From NCBI RefSeq assembly GCF_000973105.1, contig NC_015844.1:4150501-4214500 (forward strand): DNA of 64,000 nt. Reading direction: 5' to 3'. This document shows positions 1 to 64,000 of this stretch, piece by piece (the stretch's first letter is position 1; every line of letters starts with the position of its first letter). A model generated the notes under the pieces. The model worked only from the letters and a program-made list of their open reading frames with translations, was not told the DNA's origin and made no database searches. Both the position numbers and the translations under genes were made by a program. This DNA comes from Zobellia galactanivorans (lineage in GTDB: Bacteria; Bacteroidota; Bacteroidia; Flavobacteriales; Flavobacteriaceae).

Positions 1-1323
1 GATTTCAAGTATTCGCAAAAGGTTTTTTGAGTGAAAGGTCTCATTGGTATACGGGCGATAACGCCAATGACTTATTTTTGTAAGTTGTTCGGCATAATTC
101 AAACGCTCGTTTTTAATGACCAGTCTGCGTTCTATTTCCTTTAATCTTGATATGTCCGTAGCCACTACGGTAAAACCGATATTTATTCCTTCTTCGTTTC
201 TTAGGTTGGATACCGTGGCCTGAACGGGTACACTTGTACCATCTTTTCGGATATAGTTCCATTCCCTTGTATCACTGAGGTCTTCATAGGTGATATCGGA
301 ATAGTGGTTAAAATTTACGGGCGATTTGCCGATCAGGGTGGCTACATCATACTTGAACTTTTTTACTTCTTCTAAAGGCAGGAAATCGGCAGGTGTTTTT
401 TTTCCGATCATTTCTTCGGCCGAATAGCCTAAAAGCTTTTCGGCCCCTTTGTTAAAATGGTCGATAAAGCCCGATTCGCTCGTAGAGAAAATTACGTTGT
501 GGTTCGAATTGAAAATAGATCTCAACTGGGCATGGGCCTTATTCAGTTCCAATTTTGAAAATGTAACATCACTGATATCTTGAACAAGACCGACCACATT
601 TTTTAAATTGCCGTCTACGATTTCGGGTTTTCCGATGACACGGACCCATCGGCGATTGCCCTTGGCGGTAATAAGTTCAAAGTTAAGGTCAAATGGCTTC
701 CCATTTTCTATGACATCTTGAATGAGGCTTTTGATTTTGGGCCGGCTGTACTTTTCTTCAAAGAAATTTACGGCTTCCTCAAGGTTAGGGGAGTAGTCTT
801 CGGCAACCTCATGTATTTCACGGGTTATTTTACTCCAGTATACTTTGTTATCGGTTAAATCGATTTCCCAAGTGCCCAATCGGGCCACTTCCTTTGTTTG
901 GGCGAAAATATCCTCCGTCCGTTCTTTTTTGAGTTCATTTTCCTTGTGTGGGGTAATGTCTATGGTATTGATAAAAAGCCCCCCGATCTCTCCTTCAGAA
1001 ATGAACCAGGGGAAAATCTCCCAATGGAGCCATTTTACCACCCCGTTTTTATCCATAAAACCGGCCTCATCGGTCGTGTTTATCGCCTCGGTAAGACATT
1101 GTTGGTGGATTTCTTTTGAGCTTTCACTTATTTTAGGGAATAAGTCATAGTAGCTACGCCCCACTATTTCTACCCCTTGTAGTTTATATTCTTTTATCCA
1201 ACGCTGTGATGCGGCAATACAATGCATATTCTTATCGAGCATTACAATAGTAGTGGGCGCCTGTTCGATGAATATTTTATGGTATGGTATTTTTGATTCC
1301 GCTTTTTCGGTCGATTTCTCCAA
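1..1323 (-). CDS. multi-PAS sensor protein, probably histidine kinase (partial, C-terminus outside window)
   Basis: An uninterrupted minus-strand reading frame runs from about 1323 to the left edge, giving about 441 residues. I read three PAS domains, roughly at residues 20-130, 140-250 and 265-390, and the beginning of a fourth after 400. The linkers carry typical PAS/PAC ends such as GLVQDIS and VVATDIS. The kinase or output domain would lie outside the window, so 'histidine kinase' is inferred from the architecture. An in-frame stop lies at 1351-1353 and the first in-frame ATG (1240-1242) is already inside PAS1, so I place the start at the TTG codon at 1321-1323. No transmembrane segment is visible in this part, so the sensor is probably cytoplasmic. 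It is transcribed away from the NtrB/NtrC-like pair, and a direct link between them is not shown. Confidence 0.8.
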   Translation of the reverse strand, partial: MEKSTEKAESKIPYHKIFIEQAPTTIVMLDKNMHCIAASQRWIKEYKLQGVEIVGRSYYDLFPKISESSKEIHQQCLTEAINTTDEAGFMDKNGVVKWLHWEIFPWFISEGEIGGLFINTIDITPHKENELKKERTEDIFAQTKEVARLGTWEIDLTDNKVYWSKITREIHEVAEDYSPNLEEAVNFFEEKYSRPKIKSLIQDVIENGKPFDLNFELITAKGNRRWVRVIGKPEIVDGNLKNVVGLVQDISDVTFSKLELNKAHAQLRSIFNSNHNVIFSTSESGFIDHFNKGAEKLLGYSAEEMIGKKTPADFLPLEEVKKFKYDVATLIGKSPVNFNHYSDITYEDLSDTREWNYIRKDGTSVPVQATVSNLRNEEGINIGFTVVATDISRLKEIERRLVIKNERLNYAEQLTKISHWRYRPYTNETFHSKNLLRILEI

Positions 1324-1493
1324 GTTGGCTGGGTTTATAAGAATATACCTTCAAGATAGTTATAATTTACTGATGAGGGCTTTGGCTTTTTGTTTTTTTG
1401 TCTGTAAATGATGAAAATGGTCCAAAAGTGCCCTAAAGGCATGTAAATATTCCATAAATCCTTTGATTTTAAGCTTTTGAGAGAGTTTTTGAC

Positions 1494-1690
1494 TTATTTC
1501 AGTTGATAGCCTTCTTTGTAAGTTGTAGGGGTATGGTGGGTAGCGGCCTTAAACTGTCGCTTAAAGTTGGACAAGGTTCTAAACCCATTTTGGTAACAGG
1601 CTTGTAAAGCGGTCATTTTTTTATCGATAAGTAATTTACAGGTATGGCCGATCCGTATTTCGTTTACGAACCCATGAAGGTTTTATTGGC
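1494..1690 (-). pseudogene. remnant of an AraC-family regulator (C-terminal helix-turn-helix only)
   Basis: The minus strand reads a clear AraC C-terminal DNA-binding segment. It contains FVNEIRIGHTCKLLI, then CYQNGFRTLSNFKRQFK, and ends TPTTYKEGYQLK before a TAA at 1494-1496. These correspond to the second half of helix-turn-helix 1 and all of helix-turn-helix 2. Upstream the frame meets a stop, and a possible continuation (NKTF) appears in another frame, which suggests a frameshift. No sensor domain is present. I interpret it as a decayed or truncated gene rather than a functional protein. A comparison with relatives could show what the intact gene regulated. Confidence 0.75.
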
Positions 1691-1797
1691 CTGGTATCTT
1701 GGCCCATGAGTCGGCCCTAAAGGGAGGCGGGCTTATACAACTACCCGATTTTACGTTTGACAAATAGGCTGTACCGACCCATTGGTTATTTTTTTAG

Positions 1798-1837
1798 GTT
1801 GAGACCGCCCCCATTTTGTACGGTCTCAACTTTTTTT
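1798..1837 (+). terminator. orphan Rho-independent terminator
   Basis: A perfect 10-base-pair stem (GTTGAGACCG at 1798-1807 and CGGTCTCAAC at 1821-1830) with a 13-base loop is followed directly by seven T. The T run fixes the direction as plus strand, yet no intact plus-strand gene precedes it. It may be left from a lost gene, or act as a leader terminator for the kinase gene that starts 63 bases further on. Confidence 0.7.
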
Positions 1838-1899
1838 GTTTATACTTCGACGAAGTCTACTATAAATGTGATCTTTGTAGTTAGAAGTATTTCTGAAGT

Positions 1900-2988
1900 A
1901 TGGCTACGATCAAACATAAGTTAAAAGAACGCATCAAGGAGTTGACCTGTCTCTACGAGGTAACTTCCATAATTGTAAATTCAGATTTTGACCAGCTTGA
2001 AACCTCATTGGAGGCTATTGTACATTCGCTCAAAAAGGCTTTACAGTTCAACAATGTGGCAGAGGCCTACCTGAATTTGGAAGACTACTCGGTCCAGACC
2101 GAAGGTTTTCATTCCAAGATGACTATTATGCACGCCGACATCAAGGTGTTCAACAAGGTGAGTGGGGTAATAGAAGTCGGTTATCCGGAGGACCGGTATT
2201 TTTATGTGGACTTTCTTGAGGAAGAAAAAGACCTGCTTAACAATGTAGCCATAGCCATAGGAAGCCTACTTGAACGAAAACAGATCAGGGATAGCGAGGC
2301 GAAGGTCAAACGCCAAATGGAACGTGCCGATAGGTTGCACATATTGGGCGAAATTACGGCCGGTATCGCACATGAGCTCAATACTCCCTTGGCAAATATT
2401 TTAGGCTTTACCGAATTGCTCAAAGAGCGGGTAAAAGATAAAGGGGCCTTGAGGGATCTTGATAAAATTGTTGAAAATGCCATCTACAGTAGGGAGATAG
2501 TCAAGAAACTGATGTTCTTTGCCTGCGAAATGCCGCAAGAGATGAAAATGGTGGAGCTGAACCCCATTGTAGAAAGCACCCTAAAATTGTTGACCCCCTC
2601 GTTACGGGCCAAGAACATTCGCCTGACCAAAAAGATCAGTTCAAAGTCCATTCAACTACGCGCCGATAAGGTACAGCTTACCCAGGTACTCTTTAACTTA
2701 GTGATGAACGCTATCTATTACTCACCCGTTAAAGGAGAGGTCGTTGTATCGGTCGAGGAAAAAGAAAAGACAATTCAAATCGGTATTTCGGATCAGGGAG
2801 AGGGCATAGGGGCACAGATAGAAGATAAGATCTTTGAACCTTTCTTTACCACAAAGCCCTTGGGCGAGGGCTCTGGTTTGGGCCTAAGTGTGGTACACGG
2901 TATTATCAGTAGCCATAGAGGTACCATTGAACACAGGCCGAACAAACCCAAAGGAACGATTTTCATTCTAGATTTTCCTAAATTGTAG
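1900..2988 (+). CDS. NtrB-like sensor histidine kinase (GAF-like plus kinase core)
   Basis: This is a 362-residue soluble histidine kinase with no signal peptide or membrane segment. Residues 1-125 resemble a small GAF-like sensory domain, followed by a coiled-coil linker. The HisKA H-box (GIAHELNTPLANI) places the phosphorylated histidine at H158. The ATPase domain shows the N-box around N266-N270, the G1 motif DQGEGIG at 298-304, an F-box (FEPFFTTK) and the G2 motif GSGLGLSVV. It lies two bases upstream of an NtrC-type regulator, so the two form a two-component pair in one operon. The signal sensed is not evident; the nearby glutamate dehydrogenase makes nitrogen status a reasonable guess only. 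Confidence 0.9.
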   Translation: MATIKHKLKERIKELTCLYEVTSIIVNSDFDQLETSLEAIVHSLKKALQFNNVAEAYLNLEDYSVQTEGFHSKMTIMHADIKVFNKVSGVIEVGYPEDRYFYVDFLEEEKDLLNNVAIAIGSLLERKQIRDSEAKVKRQMERADRLHILGEITAGIAHELNTPLANILGFTELLKERVKDKGALRDLDKIVENAIYSREIVKKLMFFACEMPQEMKMVELNPIVESTLKLLTPSLRAKNIRLTKKISSKSIQLRADKVQLTQVLFNLVMNAIYYSPVKGEVVVSVEEKEKTIQIGISDQGEGIGAQIEDKIFEPFFTTKPLGEGSGLGLSVVHGIISSHRGTIEHRPNKPKGTIFILDFPKL

Positions 2989-2990
2989 AT

Positions 2991-4319
2991 ATGCTTCAAA
3001 AAGAGAATATTTTATTGGTCGATGACGACATCAATATCCTGGAGTTATTACAGCGTCATCTTCAGTCGATGAACTATCACACCTACAAGGCGGTTTCGGT
3101 CAAGGAAGCCCTACATGTGATGAAAGATACGTTCATAGACCTTCTTATCACCGACATTCAAATGCCCGAGATAGACGGCTTGCAATTGTTGAAGTTCGCA
3201 GATGAGCATTATCCTGAATTGCCAAAGTTGGTGATTACGGGCTATCCTTCGGTAGATGGGGCCTTAGAGGTGATTAAGTCGGGAGCCATCGATTATTTGA
3301 CCAAGCCGTTTACCAAGGAAGAGCTGCGTCAGGCGGTAGAAAAAGCATTCGAGCACGGTGAAAGCCGTAAGACGAAAACGATCAATAAGGGCGGTACGCA
3401 GAAGTTCGTAAATATAAATAATGAAATGATCGGTGAGTCTGAGGCATTTCAGAAGATTACCGATGTAATCGAGAGGGTCAAAGATAATAAGGCTACGGTT
3501 TTGGTAAAGGGGGAAAGTGGTACCGGAAAAGAACTTGTAGCCCGGGCCATTCATTATTCGGGCAAGTTTTCCCGCTCTCCTTTTGTGGCTGTCAATTGCG
3601 GGGCCATACCCGAAAATTTATTGGAGGCCGAACTTTTTGGTTACGTAAAAGGGGCCTTTACGGGAGCTAATGACAATAGGGACGGTTTCTTTCAGGCCGC
3701 ACAGGGCGGCACCTTGTTTCTAGATGAAATAGGAACGGCACCCTTGAGCGTACAGACCAAATTGTTGCGGGTACTTCAAGAGAAAGAGCTGACCAAGGTG
3801 GGTTCTAGAAAAACGGAAGCAGTGGATATTCGTGTGATTGCGGCCACAAATTCCGATTTACAACAAGACATTAAGGACCATAAATTTCGAGAAGACCTAT
3901 ATTACCGTTTAACGGTGGTAGAAATAGAAGTACCGCCATTACGGGAGCGGAAGTCCGATATCCCCCTTTTGGTCGATAAGTTTTTAAGAAAGTACGGGGT
4001 AGAGTACAAAGACCGTTTGCTAAAGATGACCCCAGACGCCTTGGAGGTATTGAAACGCTACGATTGGCCCGGGAACATCAGGGAGTTGGAAAACGTAATC
4101 CAGCGCGCCGTTATCATGTCTAACGGGGTTATAACGGTCAAGGAGCTTCCTGATACGCTAAAGTTTAAAATCGATTTTCCACAGACCTCCTTTCCTTCCT
4201 TAAAACAAATGGAAAAGGAATATATACAGCGTGTACTGCTACATACACAGGGCAATAAGACCAAGGCGGCCGAAATTCTTCAAATAGACCGTAAGACCTT
4301 ACGTGAAAAGCTCAAGTAA
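2991..4319 (+). CDS. sigma-54-dependent response regulator, NtrC family
   Basis: The 442-residue protein has three domains in the standard NtrC order. The receiver domain (about 1-120) has the acidic cluster VDDD at 10-13, the phospho-acceptor D55 (ITDIQMPE) and a KPF lysine near 106. The AAA+ domain has Walker A GESGTGKE at 174-181, the sigma-54 contact loop GAFTGA at 221-226 and Walker B TLFLDEIG. A Fis-type helix-turn-helix ends the protein (GNKTKAAEILQIDRKTLREK). The GAFTGA loop is intact, so it should activate sigma-54 promoters. A candidate sigma-54 promoter and a palindrome lie just downstream at 4403-4462, before the next gene. The gene is coupled to the upstream kinase. Confidence 0.95.
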   Translation: MLQKENILLVDDDINILELLQRHLQSMNYHTYKAVSVKEALHVMKDTFIDLLITDIQMPEIDGLQLLKFADEHYPELPKLVITGYPSVDGALEVIKSGAIDYLTKPFTKEELRQAVEKAFEHGESRKTKTINKGGTQKFVNINNEMIGESEAFQKITDVIERVKDNKATVLVKGESGTGKELVARAIHYSGKFSRSPFVAVNCGAIPENLLEAELFGYVKGAFTGANDNRDGFFQAAQGGTLFLDEIGTAPLSVQTKLLRVLQEKELTKVGSRKTEAVDIRVIAATNSDLQQDIKDHKFREDLYYRLTVVEIEVPPLRERKSDIPLLVDKFLRKYGVEYKDRLLKMTPDALEVLKRYDWPGNIRELENVIQRAVIMSNGVITVKELPDTLKFKIDFPQTSFPSLKQMEKEYIQRVLLHTQGNKTKAAEILQIDRKTLREKLK

Positions 4320-4402
4320 AGACATGGGGAGTTTTTCTCCTAATGGGTAAATTCTCCTCGGTTCGTTTATCTCCATTTTAAAAATAATTAACTGTTTGTG
4401 GT

Positions 4403-4415
4403 TGATTGTCAATCA
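4403..4415. promoter_or_regulatory. 13-base palindrome, possible activator site
   Basis: TGATTG-T-CAATCA is a perfect palindrome in the gap after the NtrC-type gene, about 34 bases upstream of the candidate sigma-54 promoter. Enhancer sites for NtrC-type proteins are often palindromes upstream of -24/-12 promoters, usually somewhat further away, so the assignment is tentative. Confidence 0.3.
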
Positions 4416-4446
4416 TTTGTATTTGTTTTTGGCTTTGGCCTACGTA

Positions 4447-4463
4447 TGGGTATGGCTTTTGCT
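4447..4463 (+). promoter_or_regulatory. candidate sigma-54 promoter (-24/-12)
   Basis: The stretch TGGGTATGGCTTTTGCT has GG at 4449-4450 and GC at 4461-4462, separated by the required ten bases, and carries the TTGC-like -12 box TTTTGCT. The -24 side is imperfect (GGTAT instead of GGCAC). It lies about 50 bases before the start of the GreA/GreB-like gene at 4513. A sigma-54 activator is encoded immediately upstream, which makes the call more plausible. Confidence 0.35.
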
Positions 4464-4512
4464 CAAGTCTTGGCACAACAAATTTGAGCGGACACTTAAA
4501 AAACAAATACAT

Positions 4513-4947
4513 ATGAAGTACGGTAGTTTGGTGTTCGTCAAGAACGATTTTAAAGAGGTTAAAAAATGCCTTGAACGAAATAAGTATATAGAGGATTACA
4601 GCCATAAGGATGTGCTCGAGGTTTTTCAAGGGAATTTAGCGACCGCCTTGGTGGTCGAGGCCGATGATATGCCACAAGATGTGGTACGGTTGAATTCCAT
4701 GGTTACGGTGAGCAGTATATTCGGATGGGAGAAAGCATTTCAGGTGGTCCGGCCCAAGGATGCATGCATTGAAAACGAAAGATTTTCCCTGTGCAGTAAG
4801 ATTGGGGCTTCCGTTTTGGGGCTTTCCGAAGACGATGTTTTTAAATATGGTTCCCCTGCAGATAGTATTTCGTTAAAAATTGTAAAGGTAGATCACTATC
4901 ACGATGAGTTGAAAGGGGCTATGGAAATAGAAAATCTACCGGTTTAA
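4513..4947 (+). CDS. GreA/GreB-fold protein (Rnk-like), copy 1
   Basis: The 144-residue product has a C-terminal GreA/GreB (FKBP-like) domain. Key segments are MPQDVVRLNSMVTV, the SKIGASVLGLSEDDV stretch and a final beta strand region. It lacks the long N-terminal coiled coil of true Gre factors, so it resembles the Rnk group that binds RNA polymerase without cleaving transcripts. I chose the ATG at 4513 because its first residues (MKYGSLV) match the paralogue at 6967 (MKYGGLV). An upstream in-frame ATG at 4396 would add a hydrophobic stretch that the paralogue lacks. A possible sigma-54 promoter precedes it. Confidence 0.8.
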   Translation: MKYGSLVFVKNDFKEVKKCLERNKYIEDYSHKDVLEVFQGNLATALVVEADDMPQDVVRLNSMVTVSSIFGWEKAFQVVRPKDACIENERFSLCSKIGASVLGLSEDDVFKYGSPADSISLKIVKVDHYHDELKGAMEIENLPV

Positions 4948-4981
4948 AAAGTAGAACTATTAATCTTAAAAGGAGTAAAGG

Positions 4982-5344
4982 ATGATTAAATATTTGGTAG
5001 TGTTTTTCTTTTCGGCGAATCTGTTGCATGCACAGGGGGATACCCATAAGAAAGGAGAGCAGGTAAAGGTAGGCGATGTACTTGAAATAGGAGTGCCTAC
5101 TAGTCAGAAATACAGGCATATAGAATTACCTAGGGCCAATTTCATTATAAAAAGGGGAGGTTTGGCCAATTATAAGTCTTTAAAAGGAAACAAGGTAGTG
5201 GTAACGTCTATTGAAGAAGGAAAAGACGGCGCTACCGAGATAAAAATAAAGCGCAAAGATGGCGGTCGTTTTTTCGGGAGCCATACGCTCATCTCCGCAG
5301 ATATCGACGATGCATTGGCATCGGGCGAGTTGCTTACAAATTAG
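4982..5344 (+). CDS. small exported protein of unknown function
   Basis: The 120-residue product starts with a short signal peptide (about 1-18, ending LLHAQ). The mature part is lysine-rich and looks all-beta, with a segment GDVLEIGVPTSQKYRHIELP and alternating short strands. I do not recognise the family. AAAAGGAG 10-17 bases upstream could serve as a ribosome binding site. It lies between the first GreA/GreB-fold gene (34-base gap) and the cysteine miniprotein, on the same strand, and is probably co-transcribed with the former. Confidence 0.7.
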   Translation: MIKYLVVFFFSANLLHAQGDTHKKGEQVKVGDVLEIGVPTSQKYRHIELPRANFIIKRGGLANYKSLKGNKVVVTSIEEGKDGATEIKIKRKDGGRFFGSHTLISADIDDALASGELLTN

Positions 5345-5367
5345 TTTTGATAGTTGGTTATGAAAAT

Positions 5368-5417
5368 CTGCCCGGTTGTCCGCGCCTTATGGCTTACCCT
5401 GTAAGGTTATCGGGCAG
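5368..5417 (+). terminator. structured intergenic RNA element, possible terminator
   Basis: An outer stem CTGCCCG (5368-5374) / CGGGCAG (5411-5417) encloses an inner hairpin CTTAC-CCT-GTAAG. It is followed by GTTTCATTAG, which is only weakly T-rich. It could end the transcript from 4982 or be a leader structure of the following gene pair. The nested arrangement is more elaborate than an ordinary terminator. Confidence 0.4.
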
Positions 5418-5454
5418 GTTTCATTAGTTGTTAATCTAAAAAAACTAGCATCGT

Positions 5455-5652
5455 ATGAACTTATATACCAGAAGTATTTGCAATACGTGTCAACATGTAA
5501 ATAGTTGCGTAGTTACATCCAACAAACATTTTATCCGTTCGTGTAGTGAATATATGCATGTACACGACCAAACTAAAGCGGATAACGGTCATCTCAAACC
5601 GAAAACGCAACGTCACAAGAGAAATCGCAAGGCCGAAGAGGTCTTATTTTAA
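5455..5652 (+). CDS. four-cysteine miniprotein
   Basis: A 65-residue reading frame ends 10 bases before the glutamate dehydrogenase gene. It has a cysteine pattern C9-x2-C12-x5-C18-x11-C30 in the N-terminal half, which could bind zinc or an iron-sulfur centre, and a very basic, histidine-rich C-terminal tail (LKPKTQRHKRNRK). I do not recognise the family. The spaced cysteines and tight linkage to the next gene argue for a real gene, but the overlap with an alternative upstream extension of the dehydrogenase frame leaves doubt. It might be a regulator or a leader peptide of the dehydrogenase. Confidence 0.55.
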   Translation: MNLYTRSICNTCQHVNSCVVTSNKHFIRSCSEYMHVHDQTKADNGHLKPKTQRHKRNRKAEEVLF

Positions 5653-5662
5653 GTATACAAAT

Positions 5663-6955
5663 ATGATAGTTAAAACACCCGAGCAAAAAAAAGCCTTAAA
5701 GCAAGGCATGCTCGCAAACGTGATGCGACAGTTCGATAATGCTGCCGACATCATTGATCTTAACCCAAATATCAGAAAGATATTAGAGGTGACCAACAAC
5801 GAACTCGTCGTTCATTTTCCGGTACGTATGGATGATGGGGAGGTTGAAATCTTTACGGGGTACAGGGTGCAGCACAACAATTCGTTGGGTCCTTATAAAG
5901 GGGGACTTCGCTATCACCCTACGGTAGATATCGATGCAGCGCGTGCCTTGGCTATGTGGATGACCTGGAAAACTTCATTGGCAGGTTTGCCGTACGGCGG
6001 TGCCAAGGGAGGAATTCAGTTGGATCCTACCAAATACTCGAATGACGAGTTACAGCGCATCACGCGCAGGTTTACGTATGCCTTGGGCGATAATATAGGT
6101 CCAGAGCTCGATATACCCGCTCCCGATGTGAATACCAATCCCCAGACCATGGCGTGGATTTTAGATACGTACATGTCGACAAAATCGCCGGCAGAGCGGT
6201 CTACCAATATGCATGTGGTTACCGGTAAGCCAATTGGGGCAGGAGGTTCGCAAGGGCGTGACCGGGCTACGGGCTACGGCGTGTTCCTAAATATCAAATT
6301 TTGGGCGGAGCACAAGAACATAGACCTGAAAGACAAACGGTTTATTGTTCAAGGCTTCGGTAATGTAGGGTATTGGGCAGCGCATTTTCTAGAAAAGGAA
6401 GGCGCTTCAATGATCGCCGTTCAAGATGCCTATGGCAGTATTGTAAACGAAGAGGGTATTCCTGTAGAAGACCTCTTGGCGTACACTAAGGCCAATAAGG
6501 GCAGTATCATGGGCTTTGCAAAGGCTGAAACCCTAGATAATGCCGCGTTCTTCGGATTGGATTGCGATATCTGTATCCCTGCCGCACTGGGCAACCAGAT
6601 TACGGAGGCCAATGCATCTTCGGTCAAAGCTTATTTGATTGCCGAGGGAGCCAATGGCCCGACCGATGTTGCCGCTGAAGAGATCCTATTGAAAAAAGGA
6701 GTGGCTATTTTACCGGATATCCTTTGTAATTCAGGAGGGGTTATCGGAAGTTATTTTGAATGGCTTCAAAACCGTAACGGTGAGATTTGGCAATTGGACG
6801 AAGTTCTTCAAAAGCTAGAGAAAAAGCTTAGGGAGTCTTTTGTCAAGGTAGTAGAAACTTCCGAAAACCGGAAGATAGATATGCGTACTGCGGCTTTCAT
6901 CATAGCCATAGAACGCTTAGAAGAAGCTTATGTTCAACGAGGTATTTTTCCATAA
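5663..6955 (+). CDS. gdhA: glutamate dehydrogenase
   Basis: The 430-residue enzyme interconverts glutamate and 2-oxoglutarate plus ammonium, linking carbon and nitrogen metabolism in the cytoplasm. Visible family features are the substrate site GPYKGGLRYHP (77-87), the segment GLPYGGAKGG with the catalytic lysine at about K115, the GAGGSQGRDRATGYGV region before the nucleotide domain, and the dinucleotide-binding turn GFGNVG. The length is typical of the hexameric class. I chose the ATG at 5663 (MIVKTPEQKK); an in-frame upstream ATG at 5546 would add a basic, non-conserved tail overlapping the cysteine miniprotein. Whether it uses NAD or NADP cannot be read from the sequence by eye. Confidence 0.95.
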   Translation: MIVKTPEQKKALKQGMLANVMRQFDNAADIIDLNPNIRKILEVTNNELVVHFPVRMDDGEVEIFTGYRVQHNNSLGPYKGGLRYHPTVDIDAARALAMWMTWKTSLAGLPYGGAKGGIQLDPTKYSNDELQRITRRFTYALGDNIGPELDIPAPDVNTNPQTMAWILDTYMSTKSPAERSTNMHVVTGKPIGAGGSQGRDRATGYGVFLNIKFWAEHKNIDLKDKRFIVQGFGNVGYWAAHFLEKEGASMIAVQDAYGSIVNEEGIPVEDLLAYTKANKGSIMGFAKAETLDNAAFFGLDCDICIPAALGNQITEANASSVKAYLIAEGANGPTDVAAEEILLKKGVAILPDILCNSGGVIGSYFEWLQNRNGEIWQLDEVLQKLEKKLRESFVKVVETSENRKIDMRTAAFIIAIERLEEAYVQRGIFP

Positions 6956-6966
6956 ATAATAGAATC

Positions 6967-7383
6967 ATGAAGTATGGTGGCTTAGTAATAGAGAAGAAAG
7001 AGTATGTGCTGTTGAAAAGGTTCATGAACCTGACGGGCTATTATAAAGACAAGACGCTTCGCAAATCGGTCGAGAAGTTAGTAGGCGAATTAGAGTCTGC
7101 CCAAATTCGGGACGAAGCCGAGATGCCGGAAGATGTTATTCGTTTTAATTCGACCGTTAGCATTGTATCTGAAACGGGATGGCGCAAAAAGTTCAAACTG
7201 GTAGTGCCCACCGAGAGCGATGTGAACAGTAATAAAATTTCAATTTTGACCCCCATGGGTGCGGCCGTGATCGGTTATGCCCAAGGTGATACTTTAGTAT
7301 GGGACTTTCCTGCCGGAGAGCAGCGAATGGTCATAGAAGAAGTAGATCAAGAACATAAGTATATCAATTTAGATATAATTTAG
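6967..7383 (+). CDS. GreA/GreB-fold protein (Rnk-like), copy 2
   Basis: This 138-residue protein is a paralogue of the product at 4513. Both begin MKYG and share the block MPEDVIRFNSTVSIVSETGW / MPQDVVRLNSMVTVSSIFGW and the later MGAAVIGYAQGD region. It has the C-terminal GreA/GreB fold without the coiled-coil arm. It starts 11 bases after the dehydrogenase stop codon and is almost certainly in the same operon. Two such paralogues flanking a dehydrogenase gene suggest a role in adjusting transcription to nutrient state, but that is inference. Confidence 0.8.
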   Translation: MKYGGLVIEKKEYVLLKRFMNLTGYYKDKTLRKSVEKLVGELESAQIRDEAEMPEDVIRFNSTVSIVSETGWRKKFKLVVPTESDVNSNKISILTPMGAAVIGYAQGDTLVWDFPAGEQRMVIEEVDQEHKYINLDII

Positions 7384-7566
7384 AAAGCACGGATAGTTAG
7401 TTTTACTCGATAATCGAGATTAAATGCCCCGAGACTTGCCTCGAAATCAAGGTGTATTCCTTTTGATGCCTCGCGGGCTTGCTTCGAAGTAGTTTGCTCT
7501 CTCCTTTTGGCGACACGTAAATCCATGGCAATTTTTTTACATTTATCAGCCAAGAGGGGAGAATAA

Positions 7567-8718
7567 CTATCTGAATTTAAGGCATACCGGTTGAGGTAGG
7601 CCTATTTTTTTACCCGTAAATGACAGTAATCCCGAGGCTTTGTCCCGTTTAAATACGGCAATGTCGTCGGTTTTTCTATTGGCGACGAGCAGAAAATTAT
7701 TGTCAGGCGACAAAGTAAAATTACGAGGCCAATCCCCTTGAACGGGCTCGGTGCCCAAAGAGGTCATATGCCCATCGTCCGATACCGAAAAAATAGCAAT
7801 ACTGTTATGCCCGCGGTTACTGGCATATAAAAACTTTCCGTCATCGCTCAAATGGATATCGGCACAGGCATTCGGACCGTCATATCCTAAGGGAAGTGTG
7901 CTCTTTTTGTCAATGGCCGTAAAAGTACCGGTCTTGGTATCCATTTCTACCGAAATTACCGAACTGAAGAGCTCATTGATGATAAAGGCCCTATTTTCCG
8001 TTGGGTGAAATATCAAATGGCGCGGTCCGTCACCGGGTTCTAACTGTAAGGCCACATGTGCTTTTTCCAGTGAACCGTCATTGGAGACCGGATAGGCCAA
8101 AATTTGGTCCGTACCAAGGTCTACCGCATAGAGAAAATCGCCCGATTTGCTGAATTTTACACAATGCGCATGGGCCGATTTTTGATTGGGATGTGGGCCG
8201 TTGCCTTTGTGTTGTCGGGCTACGGGCTTTCCGGTTATTTCCCCGTTTTCGTCAACGGCATACATAACAATGCTTCCCGAGCCGTAGTTGGCGGCAGCTA
8301 GAAGGTCTTCACCTGGACTCAATTCAATATAGCAGGCCCCATCACCTTCACTCGGTAAATTGGAGATTTTTTCCAACTGGCTTCCGTCTTCGTTCCATAC
8401 AAAGGCTGAAACGCTCCCAGGCTTTGTCCCGTTGGAAGAGTATACCCTTTTGTCGTCCTTTGACAGGTAGAGGTAACCGGCCCTTCCTTCCTTGGCCACA
8501 TGCTTTGGGTTGGATAGTTCACCTGTTAAGGTGTTGAAATCCAGTTGGTATATGCCCGCATCATCCCCTTCGGCATGCGTGCCGACCAACAATTTTATAC
8601 TTGGCTCAAGAACTTCTTGTTTCACCTCTCCCATGGTCATTTTTTCAGATTTATTCTTGCAGGATACCACTGCAATTACGAGGATAAAAAAAACTGAATA
8701 ATCTAAAAAATGTTTCAT
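7567..8718 (-). CDS. lactonase-fold lipoprotein (6-phosphogluconolactonase-like seven-bladed propeller)
   Basis: The 383-residue product is a lipoprotein (lipobox VVSC, C20), so it sits in the periplasm or at the outer membrane. The rest matches the lactonase family of seven-bladed propellers: repeated segments such as LLVGTHAEGDDAGIYQLD, PGDGPRHLIFHP and DDGKFLYASNRGHNSIAIF. Relatives hydrolyse sugar lactones, for example 6-phosphogluconolactone. An exported copy here could open lactones made by oxidation of algal sugars, which fits the oxidoreductases in the locus. It is the last gene of the leftward sulfatase/GH9 unit, 18 bases after the GH9-like gene. Confidence 0.8.
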   Translation of the reverse strand: MKHFLDYSVFFILVIAVVSCKNKSEKMTMGEVKQEVLEPSIKLLVGTHAEGDDAGIYQLDFNTLTGELSNPKHVAKEGRAGYLYLSKDDKRVYSSNGTKPGSVSAFVWNEDGSQLEKISNLPSEGDGACYIELSPGEDLLAAANYGSGSIVMYAVDENGEITGKPVARQHKGNGPHPNQKSAHAHCVKFSKSGDFLYAVDLGTDQILAYPVSNDGSLEKAHVALQLEPGDGPRHLIFHPTENRAFIINELFSSVISVEMDTKTGTFTAIDKKSTLPLGYDGPNACADIHLSDDGKFLYASNRGHNSIAIFSVSDDGHMTSLGTEPVQGDWPRNFTLSPDNNFLLVANRKTDDIAVFKRDKASGLLSFTGKKIGLPQPVCLKFR

Positions 8719-8736
8719 GTTAAAAGAGGTGTTGGT

Positions 8737-10680
8737 TTAGTTTTTCACGTCTAGCCTGACCGATTTGTCAAGGCCTAGATAGCCGTAAGATAAAACTAAA
8801 AAGCTTACCGACGAATTTTTCGGTATTTTGAAGCTACCAACAAAGGTTCCGGTATTGGCTCCGCTTTCCTTCAAATTGATTTTTTTAGTTTCTTCCCCAT
8901 GCTTTAACAACACCCATCCTTGGTCAATAGCATTTCGGTCAAGGTTTAGGGCCGCCTTCAATTGAATGGTAATGTTTTGGCCTGGTTTTACACTTGATAT
9001 TTCCTCTTTGTGTTTCGCATCAAAAACTTTGAGACTATGGCTTCCTAGGGTAGAGAAGGTCACTGTGGCCTGCCACCCTCGATTGGAGATACCCCAACCT
9101 TCCGTCGCGTAGGCATTTTTTCCGAAAATGCGACCTTCGTTTTTCCCTTCAATAGCTTCGAGTTTTTCGGCAATGGGAAATTGTCCGTCTAAGGGCGAGC
9201 CGTCTAGGGTGCCCCTGACCTTACCGAGTTCGCCGTAGCCATGTGGATGCGACTGTGGCCATCCTTTTTCGACTCCCGGCCAATAGCCCCCGATTTTTAC
9301 GCGATCCTCACTTTTGTTGCTAAGATGGGTTCCTACGGGATTCACACCGAAAACAAAATCGGTTTGCGCCCAGCCCAAGGCACGAAGATCAGGGTCGTTC
9401 AGTAAATGTGCCACGGCGAACATGGAGCCTCCTAAGGCCGGAGCCCCGCCCAATTCCTTGGTTTTGGGGTGGGCCCATTCGGTTTCGCTATGTTTGCGGT
9501 ATTTCCAGAAGTTATTGCTCTTTTGTTTCATATGAAGTGCCCAGGCTTCCAGCTTTTCTTTTGTGCCTTCAGGGGCCTTGTCGGGTGCCAATAATAAAAA
9601 GAACGACAGGGCCTGTGGCGTTATATGTTCGGCATTTCTTATCCACCACATATGACGGGGGTTATTAAAGTCCCAATTGCTAATGATATCGGAAGCGCCT
9701 GATTGCGCCCATTTCAAAAACTTTTCGGGATTACCGTCTTTTTCATGTCTTTCGCATTCGTACATGAAGAGGTTACGAAAGACCGATTGCCCGTAGGCAT
9801 TGCCCATTTCATTAAATTCCTGAAAGCCTTTATCGACCCATTTTGTACTGTACGTCCAAAATCGAACAACCTTATGACGGTCATAAGCTTCCCAATGGTC
9901 TAAACAGGCTTTTCGATATTTTTGATAGGTTTCTTCGGGCAAGTATGGTTTTAAGAAGGAATGATAGGCGGCACAAACGGCAGCCAGTTGGTCTAAGGTA
10001 TTCCAATAATCGTATGTCATTCTCGGCTGTCCTTGATAGCCCAAGGTGCCGTGACGGGTTTTTACGGGGCCATTATAGTCAATGTATTTATAGGCGAATT
10101 CGGCGTGCCAAAGAATAAGGTCGATAAGATCGGCCACTTTTTTGTCGCCCAGTTCGGTTTTCCAATTGTCGAAGAGGGCCGGGTTGCTGGCATATTGTAA
10201 GACTTCGAAGACGGCTTCGAGTCCGTATGCCCCGACGTCACGAGTGGGCCCGCCCCCATAGACCGAAGCCATATCATAGGTTTCCAAATCGGCAAACCCC
10301 CTGGCATCGACAAAAAAGTCATAGGCCAATTTTGAAGATGCGGTTTCCAAAAGGTGGTCGGCTACGGAAAATGGAACCGAATTTCCATGGCCCTCAACCT
10401 TGATGATATATTCATCGTTTGAGCCTGTGGGGTTAAACCCTGAAAACCATCCTTCATTATTCAGGATTTTACCTTCAAATACCGTTTTTGACGTACGGGT
10501 ATTTATAATCTGAAAAGGAGTGTCGTCTTCGGCGCCATAGCAGACAAAGCGTTTAGATTCGCCCATATTATAGCCCAATTGGTTAACGTAGGGTTCGAAT
10601 TTTTTTGGGTCAGGTGTTGATTCTTGCGCAGAACCATAGGCTGAAGCGCATAACAAGGCGGCCAGTAGTATTTTTTTCAT
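8737..10680 (-). CDS. GH9-like glycoside hydrolase with N-terminal Ig-like domain
   Basis: The 647-residue product has a signal peptide (about 1-18). Residues 29-110 match the Ig-like domain found ahead of many GH9 cellulases (YVNQLGYNMGESKRF, then GWFSG). The following (alpha/alpha)6-type region has a GH9 C-terminal motif (FVFGVNPVGTHLSNKS) and a late acidic segment (ATEGWGI) where the catalytic acid normally lies. The usual DAGD motif that supplies the general base is read here as DVGA (148-151), with the second Asp replaced by Ala. Substrate and even activity are therefore uncertain. It lies between a sulfatase and the lactonase-like gene in the same unit. Confidence 0.7.
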   Translation of the reverse strand: MKKILLAALLCASAYGSAQESTPDPKKFEPYVNQLGYNMGESKRFVCYGAEDDTPFQIINTRTSKTVFEGKILNNEGWFSGFNPTGSNDEYIIKVEGHGNSVPFSVADHLLETASSKLAYDFFVDARGFADLETYDMASVYGGGPTRDVGAYGLEAVFEVLQYASNPALFDNWKTELGDKKVADLIDLILWHAEFAYKYIDYNGPVKTRHGTLGYQGQPRMTYDYWNTLDQLAAVCAAYHSFLKPYLPEETYQKYRKACLDHWEAYDRHKVVRFWTYSTKWVDKGFQEFNEMGNAYGQSVFRNLFMYECERHEKDGNPEKFLKWAQSGASDIISNWDFNNPRHMWWIRNAEHITPQALSFFLLLAPDKAPEGTKEKLEAWALHMKQKSNNFWKYRKHSETEWAHPKTKELGGAPALGGSMFAVAHLLNDPDLRALGWAQTDFVFGVNPVGTHLSNKSEDRVKIGGYWPGVEKGWPQSHPHGYGELGKVRGTLDGSPLDGQFPIAEKLEAIEGKNEGRIFGKNAYATEGWGISNRGWQATVTFSTLGSHSLKVFDAKHKEEISSVKPGQNITIQLKAALNLDRNAIDQGWVLLKHGEETKKINLKESGANTGTFVGSFKIPKNSSVSFLVLSYGYLGLDKSVRLDVKN

Positions 10681-10710
10681 CGTCTATTTTGTTTGTAACT
10701 GCAATTTTAT

Positions 10711-12198
10711 TTACTCGGCTATGGCATATTGAAGCTTCAATTTGGCGAGCTCTTTTTTCATTTTTGAAATTTGCTTCGCCACTGTAGATACGCCATATAT
10801 ATTGTTCATTTCCGAAGGGTCTTTCTCTAAGTCGTAAAATTCCCATTCTTCCCCATTGGGCACATCTTCCCCATAAAAACGAATCAGTTTGTAACGCTGG
10901 TTGGCCACACCTTCATGGCGGCGGACCGCATGGGCCCCGGGGTATTCATAATAGTGGTAGTAGATAGATTTACGCCATTTTTTAGGGGATTTGCCCTTTA
11001 ATAGGGGTACGACACTCTTTCCTTGCATATCATCTGGAATGGGGGCGTCGGCCAAGTCAAGAAAGGTTTCTGCAAAATCAATGTTCTGTACCAAGTCGGT
11101 GTTTACGCTTCCTGGTTTTACCGTTCCCGGCCATTTTACGATCAGGGGCGTACGAAACGATTCCTCGTACATAAAGCGCTTGTCGAACCATCCGTGTTCG
11201 CCCATGTAAAAGCCTTGGTCAGAGGAGTAGATAACGATGGTGTTCTCGTCTAGACCTTGTTCTTTAAGCGATTGCATTATCTGGCCCACACTTTCATCTA
11301 CGGACCAGATACAACGTAAATAGTCTTTCATATAGGTCTGATATTTCCATTTCACCAAGGCTTCTCCCTTAAGCTTGGCTGCGGCGAATTTAGCGTAGCG
11401 TTCCTTATATCTCGGGTCATTGGCATAGCGGTCACCTTCGGCCTTTAGGTCAATATGGGTATTCATGCTGGTAGCAATGTCCATCTCTTGTTTATGGGCT
11501 GCCGTAGTGCGGGTGGCATAGTCGTCAAAAAAGTTATCGGGCTCGGGTATTTCTACATCTTCGTATTTGCTCATGTAGCGTTCTGCCGGATCCCAGTTAC
11601 GGTGTGGTGCTTTGTGGTGTACCATCATCATAAAGGGCTTGTCTTGATCGCGTTCGTTTTCTAACCAATTCAGGGCACGGTCGGTAATAACATCGGTAAC
11701 GTATTCGCCTTTGTAGTTTGTGTCACCTTCCTCGGTAATAAAATCAGGGTTGTAATATTTGCCTTGTCCAGGAAGTACCTCCCAATAATCAAAACCCTGC
11801 ATTTTTCCGGGAAGGTGGATCTTGCCGATCATGGCTGTTTGGTAGCCGTTCTGCCGAAGAATTTTTTGAAACTGTTGTTGGTCGTGGTCAAATACGGTCT
11901 TTTTGGTATTGTCCTTTTTTTTGTGGAGGTGGCTCATTTTTCCCGTTAACAACGTGGCCCTACTGGGGGCGCAAATTGAGTTTTCAACATAGGCTTTGTC
12001 AAAGCGCATACCTTCCGCTGCCAATTTATCGATGTTGGGCGTTGGGTTCAGACTTTGTAGCCTACCACCGTAGGCACCAATGGTTTGATAGGAATGGTCA
12101 TCGGAAAAAATCCAGACGATGTTGGGCTTCTTTTCTTGGGCCATGGTAATCAAAGGTAGAAGATAGGCCAGCAAGCAGATGAGTCGATTCAGTTTCAT
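10711..12198 (-). CDS. family S1 formylglycine sulfatase
   Basis: The 495-residue exported sulfatase removes sulfate esters from sugars in the periplasm. After a signal peptide ending near A20 it has the metal-binding DD pair (33-34), the maturation motif C76-APSR followed by ATLLTG, and the GKIHLPG segment typical of S1 enzymes. The C76 cysteine must be converted to formylglycine to be active. A later metal site reads SSDQG, with Gln where many members have Asn. I chose the ATG at 12198 because it begins directly with the signal peptide; an upstream ATG at 12237 would add 13 non-hydrophobic residues. The next sulfatase gene ends 48 bases upstream. Confidence 0.92.
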   Translation of the reverse strand: MKLNRLICLLAYLLPLITMAQEKKPNIVWIFSDDHSYQTIGAYGGRLQSLNPTPNIDKLAAEGMRFDKAYVENSICAPSRATLLTGKMSHLHKKKDNTKKTVFDHDQQQFQKILRQNGYQTAMIGKIHLPGKMQGFDYWEVLPGQGKYYNPDFITEEGDTNYKGEYVTDVITDRALNWLENERDQDKPFMMMVHHKAPHRNWDPAERYMSKYEDVEIPEPDNFFDDYATRTTAAHKQEMDIATSMNTHIDLKAEGDRYANDPRYKERYAKFAAAKLKGEALVKWKYQTYMKDYLRCIWSVDESVGQIMQSLKEQGLDENTIVIYSSDQGFYMGEHGWFDKRFMYEESFRTPLIVKWPGTVKPGSVNTDLVQNIDFAETFLDLADAPIPDDMQGKSVVPLLKGKSPKKWRKSIYYHYYEYPGAHAVRRHEGVANQRYKLIRFYGEDVPNGEEWEFYDLEKDPSEMNNIYGVSTVAKQISKMKKELAKLKLQYAIAE

Positions 12199-12246
12199 AT
12201 AAATGTCATTTTGGTTTTGGTAAATTATGGATGTCAAAAATGTTCT

Positions 12247-13698
12247 TTAGAGTTTGCCGATTTCCCTGTTTTCAGTTCCTCTTTCAATGCCGACGTTCAG
12301 GTCGCCCAATGCTTTACGGGCCTTTTCAACTTCTAGCATCAGTTCTTTTACTTTTTCGGGATGATAGGCGATTACGTTATATCTTTCCCCCGGATCGCGC
12401 ATCATATTGTAGAGTTCGGGCTGCTCTACTACGGTTTTTATTCTTTTTCCTCCTTTGCCATCATTGCCGGGTTCGGTATTATAGCTACTGTAGGTGTGGG
12501 GCAATACCAGTTTCCAATTGCCTTTTCGAACTCCGTTCAAGTTGTTCTTTCCGTGATAGTATAGTATGGTATTACGAGGCGTTTCTGAAAATTGTCCTTT
12601 CCAAAGCGGTGATATGTCTACGCCGTCTATTTTATTGTCGGATAGTTTTCCATTGGTAATCGCCGCGAAGGTAGGAAGCAAATCTACTGCACAGGCCAAT
12701 TTGTCCGAGACCGTTCCTTCTGGGGTCTTTCCTGGCCAGCGAATGATAAAGGGCACTCTTTGGCCGCCTTCCCAGCTTGTGGTTTTACCTTCGCGAAGAC
12801 CTCCTGAAGAGCCCGCATGGTTTCCAAAATTCAACCAAGGTCCGTTATCCGTAGTAAAAATAAAAATAGTGTTGTCAGCTATACCGTTCTGTTTAAGGGC
12901 CTTATCGATTTCGCCAACCGACCAATCGATTTCCATCATAACATCGCCATAAAGGCCTTGTTCGCTCTTTCCCCTAAATTTATCCGATACGCCGAGGGGA
13001 ATATGGCCCATGGTATGGGGTACATATAGAAAAAAGGGCTCATTGGCATTTCTATTGATGAAGTCTACCGCTTTTTCGGTGTATAGGGTTGTCAACTTGT
13101 CTTGGTCTTTTAAACTTTTGACATACGCTATGGTTTTGTTCCCTTCAATAATTGGTAAATCAGGAAACTTAGCTCTATTTTTTTCAGCGGAAAGATGTTC
13201 CCCCGTAGCACTGTCGTGCGGCCACATATCGTTGGAGTAGGGTAGGCCAACAAATTCATCAAACCCATGTTGCAATGGCAAGAATTCTTTTTGCCAACCC
13301 ATATGCCATTTGCCGAAGCAGGCCGTTTTATAATCTTGCTCCTTGAACATTTCGGCCATGGTAAGCTCATCTTTGTTCAAGCCGATCTCATGTCGTGGGA
13401 AAAGCGCTCCCGAGAACCCTATGCGATTTGGATAACAGCCGGTCATAAGACCTGCCCTGGAAGCACTACAAACAGGTTGTGCCGAGTAATAGTTGGTAAA
13501 GCGTGTGCCTTTTGCGGCCAATTGGTCGATATGGGGCGTTTCAAAACCGGTGGCACCATAGACGCCTACATCGCCATATCCTTCATCATCGATAAAAACA
13601 AGAACCACATTGGGGCGTTTGCTATCTTGGTTTTGGGCGATGGAAAAATTAAAGGACAGCAATGTAACTAGAACTAGGGCAAAAGGACTGAATTTCAT
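12247..13698 (-). CDS. family S1 formylglycine sulfatase (CSASR type)
   Basis: The 483-residue exported arylsulfatase-like enzyme has a signal peptide ending near A21, a metal-binding DD pair at 37-38 and the active-site motif C77-SASR with GLMTG after it. Alanine replaces the common proline at the third position, a variant accepted for formylglycine maturation in known sulfatases. Later motifs include FGKWHMG and TTDNGPW. It is the first gene after a large inverted repeat, so it may start a separate transcript with the sulfatase, GH9-like and lactonase-like genes downstream. The target sulfate position cannot be read from sequence. Confidence 0.92.
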   Translation of the reverse strand: MKFSPFALVLVTLLSFNFSIAQNQDSKRPNVVLVFIDDEGYGDVGVYGATGFETPHIDQLAAKGTRFTNYYSAQPVCSASRAGLMTGCYPNRIGFSGALFPRHEIGLNKDELTMAEMFKEQDYKTACFGKWHMGWQKEFLPLQHGFDEFVGLPYSNDMWPHDSATGEHLSAEKNRAKFPDLPIIEGNKTIAYVKSLKDQDKLTTLYTEKAVDFINRNANEPFFLYVPHTMGHIPLGVSDKFRGKSEQGLYGDVMMEIDWSVGEIDKALKQNGIADNTIFIFTTDNGPWLNFGNHAGSSGGLREGKTTSWEGGQRVPFIIRWPGKTPEGTVSDKLACAVDLLPTFAAITNGKLSDNKIDGVDISPLWKGQFSETPRNTILYYHGKNNLNGVRKGNWKLVLPHTYSSYNTEPGNDGKGGKRIKTVVEQPELYNMMRDPGERYNVIAYHPEKVKELMLEVEKARKALGDLNVGIERGTENREIGKL

Positions 13699-13733
13699 AA
13701 AAGTAGAGGTTTGGTAGTTTCGTTTTTGTTAAA

Positions 13734-13796
13734 AAGGACCTTTTTAAAGGAAAAGAGAATGATAAAGGGTTTTCCGTACCCTAAAAAAAGGTCCTT
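13734..13796 (-). terminator. large inverted repeat, likely terminator between two transcription units
   Basis: AAGGACCTTTTT (13734-13745) and AAAAAGGTCCTT (13785-13796) are perfect inverted copies of 12 bases. The 39-base loop contains a smaller hairpin, AGGGT/ACCCT. On the minus strand the outer stem is followed by TTTTTAAC, so it can work as a terminator after the GH117 gene. Its size and nested stem leave open a regulatory RNA role in front of the sulfatase gene. Confidence 0.55.
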
Positions 13797-13879
13797 GCTA
13801 AATTTAGTCTTTTAATTACGTTTTTACTACCGTTTAACAACCGCTCTTGTTACTGTTATAATTTGATAATGAGCTGATT

Positions 13880-15181
13880 TTATCGTCCTTCGGGACTTAG
13901 GTTTTTGCGGGGTGCCTGGGCAAAATAAACCTCTGGTCTGTGCCATACCCCTGTGTTTTTATAGAATGGGTCATCAACGTCAAGGCTTAGGTCGCAATCG
14001 AATCGGGCGATGATCGAATAGCCTTTTTTAGGGTTGTTACTAGCATTGGTAAAGTGGCATAGCCCCCAAGTAACCCCTCTTCCGTTACCCGAATCGGTAA
14101 AGGCATCCGCGGCAAAAGGAGCGGCTGCGGTTGGGGCCAGTGAAACTACCGAGGCAATTTCAAAATTGACACCGTCTTTGGCATATTGCATGGTATATCG
14201 TTCGTTACCATCCTTTATGGCCAATGTGGCCACTCCTTCCTTAAAGGGGAAATAGGTGGTTTCGTGCCCGGAGGTCATTACGGGGTTCAAGGGGTGTTTT
14301 TCAAATGGGCCTAATGGATCATCGGCAATGGCAAGACCGTGTCCCACGGCATATTTATCGCGAATATCGGGCCATTTGTTATAGGCGGCCTTATAGTAGA
14401 GGTGAATTTTTCCTTTGTAGACTATGGGCTGTGGATCATGTGTGGCATCTTGGTCCCATTCGCCCTTCTTTCCGAAAGGAATTACGGAGTCGCCACCATG
14501 TGTCCATGGTCCGTCGGGAGAATCTGCATAGGAAACCGAAACAGGGCACCAATCGCCTCTTAGTCCGCTCGGCTCGTTAAACGCTTGGTAGTATAGATAA
14601 TATTTTCCCTTCCAAACCAAGATGTCGGGTGTAGCCACTGAACGCCATCCGGGCTTAGGCTTTTCGGGTCTTGCAATGGCAACACCCTCTTCTTTCCATG
14701 TTGTTCCGTCTTCACTGGTAGCATACCAAATTTCACATAGGTCCCAATCGGTAGATGGAATCTCATCGGTAGCTTCCTTGGCACGGTTCCAACCGATGGG
14801 GGGCACTTTGGTATCTCTTTTAGTGTAGTAGATATAATATTTCCCATTCACTAAAATGGGTCTTGAGGGGTCTCGTCGAGAGATGGTTCCATCCCCATTA
14901 TTGTAATCAAAGCCTTTAAGACGGGTATATTTGAACTGCGAAAAAAGCTCGTTATCCTGTACCCGGGGAGCGGGATAGCTGAACATACGTTCCGCGGCGG
15001 CACTTAAGGGCATATCCGGTTTTTCGGAGGGCATTTTATGGGGAAATACTTTGTGTTCCGTAGTTGCGGAATCTTCCGTTGGGGTCGACTTGGTTTCCGT
15101 TTTTTGTTCGGAACAAGCGATAAGCGATAGGGCCATTAGAAGACTAAAGGTCGATTGCTTGAGAAAAAGATTGATTTGCAT
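13880..15181 (-). CDS. GH117 family protein, copy 1 (lipoprotein)
   Basis: GH117 enzymes are five-bladed propellers that release 3,6-anhydro-L-galactose from neoagaro-oligosaccharides; other clades have unknown substrates. This 433-residue member has a lipobox ending at C23. It keeps the N-terminal dimerisation segment (SAAAERMFSYP), the motif TISRRDPS with D104, a second acidic site THDPQP (D249) and the SGHET motif (H306, E307). It shares these with the copy at 46522. It is the last gene before the inverted repeat at 13734. Because clades differ in substrate, I do not claim neoagarobiose hydrolase activity. Confidence 0.92.
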   Translation of the reverse strand: MQINLFLKQSTFSLLMALSLIACSEQKTETKSTPTEDSATTEHKVFPHKMPSEKPDMPLSAAAERMFSYPAPRVQDNELFSQFKYTRLKGFDYNNGDGTISRRDPSRPILVNGKYYIYYTKRDTKVPPIGWNRAKEATDEIPSTDWDLCEIWYATSEDGTTWKEEGVAIARPEKPKPGWRSVATPDILVWKGKYYLYYQAFNEPSGLRGDWCPVSVSYADSPDGPWTHGGDSVIPFGKKGEWDQDATHDPQPIVYKGKIHLYYKAAYNKWPDIRDKYAVGHGLAIADDPLGPFEKHPLNPVMTSGHETTYFPFKEGVATLAIKDGNERYTMQYAKDGVNFEIASVVSLAPTAAAPFAADAFTDSGNGRGVTWGLCHFTNASNNPKKGYSIIARFDCDLSLDVDDPFYKNTGVWHRPEVYFAQAPRKNLSPEGR

Positions 15182-15226
15182 AGGTGTTGTTTTAGAGTTT
15201 GAACAGCTTTTGTTTTGAGTCCTATT

Positions 15227-16381
15227 TTAGGGGGCTATTTTTTCTATTTTCAAAGGAATCTGAATGTTGAACGACTCTCGAATTCCCTTGGCATCAAGGG
15301 TGTCGGCCGCACATAAGAGAGCTATAGGTTCGCCGTTTTCCATGTATACTTGCGGACGTTCCAAATGTTCGAACTGTTGGGTTCTTCCGTTTTCCCATTC
15401 GACGATGCGCTTGGAAATTTCAAAATATTTGGCTTTCTCCCATTGGATACCATCTTCCGAATCGTAGTGTACCAAAGAGAATTCTCGTGTTTTACCGTCG
15501 TTTTTTATACGTTTTACAATGGCCCTGAATTTACCATCTTGATACCAAATGTATGGGTCTTCGGCAGGAAAGCGTTCGCCTTCGAAGGTGAAAACGGGAT
15601 TGGGATATTTCTTGAACGGACCGGTAGGACTGTCCGCTATGGCTACCATGTGAACCACGGGGCCACCACCTGGTAAGGGGTCTTTTTTCCCTACGGCCTT
15701 ATAGACCATTAAGATTTTTCCATCGGGCATTTGGCATACCGACGGATTTGAGGTCATTAAGGCATCAAGGGCATCGTCGTTATGAGATATGTCCAAAACA
15801 GGTTTGTCGAACCGCTTCCAAGGGCCGTTGGGCGAATCGGCTACGGCTACCCCTATGCGTTGGTTGTTGCGGTGTACCCAGTTTATTTTAGGTTTTCCGG
15901 GCGTACTTACTATTTTTTTATCGCCCGTATTCCCCATATAATACAGGTAATATTTTCCATTGAACTTATGTACGGTCGGGTTATGGGTCGTAGAACCGTC
16001 CCAGAATTCCGCCCCGCGGTCCGGTAAGGTAACATCTTTATGTCTAAAAGGGCCGAAGGGCGATTCTGATACCGCATGGGCTATTACGGAGTAGTTTACC
16101 CATTCCCAACCAATATTTTTAGGCCATTGGGAGTAAAACATATGGTAAAGTCCGTCTTCGCCCTTGACCATAGAACCGCCCCAGATACTGAGACTGTCGT
16201 TTCTGAATATGGATTTGGGCGAGACCTTTCCGAATTCTATTTTGTAGTCGGAGATTTTACTTTTTTCCGATACTTGGCTTACTGCTGGTGTCTCGGTTGC
16301 CGAGAGGGTCTTTTTTTCGTTCTTACATGCCGTTAGATGGCAAATACCGGCAAAAGCAATGACTAGGCTGAGTGTTTTCAT
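15227..16381 (-). CDS. GH43-like five-bladed propeller lipoprotein, copy 1 (possible new glycosidase group)
   Basis: The 384-residue product is a lipoprotein (LTAC lipobox) with repeated propeller motifs: YHMFYSQWP, GKYYLYYMGN, GVAVADSPNGPW and EDPYIWYQDGKF. These are typical of GH43/GH32/GH117-type enzymes, but it lacks the GH117 SRRD and SGHET motifs. It is homologous to the C-terminal half of the protein at 54202; both have WEW-x-NS-x-AH-x-VSE-x-P-x-GP and LERP near the end. Candidate acidic residues include the D of HNP/HNPD and of AEDPY. I chose ATG 16381 because it begins the signal peptide; ATG 16426 adds 15 polar residues. Confidence 0.75.
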   Translation of the reverse strand: MKTLSLVIAFAGICHLTACKNEKKTLSATETPAVSQVSEKSKISDYKIEFGKVSPKSIFRNDSLSIWGGSMVKGEDGLYHMFYSQWPKNIGWEWVNYSVIAHAVSESPFGPFRHKDVTLPDRGAEFWDGSTTHNPTVHKFNGKYYLYYMGNTGDKKIVSTPGKPKINWVHRNNQRIGVAVADSPNGPWKRFDKPVLDISHNDDALDALMTSNPSVCQMPDGKILMVYKAVGKKDPLPGGGPVVHMVAIADSPTGPFKKYPNPVFTFEGERFPAEDPYIWYQDGKFRAIVKRIKNDGKTREFSLVHYDSEDGIQWEKAKYFEISKRIVEWENGRTQQFEHLERPQVYMENGEPIALLCAADTLDAKGIRESFNIQIPLKIEKIAP

Positions 16382-16456
16382 ATTGTTGTTTTTAATGGAG
16401 CTGAAATGCCATGGGTGGTTTCCCATGTTAAACTTTTATGGGTTAATTTTTTTTAC

Positions 16457-19400
16457 TTAGTTTCTATATCTCTCCTTGTTTCTTATCGTGTAAACATGGA
16501 TCGGTTTTGACCAATCACTTTCTCCGGTCTTGGTCTTTTTCTTGATGCTCACGAAGTGGGGGTCGTCGCCTTCAAAATCGATGACGGTCATACCCTTGGT
16601 CCGCGTACTGTTTTTATAGGGGAAATAACTGTCTCGTAAACCGTATTTCACTATATATTCCACATCGTCCGGTGCTCCCGAATAGCCAACGACGAGCTTT
16701 CCGTCCGATAGAAAGGCATCCCAGATCATAGGAGGAAGTACATCAGCGTTCGCCTTGGTGGTACGCGTGCCGGAAGGAACACTTTTTCCTTTCGAATTTT
16801 GGGCAATTACGCTGAAGGCGTACTCTTCTTCAGGGTCGAGGTCTTTTATTTCAATACTATGGGTCGTGCTGGTGTCGGACTTCCTTTCGAGGCCCTTTCC
16901 ATCGGCATATGCGACGTAATAGGTGTCGGCTCCGAAAACAGGCCGGTAATGCACGCGTACGGTGCCATGCCCCTTTTCTATGGCGAGAATAGATGTCTTT
17001 TCAGGAAGCTCAAGGGAGATCGAGGTCTGGTGCCTAATATAGCCGTTGGGTGAAATCACCGCGGCATGTATTTGGGCCATACCGGTCATATACCGTTGCC
17101 AATCGATAGCGACTTCCGTAGGCTTGCCACCAGGAACGATATGGGGAAGGCTGTGGGTCTTGGAAAAAAGAATTTCCCCTTGCTTATCATACATCGTAAA
17201 TTCAAGCGTATAGCCCTTGAGGCTATAGACGGGGTAACCATTTACGGGTTTTGGTGTGATTCTTACCTTGGCCCCTCCGTTTTTTAAATCGATCCCATCG
17301 ATTTTCAAATCGGCTAGGGGACTGTTTTCTTTTTGGATGCGATGGTATAACTTTCGTTTTTGTCGCCATGTATTGACCAGGCCCCAAACTCGGTTTTCCT
17401 CAGGTGAAGTAGCCGCGTAACCGCTCCGATAGTCGTTGAACGTCCACAACGATGCCCCGATTACATAGGTGTTTTTGCCCCTTAAATGATCGTTCCATTC
17501 CGATAGTTCGGGAATGTCGCCATCCAAGGAAGTGGTGGCCATGGGCTTTATGCCGTATTCCGAGATGAATATCGGTTTGTCGGGCCATTTCGCGCGTAAG
17601 GTTTTAAACACTTTATCGGGAGTCCCTTGAAAAGGATAGAGGTTGTGCATAATGATATCCACTAAGGTGTTAGGGTCCTTTTCGGGAGTTGCCGAATCGC
17701 GCCATCCGCTGTTGCTTACACAGGTAACCAAGCGATATGGGTCTAGTTCCTTCTTGACGTAGTCAATCGTTTCTTTGGCATAATCAAAGTGGTCTTTTAG
17801 TTCATTGCCAACGCTCCAACCGATAATACTGGGGTGGTTGACATCGCGTTCAATCATTTCTTTAAGCCATTGCTTGGCCAAGGGATAATGCGGGGGCGTA
17901 AACTCGGGGTTGGTGAGTTCGCGCACATTGACTTCCTCAAAAATCAAAATACCTTTCTCATCACAGCGGTCCATTAATTTTTTGTTCTGGGTGCCGTGCA
18001 TGATGCGCATAAAGTTGGCCCCGGCATTTTTCATGAGGTCTACATCTTTGTCGATCAAATATTGCGGTTCGGAAGAGCCCCAATACCTATGGTCGCTAAC
18101 CCGATTAAAACCGGACAAGCGTACGGGCTCGCCGTTTAAAATCAGTTGGGAGTCGGTCAACTCTATTTTTCTGATACCGAATCGGTCTTTTTGGGTATCT
18201 AAAACCTGCCCGTTTTCCGATATCGTTGTTGTGAGATGATATAGGTTAGGGGTATCAAAATGCCAAAGTTTTACATCGGTGGCGGGTAGGGTTGTGGCCA
18301 GTTGTATTTCTTGGGTGCTGTTGGCCGGTACTTTTACCTTGTACGTCAAATCAACAGGACTTGAGGCTTCTTCAATATGCGCAGCCAGCAAAACGGTACG
18401 TTGGCGAGTCGATGAATTCTTGATTCGAACCTTAAGCTTCAGGTTTGCCGAACCTTTTTTTAGGTCGGGATCGGCATGTATGTATTGATAACTGATGCGC
18501 ACATCATTATTTTTTATAAGATGTACCTCGCGAATGATGCCGCCCCAGTTCCAAGTAGCCCCTACAAGGGCATTGTTGTCGGCTTCTACGGCCAGTACGT
18601 TTTGGCCGTTATAATTTAGTTTGTCGGTAATATCAAATTCAAATGGGGTAAAGCCCCCTTGGTGTAGCCCGACCAATTCCCCGTTTAAGAAGACTCGGGC
18701 AATGTGGTATACGGCATCAAATTTTAACCTAATCCGCTCGTTTGAAACCGATTTCCAGTTCTTGGGCAACTCAAAGGTTTTCCGGTACCAGCCTTTACCG
18801 GTATAGTTCGAATATGCGTTGAGCATGCCCCAATGCCCGGGTACCCGTAGGTCTTTCCAATTGGAATCATCAAAATCAACCTGAAAAACGGAAGACTTTT
18901 CAATATCCGCTTCTTCCATTTTTTCCTTCGATACCGGTCTGAACATCACTGCATCGGCAACTACGGTACTGGCCGTGATGGCGGTTACTTCCACATAGCT
19001 GTCTAAAGTCTTGTCAAAACTGAATACCCCAAGGCTCAACCATTGGTCACAACGGTTTCGTTGGTTAAAATAGGCAGCCGTAATTCCTTGGGCATGGTTG
19101 ACATTCACTTCCGCCGTTAGATGTGAGGCAAAGGGAAAGCGGACAAATGCTTCGTAAAACCCTGATTCGGGTAATTCGGGACGATAACGTACATAGTTTT
19201 GATCCGACTCGCCGGATTTAAAGTCACGCTGTAAATAATCGGTACCCAAAAAGCCGGACCCGCGTTCTCCTTCCGATCGGGTTTTCCAATCTCCTTTTAC
19301 CGAAACCCGGTCCTTATCGGTATTGTCGATGACAATATCTTCAAGGGTTTCGGAAATATCAATGTAATTCGAGCCTTCGCCATAAATAGCGTGGAATTTC

Positions 19401-19516
19401 CAATTTCCGCTAAGTAACATCCGCTCCTCGCCGGGGAGGTCGACTTTTTCGGTCTGGGCATGGCAAATTCCGAATACTAGGAATAGCGTATGGAATACAA
19501 AGGATTTGAGCTGCAT
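16457..19516 (-). CDS. GH2 glycoside hydrolase with inserted golvesin/CBM-like domain and FN3 domain
   Basis: The 1019-residue exported GH2 enzyme (beta-galactosidase superfamily) has its acid/base at E572 (WSVGNEL) and its nucleophile at E653 (FISEYG). The N-terminal GH2 sandwich is interrupted at about 62-195 by a domain resembling the golvesin C-terminal/Xly carbohydrate-binding domain: DNTDKDRVSVKGDW, a GTDY segment, SGFYEAFVRFP and a final VVADAVMFRP. A fibronectin type III-like domain lies near 860-935. The signal peptide ends near A20. It sits between a sulfatase and the GH43-like gene. The insert may help bind the polymer while the barrel removes a terminal beta-linked sugar; the substrate is not predictable. 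Confidence 0.88.
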   Translation of the reverse strand: MQLKSFVFHTLFLVFGICHAQTEKVDLPGEERMLLSGNWKFHAIYGEGSNYIDISETLEDIVIDNTDKDRVSVKGDWKTRSEGERGSGFLGTDYLQRDFKSGESDQNYVRYRPELPESGFYEAFVRFPFASHLTAEVNVNHAQGITAAYFNQRNRCDQWLSLGVFSFDKTLDSYVEVTAITASTVVADAVMFRPVSKEKMEEADIEKSSVFQVDFDDSNWKDLRVPGHWGMLNAYSNYTGKGWYRKTFELPKNWKSVSNERIRLKFDAVYHIARVFLNGELVGLHQGGFTPFEFDITDKLNYNGQNVLAVEADNNALVGATWNWGGIIREVHLIKNNDVRISYQYIHADPDLKKGSANLKLKVRIKNSSTRQRTVLLAAHIEEASSPVDLTYKVKVPANSTQEIQLATTLPATDVKLWHFDTPNLYHLTTTISENGQVLDTQKDRFGIRKIELTDSQLILNGEPVRLSGFNRVSDHRYWGSSEPQYLIDKDVDLMKNAGANFMRIMHGTQNKKLMDRCDEKGILIFEEVNVRELTNPEFTPPHYPLAKQWLKEMIERDVNHPSIIGWSVGNELKDHFDYAKETIDYVKKELDPYRLVTCVSNSGWRDSATPEKDPNTLVDIIMHNLYPFQGTPDKVFKTLRAKWPDKPIFISEYGIKPMATTSLDGDIPELSEWNDHLRGKNTYVIGASLWTFNDYRSGYAATSPEENRVWGLVNTWRQKRKLYHRIQKENSPLADLKIDGIDLKNGGAKVRITPKPVNGYPVYSLKGYTLEFTMYDKQGEILFSKTHSLPHIVPGGKPTEVAIDWQRYMTGMAQIHAAVISPNGYIRHQTSISLELPEKTSILAIEKGHGTVRVHYRPVFGADTYYVAYADGKGLERKSDTSTTHSIEIKDLDPEEEYAFSVIAQNSKGKSVPSGTRTTKANADVLPPMIWDAFLSDGKLVVGYSGAPDDVEYIVKYGLRDSYFPYKNSTRTKGMTVIDFEGDDPHFVSIKKKTKTGESDWSKPIHVYTIRNKERYRN

Positions 19517-19527
19517 AAGTCTTGTTT

Positions 19528-20973
19528 TTAATAGTCTTTCTTAACGAAAGGATGCTTCACTTTTGATTTAGGCTTGCGAAATACCCAGGGCTTCCAAGCT
19601 TCGTAGCGTTCCTTCCATTCTTCAAGTGTTCGGGTAGGGTATTTGGACGAGAGTCCGCCTTCCCTGAATTCTTGCGATACCCCTTCGTCTTTGATCGATC
19701 TTCTCCAAACGTACAGTTCTTCCAAGAGTTTATCCTTAATATCCCCATAGTGCGGGTCGTTGGCAAGGTTGTTCAATTCGTAGGGATCCTTTTCTATATC
19801 GAAGAGTTCGAACTCGGGCTTTGAAGGTGCGAAGAATTTCGCCTGGTCTTCATTAAGCTTTCCTTCCATATACATGATATTCATCTCGGCCAACATGGGG
19901 TACATATCTTCTTTGTAGCCACTGTATTGCAACCATGCACGTTCCGGCATCAAATTATGGATCAATTTGTATTTTTTTGAACGGATGGTACGCATCGCAT
20001 CGTGGGTACCGCCCATTCGTCCCCTTGCGGCAAAAATGTATTCCCTATTCTTCGATTCCTCTTCAAAAAGGTTTTTTCCCTGTAGCTCATGTTTCGGTTT
20101 GGCCCCGGCGACGTCTAGAATGGTAGCGGTAATATCAATGGTCTGTACCATATCTGTGTTTACTTGGGCGGGAGCGACCTTACCGGGCCATTTGATGATC
20201 ATAGGCACTTGAAGTCCCGGATCATACAAGAACTGCTTTCCGCGAATATGGCAGCGGCCGTTATCGCCAATAAGAAAGATCAAGGTATTTTCGGCAAGAC
20301 CTTCTTTTTCCAATCGATCGAGAATGTCACCGATTTCGCGATCGCAAATTTGCATCTGTTCCAAACCATTGGCCCAGTCACGTCTGGCAAAAGGGGTGTC
20401 AACATAATAGGGTGGGAGTACTACATCGGCAGGGTCTATGGGGTTTTTGGCATCGCGATTCCATTTTCGGTGTGTACCGCCCAAGGTTATTTGGGCGAAA
20501 AAGGGCTGTCCTTTTTCACGTTCCTTCCAATCTTTTCCCATAAAACCCAAATCGCCGCTAAAATTGGCGTCGGTTTTGTCGTAGATCATTAAAGCCGTAA
20601 AATACCCTGCCTCTTTTAAGAGTACGGGCATAGGTTTAATGCCATAAGGCAAAGGTTTCTTGTCTTCTTTGGCCGTTCTGTGCTGTTGCGCCCCGATATA
20701 GTTTTGGTGGTAGCCCGTAAGCATGGCCGAACGCGAAGTGGAACAAACCGGGGAGGTACAAAAGGCATTGGTGTAGCGTATGCCTTCGGAGGCGAGCTTG
20801 TCGGTAACAGGGGTTTCTATTCCCGGGGTGCCGTAGCATCCCAGGTCAAGACCCCAATCTTCGAGCATGATCCAAACAATGTTCGGACGGTCGTTAGTAC
20901 TGTCTTGGGCCATTGCATGGCATGGAATGAGCAGTAATGCCAAACAAAAGGTTTTTATCAGTTTCATATGCAA
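19528..20973 (-). CDS. family S1 sulfatase with unusual CSTSR motif
   Basis: The 481-residue exported protein has the full S1 sulfatase layout: signal peptide, metal-site start LEDWG (38-41), a GDNG site and C-terminal ELFDIEKDP. The active-site motif is C77-STSR-SAMLTG. The third position is threonine, where proline or alanine is the usual residue for the formylglycine-generating enzyme, and the first metal-site pair is Glu-Asp rather than Asp-Asp. The overall pattern recalls the sulfamidase-like branch of S1. Whether it is converted and active is open. It lies 11 bases from the GH2 at 16457 and 32 bases from the GH2 at 21006, so it is clearly in their operon. Confidence 0.88.
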   Translation of the reverse strand: MHMKLIKTFCLALLLIPCHAMAQDSTNDRPNIVWIMLEDWGLDLGCYGTPGIETPVTDKLASEGIRYTNAFCTSPVCSTSRSAMLTGYHQNYIGAQQHRTAKEDKKPLPYGIKPMPVLLKEAGYFTALMIYDKTDANFSGDLGFMGKDWKEREKGQPFFAQITLGGTHRKWNRDAKNPIDPADVVLPPYYVDTPFARRDWANGLEQMQICDREIGDILDRLEKEGLAENTLIFLIGDNGRCHIRGKQFLYDPGLQVPMIIKWPGKVAPAQVNTDMVQTIDITATILDVAGAKPKHELQGKNLFEEESKNREYIFAARGRMGGTHDAMRTIRSKKYKLIHNLMPERAWLQYSGYKEDMYPMLAEMNIMYMEGKLNEDQAKFFAPSKPEFELFDIEKDPYELNNLANDPHYGDIKDKLLEELYVWRRSIKDEGVSQEFREGGLSSKYPTRTLEEWKERYEAWKPWVFRKPKSKVKHPFVKKDY

Positions 20974-21005
20974 GGATTCTGGTTTTGGTTCTGAAATTTT
21001 TTATG

Positions 21006-23297
21006 TTACTCTATGAGTTGTTCTGTAGTGGACCAATCCGTGACGTCGGATTTTAATTTCACGAAAAAGGGTTCTGATGAAGGCCATTTAATTTTGATGG
21101 CCCCCTTTAGATCTGTAGTTATTTCTTCGGTCAGATGCTCAGGGGCGTTTCCATATTTAAAAGTGAAAATAGAATCTTTTTCGCTTACAGTATAGCCTAT
21201 GGAAATACTTTCGCTTTTCCGGCCCAAAAACTCTATTACAGGGGAGTCGGAGGCTTCTACGGTGGGCTTTTTCCATACTTTTGATGAAGCGGTTTTTACC
21301 TCGATTTGCATGGGTGACCATAGACCGACATCGATTCGGGCGACGTTGTTTTCTTTTTTGAAGTTAAACTCCAGGGCGTCGTCCCCGGGTTTTATGATGG
21401 GAAGTTCAATACGCTCTTTGCCGATTGATTGGTCTTCGGCGTTAAAAAGCTCATATACCAGGGTATATCCTTCCATAATGTAGGCGGGAATGTCTTGTTC
21501 GTTTCTGGGGAGCAAAGTGATTGCAAGGGACTGTTTACCAACACTAGCTTTTAAACCTTGAACAGGCGCGTAGATATCTTGAATCTGTTTGTAGGCTTTT
21601 TTCTTGTTTCTCCATACATCGACCACGCCCCAAGCCCTGTTTTCGGAGGGAGGTGTAGCCTTGTAGTCGCTTCGGTAATCGTTGTAGGTCCATAGCGCGG
21701 AACCTACGACGTAGGGAAGCGTTCTTATTTTGTCAAGTTGCTCAATGAGGGTATCACTGAACCCGGCATCGGGTGTGAGTCCGATCTGTTTGTCACCGAT
21801 CTCTGAAATGAAGATAGGTTTTCCGGGAAACTTTGCATGGGCCCTGCCCACTTTTTCATAGGTTTCCCCGTAGGAGTTCATACAGAGCAAATCAAGTTTT
21901 TCGTAGGGCTCGTTACCAGGTTGGGCCAAGGGCAGGTGCGATGTAAAGCTTACCACGGTTTTCAAGCGTGTAGAGTCTAGGGAGGCCACATGGTCTAGCA
22001 TATCGTTTACATATTCGTACTGGCCGGGTGTCATGGTCATATCTTGCCATTCACCGTCAGGGTTGCCAATTTCGTTACCCATGCTCCAACCGACCACACT
22101 GGCATGGTTGAAGTCGCGCGCAATCATTTCGTCCAACCATTTCTTTGTTCGTGGGTTATCGGGGGTGGCATTGGGTGCGCCACGGCCCCAAACGGGAATT
22201 TCTTCAATAACCATATAGCCAATACTATCACAGAACTGTAAAAGGTTCTTCGATGCAGGCGCGTGCATGATCCTTGAGAAGTTACCACCAAGGGCTTTGA
22301 TGTCTAGAATATCGTTCTTTATAAGTTCGTCGGGCTCGGTATTGCCGTACAGGCGATGGTCGTGTACCCGGTTGAAACCGTTTAGCCGAACAGCCTCGTT
22401 GTTGAGAAATAATTGTTCACCAATGGCCTCCATTTTTCGAATACCGAATTTATCGGAAACGGCATCGACTTCTTGATCGTTAGAAACGAGGCTACTATTT
22501 AAAACGTAAAGGTGTGGTCGGTCAAAATGCCATAATTCTACTTCCTTCAACTCCTTTTTAAAGGTCAATACCTTTTCTATGGTCTCGTTTGCGGCTACCG
22601 TCACTTCAAGGGTTTGCGGTTGCCACGATTTATGGTCGGGCCCAAGGATATCAGGATTGATCTTCAGGTTTTGTGGGGTGTCGGAATTATTTTCAATTTT
22701 ATAGGAAATGGCAAAGTCCACTACGCCGTTGTCAAAATCGGGCACAGCTGAAATATGTTGACGAACCAAGCGAACATCGTTATGGGCAAGTAAGGATACG
22801 TCTCTGCTTATACCGCCCCAAGCCCACCAAGCACCTCTTCTAAAGGTATTGTCGGCCATGACCAAAATCGAGTTCGGTTTATCGGTGCGTACTTCGTCGG
22901 TTATGTTGAATTCAAAAGGGGTGTAGCCCCCTTCATGTTCGCCCAATAACTTACCGTTCAACCACACTTTGGAGGTTTCGTAAACGGCATCGAACTTTAA
23001 TCGGACCTGTTTTTTTTGCCAATTTTCGGGAAGGGTAAAACTACGTTGGTAATACCCCTTGCCCTTAAAATGGGCGTATTTGTTCTCAACGTCCCAGTTT
23101 CCGGGTACGCTCAGGGTATCCCACTTGGCGTAATCTACGGTCAATAGCTGTTCTTCACTTTCTTCGTTAGAAGCTAAAAAGTGCCATTCCCCGTTAAGGG
23201 AAAGGGTTTCGTTTTTTAGAACCGTATCAGCTTTTTTAGGTGAACATGAACTTAGAAAAACGATTGTAAAAAGTGCTAGGCAAGCAAAATCTCTCAT
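21006..23297 (-). CDS. GH2 glycoside hydrolase (lipoprotein)
   Basis: The 763-residue lipoprotein (LSSC lipobox, C18) has the GH2 order of sugar-binding sandwich, Ig-like domain and TIM barrel. The acid/base is E409 (WSMGNEI) and the nucleophile E499 (IFISEIG). Its core is similar to the GH2 at 16457, including GKGYYQRSFTLP / GKGWYRKTFELP and GFNRVHDHR / GFNRVSDHR, but it has no inserted domain. Beta-galactosidase-like activity on trimmed oligosaccharides in the periplasm is the family expectation. It starts 10 bases after the GH97 gene and belongs to the same long operon. Confidence 0.9.
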   Translation of the reverse strand: MRDFACLALFTIVFLSSCSPKKADTVLKNETLSLNGEWHFLASNEESEEQLLTVDYAKWDTLSVPGNWDVENKYAHFKGKGYYQRSFTLPENWQKKQVRLKFDAVYETSKVWLNGKLLGEHEGGYTPFEFNITDEVRTDKPNSILVMADNTFRRGAWWAWGGISRDVSLLAHNDVRLVRQHISAVPDFDNGVVDFAISYKIENNSDTPQNLKINPDILGPDHKSWQPQTLEVTVAANETIEKVLTFKKELKEVELWHFDRPHLYVLNSSLVSNDQEVDAVSDKFGIRKMEAIGEQLFLNNEAVRLNGFNRVHDHRLYGNTEPDELIKNDILDIKALGGNFSRIMHAPASKNLLQFCDSIGYMVIEEIPVWGRGAPNATPDNPRTKKWLDEMIARDFNHASVVGWSMGNEIGNPDGEWQDMTMTPGQYEYVNDMLDHVASLDSTRLKTVVSFTSHLPLAQPGNEPYEKLDLLCMNSYGETYEKVGRAHAKFPGKPIFISEIGDKQIGLTPDAGFSDTLIEQLDKIRTLPYVVGSALWTYNDYRSDYKATPPSENRAWGVVDVWRNKKKAYKQIQDIYAPVQGLKASVGKQSLAITLLPRNEQDIPAYIMEGYTLVYELFNAEDQSIGKERIELPIIKPGDDALEFNFKKENNVARIDVGLWSPMQIEVKTASSKVWKKPTVEASDSPVIEFLGRKSESISIGYTVSEKDSIFTFKYGNAPEHLTEEITTDLKGAIKIKWPSSEPFFVKLKSDVTDWSTTEQLIE

Positions 23298-23306
23298 GGG
23301 TCTTAT

Positions 23307-25259
23307 TTATTTTTTGGTAAACTTTATGGTGGCACCACCGTGCTCGGCCAAATGAATGCTTATCGTTTTTTCTTGAGAAACCGTTTCGGTCGATTTTTTA
23401 AAGGGTAGGGCCGTATTCCATTGGCGTAGGTTGGCTTCTTTATTAAGTCCTTCCAAATTAATACGCTCGGCCTCGGTATCGTCGGTAAAGATTTCAGCGA
23501 GGTATTCACCATCCCCTAAAAAACTACAGTCGATTTGCATTTCTTGGGAAGGACCACTACGGAGTACGCCCAAATACCAGTCGTTGTTTTTACGTCTGGC
23601 TATGGCCGCCAATTCCCCGATCTTACTTTGGGGCAAGACAAAGGTTTCGTCCCAGACCGAAGGCACGGTCTTAATAAAATCCAATGCAGGCTGAACACTC
23701 TTGGTTTTCAGTAGAAACTGGGTGTTTTCCGCAATACAGTTAAAGGGCGAATAAAAAGTGACCAAAGTAGCCAATTGATGGGCCCAAGTAGTTTCACCTG
23801 GCTCGGTAAGGCCGAGTGGGGTATAGTCGCCATGACCGGTAACGTATCTTGTAAACGGCAATGCGGCATTGTGGGAAGCGGGTAGGGGACCCTCTTTCAT
23901 ATGGTTCACCTCTAGGCCACGTATACCTTCACGGGTAACCTCATTCGGGTAGGTGCGATATTCGCCCGAACTTTGTTGGCAACCGTGAAAATTGACCATC
24001 AATTGCAGTTCTGCCGCTTTTTTTAGTAAGGCTTCATCAAAGGAGATGATCGATTTGCCCTGGCCGTTCATAAAATCGACTTTTACCCCAACGGCACCGG
24101 TCTGCTTTACGCTGTCTAAAAAATGCCTCATTACCGCATAATCGTTTTCGGGGAAATTGATTTCCTTGGAATGCTTCCAAACAAAAATACCGACTCCTTT
24201 TTCCTTCGCATAATCACAAAGCTTGGTAACCGACTCCCATTTATTGGGCCATCTTTCCCAACCTTCGTCTACCATGGAATATGAAAAACCAAGCGACTGG
24301 GCATCATCGACCATATCGTGCTCTTCTTTATAGTTGACGTATTTTCCCGACCACCAGTGCCAAACGGACTTTCCGGGTTTGATCCAGTCGGTATCGGCAA
24401 ATAAATTGGCATCTGGAGCAGGGTTAAGGGAAGCTACCATGGTATTGTTCGCCAAATCGTTCAGGGTATCGGCCAAAAGAACACAGCGCCAAGGAGTGGT
24501 GAGTCTACCTTTCACATCAAACCCGGCATCGCCTTCTTCGAAATTCGCCTTGAACGAATTCTTGCCTATGGCTTCCAAACGCATACCGCTATAATTAAAG
24601 AGACCGGCTTCGGCCAACAGTGCATATCCCCCTTGTGGAAGTTCACAAGTGAGGGTCAAGCCTTGTATCGGACCCATTTTGGAAACCGTTGGCATCTCGG
24701 AAATATCGGCGGAAAGCCATTCACCGGCATGCGATTTCAACTTCCAATCGTTATCACGCTCAAAGTACCATACTTTGGTTTCGTTCGGTAGTTTAAAACT
24801 GCTCTCTTCGCCCTGTACATGTTGGGTACCTTCGCCAGAAACCGTATAACGGTAGGCCACACCTTCATCGGAAAGTTGAAATTCCAATTTCCAATCGCTT
24901 CCATCCGCTTCGGAAACCTCGTATATGTATAGATCTCCTGTGTACGAGGCCTTACTTTTTATGCCGTTAAGAGGGTATTCTAGGGCTATTTCTTTTTGTT
25001 CTAAAAGCGATAGGGAGGCATTCTTTCCTAAATGTTTGCCATCGACCTTAAGACCTAATAGCGAAGTATCTAGAACCACCTGCCGGTCTTTGTTGATAAG
25101 GAAGGCTAGTTGGCCGTTGGCTGCAGTCAACAAGGAAACCACGGTATTGCCATAGCGCATGCTAAGGACTTTATTTTTTTCCTCGGTCGCATTTTTGCAT
25201 GAAGTAATGCTTATCAGAATGGCGATAGCGAATGCCGATGTCAAGATTACTTTTCTCAT
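23307..25259 (-). CDS. GH97 glycoside hydrolase, retaining type
   Basis: The 650-residue lipoprotein (lipobox ending C21) has the N-terminal beta-sandwich, (beta/alpha)8 barrel and C-terminal beta domain of GH97. Diagnostic segments are WHWWSGKYV (300-308), VDEGWERW and GVKVDFMNGQG with D395. GH97 splits into inverting enzymes (SusB type, catalytic base Glu) and retaining enzymes that use an Asp nucleophile at this place. The Asp here points to a retaining alpha-galactosidase-like or related activity. The partner acid/base is probably a Glu in TREGIRGLE (about E450). It lies 16 bases from the esterase-like gene and 9 from the GH2. Confidence 0.9.
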   Translation of the reverse strand: MRKVILTSAFAIAILISITSCKNATEEKNKVLSMRYGNTVVSLLTAANGQLAFLINKDRQVVLDTSLLGLKVDGKHLGKNASLSLLEQKEIALEYPLNGIKSKASYTGDLYIYEVSEADGSDWKLEFQLSDEGVAYRYTVSGEGTQHVQGEESSFKLPNETKVWYFERDNDWKLKSHAGEWLSADISEMPTVSKMGPIQGLTLTCELPQGGYALLAEAGLFNYSGMRLEAIGKNSFKANFEEGDAGFDVKGRLTTPWRCVLLADTLNDLANNTMVASLNPAPDANLFADTDWIKPGKSVWHWWSGKYVNYKEEHDMVDDAQSLGFSYSMVDEGWERWPNKWESVTKLCDYAKEKGVGIFVWKHSKEINFPENDYAVMRHFLDSVKQTGAVGVKVDFMNGQGKSIISFDEALLKKAAELQLMVNFHGCQQSSGEYRTYPNEVTREGIRGLEVNHMKEGPLPASHNAALPFTRYVTGHGDYTPLGLTEPGETTWAHQLATLVTFYSPFNCIAENTQFLLKTKSVQPALDFIKTVPSVWDETFVLPQSKIGELAAIARRKNNDWYLGVLRSGPSQEMQIDCSFLGDGEYLAEIFTDDTEAERINLEGLNKEANLRQWNTALPFKKSTETVSQEKTISIHLAEHGGATIKFTKK

Positions 25260-25275
25260 GGTACATTGTTGTTTT

Positions 25276-26160
25276 TTAGTTTTTTTCGATTACTTCCGAT
25301 AGCCATGCCCTTATAATCTTCCGTTCTTTCAATTGGTATAGGGGCCAAGTATTGGTATGGTTTTTAATGGGAATATCCATAAAAGTAAAATTTCCTTGAA
25401 TTCCTGAGTGGGCAAGGTAATTTTTACTTTTACTTGTTCCATGACCCTCGGCACAAATGAACTGGGGCCTCCCGTTCAGCCGTTTCAGCCGTTCAAGGGC
25501 GGAAGCCTTGTCGGAATTGGGGTAGTCCCATGTCTTTAGGCCGTCGTAATGCGAATTGACGATAAAGGCCTTCCAAAGAGGGGAAATTTCATCATCGCGA
25601 AGCCCGATATAGTTTACGGCAATGGCTCCTCGTGAAAACCCGGCCAAAACGACCTTGGAAGCATCACCTCCATATTTGTCACAGACCTCTTTGACCGCGT
25701 CCATACAGTATTTTTTGCTTGCTTCGATGTCGCCCCACCACCATTTTTGGTTTTCTTGGCCATCAACACTGATAAAGGGCATGCTCACCCAAATGAAATC
25801 TTTGCCTTCGCTTAGGCCGTAGCCTAAATTGCAACCGTCTACCTGGCCCGTTGAAAGGTCACCGGCAGCACTTGTATATGGCCCATTGCCCGGATATTCG
25901 ACAATGACCGGGTATTTTTTGCCCTCTTTATAATTGCTGGGCAGGTAGAGCAAGTGGTAGACTTCGGTGTTTTGGTACGAAGCCAAGGTTTGACGCACCC
26001 GCTTACCCGCTTCAGGTGGGCCTTGGGTGATATCAGGAACAAATAGGTCTTGGTCAAAGGAAGCGATATCAGGTAATCGGACAGGGGTATCTTTCTGGGC
26101 ATCGACTTGCGAAGTACCCAGAATTAGAATGATACAAATTCCAATTACGTTCTTAACCAT
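25276..26160 (-). CDS. exported alpha/beta hydrolase, esterase-like
   Basis: The 294-residue product has a signal peptide (about 1-21). It carries the nucleophile elbow GFSRG with S176, a likely acid in the following strand region and a late histidine, H268 (IKNHTNTWP), so a complete Ser-Asp-His triad is possible. The fold is that of esterase/feruloyl esterase or prolyl-oligopeptidase relatives. In this locus it may remove acyl groups from the polysaccharide. I chose ATG 26160 because it begins the signal peptide; an upstream ATG at 26280 would overlap the oxidoreductase gene. It follows that gene with a 16-base gap. Confidence 0.75.
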   Translation of the reverse strand: MVKNVIGICIILILGTSQVDAQKDTPVRLPDIASFDQDLFVPDITQGPPEAGKRVRQTLASYQNTEVYHLLYLPSNYKEGKKYPVIVEYPGNGPYTSAAGDLSTGQVDGCNLGYGLSEGKDFIWVSMPFISVDGQENQKWWWGDIEASKKYCMDAVKEVCDKYGGDASKVVLAGFSRGAIAVNYIGLRDDEISPLWKAFIVNSHYDGLKTWDYPNSDKASALERLKRLNGRPQFICAEGHGTSKSKNYLAHSGIQGNFTFMDIPIKNHTNTWPLYQLKERKIIRAWLSEVIEKN

Positions 26161-26176
26161 TTTGTTTTTATAGGGA

Positions 26177-28477
26177 TTAGTTATAAGCTGATATTTTAAA
26201 TAGGGAAACAGGTATATGCCTTTCTTTTTTGCTAAACTCGAAGACCAATGCATCGGTACTAATTGCTTCGTCCAATTCAATGGTGTTTATGGCCTGGTAA
26301 TTTCCTTTGACTTCCTTTAAGAGTTTGCCGGAAGCATCCTTGACCGTATAATTGTCCACCACAAAAGGAATGACATCTTCCGGATGTCCCATAAGGGTAG
26401 TTTCCAAGGCGTGGTCATAGTCGCAGTCAAAAAAGAGTTTTATGCTTTTTATATTGACTTTATCGTCCCATTTTAAGTGCAGTGTCGGTTTTTTATCTTC
26501 TATTTCGGCAACCCAAGCATTGGTGTTTCCGTTAGCGTTGGGCCGAACTTCGCCGTTTTTGATATTATCGGGTTCAAAAATAGGTAGGGCCTTTGCCATT
26601 TGAAGGGCTATATTTTTTCCTTTAGGACGGCGTTCGGGGGTCCAAAACTCAAAACTGTCAACATTGATGTCGGCCGGAGGGTCTTGTCTTCCGTAATTGG
26701 ATACCGCTTTATTTATTTTATTCTCAACAGTCATTAAACCTGTGATACGCTCATCTGAAAGACGGACTTTTACCTTTTCGTTTTTCATTAGGCAGAAGAA
26801 CGAATAATGATCTTGCTCCTGTGTTTTGGTAGTGGTAAAAGTAATTTTTTGTTTTCCTTTTTGTAAGTCGACTTCCTTTTTATCAATAACCACATCTGGG
26901 GTAAAATGGTTAGGGGTCGAACAACTTTTAAGCTGAAGTTCTAGGCTGGTTGCTTCCGAGGCATCTACTTCAATTTCAAAACTATAGGTTTCGTTCGCCT
27001 TAAGCGGTAGCATTTGGGCAAGTCCGAACTTTAGGGGGTGCCAGTCGTCGGCTTCCGAAAAACCTTTGAATTTCAAGCTAGAGCTCGCTTCTACATTCGC
27101 CTTTGCTACCAAGTCATCGGTGTCGTTCAGGGCGATGCGGGGAATACTTTGTCCGTTTCTGTTCAAGGCCAGTTGCAGCTTTGCAATGTGTTCTTTGGAA
27201 GCAATGTCTTTAGGAAGTAAACCTTCTTCTTTACATAGAACTGCGGCTTGACCTACCGCTTGGGCTCCGTGTGCACAGGTGAGCATAACCCTTGAAGAAC
27301 CAAAGGCCACATGACTGGCACTGATAATCCGGCCCGCAAGGAACAGGTTCTCGATGTTTTTTGAATAGTAGCAACGGTAGGGTATGGAATATACGCCTTT
27401 ACCATGCCATTGGGTACAAGAGTTGTGTTCGCTATAGATGCCATCGGCGGGATGCAAATCCATGGCCCAACCGCCAAAGGAGACCGCATCGTAATAATCG
27501 CGTTGTTCGACAATATCTTTTTGGGTCAGCATAAAGTCGCCTTCAAAACGACGGCTTTCCCGTTTGCCGGGTATGGTGCCTACCCATTCTAACGTTAGGT
27601 TGGCCGCTTCGGGAAACTTGCCACTGTTCTTTACATAGTCCCAAATCCCATAAACCACCTTCCACAGTTCAAATTTAATGTCTTCCGATTGATGGACGGT
27701 ATCGAGGCGTCCGCCGTGCTCTACCCACCACAATTTACAACCATGGTCGCCTAATTGAAAGTTTTTGATACGTGGAAGTTCTTCTGCATTCTTTATGGCA
27801 AAGGAGGGAGGCGTATAGCTAATAGGCTTGCCTACATCTTTAGTGTAAAAGTACAGAGAGTGCCCTAAAAGGTTGCCATAATCTTCGATATTCGGTGCGA
27901 ATCCCTCATCAAACTCCTCTTTGGTCTCCGCCCCCATACGGAACGAGGCTCCGGCCATAAAGGCAACAATACCATCACCGGAAGCATCACAGAAAAGTGG
28001 GGCGCTGGCGATATAGGTCGTTGAGTTCTGGCTACAAAAGGCGGTTACGTTCTTTACCAGGTCGTCTTTGCCTTTTTCAACCTCATAGACCGCTGTATTA
28101 AGTAGAAGGGTAATATTGTTCTCTTCGTATACCTTTTCAAGCAGTACGGTGTCGAACAACAATGGGTTGCCTTCTTTATTTCGTTTTAGGTTATCCAAAA
28201 GGATTTCATTGATCAATCCGCCTTCACGGCTCCATCGGTTGTTGTTGCCCATGTGAGAGGTGGCACCCAGGCTCCACAGCCGAACCTCTGACGAGGCGTT
28301 TCCACCAAGTACGGGACGGTCTTGTATAAGAACGACTTTTAGGCCGGATCGTGCCGCGGTTATGGCGGCACAGACACCTGAAAGACCTCCACCGACGACA
28401 ACAAGGTCGGCCTGTAGTTTTACGGTCTTTGTATTTCTCGTTTGTGGACTATATGCTTCTGAAATCATAAAATGCAA
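26177..28477 (-). CDS. FAD-dependent oxidoreductase, no signal peptide, with C-terminal sandwich domain
   Basis: The 766-residue product has an N-terminal Rossmann motif VVVGGGLSG (27-34) and the DRPVLGGNASSEVR motif of the FAD_oxidored family. GKRESRR and a second FAD segment (NLFLAGRIISASH) follow. Residues beyond about 480 form one or two beta-sandwich-like domains rich in aromatic residues. No signal peptide is visible, so it is either cytoplasmic or exported by an unseen route. It is a paralogue of the exported enzyme at 39230. The substrate is unknown; relatives often sit in polysaccharide loci. It lies directly behind the symporter gene and may act on the imported sugar. Confidence 0.85.
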   Translation of the reverse strand: MHFMISEAYSPQTRNTKTVKLQADLVVVGGGLSGVCAAITAARSGLKVVLIQDRPVLGGNASSEVRLWSLGATSHMGNNNRWSREGGLINEILLDNLKRNKEGNPLLFDTVLLEKVYEENNITLLLNTAVYEVEKGKDDLVKNVTAFCSQNSTTYIASAPLFCDASGDGIVAFMAGASFRMGAETKEEFDEGFAPNIEDYGNLLGHSLYFYTKDVGKPISYTPPSFAIKNAEELPRIKNFQLGDHGCKLWWVEHGGRLDTVHQSEDIKFELWKVVYGIWDYVKNSGKFPEAANLTLEWVGTIPGKRESRRFEGDFMLTQKDIVEQRDYYDAVSFGGWAMDLHPADGIYSEHNSCTQWHGKGVYSIPYRCYYSKNIENLFLAGRIISASHVAFGSSRVMLTCAHGAQAVGQAAVLCKEEGLLPKDIASKEHIAKLQLALNRNGQSIPRIALNDTDDLVAKANVEASSSLKFKGFSEADDWHPLKFGLAQMLPLKANETYSFEIEVDASEATSLELQLKSCSTPNHFTPDVVIDKKEVDLQKGKQKITFTTTKTQEQDHYSFFCLMKNEKVKVRLSDERITGLMTVENKINKAVSNYGRQDPPADINVDSFEFWTPERRPKGKNIALQMAKALPIFEPDNIKNGEVRPNANGNTNAWVAEIEDKKPTLHLKWDDKVNIKSIKLFFDCDYDHALETTLMGHPEDVIPFVVDNYTVKDASGKLLKEVKGNYQAINTIELDEAISTDALVFEFSKKERHIPVSLFKISAYN

Positions 28478-28533
28478 TTTGAACTTTAATAATTTGATTT
28501 GGTGTGTTAAGGAAAAAATGTAGGTAGAGCCGC

Positions 28534-30192
28534 TTAGCCTGAAATATTTTGACTCGATTTATAGATAATAAAACTGCCTAACAGTAAGACAAAAAGTCCC
28601 ATTCCACCTACGAGTACCGCTCCGGTTTCGGCCATGAATGATAGTATTACGATCAATAGACCGGTTAGGGCTACGCCTATACCTATGACCCGTGTGCCTT
28701 TTTGGTTTCCGGAAGCGGATTCTTCTTCCGCCTCCAAATTTTTATCGGCAACTTTAAGTTGATAGTTGTCGTAGGCTATGGTCGGTTTTTTCTGTGTACG
28801 GGCATATATTTCAAATGCCGCTAAAAGCAGTACGGGAATACCCATGCCAAATCCCATTTCTTGGGCCCTGTCAAACGAAAAATCGAGAAGGCTAGGGGCC
28901 AAGAATTTAAAAAAAGCGTTGATGGCCAAAGTGACTACGGTAACGATCAAGGCACTTTTGCCCGTTTGGTATTTACTGAACAAGGCCCACATGGGAGGTA
29001 AGAACATGGCACCGCCCGTTATGGCCGCCAAACTCATGACCACTTCTACGATGCCGCCCATATATGGTACCAAGAGGGCGATTATAATTGTCAGTATGCC
29101 CAAACCTATGGTTGCCATTCTACCGACTTTGACCAATTGATCGTTGTCGGCATTGGGCCTAAAATGTTTGTAAAGGTCATTGGACAGGACACCTGCCGAG
29201 ATGTTTAAAGTTGTATTGACCGAACTCGATGTGGCAAAGATCATTCCGCCTAACATTAACCCCAACATTCCTACGGGCAGTACTTCCTTACACATTAAGA
29301 GATAGGCCCCTTCGTCGGCCAAGCCGCCCAAATCTGGGTTCAGTACCCTATAGATCATAGGGGGCAACATCCAAACTAACGGACTAACGAGATAGAGTCC
29401 GCCGAAAAGCCATCCTACTTTTTTGGCATCTTTTGGGGTGGCCACACTGGTATAGCGTTGTACATAGGCCCAATTGCCCGCAATGAAGAAGAGGTTGTAC
29501 AATCCAAAGGCAATCATAAAGCCCCATGTGTACTCCTCATTTACCAAATTGAAAAAATTCTCGGGTGCTTGCGAAACAAAGTTCCCTATGCCCCCAATTT
29601 TATCAAGTGAAAGCGGTACCACGATTAAAACGGCCGCAGTAAGTACTACAAACTGAAGTACATCGGTAACGATTACGGCCCAAAGGCCGCCAACTGCCGT
29701 GTAAATTAAAATTAAGATTCCCAGTACGATTATGCTGGTACTTATGGGGAAACCTGTTGATACCTCTACAATCTTGGCTACGGGATATAAAAATGCACCA
29801 GTAGTAAAAATGGATATTAACAGGAACAGATACGTATAAATTTTTTGAGTGCTGTAACCTAAGCGGTCCGTAATGAACTCGGCGGCGGTCAGCGCTTTGG
29901 TTTTTTGCCATTTCGGGGCGATGAAAAAACCGATAAGTACACCGGCTATGCACATGGTCGTTTGAATGGTGATAGCTACCCAGCCGCTGGAATAGGCTAT
30001 GGAGCCCCATACCACAAAGGTACCCGCGGAAAAGAAACTCATAAAGAGAGAAAGTCCGCTCATCCACCAGGGCAGTGCCCCGCCTGCGGCAAAAAATGAC
30101 TTCATGTTTTTACCGGACTTTGAGAAACTTAGTCCGCATACAAACACGAGTAAAGTAAAAATTAGTATTACCGTAATATCTATGGTGCCCAT
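28534..30192 (-). CDS. sodium/solute symporter (SSS family)
   Basis: The 552-residue protein is a typical SSS-family inner-membrane transporter with 13-14 hydrophobic segments. It has an N-terminal FSKSGKNMKSFFAAGGALPWW motif region, then repeated transmembrane helices and a short charged loop (KNLEAEEESASG) before the last helices. It should use a sodium gradient to import a small sugar or sugar acid released in the periplasm. It is the first gene after the SusC/SusD terminator and starts the operon that continues through the oxidoreductase, hydrolase and GH97 genes. Confidence 0.92.
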   Translation of the reverse strand: MGTIDITVILIFTLLVFVCGLSFSKSGKNMKSFFAAGGALPWWMSGLSLFMSFFSAGTFVVWGSIAYSSGWVAITIQTTMCIAGVLIGFFIAPKWQKTKALTAAEFITDRLGYSTQKIYTYLFLLISIFTTGAFLYPVAKIVEVSTGFPISTSIIVLGILILIYTAVGGLWAVIVTDVLQFVVLTAAVLIVVPLSLDKIGGIGNFVSQAPENFFNLVNEEYTWGFMIAFGLYNLFFIAGNWAYVQRYTSVATPKDAKKVGWLFGGLYLVSPLVWMLPPMIYRVLNPDLGGLADEGAYLLMCKEVLPVGMLGLMLGGMIFATSSSVNTTLNISAGVLSNDLYKHFRPNADNDQLVKVGRMATIGLGILTIIIALLVPYMGGIVEVVMSLAAITGGAMFLPPMWALFSKYQTGKSALIVTVVTLAINAFFKFLAPSLLDFSFDRAQEMGFGMGIPVLLLAAFEIYARTQKKPTIAYDNYQLKVADKNLEAEEESASGNQKGTRVIGIGVALTGLLIVILSFMAETGAVLVGGMGLFVLLLGSFIIYKSSQNISG

Positions 30193-30236
30193 TCTTGTTT
30201 ATGAATATACTTTATTATTCTTGTTTATGTAGTGAA

Positions 30237-30269
30237 AAAATAGGGGATAGACCTAATATCCCCTATTTT
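30237..30269 (-). terminator. strong hairpin terminator after the SusC/SusD genes
   Basis: A perfect 13-base-pair stem (AAAATAGGGGATA at 30237-30249, TATCCCCTATTTT at 30257-30269) has a 7-base loop. On the minus strand it is followed by TTTTTT. It lies between the SusD-like gene, which ends at 30303, and the symporter start at 30192. It would let the SusC/SusD pair be expressed more strongly than the enzymes behind it, either by full termination or by partial readthrough. Confidence 0.8.
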
Positions 30270-30302
30270 CAAAAAAACTAACAAAAACAAAATCAATGAA
30301 TT

Positions 30303-32111
30303 TTAATACCCGGGATTTTGGGTTACGACATTCTCGGTAGCATCAATCTCGGCTTGGGGTATGGGCCATAGGTAATGCTTTCCGGGATCGAATGTTCTTT
30401 CTTCCAATTCCCTATAATCAAGGTTCCCCAGTTCAACCCTTGGTTGTGAGGGAGCCCCGGTGTAATCGATATAACCGTCATCATCAATATTGGGAACAAA
30501 GTCTAAATCCCCTATTTTGCTGAAGCCGTTTGCAGGTCCGCCCAAAACGGTGGTATTTAATACTTTTTCGGCTATTTTCCATCTTCTTATATCGAAGAGG
30601 CGTAAACCTTCGTCGGCAAATTCTACCTTGCGTTCCCTTCTGATTATTTTTCTGAGTTCGGCCTGATCGGTAGTCGTTACCTCGGGATATGTAAAGCCAC
30701 TATTGTTGTAAGCACGTTCACGTACATCGTTGATGGCATTTAATACACTTGCATCTATGGTTCCGGCCTCTATTTTGGCTTCAGCATAGTTCAATAATAC
30801 TTCGGCGTACCTCATAAGGTAAATGGTCTGTTCCGATTGAAGGGGACTTGGTCCTCCGGTCAATGAACCCAATAACCTAGGGGCGTCAGAGAATTTTTTC
30901 CAGAAATAACCCGTAAAGGCCGTAAAGCGGTTGGCTCCTCCGGTTACATACTCGGTACCATCATAGGGATCTATGATTTTTCGTCCTGCCGGGTTGGCCG
31001 CATTAGGGTTAAAGACTCTTTCCACCTTTACACCATCTTCTATACGCCAAGTCGCGATACTGTCACTGTGTTGTTGAATGATGTGACCTGTCCATATGTT
31101 ATTTGGTAGCGCAATCGTAGCCGCCAAACGGGGATCACGGTTTTCAAACGGATTGGCAGGGTCAAAATCAGGATCTTCATCAATGGGAAGTCCGTTTACG
31201 GTCTCATAACTATCGACTGTTTGTTGGTTGGGTACCAATTGGCACCATCCACCGAAACGACTTCCTTGTACTTGAGAAAGACTGTGTGTTTTTGTGCCGT
31301 TCATGTACGAAAGGTCAAGTAAGACTTCAGCGGAGCCAACACCTGAATCGGTAAATAAGGCTTCGTAGTCGGGGTATAGGCTAGGCGCCTCGGGGGAGTT
31401 CATAACCTTGAGTGCAGCCTTTTCGGCCAGTTCATAATCTTCGTTGTAAAGCGCGATACGTGAAATCAGTGCATTGGCGGCATTGCCCGAAGCCCGTCCT
31501 CTTTCGTTGGCCGATTGGGTAGGGGGCAAGATCGCGGCAGCTTCCTCTAAGTCAGAAATGATGCTCGCAACGATTTCAGCTTTGGGCGTTCTGGCGATTA
31601 TTTCAAGATCTTCCAATGAGGTTACCTCTGTCCTAAAGGGAACATCACCATAGAGCTCGGTCAAATAGCTATAGAAGAGGGCTCTTAAGAATAAAGCCTC
31701 GGCCTTGATCTGTTCGAAGCGATTGGGGTCTGAAGCGTCTTCGGCCTTGTTCATGTTGGTGAGCAAGTTGTTGGCGCGTTGGATGCCTGTGTAGAAATTG
31801 TCCCAGAAACCGTTTACGATTGCCTCGGTAGAAGTAACACCACCGGTAGTGACCGCTACGGTACCTCCGACATTACCCCTGTTGTAGGCATAGTCGGTGG
31901 TGTGATCCAATAATTGTGGAAAAGGAACATTTCGCACGTAGTTTAGACTTTCATAGACTCCCGTAAGGGCAACTTCTAGTTGCGCTTCGGTTCTAAAGAA
32001 AGTTGCATCCGTAGGACTGCCCGGGTCTTCTAAGTTCAATACGGTGTCTTCACAAGCAGGGAAAACCAGCAAGCTTAGACTTATCAAGATGATATATTTT
32101 ATATTTTTCAT
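30303..32111 (-). CDS. SusD/RagB-family surface glycan-binding lipoprotein
   Basis: The 602-residue lipoprotein (lipobox ending PAC, C20) has the SusD hallmarks: N-terminal LEDPGSPTDATFFRTEAQLEVALTG-type region, tetratricopeptide-like helices with AEALFLRALFYSYLTELYGDVPF, and a C-terminal RERKVEFADEGLRLFDIRRWK motif before YLWPIPQAEIDATE and the terminal NPGY. It sits on the outer membrane over the SusC channel and captures polysaccharide fragments. It begins 18 bases behind the SusC gene. It is the only SusD-like protein in the window. Confidence 0.96.
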   Translation of the reverse strand: MKNIKYIILISLSLLVFPACEDTVLNLEDPGSPTDATFFRTEAQLEVALTGVYESLNYVRNVPFPQLLDHTTDYAYNRGNVGGTVAVTTGGVTSTEAIVNGFWDNFYTGIQRANNLLTNMNKAEDASDPNRFEQIKAEALFLRALFYSYLTELYGDVPFRTEVTSLEDLEIIARTPKAEIVASIISDLEEAAAILPPTQSANERGRASGNAANALISRIALYNEDYELAEKAALKVMNSPEAPSLYPDYEALFTDSGVGSAEVLLDLSYMNGTKTHSLSQVQGSRFGGWCQLVPNQQTVDSYETVNGLPIDEDPDFDPANPFENRDPRLAATIALPNNIWTGHIIQQHSDSIATWRIEDGVKVERVFNPNAANPAGRKIIDPYDGTEYVTGGANRFTAFTGYFWKKFSDAPRLLGSLTGGPSPLQSEQTIYLMRYAEVLLNYAEAKIEAGTIDASVLNAINDVRERAYNNSGFTYPEVTTTDQAELRKIIRRERKVEFADEGLRLFDIRRWKIAEKVLNTTVLGGPANGFSKIGDLDFVPNIDDDGYIDYTGAPSQPRVELGNLDYRELEERTFDPGKHYLWPIPQAEIDATENVVTQNPGY

Positions 32112-32129
32112 TGTATAGAAATTATGCGA

Positions 32130-35100
32130 TTAGAATGTTACGTTAAGGCCCATTGTGAAAACCTTGGTTACAGGGTAAAAACTACCTTGTGAAAATTGTG
32201 GGGTCAATGGGTCTATACCTTCTGGCATATGGTCCCAAGTGGCTAGGTTTTGACCCGACACATAGATTCGAGCGGCAGAAATACTGAACTTGTCGATCAG
32301 GTCGTAGGGTAATTTATACCCGAGGGTTACGTTTCTTAACCTTACATAGGAGGCATCGTGCATCCAGGTTTCGTTCACGCGCCAGTTCGGGTGTGAACTT
32401 CCTGGGGTCAAGCGGGGGTATTGGGCGTTCGTATTGGAGGGTGTCCAATAGTCGGCTTGCCATTCTTGGATTTTTCCTGCGTTATAAAAGGCCCAACCAG
32501 CATCTCCTTCCAAGACCACATCCCTTCCTCCGGCACCTAACAAGGAAACCGAAAGGTCAAGGCCTTTGTAAGCGGAAAATAGCTCAAGTCCCCAGTTTTC
32601 AGTAGTAATATTGCTACCTATAATGGTTCGGTCATCATTGGTGATCAAGCCATCTGGAACCCCTTCTGGACCTGAAATATCTGAATATTTGATGTCACCT
32701 GCTTGAATGGCCCCAAAACCAGGTGTGGGCAAGGAAGCGTTGAGGTTTCCGTCTACGTCAAAATCACTTTCTTGGTAAAGACCGTCTACCTTTAGGCCGT
32801 AGATTGCACCAATTTCTTCCCCAACACGATTAATGGTGTTTCCTGGAGGCAATTGGTCAAGGCCGCCCAAGCTTTTGATCTCGTTATCAAAACCGGAGTA
32901 ATTGATGTTGATGCCATAGCGAAAGTTTTCGCCGATCATATCGTTCCAACCCAAACTGATGTCGTATCCTGTGTTCCAGACTTCACCCGCATTCTGTACA
33001 GGGGCCTCTAAACCAACCGATGTGGGTATGGTAACGCCTAAAAGGATGTCTTTTGTTTTACGAACATAATACTCACCGGTAAAGGATAATTTACTATTGA
33101 GAAATTTGGCATCTACACCAATGTTTTGGGTTTCCCCGGTTTCCCATTGCAATTGCGAATTGGCCAAAACCAATTGGGCTCCACCTACGGTAGGTGTACC
33201 ACCGATAACGGCATTGGCATTACCAAGGCCGAAAAGCGAGGTGTAGGGGAAGTTGACTTCTTCTGCCACGGCCGAACCGTCGGCACCTTGTACGGCATCC
33301 CCATTATTGTCGGTCTTGTTGGCCGAAAAGATGAACTGGTTGCCCAATTGTCCCCAAGAAGCCCTGAACTTTAAAAAGTTAATCGTTTCATTATCTTTTA
33401 GAAAGTTCTCTTCCGATGCTACCCAGCCCACTGAAAAAGAGGGGAAGGTGGCCGAACGATAACCTTTGGCAAAACGGGAAGAAGCATCTTTTCTAACATT
33501 GGCCTCAAATAGATATCTATCCTTATAGGTATAGTTGATCCGTCCGAATAAGGACTCCAATCCGTTAAGGGTTGAACTACCTGAGTTTAATTGCGTATCG
33601 GGCAATCCGTTGTCTAAGCCCCTAAATTCATCTAGAACGAATCCTCTCCTGCTAGCGGACCATACTTCCGATTTGAATTTTAGAAATTCATATCCTCCTA
33701 AGACAGAGATGTCGTGATCACCAAATTTCTTGCCCCAGTTGGCAACGGCGTTAAAGTTGTCTTGGAACGTAGTGAAAGTTTCTTTAAATAGGGAACTTTC
33801 AGACTTACCGGCGCCAAGAGTACTTTGAGCAGGTCCGCCAGAACCTTCGTAATAGGTGTATTTAGCCCTATAATCATCTTGGTCCCTGTCAAAGAATTGA
33901 GGGGCATAGGTGGCCGAGATAGAAAAGTTGTTAAAAGGTCTATAGGTCACTTTTGCCAAAGCCCTGAAGTAGTTTGAAATGGTTTCATCCTTTGCGGACG
34001 AATTGGCCAAGGCCACAGGGTTACTACCTCCAAAACCAGGACCGTAAGTGCCATCATCGTTATAGGCGATGAACAGGGGCTGAAGGCGGTATGCTGAACG
34101 GGTAATGTCTTGAAGACGGGCGGGTTGACTTTTTTGTTCCCTTCTAAAGTTGAGGTCAAAGGCCAAATCTAGCTTTTTGCTTAGGGCATAATCTAGGTTG
34201 AACCTACCGTTATATCGTTTAAACTTGAAGTTGGCGATGTTACCGTCTTGGTCGGTAAAAGATATGGAACTGGCCACTTTAAGTTTTTCAGATCCCCCAC
34301 GAACCGAAAGGCTGTGGTATTGCTGTACGGCGGCCGAATTAAAAAGCAGGTCTACCCAATCGGTGTCGGGCAAGGTTTCGGTACCTACGCCATTACCAGA
34401 ACGGTATTGGTTGAGTATGTCATCGGAAAAAGCACCAGGTTCTGCAGAGTTAAAAGCTTCCATATAACCAAGTCCATCCAAGAACTTTAAGTTTTGCGCT
34501 ACGCTCTGTATTCCAACATAGGTATTATAGGAAGTACTTATTTTTCCCTCTTTACCTCTTTTGGTAGTAATAAGGATTACCCCGTTGGCAGCACGTGAAC
34601 CATATATGGCCGCTGCCGAGGCATCTTTTAAAACGGAAATGGATTCAATGTCACTGGGATCTAATCCGTTGATGTCGTCAGGAATACCATCGACCAAAAT
34701 CAAGGGGTTGTTTTTGGCGCCATTACCTAAAGTTCCCACCCCGCGAATACGAATGGCAGCACCGTCTGAGCCCGGTTGGCCACTAGATTGGGTAGCTGTA
34801 AGACCGGGAACAAGACCTGCCAATGCCTGCGAGGCCTGGGCAACGGGTTGCTTAGCTATTTCCTCGGCCTTTACGGTTTCTACCGATCCGGTAAGGTTGA
34901 CCGCCTTTTGTGTTCCGTACCCTACTACGACCACCTCATCGAGTTGTGAGGCTTCTTCTGCCATGGTTATGTTTAAGGTTGTTTCACTGTTAACGGTTTT
35001 TTCAACGGTTCCATAACCGATTGAGCTGAAAACAAGGGTTGCCCCTTCTTGGGTTTCAATGCTAAAGTTTCCGTCGAAGTCGGCAACAACTCCGTTGGTC

Positions 35101-35237
35101 GTTCCCTTTTCAACAATGTTGGCAGCGGGTATAGGGATACCCTGTTCATCGCTTACGGTACCTGAGACCGTAATTTGTGCCGATATTTCGCAAAGCGCGA
35201 ATATCGATAGGAGAAAAAATAAGACCGCTTTTTTCAT
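32130..35237 (-). CDS. SusC/RagA-type TonB-dependent transporter
   Basis: The 1035-residue outer-membrane transporter has a signal peptide, then a carboxypeptidase-regulatory-like domain (about 22-98: VSGTVSDEQGIPIPAANI, FDGNFSI). The plug follows (DEVVVVGYGTQ, about 100-220), then a beta barrel ending in a terminal phenylalanine (LNVTF). It imports oligosaccharides with energy from TonB. It is the only SusC in the window although about 50 kb of enzymes surround it, so it is the sole visible importer for the locus. Its control region contains the tandem TCTAGT sites near 35303 and a Bacteroidetes-like promoter. Confidence 0.97.
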   Translation of the reverse strand: MKKAVLFFLLSIFALCEISAQITVSGTVSDEQGIPIPAANIVEKGTTNGVVADFDGNFSIETQEGATLVFSSIGYGTVEKTVNSETTLNITMAEEASQLDEVVVVGYGTQKAVNLTGSVETVKAEEIAKQPVAQASQALAGLVPGLTATQSSGQPGSDGAAIRIRGVGTLGNGAKNNPLILVDGIPDDINGLDPSDIESISVLKDASAAAIYGSRAANGVILITTKRGKEGKISTSYNTYVGIQSVAQNLKFLDGLGYMEAFNSAEPGAFSDDILNQYRSGNGVGTETLPDTDWVDLLFNSAAVQQYHSLSVRGGSEKLKVASSISFTDQDGNIANFKFKRYNGRFNLDYALSKKLDLAFDLNFRREQKSQPARLQDITRSAYRLQPLFIAYNDDGTYGPGFGGSNPVALANSSAKDETISNYFRALAKVTYRPFNNFSISATYAPQFFDRDQDDYRAKYTYYEGSGGPAQSTLGAGKSESSLFKETFTTFQDNFNAVANWGKKFGDHDISVLGGYEFLKFKSEVWSASRRGFVLDEFRGLDNGLPDTQLNSGSSTLNGLESLFGRINYTYKDRYLFEANVRKDASSRFAKGYRSATFPSFSVGWVASEENFLKDNETINFLKFRASWGQLGNQFIFSANKTDNNGDAVQGADGSAVAEEVNFPYTSLFGLGNANAVIGGTPTVGGAQLVLANSQLQWETGETQNIGVDAKFLNSKLSFTGEYYVRKTKDILLGVTIPTSVGLEAPVQNAGEVWNTGYDISLGWNDMIGENFRYGININYSGFDNEIKSLGGLDQLPPGNTINRVGEEIGAIYGLKVDGLYQESDFDVDGNLNASLPTPGFGAIQAGDIKYSDISGPEGVPDGLITNDDRTIIGSNITTENWGLELFSAYKGLDLSVSLLGAGGRDVVLEGDAGWAFYNAGKIQEWQADYWTPSNTNAQYPRLTPGSSHPNWRVNETWMHDASYVRLRNVTLGYKLPYDLIDKFSISAARIYVSGQNLATWDHMPEGIDPLTPQFSQGSFYPVTKVFTMGLNVTF

Positions 35238-35283
35238 AAGCTTTAGTTTTAGTTGAGAGGTGAATAGTGAGTTATATAGGGTC

Positions 35284-35318
35284 GACCGTACTAGATTACA
35301 AGTCTAGTCTGGTCTAGT
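35284..35318 (-). promoter_or_regulatory. operator-like tandem sites for the GntR-type regulator (site A)
   Basis: The sequence contains TCTAGT-CTGG-TCTAGT (35303-35318), with an inverted partner ACTAGA nearby (35290-35295). A 13-base block here, GACCGTACTAGAT (35284-35296), recurs in reverse complement in site B at 41066-41078. It lies directly downstream of the candidate promoter, where a bound repressor would block transcription. The core GGTCTAGT resembles known GntR operators of the TGGTCTAGACCA type. Confidence 0.6.
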
Positions 35319-35325
35319 CCGTTAA

Positions 35326-35357
35326 CAAATAAATAACATTAATCTAAGTTTGCCAAA
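35326..35357 (-). promoter_or_regulatory. candidate Bacteroidetes promoter of the SusC gene
   Basis: Read on the minus strand, TTTG (35354-35357) is followed after 20 bases by TTTATTTG (35326-35333). This is one mismatch from the Bacteroidetes consensus TTTG-N19-20-TANNTTTG. Operator site A begins right behind it. Confidence 0.5.
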
Positions 35358-35559
35358 TATTTTTTTGTGAAATATGGATTTTAAGGGTCTTACAATTGTA
35401 AAACTCTCATATTAAATAGGTTTAATAAGATTTTTCCTTATTGTTTTGTCTTAAATGAGAGATGTGTGAAGGGAGTGATTTGAAGTAGGATGTGCCGTTT
35501 TAATCTTGATTTTTTGAAAATAGATTGTATTTTTCAGGAAAATTCAAAGACATACCAAT

Positions 35560-35568
35560 ACGGACTAG
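35560..35568. promoter_or_regulatory. possible operator half-site for autoregulation
   Basis: ACGGACTAG here is also present in the reverse complement of the site A region (35314-35322). It lies 56 bases before the regulator's start codon. It may mean that the regulator controls its own gene, but the match is short. Confidence 0.3.
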
Positions 35569-35623
35569 GGCATTTTTAGTTTTAGTATTTTTGTCGTCAT
35601 TCCGTTCCACCAAGAAACAATAA

Positions 35624-36640
35624 ATGGTAAAACTTAGTATCGAAAAGAACTCGAAGAAGCCCAAATATCTTTTACTTGCCGATAGTATTACGTCACAGAT
35701 CGAACAGAAGCAGTTGGTACTGGACGAAAGGTTGCCATCGGTGAACAAGCTCTCGGCGCATTTTAATTTCAGTCGGGAAACGGTTTTTAAGGCATTGAAC
35801 CATTTGAGTGAAAAGGGAATCGTTAGGGCGGTCGACAAAATCGGTTATTTTGTGAACGATCTTTCGGTAGAGACCGAGTACAAGGTGTTTTTTATGCTCG
35901 ATAAGTTTACGCCTTTTAAGGAAGATCTTTATAACTCATTGATTTCGAGTTTAGGAGATAAGGTCAAAGTGCGTCTGTATTTTCACCATCAGAATATTGA
36001 GATATTTGCTCCGTTAATTCTGGATAACTTAAAGAATTACACCCATTTTGTAATAACCACCTATATCAAGGATTCTAAATCCGTTCAAAAGGTGTTGAAC
36101 AAGATACCGCCGGAAAAGTTGATCATTCTTGATAAATATGAACCTAATGTCAACAATGGATGCGGCATGGTCTTTCAAGATTTTGAAAACGATATTTTCA
36201 ATCTATTGGAGGAACATATCGAATTGGTCAATAAATATCAAAGATTGGTCCTTTTCAACCGCAGGAATGCACCCCATGGTGATTTTGTCCAAAAAGGTTT
36301 TGAGCGGTTCTGTTCGGAACACCAATTTAAAGGCGATGTATACGATGATTTTTCTCCTGATTATTTTGAAAAGGGAAGTCTGTATATTACCATTGATGCC
36401 TATGACCGTGATATGGTAGAGATCATAAAACTGGCGCGTAAATCGAACTGGAAGCTTGGCAAGGAAATCGGACTCATAAGTTATAACGACACTAGCACCA
36501 AGGAGATTTTAGATGGAGGTATTTCGGTAATCAGCACCGACTTCAAGAAAATGGGCGAGGAGGCCGCCAAAATGATATTGGAGGGGCGAAGGGAGCGAAA
36601 GGGCAATGAAACCAAATTGATTTTAAGAAGCTCGCTCTAA
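35624..36640 (+). CDS. GntR-type regulator with sugar-binding-protein-like C-terminal domain
   Basis: This 338-residue transcription factor is the only plus-strand gene in the polysaccharide locus. Residues about 8-75 form a GntR winged helix-turn-helix (LPSVNKLSAHFNFSRETVFK, LNHLSEKGIV). The remainder resembles the type I periplasmic-binding-protein fold used by LacI-type regulators as a sugar sensor, with GLISYNDTSTKEI and VISTDFKKMGEEAAKMIL near the end. It should bind a sugar released from the substrate and control the locus. Tandem sites before the SusC gene and the oxidoreductase operon are plausible operators. Confidence 0.9.
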   Translation: MVKLSIEKNSKKPKYLLLADSITSQIEQKQLVLDERLPSVNKLSAHFNFSRETVFKALNHLSEKGIVRAVDKIGYFVNDLSVETEYKVFFMLDKFTPFKEDLYNSLISSLGDKVKVRLYFHHQNIEIFAPLILDNLKNYTHFVITTYIKDSKSVQKVLNKIPPEKLIILDKYEPNVNNGCGMVFQDFENDIFNLLEEHIELVNKYQRLVLFNRRNAPHGDFVQKGFERFCSEHQFKGDVYDDFSPDYFEKGSLYITIDAYDRDMVEIIKLARKSNWKLGKEIGLISYNDTSTKEILDGGISVISTDFKKMGEEAAKMILEGRRERKGNETKLILRSSL

Positions 36641-36648
36641 CATTCCGA

Positions 36649-38091
36649 TTACATCAGCTGCGCAAATACTTTCTTGCGCTGAACGGCATAATACCAAAAA
36701 AGCAGCGAGATTATTAAGGTAAGGATACCGCCTCCCATATAGGCCAAGTCATTGTCCAATTGAAAGCCTTCCGGGGCGATAAGAATGTAGGTGGTGCATA
36801 CCATCGTCATAAAAAGGGCAGGTATAAGGGTAATCCAAAACATCTTTTGTTCGTAGATCAAGTAGGCGGTAATCGTCCATAGGACAACCGTGGCCAAGGT
36901 TTGGTTGCTCCAGGCAAAATACCTCCATATTATTCCGAAATCGATTTGGGTAAGGGCAAAAGCGATGATGAAAAGAGGGACACTGATATAGAGCCTGTTC
37001 TTGATTTTCTTTTGGTCGTTCTTGAAAATGTCGGATAAAATCAGCCTTGCCGAGCGAAAAGCGGTATCACCAGATGTAATAGGGGCCGCTACAATACCCA
37101 ATAAGGCCAAAATGCCGCCTACATGCCCCAACATATTCAGCGATATTTCATTGGCCGCCCAAGCTGCGTTATTCCCGTTGGCCAACATGGCTTCATTGAG
37201 TCCGCCTACATTTCCGAAAAAAGTCATGGCCGCCGCCGCCCATATAAGGGCCACTACGCCTTCGGTAATCATCGTACCAAAAAAGATTTTTCGGCCCAAT
37301 CTCTCGTTTTGCATACAACGTGCCATGAGTGGCGACTGGGTCGCGTGAAAGCCTGATATGGCTCCACAGGCTATGGTTACGAAAAGTATGGGAAAAAGTG
37401 GGGTTGCTTTGGGGTCGGTGGTCATGTTCCTTAAGTTGGCAGGCGTCAGTTCTGGAATCTGGTAATCGCCGAAAAATAGGGCAATGAGCAAACCCAAGGC
37501 CATTAAAAGCATGGCAATACCAAAAACGGGATAAAGTTTGCCTATCATTTTATCAATCGGCAGCAGGGTAGATAAAATGTAATAGGCGAGAATTATTCCT
37601 ACCCAAACCCAAAGGTTCCACATATTACCGGTCATGCCGTCTATGATTTTTGCCGGCCCCATCAGAAAAACGGTACCTACAAAAATCAAGAGTATCACCG
37701 TGAAGAACCGCATGATATGTTTCATTTTAGGTCCTAAGTAAATTCCAACGATTTCACTTATGCTTAATCCATTATGGCGAACGGAGAGCATGCCCGAAAA
37801 ATAATCGTGGACGGCTCCTGCGAAAATACTTCCCAGTACGATCCACAGAAAGGCGGCAGGACCGAACATGGCTCCTGCAATGGCCCCGAAAATGGGGCCT
37901 AGGCCCGCGATATTTAAAAATTGGATAAGAAATATGCGCCAAGCGGGCAGGGGCATAAAATCAATATCGTCACGTAAGCGTATTGCCGGGGTTTCCCTTT
38001 TTGTATCGATACCAAAGATGTTTTCCACCAATTTTCCATAGGTGTAATATCCGATAACCAACACAGCAATAGCAATAACGAACGATATCAT
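36649..38091 (-). CDS. cstA: CstA-family transporter
   Basis: The 480-residue inner-membrane protein belongs to the CstA carbon-starvation family, with about 12-13 hydrophobic segments and the conserved GLGPIFGAIAGAMFGP and GAISGFHATQSPLMARCM motifs. Characterised relatives take up peptides or pyruvate. It is shorter than the E. coli protein, as is common in Bacteroidetes. It ends 8 bases from the regulator gene's end, with the two genes convergent, and follows the oxidoreductase pair in the same direction with a 23-base gap. Import of a small product of the pathway is a possible role. Confidence 0.85.
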   Translation of the reverse strand: MISFVIAIAVLVIGYYTYGKLVENIFGIDTKRETPAIRLRDDIDFMPLPAWRIFLIQFLNIAGLGPIFGAIAGAMFGPAAFLWIVLGSIFAGAVHDYFSGMLSVRHNGLSISEIVGIYLGPKMKHIMRFFTVILLIFVGTVFLMGPAKIIDGMTGNMWNLWVWVGIILAYYILSTLLPIDKMIGKLYPVFGIAMLLMALGLLIALFFGDYQIPELTPANLRNMTTDPKATPLFPILFVTIACGAISGFHATQSPLMARCMQNERLGRKIFFGTMITEGVVALIWAAAAMTFFGNVGGLNEAMLANGNNAAWAANEISLNMLGHVGGILALLGIVAAPITSGDTAFRSARLILSDIFKNDQKKIKNRLYISVPLFIIAFALTQIDFGIIWRYFAWSNQTLATVVLWTITAYLIYEQKMFWITLIPALFMTMVCTTYILIAPEGFQLDNDLAYMGGGILTLIISLLFWYYAVQRKKVFAQLM

Positions 38092-38114
38092 AAAGTAAGG
38101 GTTTAAAGGGGCAA

Positions 38115-39233
38115 CTAGCTGTAATCTTCTAAAAATTGAACAACAATATAGGCATTCTTCTCTTTAGATGAAGCGGCAAAGCGCCGTAGGTTTTCCAATA
38201 TTTCGGCAGATAATGACTTTTTATCTTCCAAATGCGATAGAAACTTGAGAAGCTGGTTTTTGGTCAATACACCCAATTGTGTCGAAATCGCGGTTACCGT
38301 AGCCTCCGAAGCGGTATCGATATGCTTCAGGAGTAGACTTCGGGTATTGATGTCAATATGCGGTAGGGCATCCCAAAAGGGCTGCATGGTCGATGGCGAT
38401 TGGGTAAACATATCGGCCAGGTTTTTAATGATGAAGGACCGGACCAGAGGAATTCCCGATTTAAAAAGCTCCGAAATTCTAGGGAAATTGGCCTTGTATT
38501 GATTCTGGTCAAGGTTTTCCAAGGCATACATTTGGTAATTGGTATGTGTACTGTTGAGCATACGAAGCAACATATCTTCATTTTGTTGCCCAAGCGTATA
38601 TGCTTTTAGCTCTTCCTTGATTTTACCATGGACCAAGTGCCAGGCCACATAACAGGAGTAGAGTGCGCCCGACACAACGGATTCTTTCACCTCTTTTACC
38701 GTTGCTCCCGACAAGGCATCGACACCTTCTATTTTAGAGGGCTTCGGTTTGGTGACCAGTTCATCGATGGCCCTTCTCTTTAAAATGGAATTATGGTCTT
38801 GAAGCAATTCGTGTAGCTTCCAGTAATCGGTGAATAAAAACTCGTCATGGTCGTGTTTGGTCAATGGCTCTTCAACAGAGCGGTCAAATCCGGCATAATC
38901 GCCCAAGAGCGTCCAGTATAAGGTAATATGCATCAGTTTACAGTCGCCATCGGCACAAACGGGAGTAACAATATTGGAGGAATACAGTACGGGCGCGCGG
39001 TCTTTGTTACGCAGTATGTTTATTTTTTGGGCCCCGACCGAATCTACCATTATGGTCATAGGCGTTTCCGCGATATCAAGCACGGAGCCTTCTTCCCAGT
39101 TTAAGACGAAGAACTCCGGACTGGTATCCAGGGTTGTTCTTTTGGAATTATTGGGAAATGCGATAGCCGACCCGAATTGCGCTTCACAAAGATGGGATAC
39201 AAGCAAGAGGAAGACTATGGCAATCTGTCTCAT
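38115..39233 (-). CDS. exported protein with flavinylation-like SGAT motif and helical repeats
   Basis: The 372-residue product has a signal peptide (about 1-18). The segment VDALSGATVK (171-180) closely matches the site where ApbE links FMN to a threonine in FMN-binding domains (here T178). A cysteine pair is present at 93 and 98. The C-terminal half is a series of helical HEAT-like repeats. Its start codon overlaps the end of the exported FAD oxidoreductase gene by four bases (ATGA), a sign of translational coupling. It may be an electron-transfer partner of that enzyme. No ApbE gene lies in this window. The family is not one I can name with certainty. Confidence 0.65.
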   Translation of the reverse strand: MRQIAIVFLLLVSHLCEAQFGSAIAFPNNSKRTTLDTSPEFFVLNWEEGSVLDIAETPMTIMVDSVGAQKINILRNKDRAPVLYSSNIVTPVCADGDCKLMHITLYWTLLGDYAGFDRSVEEPLTKHDHDEFLFTDYWKLHELLQDHNSILKRRAIDELVTKPKPSKIEGVDALSGATVKEVKESVVSGALYSCYVAWHLVHGKIKEELKAYTLGQQNEDMLLRMLNSTHTNYQMYALENLDQNQYKANFPRISELFKSGIPLVRSFIIKNLADMFTQSPSTMQPFWDALPHIDINTRSLLLKHIDTASEATVTAISTQLGVLTKNQLLKFLSHLEDKKSLSAEILENLRRFAASSKEKNAYIVVQFLEDYS

Positions 39234-41023
39234 TTTTTAGAGGTGGGAATTTTTTCGTATTTCTGCTCCTCGATCAAATTCAGGTATTCGTCTAAATAGC
39301 CGGTGTATATATCACGGGGCATAACCTCGTATTTTTTACATAGGGAAGCCGCATAGCCTACGGCCGCACCCATCTGTCCCGTGGTAAGCATAACCCTCGG
39401 TCCGCCGAGTCCCGCATGCGAACAACTGAAGTTACGCCCGGCCATAAACAGGTTCTTGATGTTTTTTGAATACAGGCTTCGGTAAGGAATGTAGTATTGT
39501 GGTCCTCTATAAAAAAGGGCTTCGGAAATGAAATCTGGATTTTTCTCGTCTTCCAAGACCGTTTGGTAATGCACGTCTACCGCTCGTTTTTCGATAACTA
39601 CACCATCGGGAAATTTGCGTCCTTCCTTGGCATCGTTAAACGTAAAGATATGATCGCCCACCAATCGTCTTGATTCGCGCTTACCGACCAAATAAGAAAC
39701 CCATTCCAGCCTTCGGTTTTTGTTGACCTCGTCTTTTTTGGCGTTGGAAAACGAACCATATATGGCACGAAGCATATGGTCGCGTATTTCTTCGGCGTCG
39801 TCAATTTGGCTTAGGTCGTTTCGGCTAAACTCCCACTGCCATTCGCCATTGACCTCGGCATAGTCTTTTGCGACCGGCATGGCCCAAGGTACTTCAGGAA
39901 AGCTCTGGGGCGTATCGGTGTCGGTAGACCCCCAAAGTACGGAAGAACCCATGACGGCGTTATCGGCTTCCTTCGGGCTCCATAGTTCGCCATGTTCTTC
40001 CCAGTGTTCTCCGTAGGTATCGACACTTTCCCGACCGTACGAGAATTCGGCACCTGCCCAGAAACCGATCCAACCATCACCGGTAGAATCGACAAAATAG
40101 GGGGCCGTAAACCGTTTTCTTTCCCCTGTAAAGGTTTGTCTGGCATCTACGTATTTGATACTGTTATCTTCGGAAATGGCATCATAGGCACGCCAGTTCA
40201 GAAATAAGTCGATGTTCTCGTAACTCTTAACGTTTTGATCTCTTTTTTGTTGGTCGAACTTGGCCTCGGCCGATCCATTAGGATAATGTTTGGTATCAAT
40301 TTTTGTTAGGATGCGCTCAAAATTACCATAAATGCCCTCGGTGTGTACCCGAATTTCTTCACTGGCATTCCCGCCTAAGACGGGCCGGTCATGAATTAAG
40401 GCAACCTTCAGTCCTTGTTCGGCTCCTGCTATGGCTGCCGCACAACCTGCCAGTCCGCCACCGACAACTACCAGGTCATAGGTTTTTAAGTCTTCGGGGG
40501 CATTGGGTTCGGCGGTAATTTCTTGACGCCAAGCGGTCAATTTTTTTAAGGAAGAGGGGGGCGTGGTTTTTTTTGTCGAAAAATAGATGGCATCGCAACG
40601 CCCGTTAAAGCCCGTAAGGTCTTGCAGTTCAATGTGAGTGGCTTGTTTTTTATTGATTTTGGCCTGTCCGGCGTACTGCCATCCCCAACCGGAGCGGGTT
40701 CCTAAAACCGTGTCGAGCACGGTTTGGTTTACCTTTAATTGAAATCTTCCGGGGGCTTCCCATTCGCCGGGAACCCAGTTCATGGTACGTACCCAAATAT
40801 GATAGGTGCCCGATTTTTTAAAATTAACCTTTGTAGATGCATTTTCTACAGGTTTGCCCATGCCGTGCGCATTGAGATAAGGCGAGCCCATTTGCTCCAC
40901 GAATTGTGGATCTACGACCCAACCGCCAGGGTTGTCAAAACTCTCTGCTTCAACAAGCATATCTTGTGATAAGACATAAAACGAGCTGAAAATTATACAT
41001 AAAAAGGTCAATACATTTCTCAT
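39230..41023 (-). CDS. exported FAD-dependent oxidoreductase with N-terminal binding domain
   Basis: The 597-residue product has a signal peptide (about 1-19) and a beta-sandwich domain at about 22-150 (MLVEAESFDNPGGW, GTYHIWVRTMNW) of the type seen in carbohydrate-binding modules. An FAD_oxidored domain follows with VVVGGGLAG (186-193), DRPVLGGNASEEIR, GKRESRRLVGD and NLFMAGRNFSCSH. It is a paralogue of the signal-less enzyme at 26177. Export of a flavin enzyme of this type implies Sec or Tat routing that I cannot decide; no twin-arginine is seen. It starts its own operon under operator-like site B, coupled to the SGAT protein. Confidence 0.85.
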   Translation of the reverse strand: MRNVLTFLCIIFSSFYVLSQDMLVEAESFDNPGGWVVDPQFVEQMGSPYLNAHGMGKPVENASTKVNFKKSGTYHIWVRTMNWVPGEWEAPGRFQLKVNQTVLDTVLGTRSGWGWQYAGQAKINKKQATHIELQDLTGFNGRCDAIYFSTKKTTPPSSLKKLTAWRQEITAEPNAPEDLKTYDLVVVGGGLAGCAAAIAGAEQGLKVALIHDRPVLGGNASEEIRVHTEGIYGNFERILTKIDTKHYPNGSAEAKFDQQKRDQNVKSYENIDLFLNWRAYDAISEDNSIKYVDARQTFTGERKRFTAPYFVDSTGDGWIGFWAGAEFSYGRESVDTYGEHWEEHGELWSPKEADNAVMGSSVLWGSTDTDTPQSFPEVPWAMPVAKDYAEVNGEWQWEFSRNDLSQIDDAEEIRDHMLRAIYGSFSNAKKDEVNKNRRLEWVSYLVGKRESRRLVGDHIFTFNDAKEGRKFPDGVVIEKRAVDVHYQTVLEDEKNPDFISEALFYRGPQYYIPYRSLYSKNIKNLFMAGRNFSCSHAGLGGPRVMLTTGQMGAAVGYAASLCKKYEVMPRDIYTGYLDEYLNLIEEQKYEKIPTSKK

Positions 41024-41065
41024 AGTGGGAATATTAAATCAGGTACGGAACTATCTTTTTTGTAA

Positions 41066-41082
41066 ATCTAGTACGGTCTGGT
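41066..41082 (-). promoter_or_regulatory. operator-like tandem site (site B)
   Basis: TCTAGT-ACGG-TCTGGT at 41067-41082 matches the tandem of site A (TCTAGT-CTGG-TCTAGT) in 13 of 16 positions and in the same orientation relative to the gene. The block ATCTAGTACGGTC (41066-41078) is the exact reverse complement of a block in site A. It lies about 45 bases before the start codon at 41023. Confidence 0.6.
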
Positions 41083-41212
41083 ATGGTTTCGGTAAATATA
41101 TAAAATTATTTTTAATATAAATATCGGGGGTATAATAAGTGATGTTAATAGGTTTTGTAGGAGGAATTTATGGATTTGATAGTTTGGGGAAAGGGAAGCT
41201 ATAGATTTAAAA

Positions 41213-41245
41213 AAAAATCCCCTCGGCATAACCGAAGGGATTTTT
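41213..41245 (-). terminator. Rho-independent terminator after the GH2 gene at 41267
   Basis: ATCCC-C-TCGG (41217-41226) pairs with CCGA-A-GGGAT (41232-41241) over a 5-base loop. On the minus strand a run of T follows the stem. It ends the long operon that arrives from the right, 21 bases after the GH2 stop codon. Confidence 0.8.
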
Positions 41246-41266
41246 AGAAGGTTCAAAGGTGATTTT

Positions 41267-44182
41267 TTAATGCCACTCGCTCAAAATAAAACTATTGAGC
41301 CAAACCGCTTTTTCGTCGGAGCCTTTGAAAACAAGGATCACCTTGTTTTTTCCATCCGATTCAAAATAGATTTCAGTAGGTTGAAACGGTGTGGTCTGCA
41401 TATTTTCTCCTTCAGTAACCGTAATGTTCGGTAGGGTAGAGGTACCGTTCGCATCGCTAAGCGTAATACCGATTTCTCTGGCATAGGGAATCTTATAGAT
41501 TTTATAAGTGGCCATTTTTTCTTGATTGGGGTCCATACTATCGGTATTGGTCCTTGGGGCATGATGCACCGTATTCAATTTGTACCTTCCTTTTCTTAGA
41601 CCTGAAAATTCTAGGCTGAGTCCTTCTTTAGATATGCCCAAGACACCTTCGCCATGTGCAAAACCGTACTTTCCGATAACATTTATTTCGCCTAACCAAC
41701 GGGTCGAACTGGCATGGCCCTTACTTTGAACCGTAGCGGAAAAACCTCCGAATTCTTTGAACTCTTTGGTTGATGGGGCGTTGTCTTTCCCGTTCCAGGG
41801 CGTCCAATCGAACTGTACCAATTGTTCTTCGCCACCCAAATCCACTCTAAGTGTTTCAAAGTCGTAAATAGGTTTTGCATTAGTCGCGATGACATCAAAA
41901 TTTGCTTTTTGGGTAGTTACCCTTGCACTAGCTGATTTTAGGCCTTTTGCCTTGGCCGTTATGCTTATGTTTCCAGGAGTGTTACCGGCCCGTATCAATA
42001 CAGGTGCCACACCGTACTCCGTAGGCATGGGGTTGGAACCTATGCCTTCTTTGTCGCCAATAATCTCCGCATCGCCCTTAACCGAAAATGCGATATTCAT
42101 CTCGGCATCTTGTAAAAGGGTTCCGTTCTTATCGACCACTTTGGCGTAGGCTACAAGGATATCGGAACCATCGGCAACAAATTTTCGTCCTTCGGTATCG
42201 GGCTCGAGTACGATTTTATAAGCGGATTCGGGGGTCTGGGTAGTTTCCGAAACCACTACTTTTCCTTCGATCAGACCATTTGCGGTGAGTTTTCCTTTTT
42301 CGTATTCGGGAATGGAAAAAACGAACGGGGCATGTTTGAGGTATTTGTACTTATCGGCTTTGGAAGGATGCTGTGTGGCTATGGTCTTACCGTTCACTTT
42401 TAATTCTACTTCTTCAGAATTGCTGAAGACTACGACTTCCTTGGTGCCTTCTTTCCAATCGGTGGCGATATGTAGATAGGGGTAGTCGGTAAGTTCGGCG
42501 GGGTACCAGGCCAAGTTTTCCTCGGGTCTTGGATAACGAAAAGCGGTCATAAAGCCACCGCGACTTCTGTTTTTTGGGGTTTTGGTAGGATGAAAGGTGT
42601 AATAGGCGTGGGCCGTCCACGAAATGAGTCCCAGTTTCATAGGGTCGTTCATATATGCATTGACGGCTTCGGGGCCACGACGGCCTTCCATGGCCAGAAC
42701 GGGTTCATCGCCACTCCAATAATAGGGGCCATAAACCATTTGTCCATAAATATCGGTCAGGCCGGAAGTTTGCCAACCCGTCCACCGGCTACTTTGCGAA
42801 GCGGTATATCTGAACGGATCCTCCTGTTTGATGACGTTATGGGCCCTAGGCACATAGCCCCTATGGTTGATACCCGCTCCCCAAATAAATACAGAGGTAT
42901 GGTTTCTATGGTTCCTGACCATGGTTCTAGCCGCTTTTTCATAATTGTCGAACCACGCTTCGTTACCGATTAACATCCATGTCGGGGCTTCTTCATATAC
43001 CAACATACCGAGTTCGTCGCAGGCCTCGAGCAAAGAGTTGTCATGTGGGTAATGGGCGGTACGAATTACGTTCATGCCTAATTTCTTCAATTGAAGAATA
43101 TCTTTATAATGTAAAGAATTGGGCATGGCATCACCTATAAAGCCATAGTGTTGGTGCAAATTGGTGCCAATGAGTTTTATGGGCTTTCCATTAAGGACGA
43201 CACCGTCGTGGTTGTTCATTTCAATTTTACGAAAGCCTGTTTTAACTTCGGCTTGATCTACGGCCTGATCATCGTCAAAAACCAAAGTATGTACACGGTA
43301 CAAATTAGGTTCGTCGGTAGACCATAGTTTTAAATTGTCTTCTATACTTCCGATAAGATTAAACTGAACGTCCGTTCCGCTAGGGATCGTTTTGGTCTGC
43401 TTCAACTTTAATACAACCAGTCCGTTGTCATCTATAATCCTGTTTACTACCGTGGTCTTTTTAGATTGGCCACTTTCATTACGGACCGTTGTTTTGATAT
43501 TGATCGTAGCATTTAGGTTTACCGGATCTACGGTCGGGGTGGTAATATACTGGCCGGCATTTTCGGCTTCCCAGTTAAAGGTAATGTGCAAGGGATTGGT
43601 CTCGACCAAATATACATCGCGGTATAGGCCGGCAAACTTGATATAGTCCATAGGCCCTGGATCAGGTGGAACGTCTTCGCGTCTACGGTTATCGGCCAGA
43701 ACCGTAACTAGGTTTTTTTTCCCTCGATTTACAAAATCGGTAATATCAAAGTGGAAAGGGGTGTAGCCTCCAACGGCATGCTGACCGATGTGTTTGCCAT
43801 TGACCCAAACATCCGTTACTTGGTGAACGCCTTCAAACTCAAGAAAAACTTTGGTGTTCGCATTTTCCGAAACCTGAACCTCTTTTCGGTACCATCCTAC
43901 TTTTCGCATAAAGGTTTTTTGGTACTTATCATCTTGGGCGCCGTTCAGGTCCATCGTAGTCAGTTCCAATCCGTGGGGAACGTTGACCGTCTCCCATTTC
44001 GAATCATCCGTATCCAATGTATAGAAATCGGCGTCGGGATCGCCCAAATGGAACTTCCAACCTTGGTTAATATTAAGTTTACTACGGTCCGTTTTTATAA
44101 AACCTTCTGGCAAGTTTGCATTTTGGCTCCAAGCCGCTACGGATAAAAATAGCGCACAGAGCATTATTTTAAATGTTTTCAT
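41267..44182 (-). CDS. GH2-family protein lacking the usual acid/base glutamate
   Basis: The 971-residue exported protein has the GH2 layout, with sugar-binding sandwich (GWYRKEVQVSENANTKVFLEFEG), Ig-like domain, TIM barrel and further beta domains. The nucleophile is retained as E499 (VLAMEGRRG). At the acid/base position the usual W-S-x-G-N-E reads W434-GAGI-N439, so asparagine replaces glutamate. The signal peptide ends near Q20. The C-terminal 330 residues form additional sandwich domains. I chose ATG 44182 because it begins the signal peptide; ATG 44251 would overlap the cytochrome gene. Activity may need a different acid or an unusual substrate. Confidence 0.85.
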   Translation of the reverse strand: MKTFKIMLCALFLSVAAWSQNANLPEGFIKTDRSKLNINQGWKFHLGDPDADFYTLDTDDSKWETVNVPHGLELTTMDLNGAQDDKYQKTFMRKVGWYRKEVQVSENANTKVFLEFEGVHQVTDVWVNGKHIGQHAVGGYTPFHFDITDFVNRGKKNLVTVLADNRRREDVPPDPGPMDYIKFAGLYRDVYLVETNPLHITFNWEAENAGQYITTPTVDPVNLNATINIKTTVRNESGQSKKTTVVNRIIDDNGLVVLKLKQTKTIPSGTDVQFNLIGSIEDNLKLWSTDEPNLYRVHTLVFDDDQAVDQAEVKTGFRKIEMNNHDGVVLNGKPIKLIGTNLHQHYGFIGDAMPNSLHYKDILQLKKLGMNVIRTAHYPHDNSLLEACDELGMLVYEEAPTWMLIGNEAWFDNYEKAARTMVRNHRNHTSVFIWGAGINHRGYVPRAHNVIKQEDPFRYTASQSSRWTGWQTSGLTDIYGQMVYGPYYWSGDEPVLAMEGRRGPEAVNAYMNDPMKLGLISWTAHAYYTFHPTKTPKNRSRGGFMTAFRYPRPEENLAWYPAELTDYPYLHIATDWKEGTKEVVVFSNSEEVELKVNGKTIATQHPSKADKYKYLKHAPFVFSIPEYEKGKLTANGLIEGKVVVSETTQTPESAYKIVLEPDTEGRKFVADGSDILVAYAKVVDKNGTLLQDAEMNIAFSVKGDAEIIGDKEGIGSNPMPTEYGVAPVLIRAGNTPGNISITAKAKGLKSASARVTTQKANFDVIATNAKPIYDFETLRVDLGGEEQLVQFDWTPWNGKDNAPSTKEFKEFGGFSATVQSKGHASSTRWLGEINVIGKYGFAHGEGVLGISKEGLSLEFSGLRKGRYKLNTVHHAPRTNTDSMDPNQEKMATYKIYKIPYAREIGITLSDANGTSTLPNITVTEGENMQTTPFQPTEIYFESDGKNKVILVFKGSDEKAVWLNSFILSEWH

Positions 44183-44217
44183 ACTATAACGATCTAAGTG
44201 TTTTGAATTAAAAGATC

Positions 44218-46479
44218 TTACTTCTCTTTTTCCAGTTCTTCGATCGTCCAATAGTCTTCACGATCTTTTTGACTGTTCCGAACGTTTCTAACCTGCCATG
44301 CGCCAATACCCTTCGAATCGTTTAAGTGCATTCTGATATAGGTCAATACACTGGCGATGTAGTCATCGTCTTGTTGTTTCATGCCGACCATAACCCCTGA
44401 GTACTCCTTGCCGTCAATAGGACCTGTTAGTCCGTTTAGAAGAATTTTTACCGGGATATCCCATTTTTTTGCGGTTACCCTAGGGGAGCCGATCAATGAA
44501 GGGGCCATACCTTCAATTCCTTCGCCGTTTTTGCCATGACAAGAGGCACATAGGTTTTTGAAATGGGTATATCCGTTAACAATTCTATTTCGGGTATTGC
44601 TACTCTCTAGAACGTATTGCCTTTTGATCTGTTCGATTTCCCGGGGAATCTCTTTTAGGCTTTCCTTACCGATAACCGCTATAACCTCATTGCTTGGGTG
44701 GTTGGCCATAATTTCGGAAATGGTTTCTTTGCCCGCCTTGTCCTTGGCCGACCTTAGGGAGAGTACCACTTGCTGTAACACCTCGGGTTCGTTGTCATTT
44801 TTCAGGGCTTTTACAGCCTCAAGAACGCTTGAATCTCCAGCAGCCAACAAGGGCTCTCCTACGCGTAAGGCCGCCATGCGTACGCGGGCGTCCTTATCTT
44901 GTAGCGCGGTCAATACAAGGGCTTTGTCAATGGCATCGAGGCCCTCTAATGTCCAGATGGCGTGGAGCCTGCCCAAGGCATAGTCGGCATTCCCGAACAT
45001 AGAACCGATAAAGGGTTCGCCTCCGGTAACTATATCCTTTAAATCGGAAACGATAGCCTTGTCTTGTTTGAGTACCAATAGCTTTTGGGCGGTTAGCCGG
45101 TACCAGCCGTTCGGATGGTGTAAATAGTCTAATAGTGCATCACTGGATTTGTGTAATAGGTCTTCTTGTTTTGAAGGGGCGATTTGGTCGTGGACCACTC
45201 TGTAGATCCGTCCTTTTCCTATGTTCTTGTCAAAGCCTTTTCGTTCTACCACGGGACGTAGAAAGCTACCTTTTCTGACCCAGTTGCCTTCTTGTATGAT
45301 ACCTCGGTACATATCTACCACATACAGGCAGCCATCAGGGCCGGTCTGGGTATCCACAGGTCTAAAGTTGGTGTCGGTAGATGCCAGGAATTCGGTTTCA
45401 CCATAAGGGTTTGACAATACTTTTTTACCGTTTACGATATTGACTTTGGCCCTGCGGATCAAGCGTCCGACAGGTTCAGGAATGAAGAGGTCGCCGTACA
45501 TGGGGAGTTTGTCGCCCAAGAAAATCGACTGTCCGCAGCTAGCCGTAAAATGGTTCAATGTACCATCTTCGCGCAAGCGGCCAAAACCACCCTGAACGTC
45601 AGGTGTTCCGATAATGGGCCATACTTTTTCAAAACCTTCTTCCCATTTTCCTTCCATTTCCAAATTGCCGTAATAGGGGTGTTGTTGATAGCCCAAGGCG
45701 GGAGTCTCGCCTCCTGCGCTGGAATAATAGATTTGGCCGATTTCATCCTGTGTCATACCCCATTGTCCGGAGGGGGCATCCATGAGGGTGTCGATTTCCA
45801 TTTCACCTTTGGCAAAACGGTATCGTAGGGAACCGTTGGATAGATAAAGATAATTGTCTAAGCCCCATATCATGGTGGCGGACTGATGTTCTAAGTTGGC
45901 GTTGTCGCGTTTGTCATTTTTAAGGATGAGTTTTTTTTCATCGGCCACGTTATCGCCATCGGTATCACGGTAGGTGTATAGGCTACGATTGTAGGTTTCC
46001 CCGATAATGACACGGTCATCGAGCGGAAGCAGTATTCGAGGCAGGATCAAGCTATCTACGAATACGGTACTTTTGTCCATTTTTCCATCGCCATCGAGGT
46101 CTTCTAAAACCGAGACCCGGCTCCATGGCTCGTTTTCATCGGTACCGTCTATATCTTGCATATAGGTCAACATTTCGGCCACATAGAGTTTGCCATCGGG
46201 GCCCCAAGCAATAGTAACCGGTTCGTTGATCATGGGTTCACTGGCTACGAGTTCCATATGGTAGCCTTCGGGAAGGTACATGTTCTTCATGCTTTCTTCG
46301 GGAGACATAAAAGTCGAAGGGGGATCTTTTACCAATTCGGGTTTGGTGTAAATAAGGTCTGTATAGACCGGCTTTTCTTTTTTACAGTTGCTAAGCGTCA
46401 TCATGATGGCGGGTAGCAGTAAAAATAAATTACCTCTTTTTAGGAGACTTCTTTTAAGGTGGTAGATGGTTTGATACAT
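44218..46479 (-). CDS. propeller-HEAT-cytochrome c fusion lipoprotein (membrane-bound dehydrogenase-type)
   Basis: The 753-residue lipoprotein (lipobox LSNC, C32) combines three parts. Residues about 65-430 form a propeller of the membrane-bound dehydrogenase/PVC type (LPEGYHMELVASEP, VAEMLTYMQDID, DMYRGIIQ). Helical HEAT-like repeats follow (450-620), then a cytochrome c domain with the haem motif CASCH (644-648) and a likely axial methionine in GVMVGMKQ. Relatives are thought to oxidise sugars or alcohols with electrons passing to the haem, though few have been tested. It lies 35 bases before the acid/base-less GH2 gene in the same operon. Confidence 0.88.
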   Translation of the reverse strand: MYQTIYHLKRSLLKRGNLFLLLPAIMMTLSNCKKEKPVYTDLIYTKPELVKDPPSTFMSPEESMKNMYLPEGYHMELVASEPMINEPVTIAWGPDGKLYVAEMLTYMQDIDGTDENEPWSRVSVLEDLDGDGKMDKSTVFVDSLILPRILLPLDDRVIIGETYNRSLYTYRDTDGDNVADEKKLILKNDKRDNANLEHQSATMIWGLDNYLYLSNGSLRYRFAKGEMEIDTLMDAPSGQWGMTQDEIGQIYYSSAGGETPALGYQQHPYYGNLEMEGKWEEGFEKVWPIIGTPDVQGGFGRLREDGTLNHFTASCGQSIFLGDKLPMYGDLFIPEPVGRLIRRAKVNIVNGKKVLSNPYGETEFLASTDTNFRPVDTQTGPDGCLYVVDMYRGIIQEGNWVRKGSFLRPVVERKGFDKNIGKGRIYRVVHDQIAPSKQEDLLHKSSDALLDYLHHPNGWYRLTAQKLLVLKQDKAIVSDLKDIVTGGEPFIGSMFGNADYALGRLHAIWTLEGLDAIDKALVLTALQDKDARVRMAALRVGEPLLAAGDSSVLEAVKALKNDNEPEVLQQVVLSLRSAKDKAGKETISEIMANHPSNEVIAVIGKESLKEIPREIEQIKRQYVLESSNTRNRIVNGYTHFKNLCASCHGKNGEGIEGMAPSLIGSPRVTAKKWDIPVKILLNGLTGPIDGKEYSGVMVGMKQQDDDYIASVLTYIRMHLNDSKGIGAWQVRNVRNSQKDREDYWTIEELEKEK

Positions 46480-46521
46480 ATTTGTTGTTTATGAGTGTAT
46501 TTAATTTTTATAAAGGTTAGA

Positions 46522-47766
46522 TTATTTAGGTTGTTTTTCGATGCGTTCGCGTTGTTTTTTTGAAAGTCCCATTTGGTAGTAGAATTCGGGCTTGAAATAA
46601 GTACCCAAGCGCTTCATATGTGGGTCGTCTACATCTAGGCTTAGATCGCAGTCAAAGCGGGCCAATACGGCATGGTTTTGGTCCCAGGTCGTGGCATTGG
46701 TAAAATGCGATATGCCCCAAGAAATGCCCCGTCCGTATTTGGTGTTGGTGAAGGCGTCGGCTACGTATGGCCCGGCGGCATTGGGCATAAACTCGACTAT
46801 GGAGGCAATGTTAAAATTGACCCCGTCTTCGGCGTATTGCACGGTATTGTGTTCGGTGCCGTCACGTATGACCAAGGCGGCCATACCTTCTTTGAAGGGA
46901 AACAAAGTAGTCTCATGGCCCGAGTTGATTACCGGGTTCAAGGGACTCTTTTTAAAAGGCCCCAAGGGATTATCGGCTATGGCCAAACCTTGCATACGCA
47001 CCAAATTGGGGTCGCCGTCAAAATCGGACTTGTAGTACAGGTAAATTTTGTCTTTATAGACAATGGGGTAAGGATCGTGAATGGAATATTGGTCCCATTC
47101 CCCTTTTTTCCCGTTGGGAATGACCACCTCGGTATGGGGCGTCCAGGGGCCGTCAGGGGAATCGGCATAGGAAACGGCAACGGGACAATCATCGCCCCTT
47201 GTTCCACTGGCTTCCATAAAGCCTTGATAATACAGGTAGAATTTTCCTTTCCATTTTAAAATGTCGGTAGTGGTAACCGAGCGCCAGCCTACGTTCGGTT
47301 TGGGAGGTCTGGGCACGGCCACGCCCTGTTCTTCCCAAGTAAAACCATCCTTACTGGTAGCATACCAAATTTCAGCCAAGTCCCAATCTGCCGAGGGAAT
47401 GGTATCATTGCTGTTTTTTGCGCCTTGCGGAGGGGTCGGGGTGTTGCGATAGGTATACCACACGTAATATTTGCCGTTTTCGTAGATGACTTTTGAGGGG
47501 TCTCTTCGCGAAATGGTACCATCATGGCCGTTGTAATCAAAGCCCTTTAATTCGGTATACTTGAATTGCGTATACAGTTCGTTGTTTTCGGGCCTCGGGG
47601 CCATATAGTTGTCGTAGTTGCGTTGCATGGCCGCACTCAATGGCCGATTGGGTTTTTCTTTGGGAAGGATGAACGGAAACCCTTCGGGCTGCTTGTTTTT
47701 TTCTTGGGCAAAGCCATAAATGGTTAGTAAAAGCAAAAGAAAGGAAAATTTATTTTTCATGTTCAT
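46522..47766 (-). CDS. GH117 family protein, copy 2
   Basis: The 414-residue exported protein is a paralogue of the one at 13880. It keeps SAAMQRNYDNYMAPRP in the N-terminal dimer segment, TISRRDPS with D89, SIHDPYP and SGHETTLFPF. It has a signal peptide rather than a lipobox (cleavage near A20), so it is probably periplasmic and soluble where copy 1 is membrane-anchored. Two members in one locus suggest action at two places or on two linkages. A start at either of the two close ATG codons is possible (MN-MKNKF). Confidence 0.93.
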   Translation of the reverse strand: MNMKNKFSFLLLLLTIYGFAQEKNKQPEGFPFILPKEKPNRPLSAAMQRNYDNYMAPRPENNELYTQFKYTELKGFDYNGHDGTISRRDPSKVIYENGKYYVWYTYRNTPTPPQGAKNSNDTIPSADWDLAEIWYATSKDGFTWEEQGVAVPRPPKPNVGWRSVTTTDILKWKGKFYLYYQGFMEASGTRGDDCPVAVSYADSPDGPWTPHTEVVIPNGKKGEWDQYSIHDPYPIVYKDKIYLYYKSDFDGDPNLVRMQGLAIADNPLGPFKKSPLNPVINSGHETTLFPFKEGMAALVIRDGTEHNTVQYAEDGVNFNIASIVEFMPNAAGPYVADAFTNTKYGRGISWGISHFTNATTWDQNHAVLARFDCDLSLDVDDPHMKRLGTYFKPEFYYQMGLSKKQRERIEKQPK

Positions 47767-47786
47767 TAAGGTTTATTCGTAATTTT

Positions 47787-49214
47787 TTAATTCATTGGAC
47801 GGGTGGAACTTCCGATCTCTACTTCGGCTATAATGGCATTTTTACCCTTCCATTTTAAAATTTCAATTTTGACATATCGGGCATTGGAGACATCAAAATC
47901 AATGCTTCTATATGTTGTATTCGCAGGCCATGAATCTGTAGATACCCGTTTGAATTTTTCATTGTCATTGCTAATGTAGGTCTTACATTCCAAAATATTT
48001 CCCTCGGAGAGGGCCGTTTCCGGAGCTGGCTTGCTTTTGTGGTTAGGGACCAAGGTAATGATGTCTATATTTTTAGGACGCCCCAAATCAAAAGTTAGGG
48101 TCTGAATCGAGGAAGCATCGGAAACCCAATGTTTAAAATCGGTTTTGTATTGGGTAGCATCAATTAGATAGGAAGCCTCGCCACTTGATGCGGTTGCTCT
48201 TACAATAGGAGCCGAGTAAATAAGACGCTTTTTTAGGGGTAGGTCTATTCTGGATTCATTGGGAGACCATTTTTTACCAATGTCGCTCAAAAGTGAAATG
48301 AATGCCGGGTCTAAAAGACCATCTCTATTGGGCATGCAATTGAGCATAAAATTACAATACCTGCTTTCAAGGGTCTTCAATTTTGAAACCAGCTTTTCGG
48401 TACTTTCTTTTTTGAACATACCGTTCGGGGTTTCAGGGCTCCAGAACCATCCGTTTCCTTTAAAGCTGCAATGTCCCAAGGCCGAGGCCATTTGGTTGTC
48501 TTCCTTGGGAAAAGCACCGAAGGGACCTTCAAAATAAGGAATGTCCAATTGGTAAGGGGCTTGTAAATGGGTATGGTCCGTCAATAAACAATCGGGCTGT
48601 AGCTTTCTGATCAATTCACGGATTTCAGAGAAGGGTACTTCATGATGGCCCATGCGCCAAAACCAGCCATCTACAACAAAATAATCTATTTTACCATAGT
48701 TGGTCAGCAGTTCGGTTATCTGGGTTTTTATAAAATCGAGTTCCTTAGGCCCGATTTTATCTTTATCGATACCATGTGTACTGTCCCAAATGGAATAATA
48801 GAGCCCTACTTTCAATCCTTTTTTCCTGAAAGACTCCACATATTGTTTTACGATATCCTTTTTATACGGAGTAGAAGCAACATCGTAATCGGTTACCTTA
48901 CTATCCCATAAACAGAAACCCTCGTGGTGTTTTGTGGTCAGTAGGCCAAATTTCATTTGAGCGGAAACGGCAGCATCGGCCCATTGGGCCGTATTCAGGT
49001 TCTTTGGGTTGAAAGTAGAAATGTCGTAGTTGGCTTCGCCCCAACTGGCTCCGTAAGACATGATATTGTAACATAGGAACATGCCAAAACGCATATCGAC
49101 AAAATCTTGCAGTAATTTCCCATAACGATTTGATGTCGTTTCAGGTGTTTGGGAGGCGACTTCCAAACAACAGAGCAGTGCTAATATAGTGGCGCGAATG
49201 ATTTTCATGAACAA
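47787..49214 (-). CDS. GH29 alpha-L-fucosidase-like enzyme with C-terminal discoidin-like domain
   Basis: The 475-residue exported enzyme keeps standard GH29 features: [25 protein letters not shown] with the His-His pair, and the nucleophile region IDYFVVDG with D182. The C-terminal part (about 340-470) resembles an F5/8 type C (CBM32-like) sandwich ([21 protein letters not shown]). Exo-alpha-L-fucosidase or alpha-L-galactosidase activity is the family expectation; the latter fits red-algal galactans. It is adjacent to a second, divergent GH29-like gene (2-base gap). Confidence 0.88.
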
Positions 49215-49216
49215 AG

Positions 49217-50596
49217 CTATTTAAGTAATATTTTGAAAACATTGGCCGATTCATCAAGCACCATGCCCTTTAATTTTAAATGAAGTCCGTTTTCATTGTG
49301 GTCAAATTGAACAGCTTTACCGGTACCTAAATGAACGATTTTTTGAATATCGCCTTTGCGGAGTTTAAAATTGGAATTTAGGGATTTTATGACTAGGTCA
49401 CCATCGGGCTTGCCCAAGGAAGTGGCGTAGAGGTTATTGCCTTTTACGGTAAACCGGATGTCTTCTTTGGTGTATTGAATCTGGGCAAAATGGTTGTTAT
49501 GGTGATAGGTGTAATTGCCCTCGTCAATATCGGTAGGTCCTTCACCGTAGATAAACCAAGGGGCGGTGTTATAGACGGCTTCTCCGTTTTTGTTCAACCA
49601 ATCACCCATTCGGGTTAGGTTATCGACAACTTCCTTGGGAAAGGTACCATCTGCTTTAGGTGGGATATTTAACAAAAGGATTCCATTTTTACTGATAACA
49701 TCCATCAACATATCTATCAATTCATTGGTAGAACGTAAAGGAATTTGCTCCCTATAAAACCAACCGTGGGTGGGAAAATCGGGAGGTACGTTCATATCCA
49801 TATCGGTCATCCAGACGTCATAGGCCGTTTCGGTCAGAATACCGTTTTCCAAATCGCGCATACCGACGGAAGGAGGAATGTCATTGGATTTATATACAAA
49901 TTCCACTTGTTTGTTGCGCTCAATAGCCTTGTTGTAAAAGTAGGATATAAACTCCCTTTGGTATTTGTCTTCAAATACGGGCGATGCTAAGGTTCCTTCA
50001 CCGATAAACTTGCTTTTACGGGTCACTTTTTTGTTGTGGGCGCCTTTGGTACCGCCAAAACTGGCATCGACCCAAAAAATATCCGGATCGTATTTGTCTA
50101 CTCCTTCCTTGGCAAAATCAACCCATTCACCACCTGCAATGGAATGATAGGAAACCAAGGTTTTCATATTTCGCTTACGGACGGCCTTAAAAACTTCGCC
50201 TACGATATCTATTTTAGGTCCAACTTTAGCCGTGTTGTAATCTGATATATCGCTGTCCCAATGTTTTAAGTCGCTGCCGTGCCAGCCGATTACCCCACCG
50301 AATTTGGCTCCGGCGGTTTCGAATAGCTTGGCCCACTCGTCCGCATTGAAATTTTCGCCTTTAAATTGTTTGAGCAATTCTTCGTTCGACCAGTTTTCTT
50401 TTCCTTTTTCATAACTGATGGTCTGAATGCCCCAGTGGCAATAGATTCCGAACTTGGCATTGACCAACCATTCAGGGGTGTGATGGTTTTGCAATGAATT
50501 CCAGGCAGGTTCGTACTTCTTTTCTTGGGCCGATAAAAATGAGGGGAGCCATAGCAAAATGGCTAGCAATTTAAAAATGCTTTTTTTCATGATCAT
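49217..50596 (-). CDS. divergent GH29-like enzyme (WHGS type), copy 1
   Basis: The 459-residue exported protein aligns with GH29 through [25 protein letters not shown] and a nucleophile-like segment [11 protein letters not shown] (D177). The family's KHHDGF histidine motif is replaced by [12 protein letters not shown]. The same replacement occurs in the protein at 56729 (AWHGSGIVNWDS), so the two form a subgroup. Substrate contacts near the fucose-binding pocket are therefore altered, and the substrate may not be fucose. The gene lies 2 bases from the canonical GH29 gene and shares its operon. Confidence 0.82.
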
Positions 50597-50639
50597 TCTT
50601 TTTTCTTGGTATATGGTTTTGGTATGTGTTTACATGTTT

Positions 50640-52127
50640 TTAAAAAAGCGTGCTTGTATCGTTGTTTCTCAATTCAAGGTATTTCTTGTGCATTCGGGCC
50701 ACACGCTTGGCCTGTTCGGGGCGGTCTATAAGGTTCATTTCTTTTTGCTCCTGTATGTTATCCTTTAAATGGTATAACTCTATAGGCTTTAGGTCCTTGA
50801 AGTTTTTTTTGTTTTTGCCACGCAGGATCAATTTGTAGTGGCCATCACGTATGGCGTAAAAGGGACCGTTAGCGGCTTGCGACATGTGCATGAGGTATTT
50901 ATGGACGGGCTGATCGGAATTTTGTGTAAAAATCGGCAAGAGGTTGGCGGAGTCCAAGACCTTATCGTCTAAAGGTAGGTTGACGATTTCTGAGAGGGTA
51001 GCGACCATGTCGTGGCCCACAATGGCAACATCGGATACTGAGTTTTTAGCAATTTTTCCGGGCCATACGGCTACAAAGGGAACGCGATGCCCACCTTCGT
51101 AGATCGAAGCTTTTTTACCCGCTAGGCCATTGCTCGAATCGTGACCTGCTTGGGTCAAGGCCCTGTCGTGATTGAGACCGCCATTATCGGAAGTAAATAC
51201 AAAAAGGGTGTTTTTGTATGTGCCGGTTTTTTTTAGGGCCTTTATCATCATGCCGACCTGAGCATCGAGTTCGGCGATCATATCACCGTGATTGCCCAAA
51301 GTGCTCCCTTTGATTTTTACGCCGTCTAAGGTTTCGGCAGGGGTGTGCGGAACGTGTACCGCCTGACTGCAGTAATAGATGAAGAAGGGTTTTTGTTTTT
51401 GGTTCTTAATATAGTCTACGGCCTTGTTGGCCAATATGGGTCCGGCTAAGGAAGGGTTCCAGTGGGAATCACCGATGCCGTCGCGATTGCGTTTTCTATT
51501 ATCTTCTTCATATTCGGTCTGTTCAAAAGGAATGTGTACCAATTTGGAATCGGCTTGTAGTTTCATCCATTCCCCATTTTCATAATAGATATAGGGTTTG
51601 TTCTGTATGCCTTGGGGCAATTCTATAGAGTAATCGAAACCGAAACGCTGCGCGCCTCCTTCGGTCTTTGAGTAATCGTCGGGGGCACCGTTCCAAACGC
51701 CGCCCAATCCCCATTTTCCGAAGAATGCGGTATTATAGCCCGCCTTTTTAGCGATACGGGATAGGGTCGTGGCATTATCGCCAATGCCGTCGTTGGTCAA
51801 CGGGGACCATACGCCCCAAGGGCTATTTGTATTTCTATACGGGTAATTACCGGTCATCATTGAATATCGGGTAGGAGCACATAAAGAAGCAGGGGAGTGG
51901 GCATCGGAAAATCGCATGCCATTTGCTATGAGTTCATCTATATTAGGTGTGGGAACCAAAGGGTCTTTGCCCGTTCTTTCTTTGTGGTAAAAACCAATAT
52001 CGCCAAGACCGATATCATCGGCCATTACGATTACAATATTAGGGTGGTCTTGGGCTTTCAGGGAACTGCTAAGTCCCGCAAGGAAAACTAGAAAACATAT
52101 TTTTCGTATTAATGTAAATCGATTCAT
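50640..52127 (-). CDS. family S1 formylglycine sulfatase (CAPTR type)
   Basis: The 495-residue exported sulfatase has a signal peptide ending near A25, a metal-binding DD pair (37-38) and the active-site motif C83-APTR with YSMMTG. FTSDNGG and GPFYAIRDGHYK follow. It resembles arylsulfatase A-type enzymes. It is the only sulfatase in the right half of the locus. A terminator-like hairpin at 52238-52269 separates it from the beta-helix gene, so it may have its own promoter in the gap before 52127. Confidence 0.92.
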   Translation of the reverse strand: MNRFTLIRKICFLVFLAGLSSSLKAQDHPNIVIVMADDIGLGDIGFYHKERTGKDPLVPTPNIDELIANGMRFSDAHSPASLCAPTRYSMMTGNYPYRNTNSPWGVWSPLTNDGIGDNATTLSRIAKKAGYNTAFFGKWGLGGVWNGAPDDYSKTEGGAQRFGFDYSIELPQGIQNKPYIYYENGEWMKLQADSKLVHIPFEQTEYEEDNRKRNRDGIGDSHWNPSLAGPILANKAVDYIKNQKQKPFFIYYCSQAVHVPHTPAETLDGVKIKGSTLGNHGDMIAELDAQVGMMIKALKKTGTYKNTLFVFTSDNGGLNHDRALTQAGHDSSNGLAGKKASIYEGGHRVPFVAVWPGKIAKNSVSDVAIVGHDMVATLSEIVNLPLDDKVLDSANLLPIFTQNSDQPVHKYLMHMSQAANGPFYAIRDGHYKLILRGKNKKNFKDLKPIELYHLKDNIQEQKEMNLIDRPEQAKRVARMHKKYLELRNNDTSTLF

Positions 52128-52237
52128 AGTGTTCTATTTTTTGAAACAGTGTTTTGGTCCTTAGTATTTTTTGTATTATCCCTTCTTAGTAGGTTTTAAA
52201 TAGTCCTTTTTCAAAACCTTCAAAAAAATGTGTAATA

Positions 52238-52269
52238 GCCCCAAGATATTTTACCTTGTATCTTGGGGC
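52238..52269 (-). terminator. hairpin terminator after the beta-helix gene
   Basis: GCCCCAAGATA (52238-52248) and TATCTTGGGGC (52259-52269) form a perfect 11-base-pair stem with a 10-base loop. On the minus strand TATTACACATTTTTTT follows. The T run is a few bases removed from the stem, so efficiency is uncertain. The remaining gap to 52127 holds no gene. Confidence 0.7.
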
Positions 52270-52347
52270 ATTTGTTTTACACACCTTTGTTCGTCGAGGC
52301 ATCTTCTACAATATCATTGTAATTCGATGTCGTCAACCAAGTTGGGA

Positions 52348-54021
52348 TTAGATTTTATTAGAGCGGTCTATAATCAATTTTTGCGATTTTTTAGTTCCAT
52401 CCTTTGTTTTGACTATCAACACGTATATACCGGGGTCAAACTCGCTTATGTCAATGGTCTTATTCGGTATTTTGTTAGATTTTAGAACCTTTAGGACCTG
52501 TCCTGATACGGTCAGGATTACGACGGAGTAATCGGTAAGTTCTGTGGTAAGGGTTATGGTGCTTTTTGCCGGGTTTGGATAAAACAGTGTTTCTTCTTTA
52601 TCGACCTCGTTTTTAGAAGCCTTGTTTTCTTCTTCGATAACAATCGGCTTTTGCAACCGAATAGGGTCTTTGTCAAAACTGACATCTAGAATATCAACAT
52701 TGGTCTTTACGATATTCTGGCCTGCTTTGATCAGCACATCTCCCGTTCCTTCATCATTTCCGCCAAAGGATATTTTTTTAGTGTTTGCATCGCCGCCCAT
52801 GAAATTGTTCAACTTGATTGCACCACCCTTTTTGGTTCCGATCTGTATATTTTCTCCCTCATTGATTGTGATGTACTTTGCGATTTTTGTAGAAGAATTG
52901 AAGGTGTTTCCGGCAATATAGATGTTTCTAGGTCCATATGCGTGTACATCTCGTTTACAATCTTTGTTAATGTGCCCTGTTTTCGCACATTTTGTATTTG
53001 CCCTCCTTTCATTACTTCCGTATACATTGTATGTCCATGTTTTGTACGTATCGGAGGGCCGTGACTGGGTTACCCTTTTATGTCCCTCGGTACCATTTAT
53101 GTGGATGTAGGTATATGGTCGAGATACCGTATTGGACATGGAGAAGGTATTGTTGTAAATTTCGATGTTTTGGGTAAACTGTTCCATATGGATAGGTTGG
53201 CAGCCTCCTCCTGCATCATCCGTCATACCCGCAAATGTATTCCTTCGTATAATCACATCTTTTGATTGTACCATTGCGATATGAAATTGTTTACTTTTTT
53301 CAAACGTACAATTTTCAATGATCGAGCCGTTTAGGCTTGTGCTTTCGGTATACCTTCTTCCCGTACCATCGCCACTGTCTTCCCTATCGTTTCCATTATC
53401 CGATGAAATGGCGGTTTTATAGCCTTCCTTAAAGATACAGCCATCGATCAGTACCTTATCAACACTTAAAACGACTTCTCCTCCTCGTTTGTTCGTGTTG
53501 CGATTAAAAATTTGAACCGGCATAAATTCTATGTTCGAAAAAATACAGTTCTTTAAAACCAAGCCATCGGTAGCGTAAGCGGTAATGGCGGTAATGGCAT
53601 TCCAGAGGGAATTGGTGAATTCTACATTTTTAAATTGATGTCCCTTGCTCTTATTGAAGCGAAATATAGTATTGCCCCAAGATTTTTGGTTTTTTCCTCC
53701 ATCTAGGGTTAGGTCGGATATTCTATAATTATTGCCCTTGGCATCGATTAAAGCTCCTTTTTTAGAGGTCAGTTGAAGAATCGTTTTATTTTTGCCGCTT
53801 CCCTCTAAGATTAATCCATCATTTACAAAAGTCATGGTTTTTGAAAATTTATACACTCCTTCGGGAAAGATTATTTTTTTTGTTACACCATCATTTCCCC
53901 ATGCAATAATCTGGTCTATATCGTTGACATCGGCAGTTTCGGTCTGGGCCCAGCTATGATATATATTTCCTAGGCATAATAGTACTACCGTAGCAAACCT
54001 AATTCGTTTTAAATTATACAT
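52348..54021 (-). CDS. right-handed beta-helix protein with T9SS sorting domain (lyase or glycosidase candidate)
   Basis: The 557-residue product has a signal peptide (about 1-25) and then repeated short strands typical of a parallel beta-helix (VLKNCIFSNIEF, SIIENCTFEKS, IEIYNNTFSMS). The fold is shared by pectate- and alginate-type lyases and several glycosidases. Residues from about 480 are a type A T9SS sorting domain (FYPNPAKSTITL, IDISEFDPGIYVLIV), so the protein is secreted across the outer membrane or attached to the surface. It is the only T9SS cargo seen in the window, so it may be the initial depolymerase. Catalytic residues cannot be named without a structure. Confidence 0.75.
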   Translation of the reverse strand: MYNLKRIRFATVVLLCLGNIYHSWAQTETADVNDIDQIIAWGNDGVTKKIIFPEGVYKFSKTMTFVNDGLILEGSGKNKTILQLTSKKGALIDAKGNNYRISDLTLDGGKNQKSWGNTIFRFNKSKGHQFKNVEFTNSLWNAITAITAYATDGLVLKNCIFSNIEFMPVQIFNRNTNKRGGEVVLSVDKVLIDGCIFKEGYKTAISSDNGNDREDSGDGTGRRYTESTSLNGSIIENCTFEKSKQFHIAMVQSKDVIIRRNTFAGMTDDAGGGCQPIHMEQFTQNIEIYNNTFSMSNTVSRPYTYIHINGTEGHKRVTQSRPSDTYKTWTYNVYGSNERRANTKCAKTGHINKDCKRDVHAYGPRNIYIAGNTFNSSTKIAKYITINEGENIQIGTKKGGAIKLNNFMGGDANTKKISFGGNDEGTGDVLIKAGQNIVKTNVDILDVSFDKDPIRLQKPIVIEEENKASKNEVDKEETLFYPNPAKSTITLTTELTDYSVVILTVSGQVLKVLKSNKIPNKTIDISEFDPGIYVLIVKTKDGTKKSQKLIIDRSNKI

Positions 54022-54201
54022 AATCTAATTTGTTTTTGAGTTTTGTTAATTACTGTTAGCGATCAAGCGTTGTTCCTTGATCATAAATTGTTGAGATTTT
54101 TACAGATTCATTTAATTTGGGTTTATAGGTTCATAGATTTGTTTAAGTGATTCTATCGTAAGTTTTGGGGACTATACTATTATTTGAAATGTTTGTAGCG
54201 C

Positions 54202-56682
54202 TTAACCTTTGTCCGCTGCAAGCTTAGAGAAAGCAATAATCAACTTTCCTTCCTTTGTTTTTCCAAGCAGTTTTCCTGCAAAATTCATATCCGTAATTCC
54301 ATTTCCAGAGCCGTCAAATTCCACGATGAGATCCTTCCCTTTTTTCTTGGATTTAATAACTTTTGAGCCCTTTCCAAAATCGACTTCCTCTGAAGCGCCG
54401 AATCGTAAAGAGGCAAGGTCGATATCGTTTTGGGCGTCAAAATCCGCTTCTGAATGTATCAAGACCCTTATCTTCTTTGTTGATGGGCCTATCTTGTGTT
54501 TGTTCAAGAGCTGAATGCGCTTGTGTACGGTAAGGGGAACAATGATGTTTTTTGAACTGTGTTTATCCCTGGCCAAATCATCTGCTTTTGGGACATCTAT
54601 TACGGCAAGGGAAAGATGGGTGGCCCTGCCGTATTCATCTTGCAATATATGCGGGCGCTCTAACTTGTACCAATGGGTTCGCGTACCGTCTTCGTAGGAA
54701 GTATTGTCAGGCGTATAGGCCGTGCCGGGGTTGAACTTCCAATGGATGCCATCAGGTGAACGTAGGTAAATGGCGCGATAGTCCCAGAATGCGTTAATCA
54801 TCATATGATACTGTACTTCATCCTTCCAAAGAACCGGGTCTTCGTAATTGGAGTTTCTATATTTTTCGGGAATAATGGGGTTGTATCGGACCTGGTCGGT
54901 CAGCACGGTATAGGGCCCGAGTAGGTCGTCTGTGGCACTGCGCATCATTTCCCCGGCCTTGGTTACAAATAGAAAGCGGCCATCTTCTAACTGAACTCCA
55001 GAAAGGTTACGATAATACCGATATGAAAGTTTTTCGTCTTCATTGGTACTTTTCCAATCGACGGTCATGGTTCCCAAACGCTTCCATGGGCCGTTCATGG
55101 TCTTGGAGGTGAATAGGGTCGCTTCCCAATCTATCAAGGAATACAGCATATATGTGCCGTCGTTCAATAGAATTATATCGGGATTATGGCCTAGTCCATT
55201 ATGAAAACCATAGGCCGTATCTTCTTTAACCTTGTACGGTCCGGTCGGTGTTTCGGAGACTACATGGGCCACCGTTGAATTGGGCCATTCCCAATGGCCT
55301 TTGGTTGCGTTTGCGGGCCATCGGGTGACCAGCATATGGTATTTGTTATCTTGGTCCTTTACCGGTCTGCCGCCCCAATAGCTCCATTCGGGATCTTCTA
55401 TGCCATTATCAGGGTCACGGGGCACAACGCCTTCCGCTCCCCATAGATCGGTCCGCAATTGCTTATGGATGGGCATGGGTAGGATAAGGTCGCTAAACGA
55501 AGTGCCGGATATCGCTTTTACTTTGGCCCTTACCAGTTGTGAAGCCTCACTCTTATTCCCCGAATGATCATGGGTAAAGACCACATACGAGTTATAGTCC
55601 CCTTTTTTCGGGGTGAAATCAACATATTCGGTGCTTGTAAGGTCATGGGCGATCTGGCGAAGATGATTTCCGTTGGCCCCTCCTCTATAAACCGAATAAT
55701 GGGCCACATCAACATCGACACTTTTGTTCCACTCCAGTTTAATTTCAGTTTCAAGGGCCTCAATTTTTAGTGTTGTAGGAGGAGCAGGAGCCTCATGGTC
55801 TATTTTTTTAAGAAGCACCTTGTTGGATCCTGACGATTCTGAGGTGTCGAGACGGGTTACGACATAGCTATATGCCATACCGTTGATAAGGTTTGTATCG
55901 GTAAAGCTAAGATCAGCGGTCGTAGTCAGTTTTTTGTACGTTTCGCTTTTTCCTTTGCTTCTGTATACCGAGAACTTGCTGCCTGAATTCGCTTTTTTGT
56001 CCGTCCAATCCAAACGGATACCTTCGGTTACTGTTTTTCCCGAGAGGGTAGGACCTTCTTTTTCGGGAGCTCTTACGCTAAGGTTGACATAATCTAGAAA
56101 AACTTTAACGTCTTCACTGGAATAAAATACCACCCGAACACGGGGAGGTCCCGCCATTACGTCTTTTTGGGTTACGGTATAAGTCCCTGAAAAATGTTCT
56201 ATGGTTTTGTCCGAACCTATGAGTTTTACTTTTTCGGCCAAGATGCGCTCTTGTTCACCAAAGAAGAGGTGTAAGGAAAGGGAACCCTTGCTGATGTATT
56301 CCAGATCGGCCCCAAGGCTCCAGTTCAATTCATCGCCCACTTTTAGGTCTTGATAAGCAGGGGTGGTGCTCAAGGGCTTGGAATCGATATAGGCATAATC
56401 AAAAGAGCTAAAATAGCGACCGGCGAACAGGCCCATAGAGTGTCCTTCTTTTTGAGGTTCCATAGAGGGGGTCCAGAATGGGGATTGCAATCCGAGGCGC
56501 CAAGAACCGGCCTGTGTTAAATTAAAATCACCATCGTTTACATTGGGGTAGGGAGCGTTGTCCCCAAGGAGAACACTTTGTGCCGATAAGCTCAAATGGC
56601 AAAAAAGAAGCAAGGCAATTGACAGAAAAGTGAATGCAAGGTTGCTATTTTCTTTTTGTCGGCGGTGATTTAGAGGTGTCAT
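54202..56682 (-). CDS. multidomain GH43-like propeller enzyme with binding and FN3 domains, copy 2
   Basis: The 826-residue exported protein has an N-terminal jelly-roll-like domain (about 36-205, DGDFNLTQAGSW, ending DYVNLSV). Two fibronectin type III domains follow (about 215-390), then a five-bladed propeller (about 395-730). The propeller is homologous to the lipoprotein at 15227: WEWPNSTVAHVVSE, GHNPD, NYEDPVLW and KLERPHIL match its motifs. About 90 residues of further beta structure end the protein. Its family among GH43-like enzymes is not clear to me. It probably acts on polymer, given the added binding domains. Confidence 0.75.
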   Translation of the reverse strand: MTPLNHRRQKENSNLAFTFLSIALLLFCHLSLSAQSVLLGDNAPYPNVNDGDFNLTQAGSWRLGLQSPFWTPSMEPQKEGHSMGLFAGRYFSSFDYAYIDSKPLSTTPAYQDLKVGDELNWSLGADLEYISKGSLSLHLFFGEQERILAEKVKLIGSDKTIEHFSGTYTVTQKDVMAGPPRVRVVFYSSEDVKVFLDYVNLSVRAPEKEGPTLSGKTVTEGIRLDWTDKKANSGSKFSVYRSKGKSETYKKLTTTADLSFTDTNLINGMAYSYVVTRLDTSESSGSNKVLLKKIDHEAPAPPTTLKIEALETEIKLEWNKSVDVDVAHYSVYRGGANGNHLRQIAHDLTSTEYVDFTPKKGDYNSYVVFTHDHSGNKSEASQLVRAKVKAISGTSFSDLILPMPIHKQLRTDLWGAEGVVPRDPDNGIEDPEWSYWGGRPVKDQDNKYHMLVTRWPANATKGHWEWPNSTVAHVVSETPTGPYKVKEDTAYGFHNGLGHNPDIILLNDGTYMLYSLIDWEATLFTSKTMNGPWKRLGTMTVDWKSTNEDEKLSYRYYRNLSGVQLEDGRFLFVTKAGEMMRSATDDLLGPYTVLTDQVRYNPIIPEKYRNSNYEDPVLWKDEVQYHMMINAFWDYRAIYLRSPDGIHWKFNPGTAYTPDNTSYEDGTRTHWYKLERPHILQDEYGRATHLSLAVIDVPKADDLARDKHSSKNIIVPLTVHKRIQLLNKHKIGPSTKKIRVLIHSEADFDAQNDIDLASLRFGASEEVDFGKGSKVIKSKKKGKDLIVEFDGSGNGITDMNFAGKLLGKTKEGKLIIAFSKLAADKG

Positions 56683-56728
56683 TTTTTATAGTACTATATT
56701 AGTGTTCTATTATTTTAAGCGGGAAAAT

Positions 56729-58261
56729 TTAATGGCGCTCGATTTTTAGTACATAAGCGAAGTCGCATGGTTTTTCTTTGGGAAATTGAACAAGGAGACC
56801 TTCCGCTTTCTGCTCCCATTTGATGCTTTCACGACTTCCCAACATTGAAATGCTTTTGATATCGTTGGGATAGAGCTTCCCTTTACTGCCTAAGGTTCTA
56901 ATGGTAATTTCTTCCCCTGGCCATTCCATACAGATGGCATACAGGTTTTTGCCTTTCTGGGTAAACCGAATATCTTCTGAAGTGTATTTCGGAATCAATT
57001 CCCCGTGGTTTTTCCCTTGCCCGTGATGGCCTGGGTTAGTTACTTCCGTAGGGCCTTCACCAAAAAATATCCACGGCATGGTGCTGTAAATCGCTTCCCC
57101 GTTGATCTTTAGGCAATCGCCCATGGCATATAGTTCCTTTTTTGTTTCCTCAGGAAAACTTCCATCGGCCTTAGGGGGGACATTTAAAAGCATTCTGCCA
57201 TTCTTGCTGGTCATATCGATTAACATGTCGACCAATGTACCGGCATCCTTTACCTTGTTCACAGGGTTGTAAAACCATGTGTTACGCCATTCAAAGTGGC
57301 GTTGCATATTGATGTCGGCCATCCATGGATCATATTGCATTCCCAATAGGTTTCCGTCTTCGATATCGCGAATCCCTATTCCCGGAGGGATATCATGGGT
57401 CTTATAAAAAACTTCTACTCCTTTTCCTAGTTCTTGCCCCTTGTTGAAATAATCACTGAGCAATTTTTGTTGATAGCTTTCCGGTACACTGATCAGTTCA
57501 TTATCCCCCTCAGGCAACAGGCGGCCACGGTCTGTGTACTTTTTTAATTCGCCCTTTACGGTTCCGCCAAAGCCGGTGTCGAACCAGATCATATCCGGTT
57601 CGTATTTATCGATGGCTTCTGAAATACGGTCAAACCAAGCTTTAAATATAACTTCCGCTATTCGACCTTGATTAGCTGTAGCGTATTTTGAATTATCTTC
57701 ATGGGGATTGAGGTAAGTAGGGTCGTCTTTGGATAATCGGCCCCACATACGGCTCCAAAAATCACCCGTATGGAAAGAGGATATTATAGGCATATTGCGT
57801 TTGCGAAGTTCTTTTGCCAGGCTTCCGTATAGGTCTACTTTAGGTCCTTTGTTTACGGAATTCCAATCCGTTATATCGCTATCCCAATTTACGATCCCGC
57901 TACCGTGCCATGCTACGGGCCCGCCGAACTGGGCGCCTGCATCTTGTATCAAATCGACCCATTTTTTAGCATCGAACTTTTCGCCTTTCCAAGCATCGAT
58001 AGCTTCAAGAACCGTCATTTCGGGATTTTTGGAAGCTACTTGTACCGTCTGTGGTCCCCAGTGAAAATAGATTCCGAATTTCATTCCATAAAGCCAATCG
58101 GGCGTAGTATGCTTTTGCAAAGACGACCAATCCGCTTGATAGGGCGCGGCCGATTTTTCGTTTTTCTTAGGCGGGTTTTGGGCAAAGCCGATTACCGATG
58201 TCACGAAAAAAACAAGGCAGGGGCATAATTTAAAAGGGAAAGAAGGGGCTAAGGTTTTCAT
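56729..58261 (-). CDS. divergent GH29-like enzyme (WHGS type), copy 2
   Basis: The 510-residue exported protein shares the GH29 barrel with the product at 49217 (PDWLYGMKFGIYFHWGPQT, AWHGSGIVNWDSDITDWN). Its probable nucleophile is D228 in MIWFDTGFGG. Like that paralogue it lacks the canonical double histidine of fucosidases. A C-terminal beta domain follows the barrel. Its start codon overlaps the stop codon of the GH-A gene by four bases (ATGA), so the two are translationally coupled and probably work in sequence. Confidence 0.82.
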   Translation of the reverse strand: MKTLAPSFPFKLCPCLVFFVTSVIGFAQNPPKKNEKSAAPYQADWSSLQKHTTPDWLYGMKFGIYFHWGPQTVQVASKNPEMTVLEAIDAWKGEKFDAKKWVDLIQDAGAQFGGPVAWHGSGIVNWDSDITDWNSVNKGPKVDLYGSLAKELRKRNMPIISSFHTGDFWSRMWGRLSKDDPTYLNPHEDNSKYATANQGRIAEVIFKAWFDRISEAIDKYEPDMIWFDTGFGGTVKGELKKYTDRGRLLPEGDNELISVPESYQQKLLSDYFNKGQELGKGVEVFYKTHDIPPGIGIRDIEDGNLLGMQYDPWMADINMQRHFEWRNTWFYNPVNKVKDAGTLVDMLIDMTSKNGRMLLNVPPKADGSFPEETKKELYAMGDCLKINGEAIYSTMPWIFFGEGPTEVTNPGHHGQGKNHGELIPKYTSEDIRFTQKGKNLYAICMEWPGEEITIRTLGSKGKLYPNDIKSISMLGSRESIKWEQKAEGLLVQFPKEKPCDFAYVLKIERH

Positions 58262-59916
58262 TTAGTTTTCGGTTTTAGGTTGCGAATGATAAGAATGGCA
58301 TCGGCCTCGTACCGCCATGGGCGGTAATCCCAAAAACCAAGCTCCTTCATATTGTACTTTTCTTCGGGAGTCAATTCGCCCGTAAGGGTATTGAACCACT
58401 GTTGGGTGGCGTTTTCGTAGTCGAACTCCTTTGAAACCTGAACCTTGGCCGAGGTGTAATGGTTTTCCTTTGGGGTATATATTAAAATGATGCCATCCTT
58501 TTCATTGGTTAAATTGTATCCGCTACCATTGTATCTGGCATTGGGTTCAAAATTCTCGAAAGGTGCGGAATCAAATAGTTTTCGCATGTGGGTGAAATAT
58601 TCAAAATGGGGTTTTTTAAAATCTTCAGGTTGTTCAAAAGGGTTGTGGATCAGGGCATTCCATGAAGCGCCTTGCCAATAATAGGTGGTATATCCGCCTG
58701 CGAACAGACACATATAGTTTCTTCGCAAACACACTTCGGCATTTACGTAAGCTCCCGGAAAGACCACATAAGGCGATTCTTCATATCCCCCGTGTTCGAT
58801 ATTGAAAATAGGTTTGTTGGGGAAGTCGTTTCGGGCATTCAACATATTCTGGTATAGGGTATGTTGCCAGTTTTGCATCGATATAAAATCGACTTCATCG
58901 GCATGGTTTCTACAGAAGCCATAATCATGGACGGATACCAACCTATCATAAGAATCTAGGTTTCTAGTCCGTTCAATACGTTCTGAAATATAGGCGGCAG
59001 TGGCCCTGGTTTTGTGCAGGGCTTCCTTAGAAACGTCCCAGATGATATTCGGAAAAGCTTGGTAGCGTTTTATGATATAGTCATAATACCTATTGTCGGC
59101 CTCAGATTCCATTTCCGGCCATGATACGAGTTTGTTCCAGACGTAGATCATAAGGTGACTAACGATTTCTTGATCGTGCATTTCTGAGATGACCTTGTCA
59201 AAATGTTTAAAAAAGTCAAGGTTGAGCGAACTGTAGTCCGGATTGGAATTGGACCCCAAAAACGGGAAAATATCTTCGCGTCCCCCATATTCGTGTTCGG
59301 GATGCTCGGCCAGACGTTTGTCTTTTGGCCAAGAAACGTCGTATGAATAGACGTTCATCACGACCTGATTGAAGCGGTATTCGTTTAAAAGCGATAAGAG
59401 GTGCTTGGTCTTGGCCATGTCTTCTTTTCCGTAATCGAGAGCAAAGAGCCAATCGCATTCAAAAGCCAGATTAAAGTAATGTGAACCGTCTTCATAGAAC
59501 AAATGCCGTGGGTTGTCTTTGTTCAATACAATGCCTCCATGGCGGTCGCTTTTTTGGTTTTTAACGACGGTAATCTTTCCCTTTTTTCCGTTCAAACCCT
59601 TTAGTTCGGAAGTTATTAGGAAGGATTTATCGCCCATGACGCCACTGGAGTATCGTAGCACCCATGTACCCTTGCCATTGTAAAATAGGGGAATCTGCTG
59701 TGTTTGTTTTCCATCTGTCACTTGGGCGGTGGCCACAACCTCAAAAGGGGCCTTTGGTCTTTTGTTTACAGGGAAGACCACGTCGATGACCTCCCACTGT
59801 TGGCATTGTATACCGGTGCTTGGTTTTGGGTCGGTATAGGTTTTAGACTGCGATATGCCCGCGATAGGAAGCAGTAATACATAGCAGAAAGCAAAAAGGG
59901 TTCTAAATAGCTTCAT
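58258..59916 (-). CDS. GH-A clan TIM-barrel glycoside hydrolase with N-terminal DUF5060-like domain
   Basis: The 552-residue exported protein has a beta-sandwich domain at about 36-118 (QWEVIDVVFPV, PLFYNGKGTWVLRYS) of the DUF5060 type. A (beta/alpha)8 barrel follows with probable acid/base E298 (IIWDVSKEA) and nucleophile E374 (IFNIEHGG). A small C-terminal beta domain ends the protein. The architecture is seen in GH5- and GH140-like enzymes, including apiosidase relatives, but I cannot assign the family. I chose ATG 59916 because it starts the signal peptide; the ATG at 60009 lies inside the neighbouring gene. It is coupled to the GH29-like gene downstream. Confidence 0.78.
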   Translation of the reverse strand: MKLFRTLFAFCYVLLLPIAGISQSKTYTDPKPSTGIQCQQWEVIDVVFPVNKRPKAPFEVVATAQVTDGKQTQQIPLFYNGKGTWVLRYSSGVMGDKSFLITSELKGLNGKKGKITVVKNQKSDRHGGIVLNKDNPRHLFYEDGSHYFNLAFECDWLFALDYGKEDMAKTKHLLSLLNEYRFNQVVMNVYSYDVSWPKDKRLAEHPEHEYGGREDIFPFLGSNSNPDYSSLNLDFFKHFDKVISEMHDQEIVSHLMIYVWNKLVSWPEMESEADNRYYDYIIKRYQAFPNIIWDVSKEALHKTRATAAYISERIERTRNLDSYDRLVSVHDYGFCRNHADEVDFISMQNWQHTLYQNMLNARNDFPNKPIFNIEHGGYEESPYVVFPGAYVNAEVCLRRNYMCLFAGGYTTYYWQGASWNALIHNPFEQPEDFKKPHFEYFTHMRKLFDSAPFENFEPNARYNGSGYNLTNEKDGIILIYTPKENHYTSAKVQVSKEFDYENATQQWFNTLTGELTPEEKYNMKELGFWDYRPWRYEADAILIIRNLKPKTK

Positions 59917-59936
59917 TTCGGTTCTTATTTTGGTTG

Positions 59937-62591
59937 TTATTGGGCCCACCCGCCGGTGTTGCCGTTCAAATAGCTTATAAACCAACCGCTTCCCCATCCG
60001 GCACACCAAAGCACATCTTTGTTATAGGGATCAGGTTTAACGTCGACGATTTTGTCGGGTTGGCCCAGGCCCTTGTTGATTTTTTTCCAGCTTTTACCGC
60101 CATTTGTACTGAGGTAGATCCCCGGATTCATGAATTTACCGGACATACTCACTTGTTGTCCCGCAGCGCTGAGAACGATAAGTTTCGGGTCAAGGGGAGA
60201 GGTTTCGGCCTGCCAAACAAAGGGGGCCTTGAATATTTGTTGCCAAGTTTCACCCTCGTCCGAACTCCGCCAAACTCCGCCTTCTTCATAAGTGCCGCTA
60301 CGTTGTCCGGTAGAAATAAGTATATCCTTGGTATTGCGATCTATGAATACATTGTTCACCGAATTTATGATGGATGGAATGGCCATCTTTTCCCAATTAC
60401 TCCCTTTGTCCCTAGACATATAGAGCCCCCCGTTTTTATCGTTCAGGGCCGCGTATAGGGTTTCCGGTTGATCAGGATGCATAATGATACGCCTAACACT
60501 TGCATTTTTATGAAAACCGGTATTGCTCAATTCCCAAGTATGGCCTCCGTCAAAAGAACGATAGAAACCATACCCCCCTTTGGTTAGTTTTTCAGGTTTT
60601 CCCCCACCTATTTCAGAAATTTTGCGAGAGGTCGAACAGAAATACATGGTATCGGGGTTGTTCGGGTCGATCAATAGGGAGTTCTGCGGGGCCAGACCTT
60701 GCCATGAATTATTGTCGGCTTCAAAAATGGTAGCGATATTCGCCCAAGTTTTTCCGCCATCGGTAGTCTTGCGTAATTTCCCGCGGTGTTCTTGGCGCCA
60801 AGACAAAATGAAAATAGTATTGGGGTCTTGCGGATGTACCGCTACGGTCGATATGGAATGGGCACCATGATTACCGCTATGGTCATGTACCTGTCCTTCA
60901 ATCTGCTGAACGGCTACGGCCTGCTTGTCGGGCCACCCTTCTAGATCTGTGGTTTGCCACAATCCGTGTTCGCCGCTACAGAGCAATCTTCTGTTTTTAA
61001 TACCCGTTTCTAAAAGCATAAACCTTCCCGGAAGATTACTGCCCCCTCGGCCGATCCATTTGTTGCTGCCCGGTGAGGTCTCATAATCGTCTATTTGCTG
61101 CCAGGTCATGCCCTTGTCCGTTGATCGTAGGGTTTGTTGGTCTATACCGATATAAAGGTTGCCATTAGGGGCTATTGACATCATTCGGTTACCGGAGGAA
61201 CCCGCGGTACCGTCCATATAGGTCTGTAGGTGGGCAAACTCGATATTGGTTCCGGTAGGGTTGTTCCTGCTTTTCCAATAGTCCAGATCCTTGTTTCCTT
61301 TCCAATACGGACCGTATCTGGCACAGGTAATCCAAGTTTTTCCACCATCTAAGCTTCGCCATACATCGCCTGGGCCGAAGGTAAAATCGTGTTTGCGATT
61401 GTAGCTCACATAGATTTCGTCTTTGTTCAAGGGGTTGACCACCAGTCGATTGAAAACCGGAAGTGTTTTTGTGGGCAGGGCGGTGAACTTTTTCTTCGAT
61501 TCCGACTTTGAGGTTCCGAACCAGTATCCCATGGTTTTATGGAAACGGTCAACTTCGGCATTGGAGTGGAGGGCAGTCATATCAAAATAGAGATTACCGG
61601 TAATGTCTTTCCAGCTTTTGCCACCATCGGTACTTTTAAATACGCCTCCTTTTGCGCTTACCGTATTTCCTTTGTCTTCATAAACGGTTTGGTCTACCAA
61701 GTACAGAACAAATTCATTGGTTTTTGGATCGTAGTAGGAGCTCAGGTCACGGGGAAGGTTGTTGGGGAGTCCCTTACCGCCTTTTTTCCAAGAAAGTCCG
61801 CCATCGGTACTACGCATCAACCCGAAGTTGGTAGCCATAACAATGTATCGATGGTTCTTTGGGTTTACAATAATCTTTCCCACGTCGGTCTTTTCGTGAA
61901 GGCCCTTAGTTATTTTTTTCCATGTTCGGCCTTTATCGGTAGACTTATAGATGCAGCCATAGGCTGCGTATTTGAAGAAAATGCCGTTGGGGTTGGCGGC
62001 CGATCTATGGTTGCTCTTTACGTTCCAAAAATCGCCTGCCCCTGCATACCAGATATTGTCGTCGGTAGGGTCTACGGCCAGTTCGCTCAAACGCGTTCCC
62101 TCTTGTTCGTAATACCAACCCTTTTCAAATGATTTGGGGTCGTTGGGGTCTATGTTTACGTCTTTATGGCTTCCGCCCAATTCCGTGGTCTTTTTCCAGC
62201 TTCGGCCCCGATCAAGGGTTTCAAAGACCCAACCGTTCCAATCGATGGCCATACCGTAGTCGGGGTTTTGCAGGGAGAATTCAATATCTAAGACCCGTTT
62301 CATGTCGTGGCCCAACCCATCGTGGTCTTTTAGCGAATGCCAAGATTTTCCGTTGTCCCATGTTCCGTAGCTCACATGCATATCGGGGCCCATAAACATC
62401 ACGTTGGCGTCGGTGGGGTGGTTCCAGAATTCTTCGCAATAGCCAGACATTCCCGGACCGAAATTCTTCCATTCAATGGAAGGATCCGATGCTATTTTCT
62501 CCGTTTTGATCTGTTGAAAAAAGTCTTTGGTCTGGGCTTGAAGTGTCATAGTAAGACATCCCAATACTAGAAATAAAGTCGTTTTTTTCAT
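59937..62591 (-). CDS. exported 12-Asp-box propeller protein (sortilin/GH74-like)
   Basis: The 884-residue product has a signal peptide (about 1-20). It carries about twelve Asp-box repeats of the pattern S-x-D-x-G-x-T/S-W, for example STDKGRTWKK, STDGGKSWKD and TTDGGKTWAN, spread over its length. This suggests one or two seven-bladed propellers, as in GH74 xyloglucanases, sialidase-like and Vps10-like proteins. No family-specific catalytic pair is clear, so it may be an enzyme or a glycan-binding protein. It directly follows the deacetylase gene with no spacer and belongs to the same operon. Confidence 0.8.
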   Translation of the reverse strand: MKKTTLFLVLGCLTMTLQAQTKDFFQQIKTEKIASDPSIEWKNFGPGMSGYCEEFWNHPTDANVMFMGPDMHVSYGTWDNGKSWHSLKDHDGLGHDMKRVLDIEFSLQNPDYGMAIDWNGWVFETLDRGRSWKKTTELGGSHKDVNIDPNDPKSFEKGWYYEQEGTRLSELAVDPTDDNIWYAGAGDFWNVKSNHRSAANPNGIFFKYAAYGCIYKSTDKGRTWKKITKGLHEKTDVGKIIVNPKNHRYIVMATNFGLMRSTDGGLSWKKGGKGLPNNLPRDLSSYYDPKTNEFVLYLVDQTVYEDKGNTVSAKGGVFKSTDGGKSWKDITGNLYFDMTALHSNAEVDRFHKTMGYWFGTSKSESKKKFTALPTKTLPVFNRLVVNPLNKDEIYVSYNRKHDFTFGPGDVWRSLDGGKTWITCARYGPYWKGNKDLDYWKSRNNPTGTNIEFAHLQTYMDGTAGSSGNRMMSIAPNGNLYIGIDQQTLRSTDKGMTWQQIDDYETSPGSNKWIGRGGSNLPGRFMLLETGIKNRRLLCSGEHGLWQTTDLEGWPDKQAVAVQQIEGQVHDHSGNHGAHSISTVAVHPQDPNTIFILSWRQEHRGKLRKTTDGGKTWANIATIFEADNNSWQGLAPQNSLLIDPNNPDTMYFCSTSRKISEIGGGKPEKLTKGGYGFYRSFDGGHTWELSNTGFHKNASVRRIIMHPDQPETLYAALNDKNGGLYMSRDKGSNWEKMAIPSIINSVNNVFIDRNTKDILISTGQRSGTYEEGGVWRSSDEGETWQQIFKAPFVWQAETSPLDPKLIVLSAAGQQVSMSGKFMNPGIYLSTNGGKSWKKINKGLGQPDKIVDVKPDPYNKDVLWCAGWGSGWFISYLNGNTGGWAQ

Positions 62592-63416
62592 CTATTTGTT
62601 TTTTTCAATGGTTTTCGGTTTATTTTGTGGTGTACGGGTCTTTATGTATTTCGCAACCTCGACTAGGGGAGCGATCCATATTTCATCTTGTTTTTCGCGC
62701 AAATAGGCTATCAATTCTTGATGGGCCTCTACCGAAACATTCAGGGGGCTACCACCTCCCACACCATGGAAGAGAAAGACCAAAAGAGTATTGCTTTCTA
62801 TAGCTTGGTCGACCAATTGTTTCATTTCCTGTCCAGTGTGCCCTTTCATGCCGAAGCAATTGATATCGTCAAGGTCTATTTGCCCTGCTGTCATCATGTT
62901 TCGTTTAACTCCCCGGGCCGCAATAAATTCACCTTTAAGGTAGGGGAAGAACAATACGGAGTCTATTTTCATGTGACCGCAGGGATATGCGAAGGTGCGT
63001 TCGGTTTTACCGTCAATAGAGTGGAGTAAGGTGTTGGTAATCTTAATTTCATTGACTACCCGGTCTAAGGTAAAGTTGGCCAAGTCCTTTTCGGGTGAAA
63101 GCGGTTTTTTTCGACCAGGTTTATTGATGCAAGGATGGGTTAAGCTATGGTTGCCCAGTTCATGGCCGTTTTGGGCCGCTGAACGCCATTCGTCAAGTCT
63201 TTTGTTCAGGGTTTCCGATTCGCCGATCAAATAAAACGTAGCTCTAAGTCCATGTTCGTCCAAAGCGGGAATTACGTTGTCAAGGTGCTCGTTTAATGCA
63301 TCGTCGTAAGTAAGCACTACGGCACATTTTTTAGTGTTCCAGAGCTTGTTTTCCTGCGCGACGAGGCTCTGAAAACCAATAGTGATAAGCAGCGATAAAA
63401 GGAGCTTGAAATGCAT
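62592..63416 (-). CDS. polysaccharide deacetylase (NodB-type carbohydrate esterase)
   Basis: The 274-residue exported enzyme has the NodB fold with a metal site made of D39 (TYDDA, D38-D39) and the histidines H90 and H94 (GNHSLTH). Its length is typical. A second motif around FAYPCGH and a late LFHGVGG histidine complete the active site. It should remove N- or O-acetyl groups from a sugar chain. In this locus it and the esterase-like hydrolase imply an acylated substrate. It follows the partial propeller gene at the right edge by 3 bases. Confidence 0.9.
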   Translation of the reverse strand: MHFKLLLSLLITIGFQSLVAQENKLWNTKKCAVVLTYDDALNEHLDNVIPALDEHGLRATFYLIGESETLNKRLDEWRSAAQNGHELGNHSLTHPCINKPGRKKPLSPEKDLANFTLDRVVNEIKITNTLLHSIDGKTERTFAYPCGHMKIDSVLFFPYLKGEFIAARGVKRNMMTAGQIDLDDINCFGMKGHTGQEMKQLVDQAIESNTLLVFLFHGVGGGSPLNVSVEAHQELIAYLREKQDEIWIAPLVEVAKYIKTRTPQNKPKTIEKNK

Positions 63417-63419
63417 GGT

Positions 63420-64000
63420 TTACTTTTGTTTATGGTTTTGTGGCTTCCAGGTAAAGCGGTCTATACTCACCCCTCTGTAAGGCCATTCTACACTTGATAT
63501 ATACCACTGCCCATCTTCACCCTGAAAAATCTCGGGGGCATGTGCCTTTAACACGGTAATTTCCTTTTCTTGGTCAACCCCAAAATTGGTTAGGTCATTC
63601 GACTGATAGACATAGGCTTTGTGGGTATAGGCGCCTTGAATATCCTTGCCGTCCCATCCACCTTCCCAGGCACAGACAAAAAGGTAAAAGGAATTGTTAT
63701 GAAACAATAGACTGGGAGATTCTGGGTCGAATTGATTCGTTTTGAGAATGGTTTTGGGTTCGCTCCAGTGTATTAAATCTTTGGAAGTCACCATACGGAC
63801 ACTTTTAATGGAACAGTAGGTCAGGTAATATGTGCCTTTATATAAAAGTAAATTGGGATCTCGTGCGCCATCGGGGTCTGAAAAGAGTTCTCCTTTTGGT
63901 TCCCAATCATAGAGATTATCGGAAACAGCCAAACGGATAGGGCTATGGCCGTATACCATTTGAAAGCGTCCGTCTTTTCTAACGACATAAGGGGCGTGGT
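63420..64000 (-). CDS. GH43/GH32-like propeller hydrolase (partial, N-terminus outside window)
   Basis: The reading frame stays open to the right edge (HAPYVVRKDGRFQ precedes the ATG at 63959), so the real start lies beyond 64000. The 193 visible residues hold propeller repeats: GARDPNLLLYKGTYYL, DPESPSLLFHNNSFYLFV and HAPEIFQGEDGQWYIS, all typical of GH43/GH32-type five-bladed enzymes. The motifs RDPN and HAPEI correspond to places where this superfamily carries catalytic Asp and Glu residues. The exact family cannot be fixed from half a protein. It is the first visible gene of the operon with the deacetylase. Confidence 0.75.
   Translation of the reverse strand, partial: HAPYVVRKDGRFQMVYGHSPIRLAVSDNLYDWEPKGELFSDPDGARDPNLLLYKGTYYLTYCSIKSVRMVTSKDLIHWSEPKTILKTNQFDPESPSLLFHNNSFYLFVCAWEGGWDGKDIQGAYTHKAYVYQSNDLTNFGVDQEKEITVLKAHAPEIFQGEDGQWYISSVEWPYRGVSIDRFTWKPQNHKQK

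Follow-up and report, generated by a model that had tools for sequence, protein, structure and literature searches.

Flavinylated domains are known to carry electrons for extracytosolic enzymes that resemble fumarate reductase (PMC8238504 section 16), and for an alcohol oxidase a flavinylated protein has been proposed to serve in place of cytochrome c (PMC8238504 section 17). The text of that paper mentions neither carbohydrate nor Bacteroidetes nor sulfatase. The motif for ApbE, D-x-x-[S/T]-G-A-[S/T], is short; these seven residues suffice, and FMN is placed on the last of them (PMC12052999 section 8).

By the usual model, polysaccharide loci act through hydrolysis or elimination, followed by uptake. 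The locus described here lies in a 64,000-nt stretch of the Zobellia galactanivorans genome, hereafter the window, which spans positions 4150501-4214500 of a single 5,521,712-base contig. The locus includes a predicted exported FAD_oxidored enzyme that we call FADox2 (39230..41023, minus strand). The gene overlaps by 4 nt that of a predicted exported protein with an SGAT motif (38115..39233, minus strand), hereafter the SGAT protein. By analogy with the flavinylated fumarate-reductase-like enzymes and the alcohol oxidase partner (PMC8238504 sections 16-17), we consider it probable that these two proteins form an extracytosolic flavin relay inside a polysaccharide locus and oxidise a sugar. Among the titles and abstracts searched, which took in few subscription journals, no paper on this pair was found.

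The most similar described systems are UrdA urocanate reductase and Listeria FrdA (PF00890 plus an FMN-binding domain), which resemble the pair in joining a covalent FMN domain to an extracytosolic FAD domain whose fold is broadly alike. However, the FAD domain of the pair belongs to PF12831 rather than PF00890, FMN would be carried by a protein of its own that scores below the Pfam cut-off for FMN_bind, FADox2 is longer by an N-terminal domain, and the genes reside in SusC/SusD loci. The exaA alcohol oxidase and its flavinylated NapH-like partner (PMC8238504 section 17) share with the pair a flavinylated acceptor proposed instead of cytochrome c, but that system combines an alcohol oxidase with a NapH-like protein and has no polysaccharide locus. 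The FAD-GO or GMC glycoside oxidoreductases (AA3) come from the same genus and have likewise been proposed to carry out flavin-dependent glycoside oxidation, but they are of the GMC family rather than PF12831, and the available portion of their description mentions no SGAT or ApbE partner (PMC6950322). No GMC oxidoreductase family was detected among the 39 window ORFs scanned, and none of these ORFs was thereby recognized as a GMC glycoside oxidoreductase. NqrC-type and other FMN_bind proteins are exported and ApbE-dependent. They have the motif VDA-x-x-GAT in common with SGAT proteins, which differ from them in having added HEAT-like repeats and in a profile similarity confined to the motif columns discussed below.

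Judged from its sequence, the window holds a polysaccharide utilization locus with a SusC/SusD pair, carbohydrate-active enzymes, and sulfatases. A Pfam scan found S1-type sulfatases and GH2, GH43, GH97, and alpha-L-fucosidase (GH29-type) genes in addition to SusC/SusD. The SusD and SusC genes (30303..35237, minus strand) are marked by PF07980 in SusD and by TonB Plug and CarbopepD_reg_2 domains in the SusC-type protein. A gene for a GntR-type regulator (35624..36640; PF00392 and PF13377) lies on the opposite, plus strand between SusC and a CstA-like gene, and this position is kept in Zobellia relatives. Directly upstream of the window is another SusD/SusC-like pair (L137; L numbers denote loci), and directly downstream (L138) are two sulfatase-like genes, two unlabelled genes, and a GH2-like gene. 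This flanking gene order matches that of ZGAL_3580/3581 and ZGAL_3629-3633 in the accessible part of PMC5698469, a match of sequence with partial text that would place the window between these genes. Both groups are reported there as carrageenan-induced (PMC5698469 Table 1). Among the genes named in the accessible parts of three expression papers (PMC5698469, PMC9296495, PMC5613140), none could be placed in the window locus.

Several other proteins of the window and of related loci deserve mention. On either side of a glutamate-dehydrogenase-type gene is a gene whose protein has a C-terminal GreA/GreB domain (4396-4947 and 6967-7383). Large locus proteins at 54202-56682, L079:5472-7979, and L126:12849-15401 match no Pfam family above cut-off, and the latter two, which are recurrent proteins, have no significant match in the PDB. 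All three possibly represent new carbohydrate-active families.

To follow the pair across genomes, a simple script was used for ORF calling. Profiles built here identified the FADox, SGAT, and ApbE genes of the neighbourhoods, and the remaining neighbourhood labels were assigned by similarity to window proteins, with Pfam used only where cited. The search covered Bacteroidota, and other phyla entered only through a scan of named genomes (best 80 of 189 relatives). A first search located SGAT homologues at 20 places in 18 of 149 genomes, the source genome included, and wide neighbourhoods were examined for 18 of the 20. In 17 of these a FAD_oxidored gene is next to the SGAT gene, the exception being L043. 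In the named-genome scan, 78 of the 79 SGAT ORFs called have a FAD_oxidored gene adjoining on the same strand, and the remaining one (L080) starts at a contig edge. The SGAT ORF of one further locus (L131) was not called by the script, and the same arrangement is present there when the frames are read.

All sets combined, with duplicates, the window's own protein, and L131 excluded, comprise 97 distinct SGAT proteins, and a FAD_oxidored gene directly adjoins the SGAT gene on the same strand in 94. These loci are related by descent, and the counts given here are not counts of independent events. The three other loci are L080; L152, in which an ApbE gene stands in between; and L043, which has no FAD_oxidored neighbour. 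The next most common labelled family directly beside SGAT is CstA, in 25 loci, and unlabelled genes are found there in 39. Over 96 pairs the gap between the two genes ranges from -113 to 127 nt, with the 4-nt overlap recurring in 28. Both gene orders occur, FAD-SGAT in 55 loci and SGAT-FAD in 37, with FADox genes on both sides in two more, and one change of order on the tree suffices. A SusC or SusD gene is found within seven genes of SGAT in 60 of the 97 loci and a sulfatase in 35.

The pair is carried by Zobellia, Arenibacter, and other flavobacteria, by Saprospiraceae/Lewinellaceae, and by Cyclobacterium, Spirosoma, Larkinella, Runella, Chitinophaga, and Parapedobacter, among others. The locus L094, titled Thalassovita, has SusC/SusD genes and was probably misbinned. 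In two other Zobellia genomes, another SusC/SusD locus (L036, L037) holds a second pair of SGAT and FAD_oxidored genes. An even sample of Bacteroidota, in which no more than five candidates per genome were scored, gave SGAT matches in 9 of 395 genomes. In one of the nine (G125) the match is weak and lies outside the motif domain, covering profile positions 202-308 only, and its locus (L154), which has neither SGAT nor FADox, was excluded from the counts.

When the same 395 genomes were searched in the reverse direction, with the best three candidates per genome, all six matches of the FADox2 type above 900 bits adjoined an SGAT gene. No SGAT gene is found in the 20-kb stretches around more distant FAD_oxidored relatives. 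The link between the two families is therefore one-sided, because FAD_oxidored relatives without an SGAT neighbour exist. FAD_oxidored relatives with twin-arginine-like leaders occur in four sulfatase-rich or SusC/SusD loci that have no SGAT gene within 20 kb (L208, L211, L212, L213).

The SGAT protein carries the predicted flavinylation motif DALSGAT at residues 172-178 (38700..38720, minus strand), which fits the published ApbE motif (PMC12052999 section 8) and makes Thr178 the proposed FMN site. All 82 aligned SGAT proteins have D172 and T178; G176 is kept in 80 of them and A177 in 81. The frames of L131, read separately from this alignment, have N in place of the motif D. The strict motif is present in 61 of the 97 distinct homologues and D..[STAV]GAT in 93; the 36 that do not have the strict form mostly carry Ala for Ser/Thr at position 4. 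The NqrC-type protein of the same genome, which we take to be nqr, also has Ala at this position (DALAGAT). By comparison, the 1111 non-SGAT ORFs in the same neighbourhoods with a length of 150 aa or more all lack the strict motif, which 66 of 105 SGAT ORFs possess; both sets are partly redundant.

No Pfam family matches the SGAT protein above cut-off, and its C-terminus is weakly HEAT-like. The FMN_bind profile (PF04205) reaches 13.2 bits (E 0.15), short of its cut-off of 22 bits, and among 67 SGAT homologues 11 score at E up to 1, the best at 0.028. A profile comparison of SGAT with FMN_bind aligned only 14 motif columns, at 66% probability, versus 0% for a FAD_oxidored control. Homology to FMN_bind across the whole SGAT domain was considered and dropped; with the score below the Pfam cut-off and the alignment restricted to these 14 columns, it is unproven beyond the motif. 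The AF2 model of the SGAT protein (pLDDT 88.3, pTM 0.79) has a helix at residues 2-19, where the heuristic finds a hydrophobic leader, then beta strands (52-118), helices and the motif loop up to about residue 203, and a HEAT-like C-terminus. Foldseek returned no match to this model at E up to 0.001, and the best-ranked entries are mostly helical-repeat proteins. Neither of two matches from a profile search of the PDB is significant: the HEAT part aligned with a 253-aa hypothetical protein (E 0.017), and the motif with CbFMN4, a flavinylated domain (8p2b, E 0.21).

The sub-threshold FMN_bind score could be read to mean that the HEAT repeats give the SGAT protein a structural or scaffolding role, that it holds no flavin, and that its motif is simply part of a loop. 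The model would accommodate such a role, since the loop at the start of the motif (residues 171-174) is of low confidence. A scaffold would not be expected, though, to hold D..xGAT nearly invariant in proteins whose median pairwise identity is 27%, and the absence of the strict motif from the 1111 background ORFs and the adjoining ApbE genes in separate parts of the tree also speak against this reading, to which we assign only a slight chance.

In 15 of the 97 distinct loci an ApbE gene, recognized with the profile built here, is no more than two genes away from SGAT. Thirteen of these have the order SGAT-FADox-ApbE, and in Dyadobacter (L130) and a flavobacterium (L152) the ApbE gene directly precedes SGAT. 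The representative ApbE of the three-gene run matches PF02424 at E 5.8e-70, and an ApbE two places from SGAT recurs in loci of Spirosoma, Rudanella, Runella, Arsenicibacter, and Chitinophaga. The trait is found in three parts of the tree and involves at least five changes, with the placement of L152 unsure on its long branch.

All 41 of the SGAT genomes tested (41 of 80 loci) encode an ApbE, compared with 7 of 14 control genomes; because half of the controls also have one, genome-wide presence is a weak test. The genome studied here encodes three ApbEs and one FMN_bind protein, and no ApbE is near the SGAT-FADox pair in Zobellia. One of the three adjoins DUF3570, a known substrate, and another is in the region of the FMN_bind protein. 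A further ApbE context (L133:7099-8998; G000 near 3265604), beside a thioredoxin-like and a Rieske protein, may be another setting for flavinylation. The SGAT protein combines three features of an ApbE substrate, namely a leader (by the heuristic), the motif, and an ApbE in the same genome. We infer that it is a covalent FMN carrier that would be flavinylated by an ApbE at Thr178.

FADox2 is a FAD_oxidored protein by its match to PF12831 (E 2.4e-63, from residue 183), which covers profile positions 1-410 of 416. Ahead of this domain are a hydrophobic leader and about 160 residues that form an N-terminal domain with the signature 'EAESF..GGW'. The initial annotation described this enzyme as exported with a binding domain. 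A leader is indeed present, but a binding function is unproven, as the N-terminal stretch has no Pfam match. A GH26-CBM35 mannanase ranks 23rd among the fold matches of the whole model, in a table that does not give the aligned part, and the N-terminal domain is possibly carbohydrate-binding. Assigned by a hydrophobicity heuristic and by eye, a Sec-like or twin-arginine-like leader is present in 94 of the 96 FADox proteins that adjoin distinct SGAT genes, the two without one being L069:13490 and L040:7524. About 80 of the 96 carry the 'EAESF' domain, and most others have a twin-arginine-like leader without it. The pair at L069:13490-16503 is odd in that its leaderless FADox has an SGAT neighbour that reads DAVTGET where the motif normally stands.

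The AF2 model of FADox2 (pLDDT 85.8) finds its best PDB fold in flavocytochrome c3 / fumarate reductase, with urocanate reductase at rank 35 among the matches listed; whole-model TM-scores are low (0.19-0.32 among the 50 matches listed). The likeness is one of fold only, as just the first 37-38 profile positions of the fumarate-reductase-like family PF00890 match the two FAD proteins of the locus and neither can be assigned to that family. A sequence search for solved PF12831 relatives yielded none beyond part of the nucleotide-binding region.

These folds lend some weight to electron flow in the opposite direction, as does PMC8238504 (section 16), which names reductases as its characterised flavinylated enzymes. 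FADox2 would then be an extracytosolic reductase fed by SGAT-FMN that acts on an organic acid from algae or on a sugar, either unsaturated or in keto form. A source of unsaturated sugars is wanting in that the Pfam scan of the window named no polysaccharide-lyase family, yet 52348-54021 has a beta-helix match and the window may for this reason hold a lyase after all. The genera that carry the pair are aerobic, which also weighs against a reductase, and we regard this direction as unlikely, if less so than the scaffold role. Sugar oxidation is favoured by the locus context, with reduction also possible. As an oxidative enzyme, FADox2 would most likely dehydrogenate a locus-specific sugar at a hydroxyl or a hemiacetal, and its N-terminal domain may help to bind this sugar. 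The covalent FMN of the SGAT protein would take up the electrons and pass them to the membrane quinone pool or to another carrier.

A different route for the electrons was suggested by the initial annotation, which joined five genes in a redox module. All five are open reading frames, and most were described correctly: FADox1 (26177..28477, minus strand) as a FAD_oxidored protein without signal peptide, the SGAT-motif protein with its leader, a propeller-cytochrome c lipoprotein, and an exported lactonase-fold protein. The cytochrome gene (44218..46479, minus strand) encodes a DUF7133 propeller (PF23500, E 7.3e-94), a HEAT-like part, and one CASCH haem site, and with this site and its score for TIGR02604 'PVC-type heme-binding' (170 versus a cut-off of 122.2 bits) the protein belongs to that family. 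The lactonase gene (7567..8718, minus strand; PF10282, E 1.7e-108), with a lipoprotein-like leader, lies at the locus end. In the proposed module the FAD enzymes would pass electrons to the propeller cytochrome c, and a sugar lactone would be made and then opened by the lactonase. Cytochrome c is the usual electron acceptor of flavin sugar dehydrogenases, and all of these genes share one locus that is syntenic in Zobellia.

The distribution of the genes makes the module improbable, more so than the reductase direction. The cytochrome gene is within seven genes of SGAT in 8 of the 97 loci, all of them in Zobellia, and the lactonase gene is near SGAT in one, while many genera have the pair with neither nearby. 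The lactonase is kept at the locus end in all five extended Zobellia/Pseudozobellia loci; in a sixth locus, which is not from Zobellia (L219), the 20 kb covered do not include it. Both candidates were accordingly rejected, the cytochrome as a conserved SGAT partner and the lactonase as a module member outside Zobellia/Pseudozobellia. What stands of the five-gene proposal is a redox unit that recurs in polysaccharide loci, and the conserved unit is FADox2 with the SGAT protein. FADox2 more likely exchanges electrons with the SGAT protein, which would hold its FMN covalently.

FADox1 matches PF12831 (E 2.1e-91) over profile positions 1-414 of 416 and is thus also a FAD_oxidored protein, 34% identical to FADox2. 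It has a C-terminal extension and no leader, with its nucleotide-binding motif some 24 residues in from the N-terminus. Beside it is a gene for an SSF sodium:solute symporter (28534..30192, minus strand; PF00474, E 4.4e-36), which, like the 4-nt overlap of the pair, had gone unremarked in the initial annotation. Among 20 relatives of the cytosolic type that were long enough to judge (L034 and L082 being one locus), an SSF gene directly adjoins in 15 and is within three genes in 19. FADox1 therefore appears to be a second, cytosolic paralogue that goes with a sodium:solute symporter. The oxidised product of FADox2 would enter the cytoplasm, perhaps through this symporter, and FADox1 would act on it there.

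The CstA-like membrane protein (36649..38091, minus strand; PF02554, E 5.8e-58) is encoded 23 nt after the SGAT gene. A CstA gene is within seven genes of SGAT in 28 of the 97 distinct loci, and it trails the FADox-SGAT pair in many flavobacteria (L034, L038, L058, and others). As guesses, it could take up pyruvate from pyruvylated galactans or serve as a membrane link.

If true, a pair of exported proteins with FAD and covalent FMN that recurs in polysaccharide loci would link the respiratory chain to the breakdown of glycans. The relay would also explain a class of unannotated locus genes and give a function to PF12831 enzymes. SGAT proteins are a candidate family of ApbE substrates that surveys based on the Pfam FMN_bind model would miss. 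We see the arguments as evenly balanced on the broader proposal that these SGAT/HEAT proteins are a new ApbE-substrate family, acting as dedicated FMN carriers for exported, glycan-binding PF12831 dehydrogenases. Bacteroidota from sea and soil would then draw electrons from glycan sugars extracytosolically before uptake, and their loci would represent an undescribed respiratory, oxidative class.
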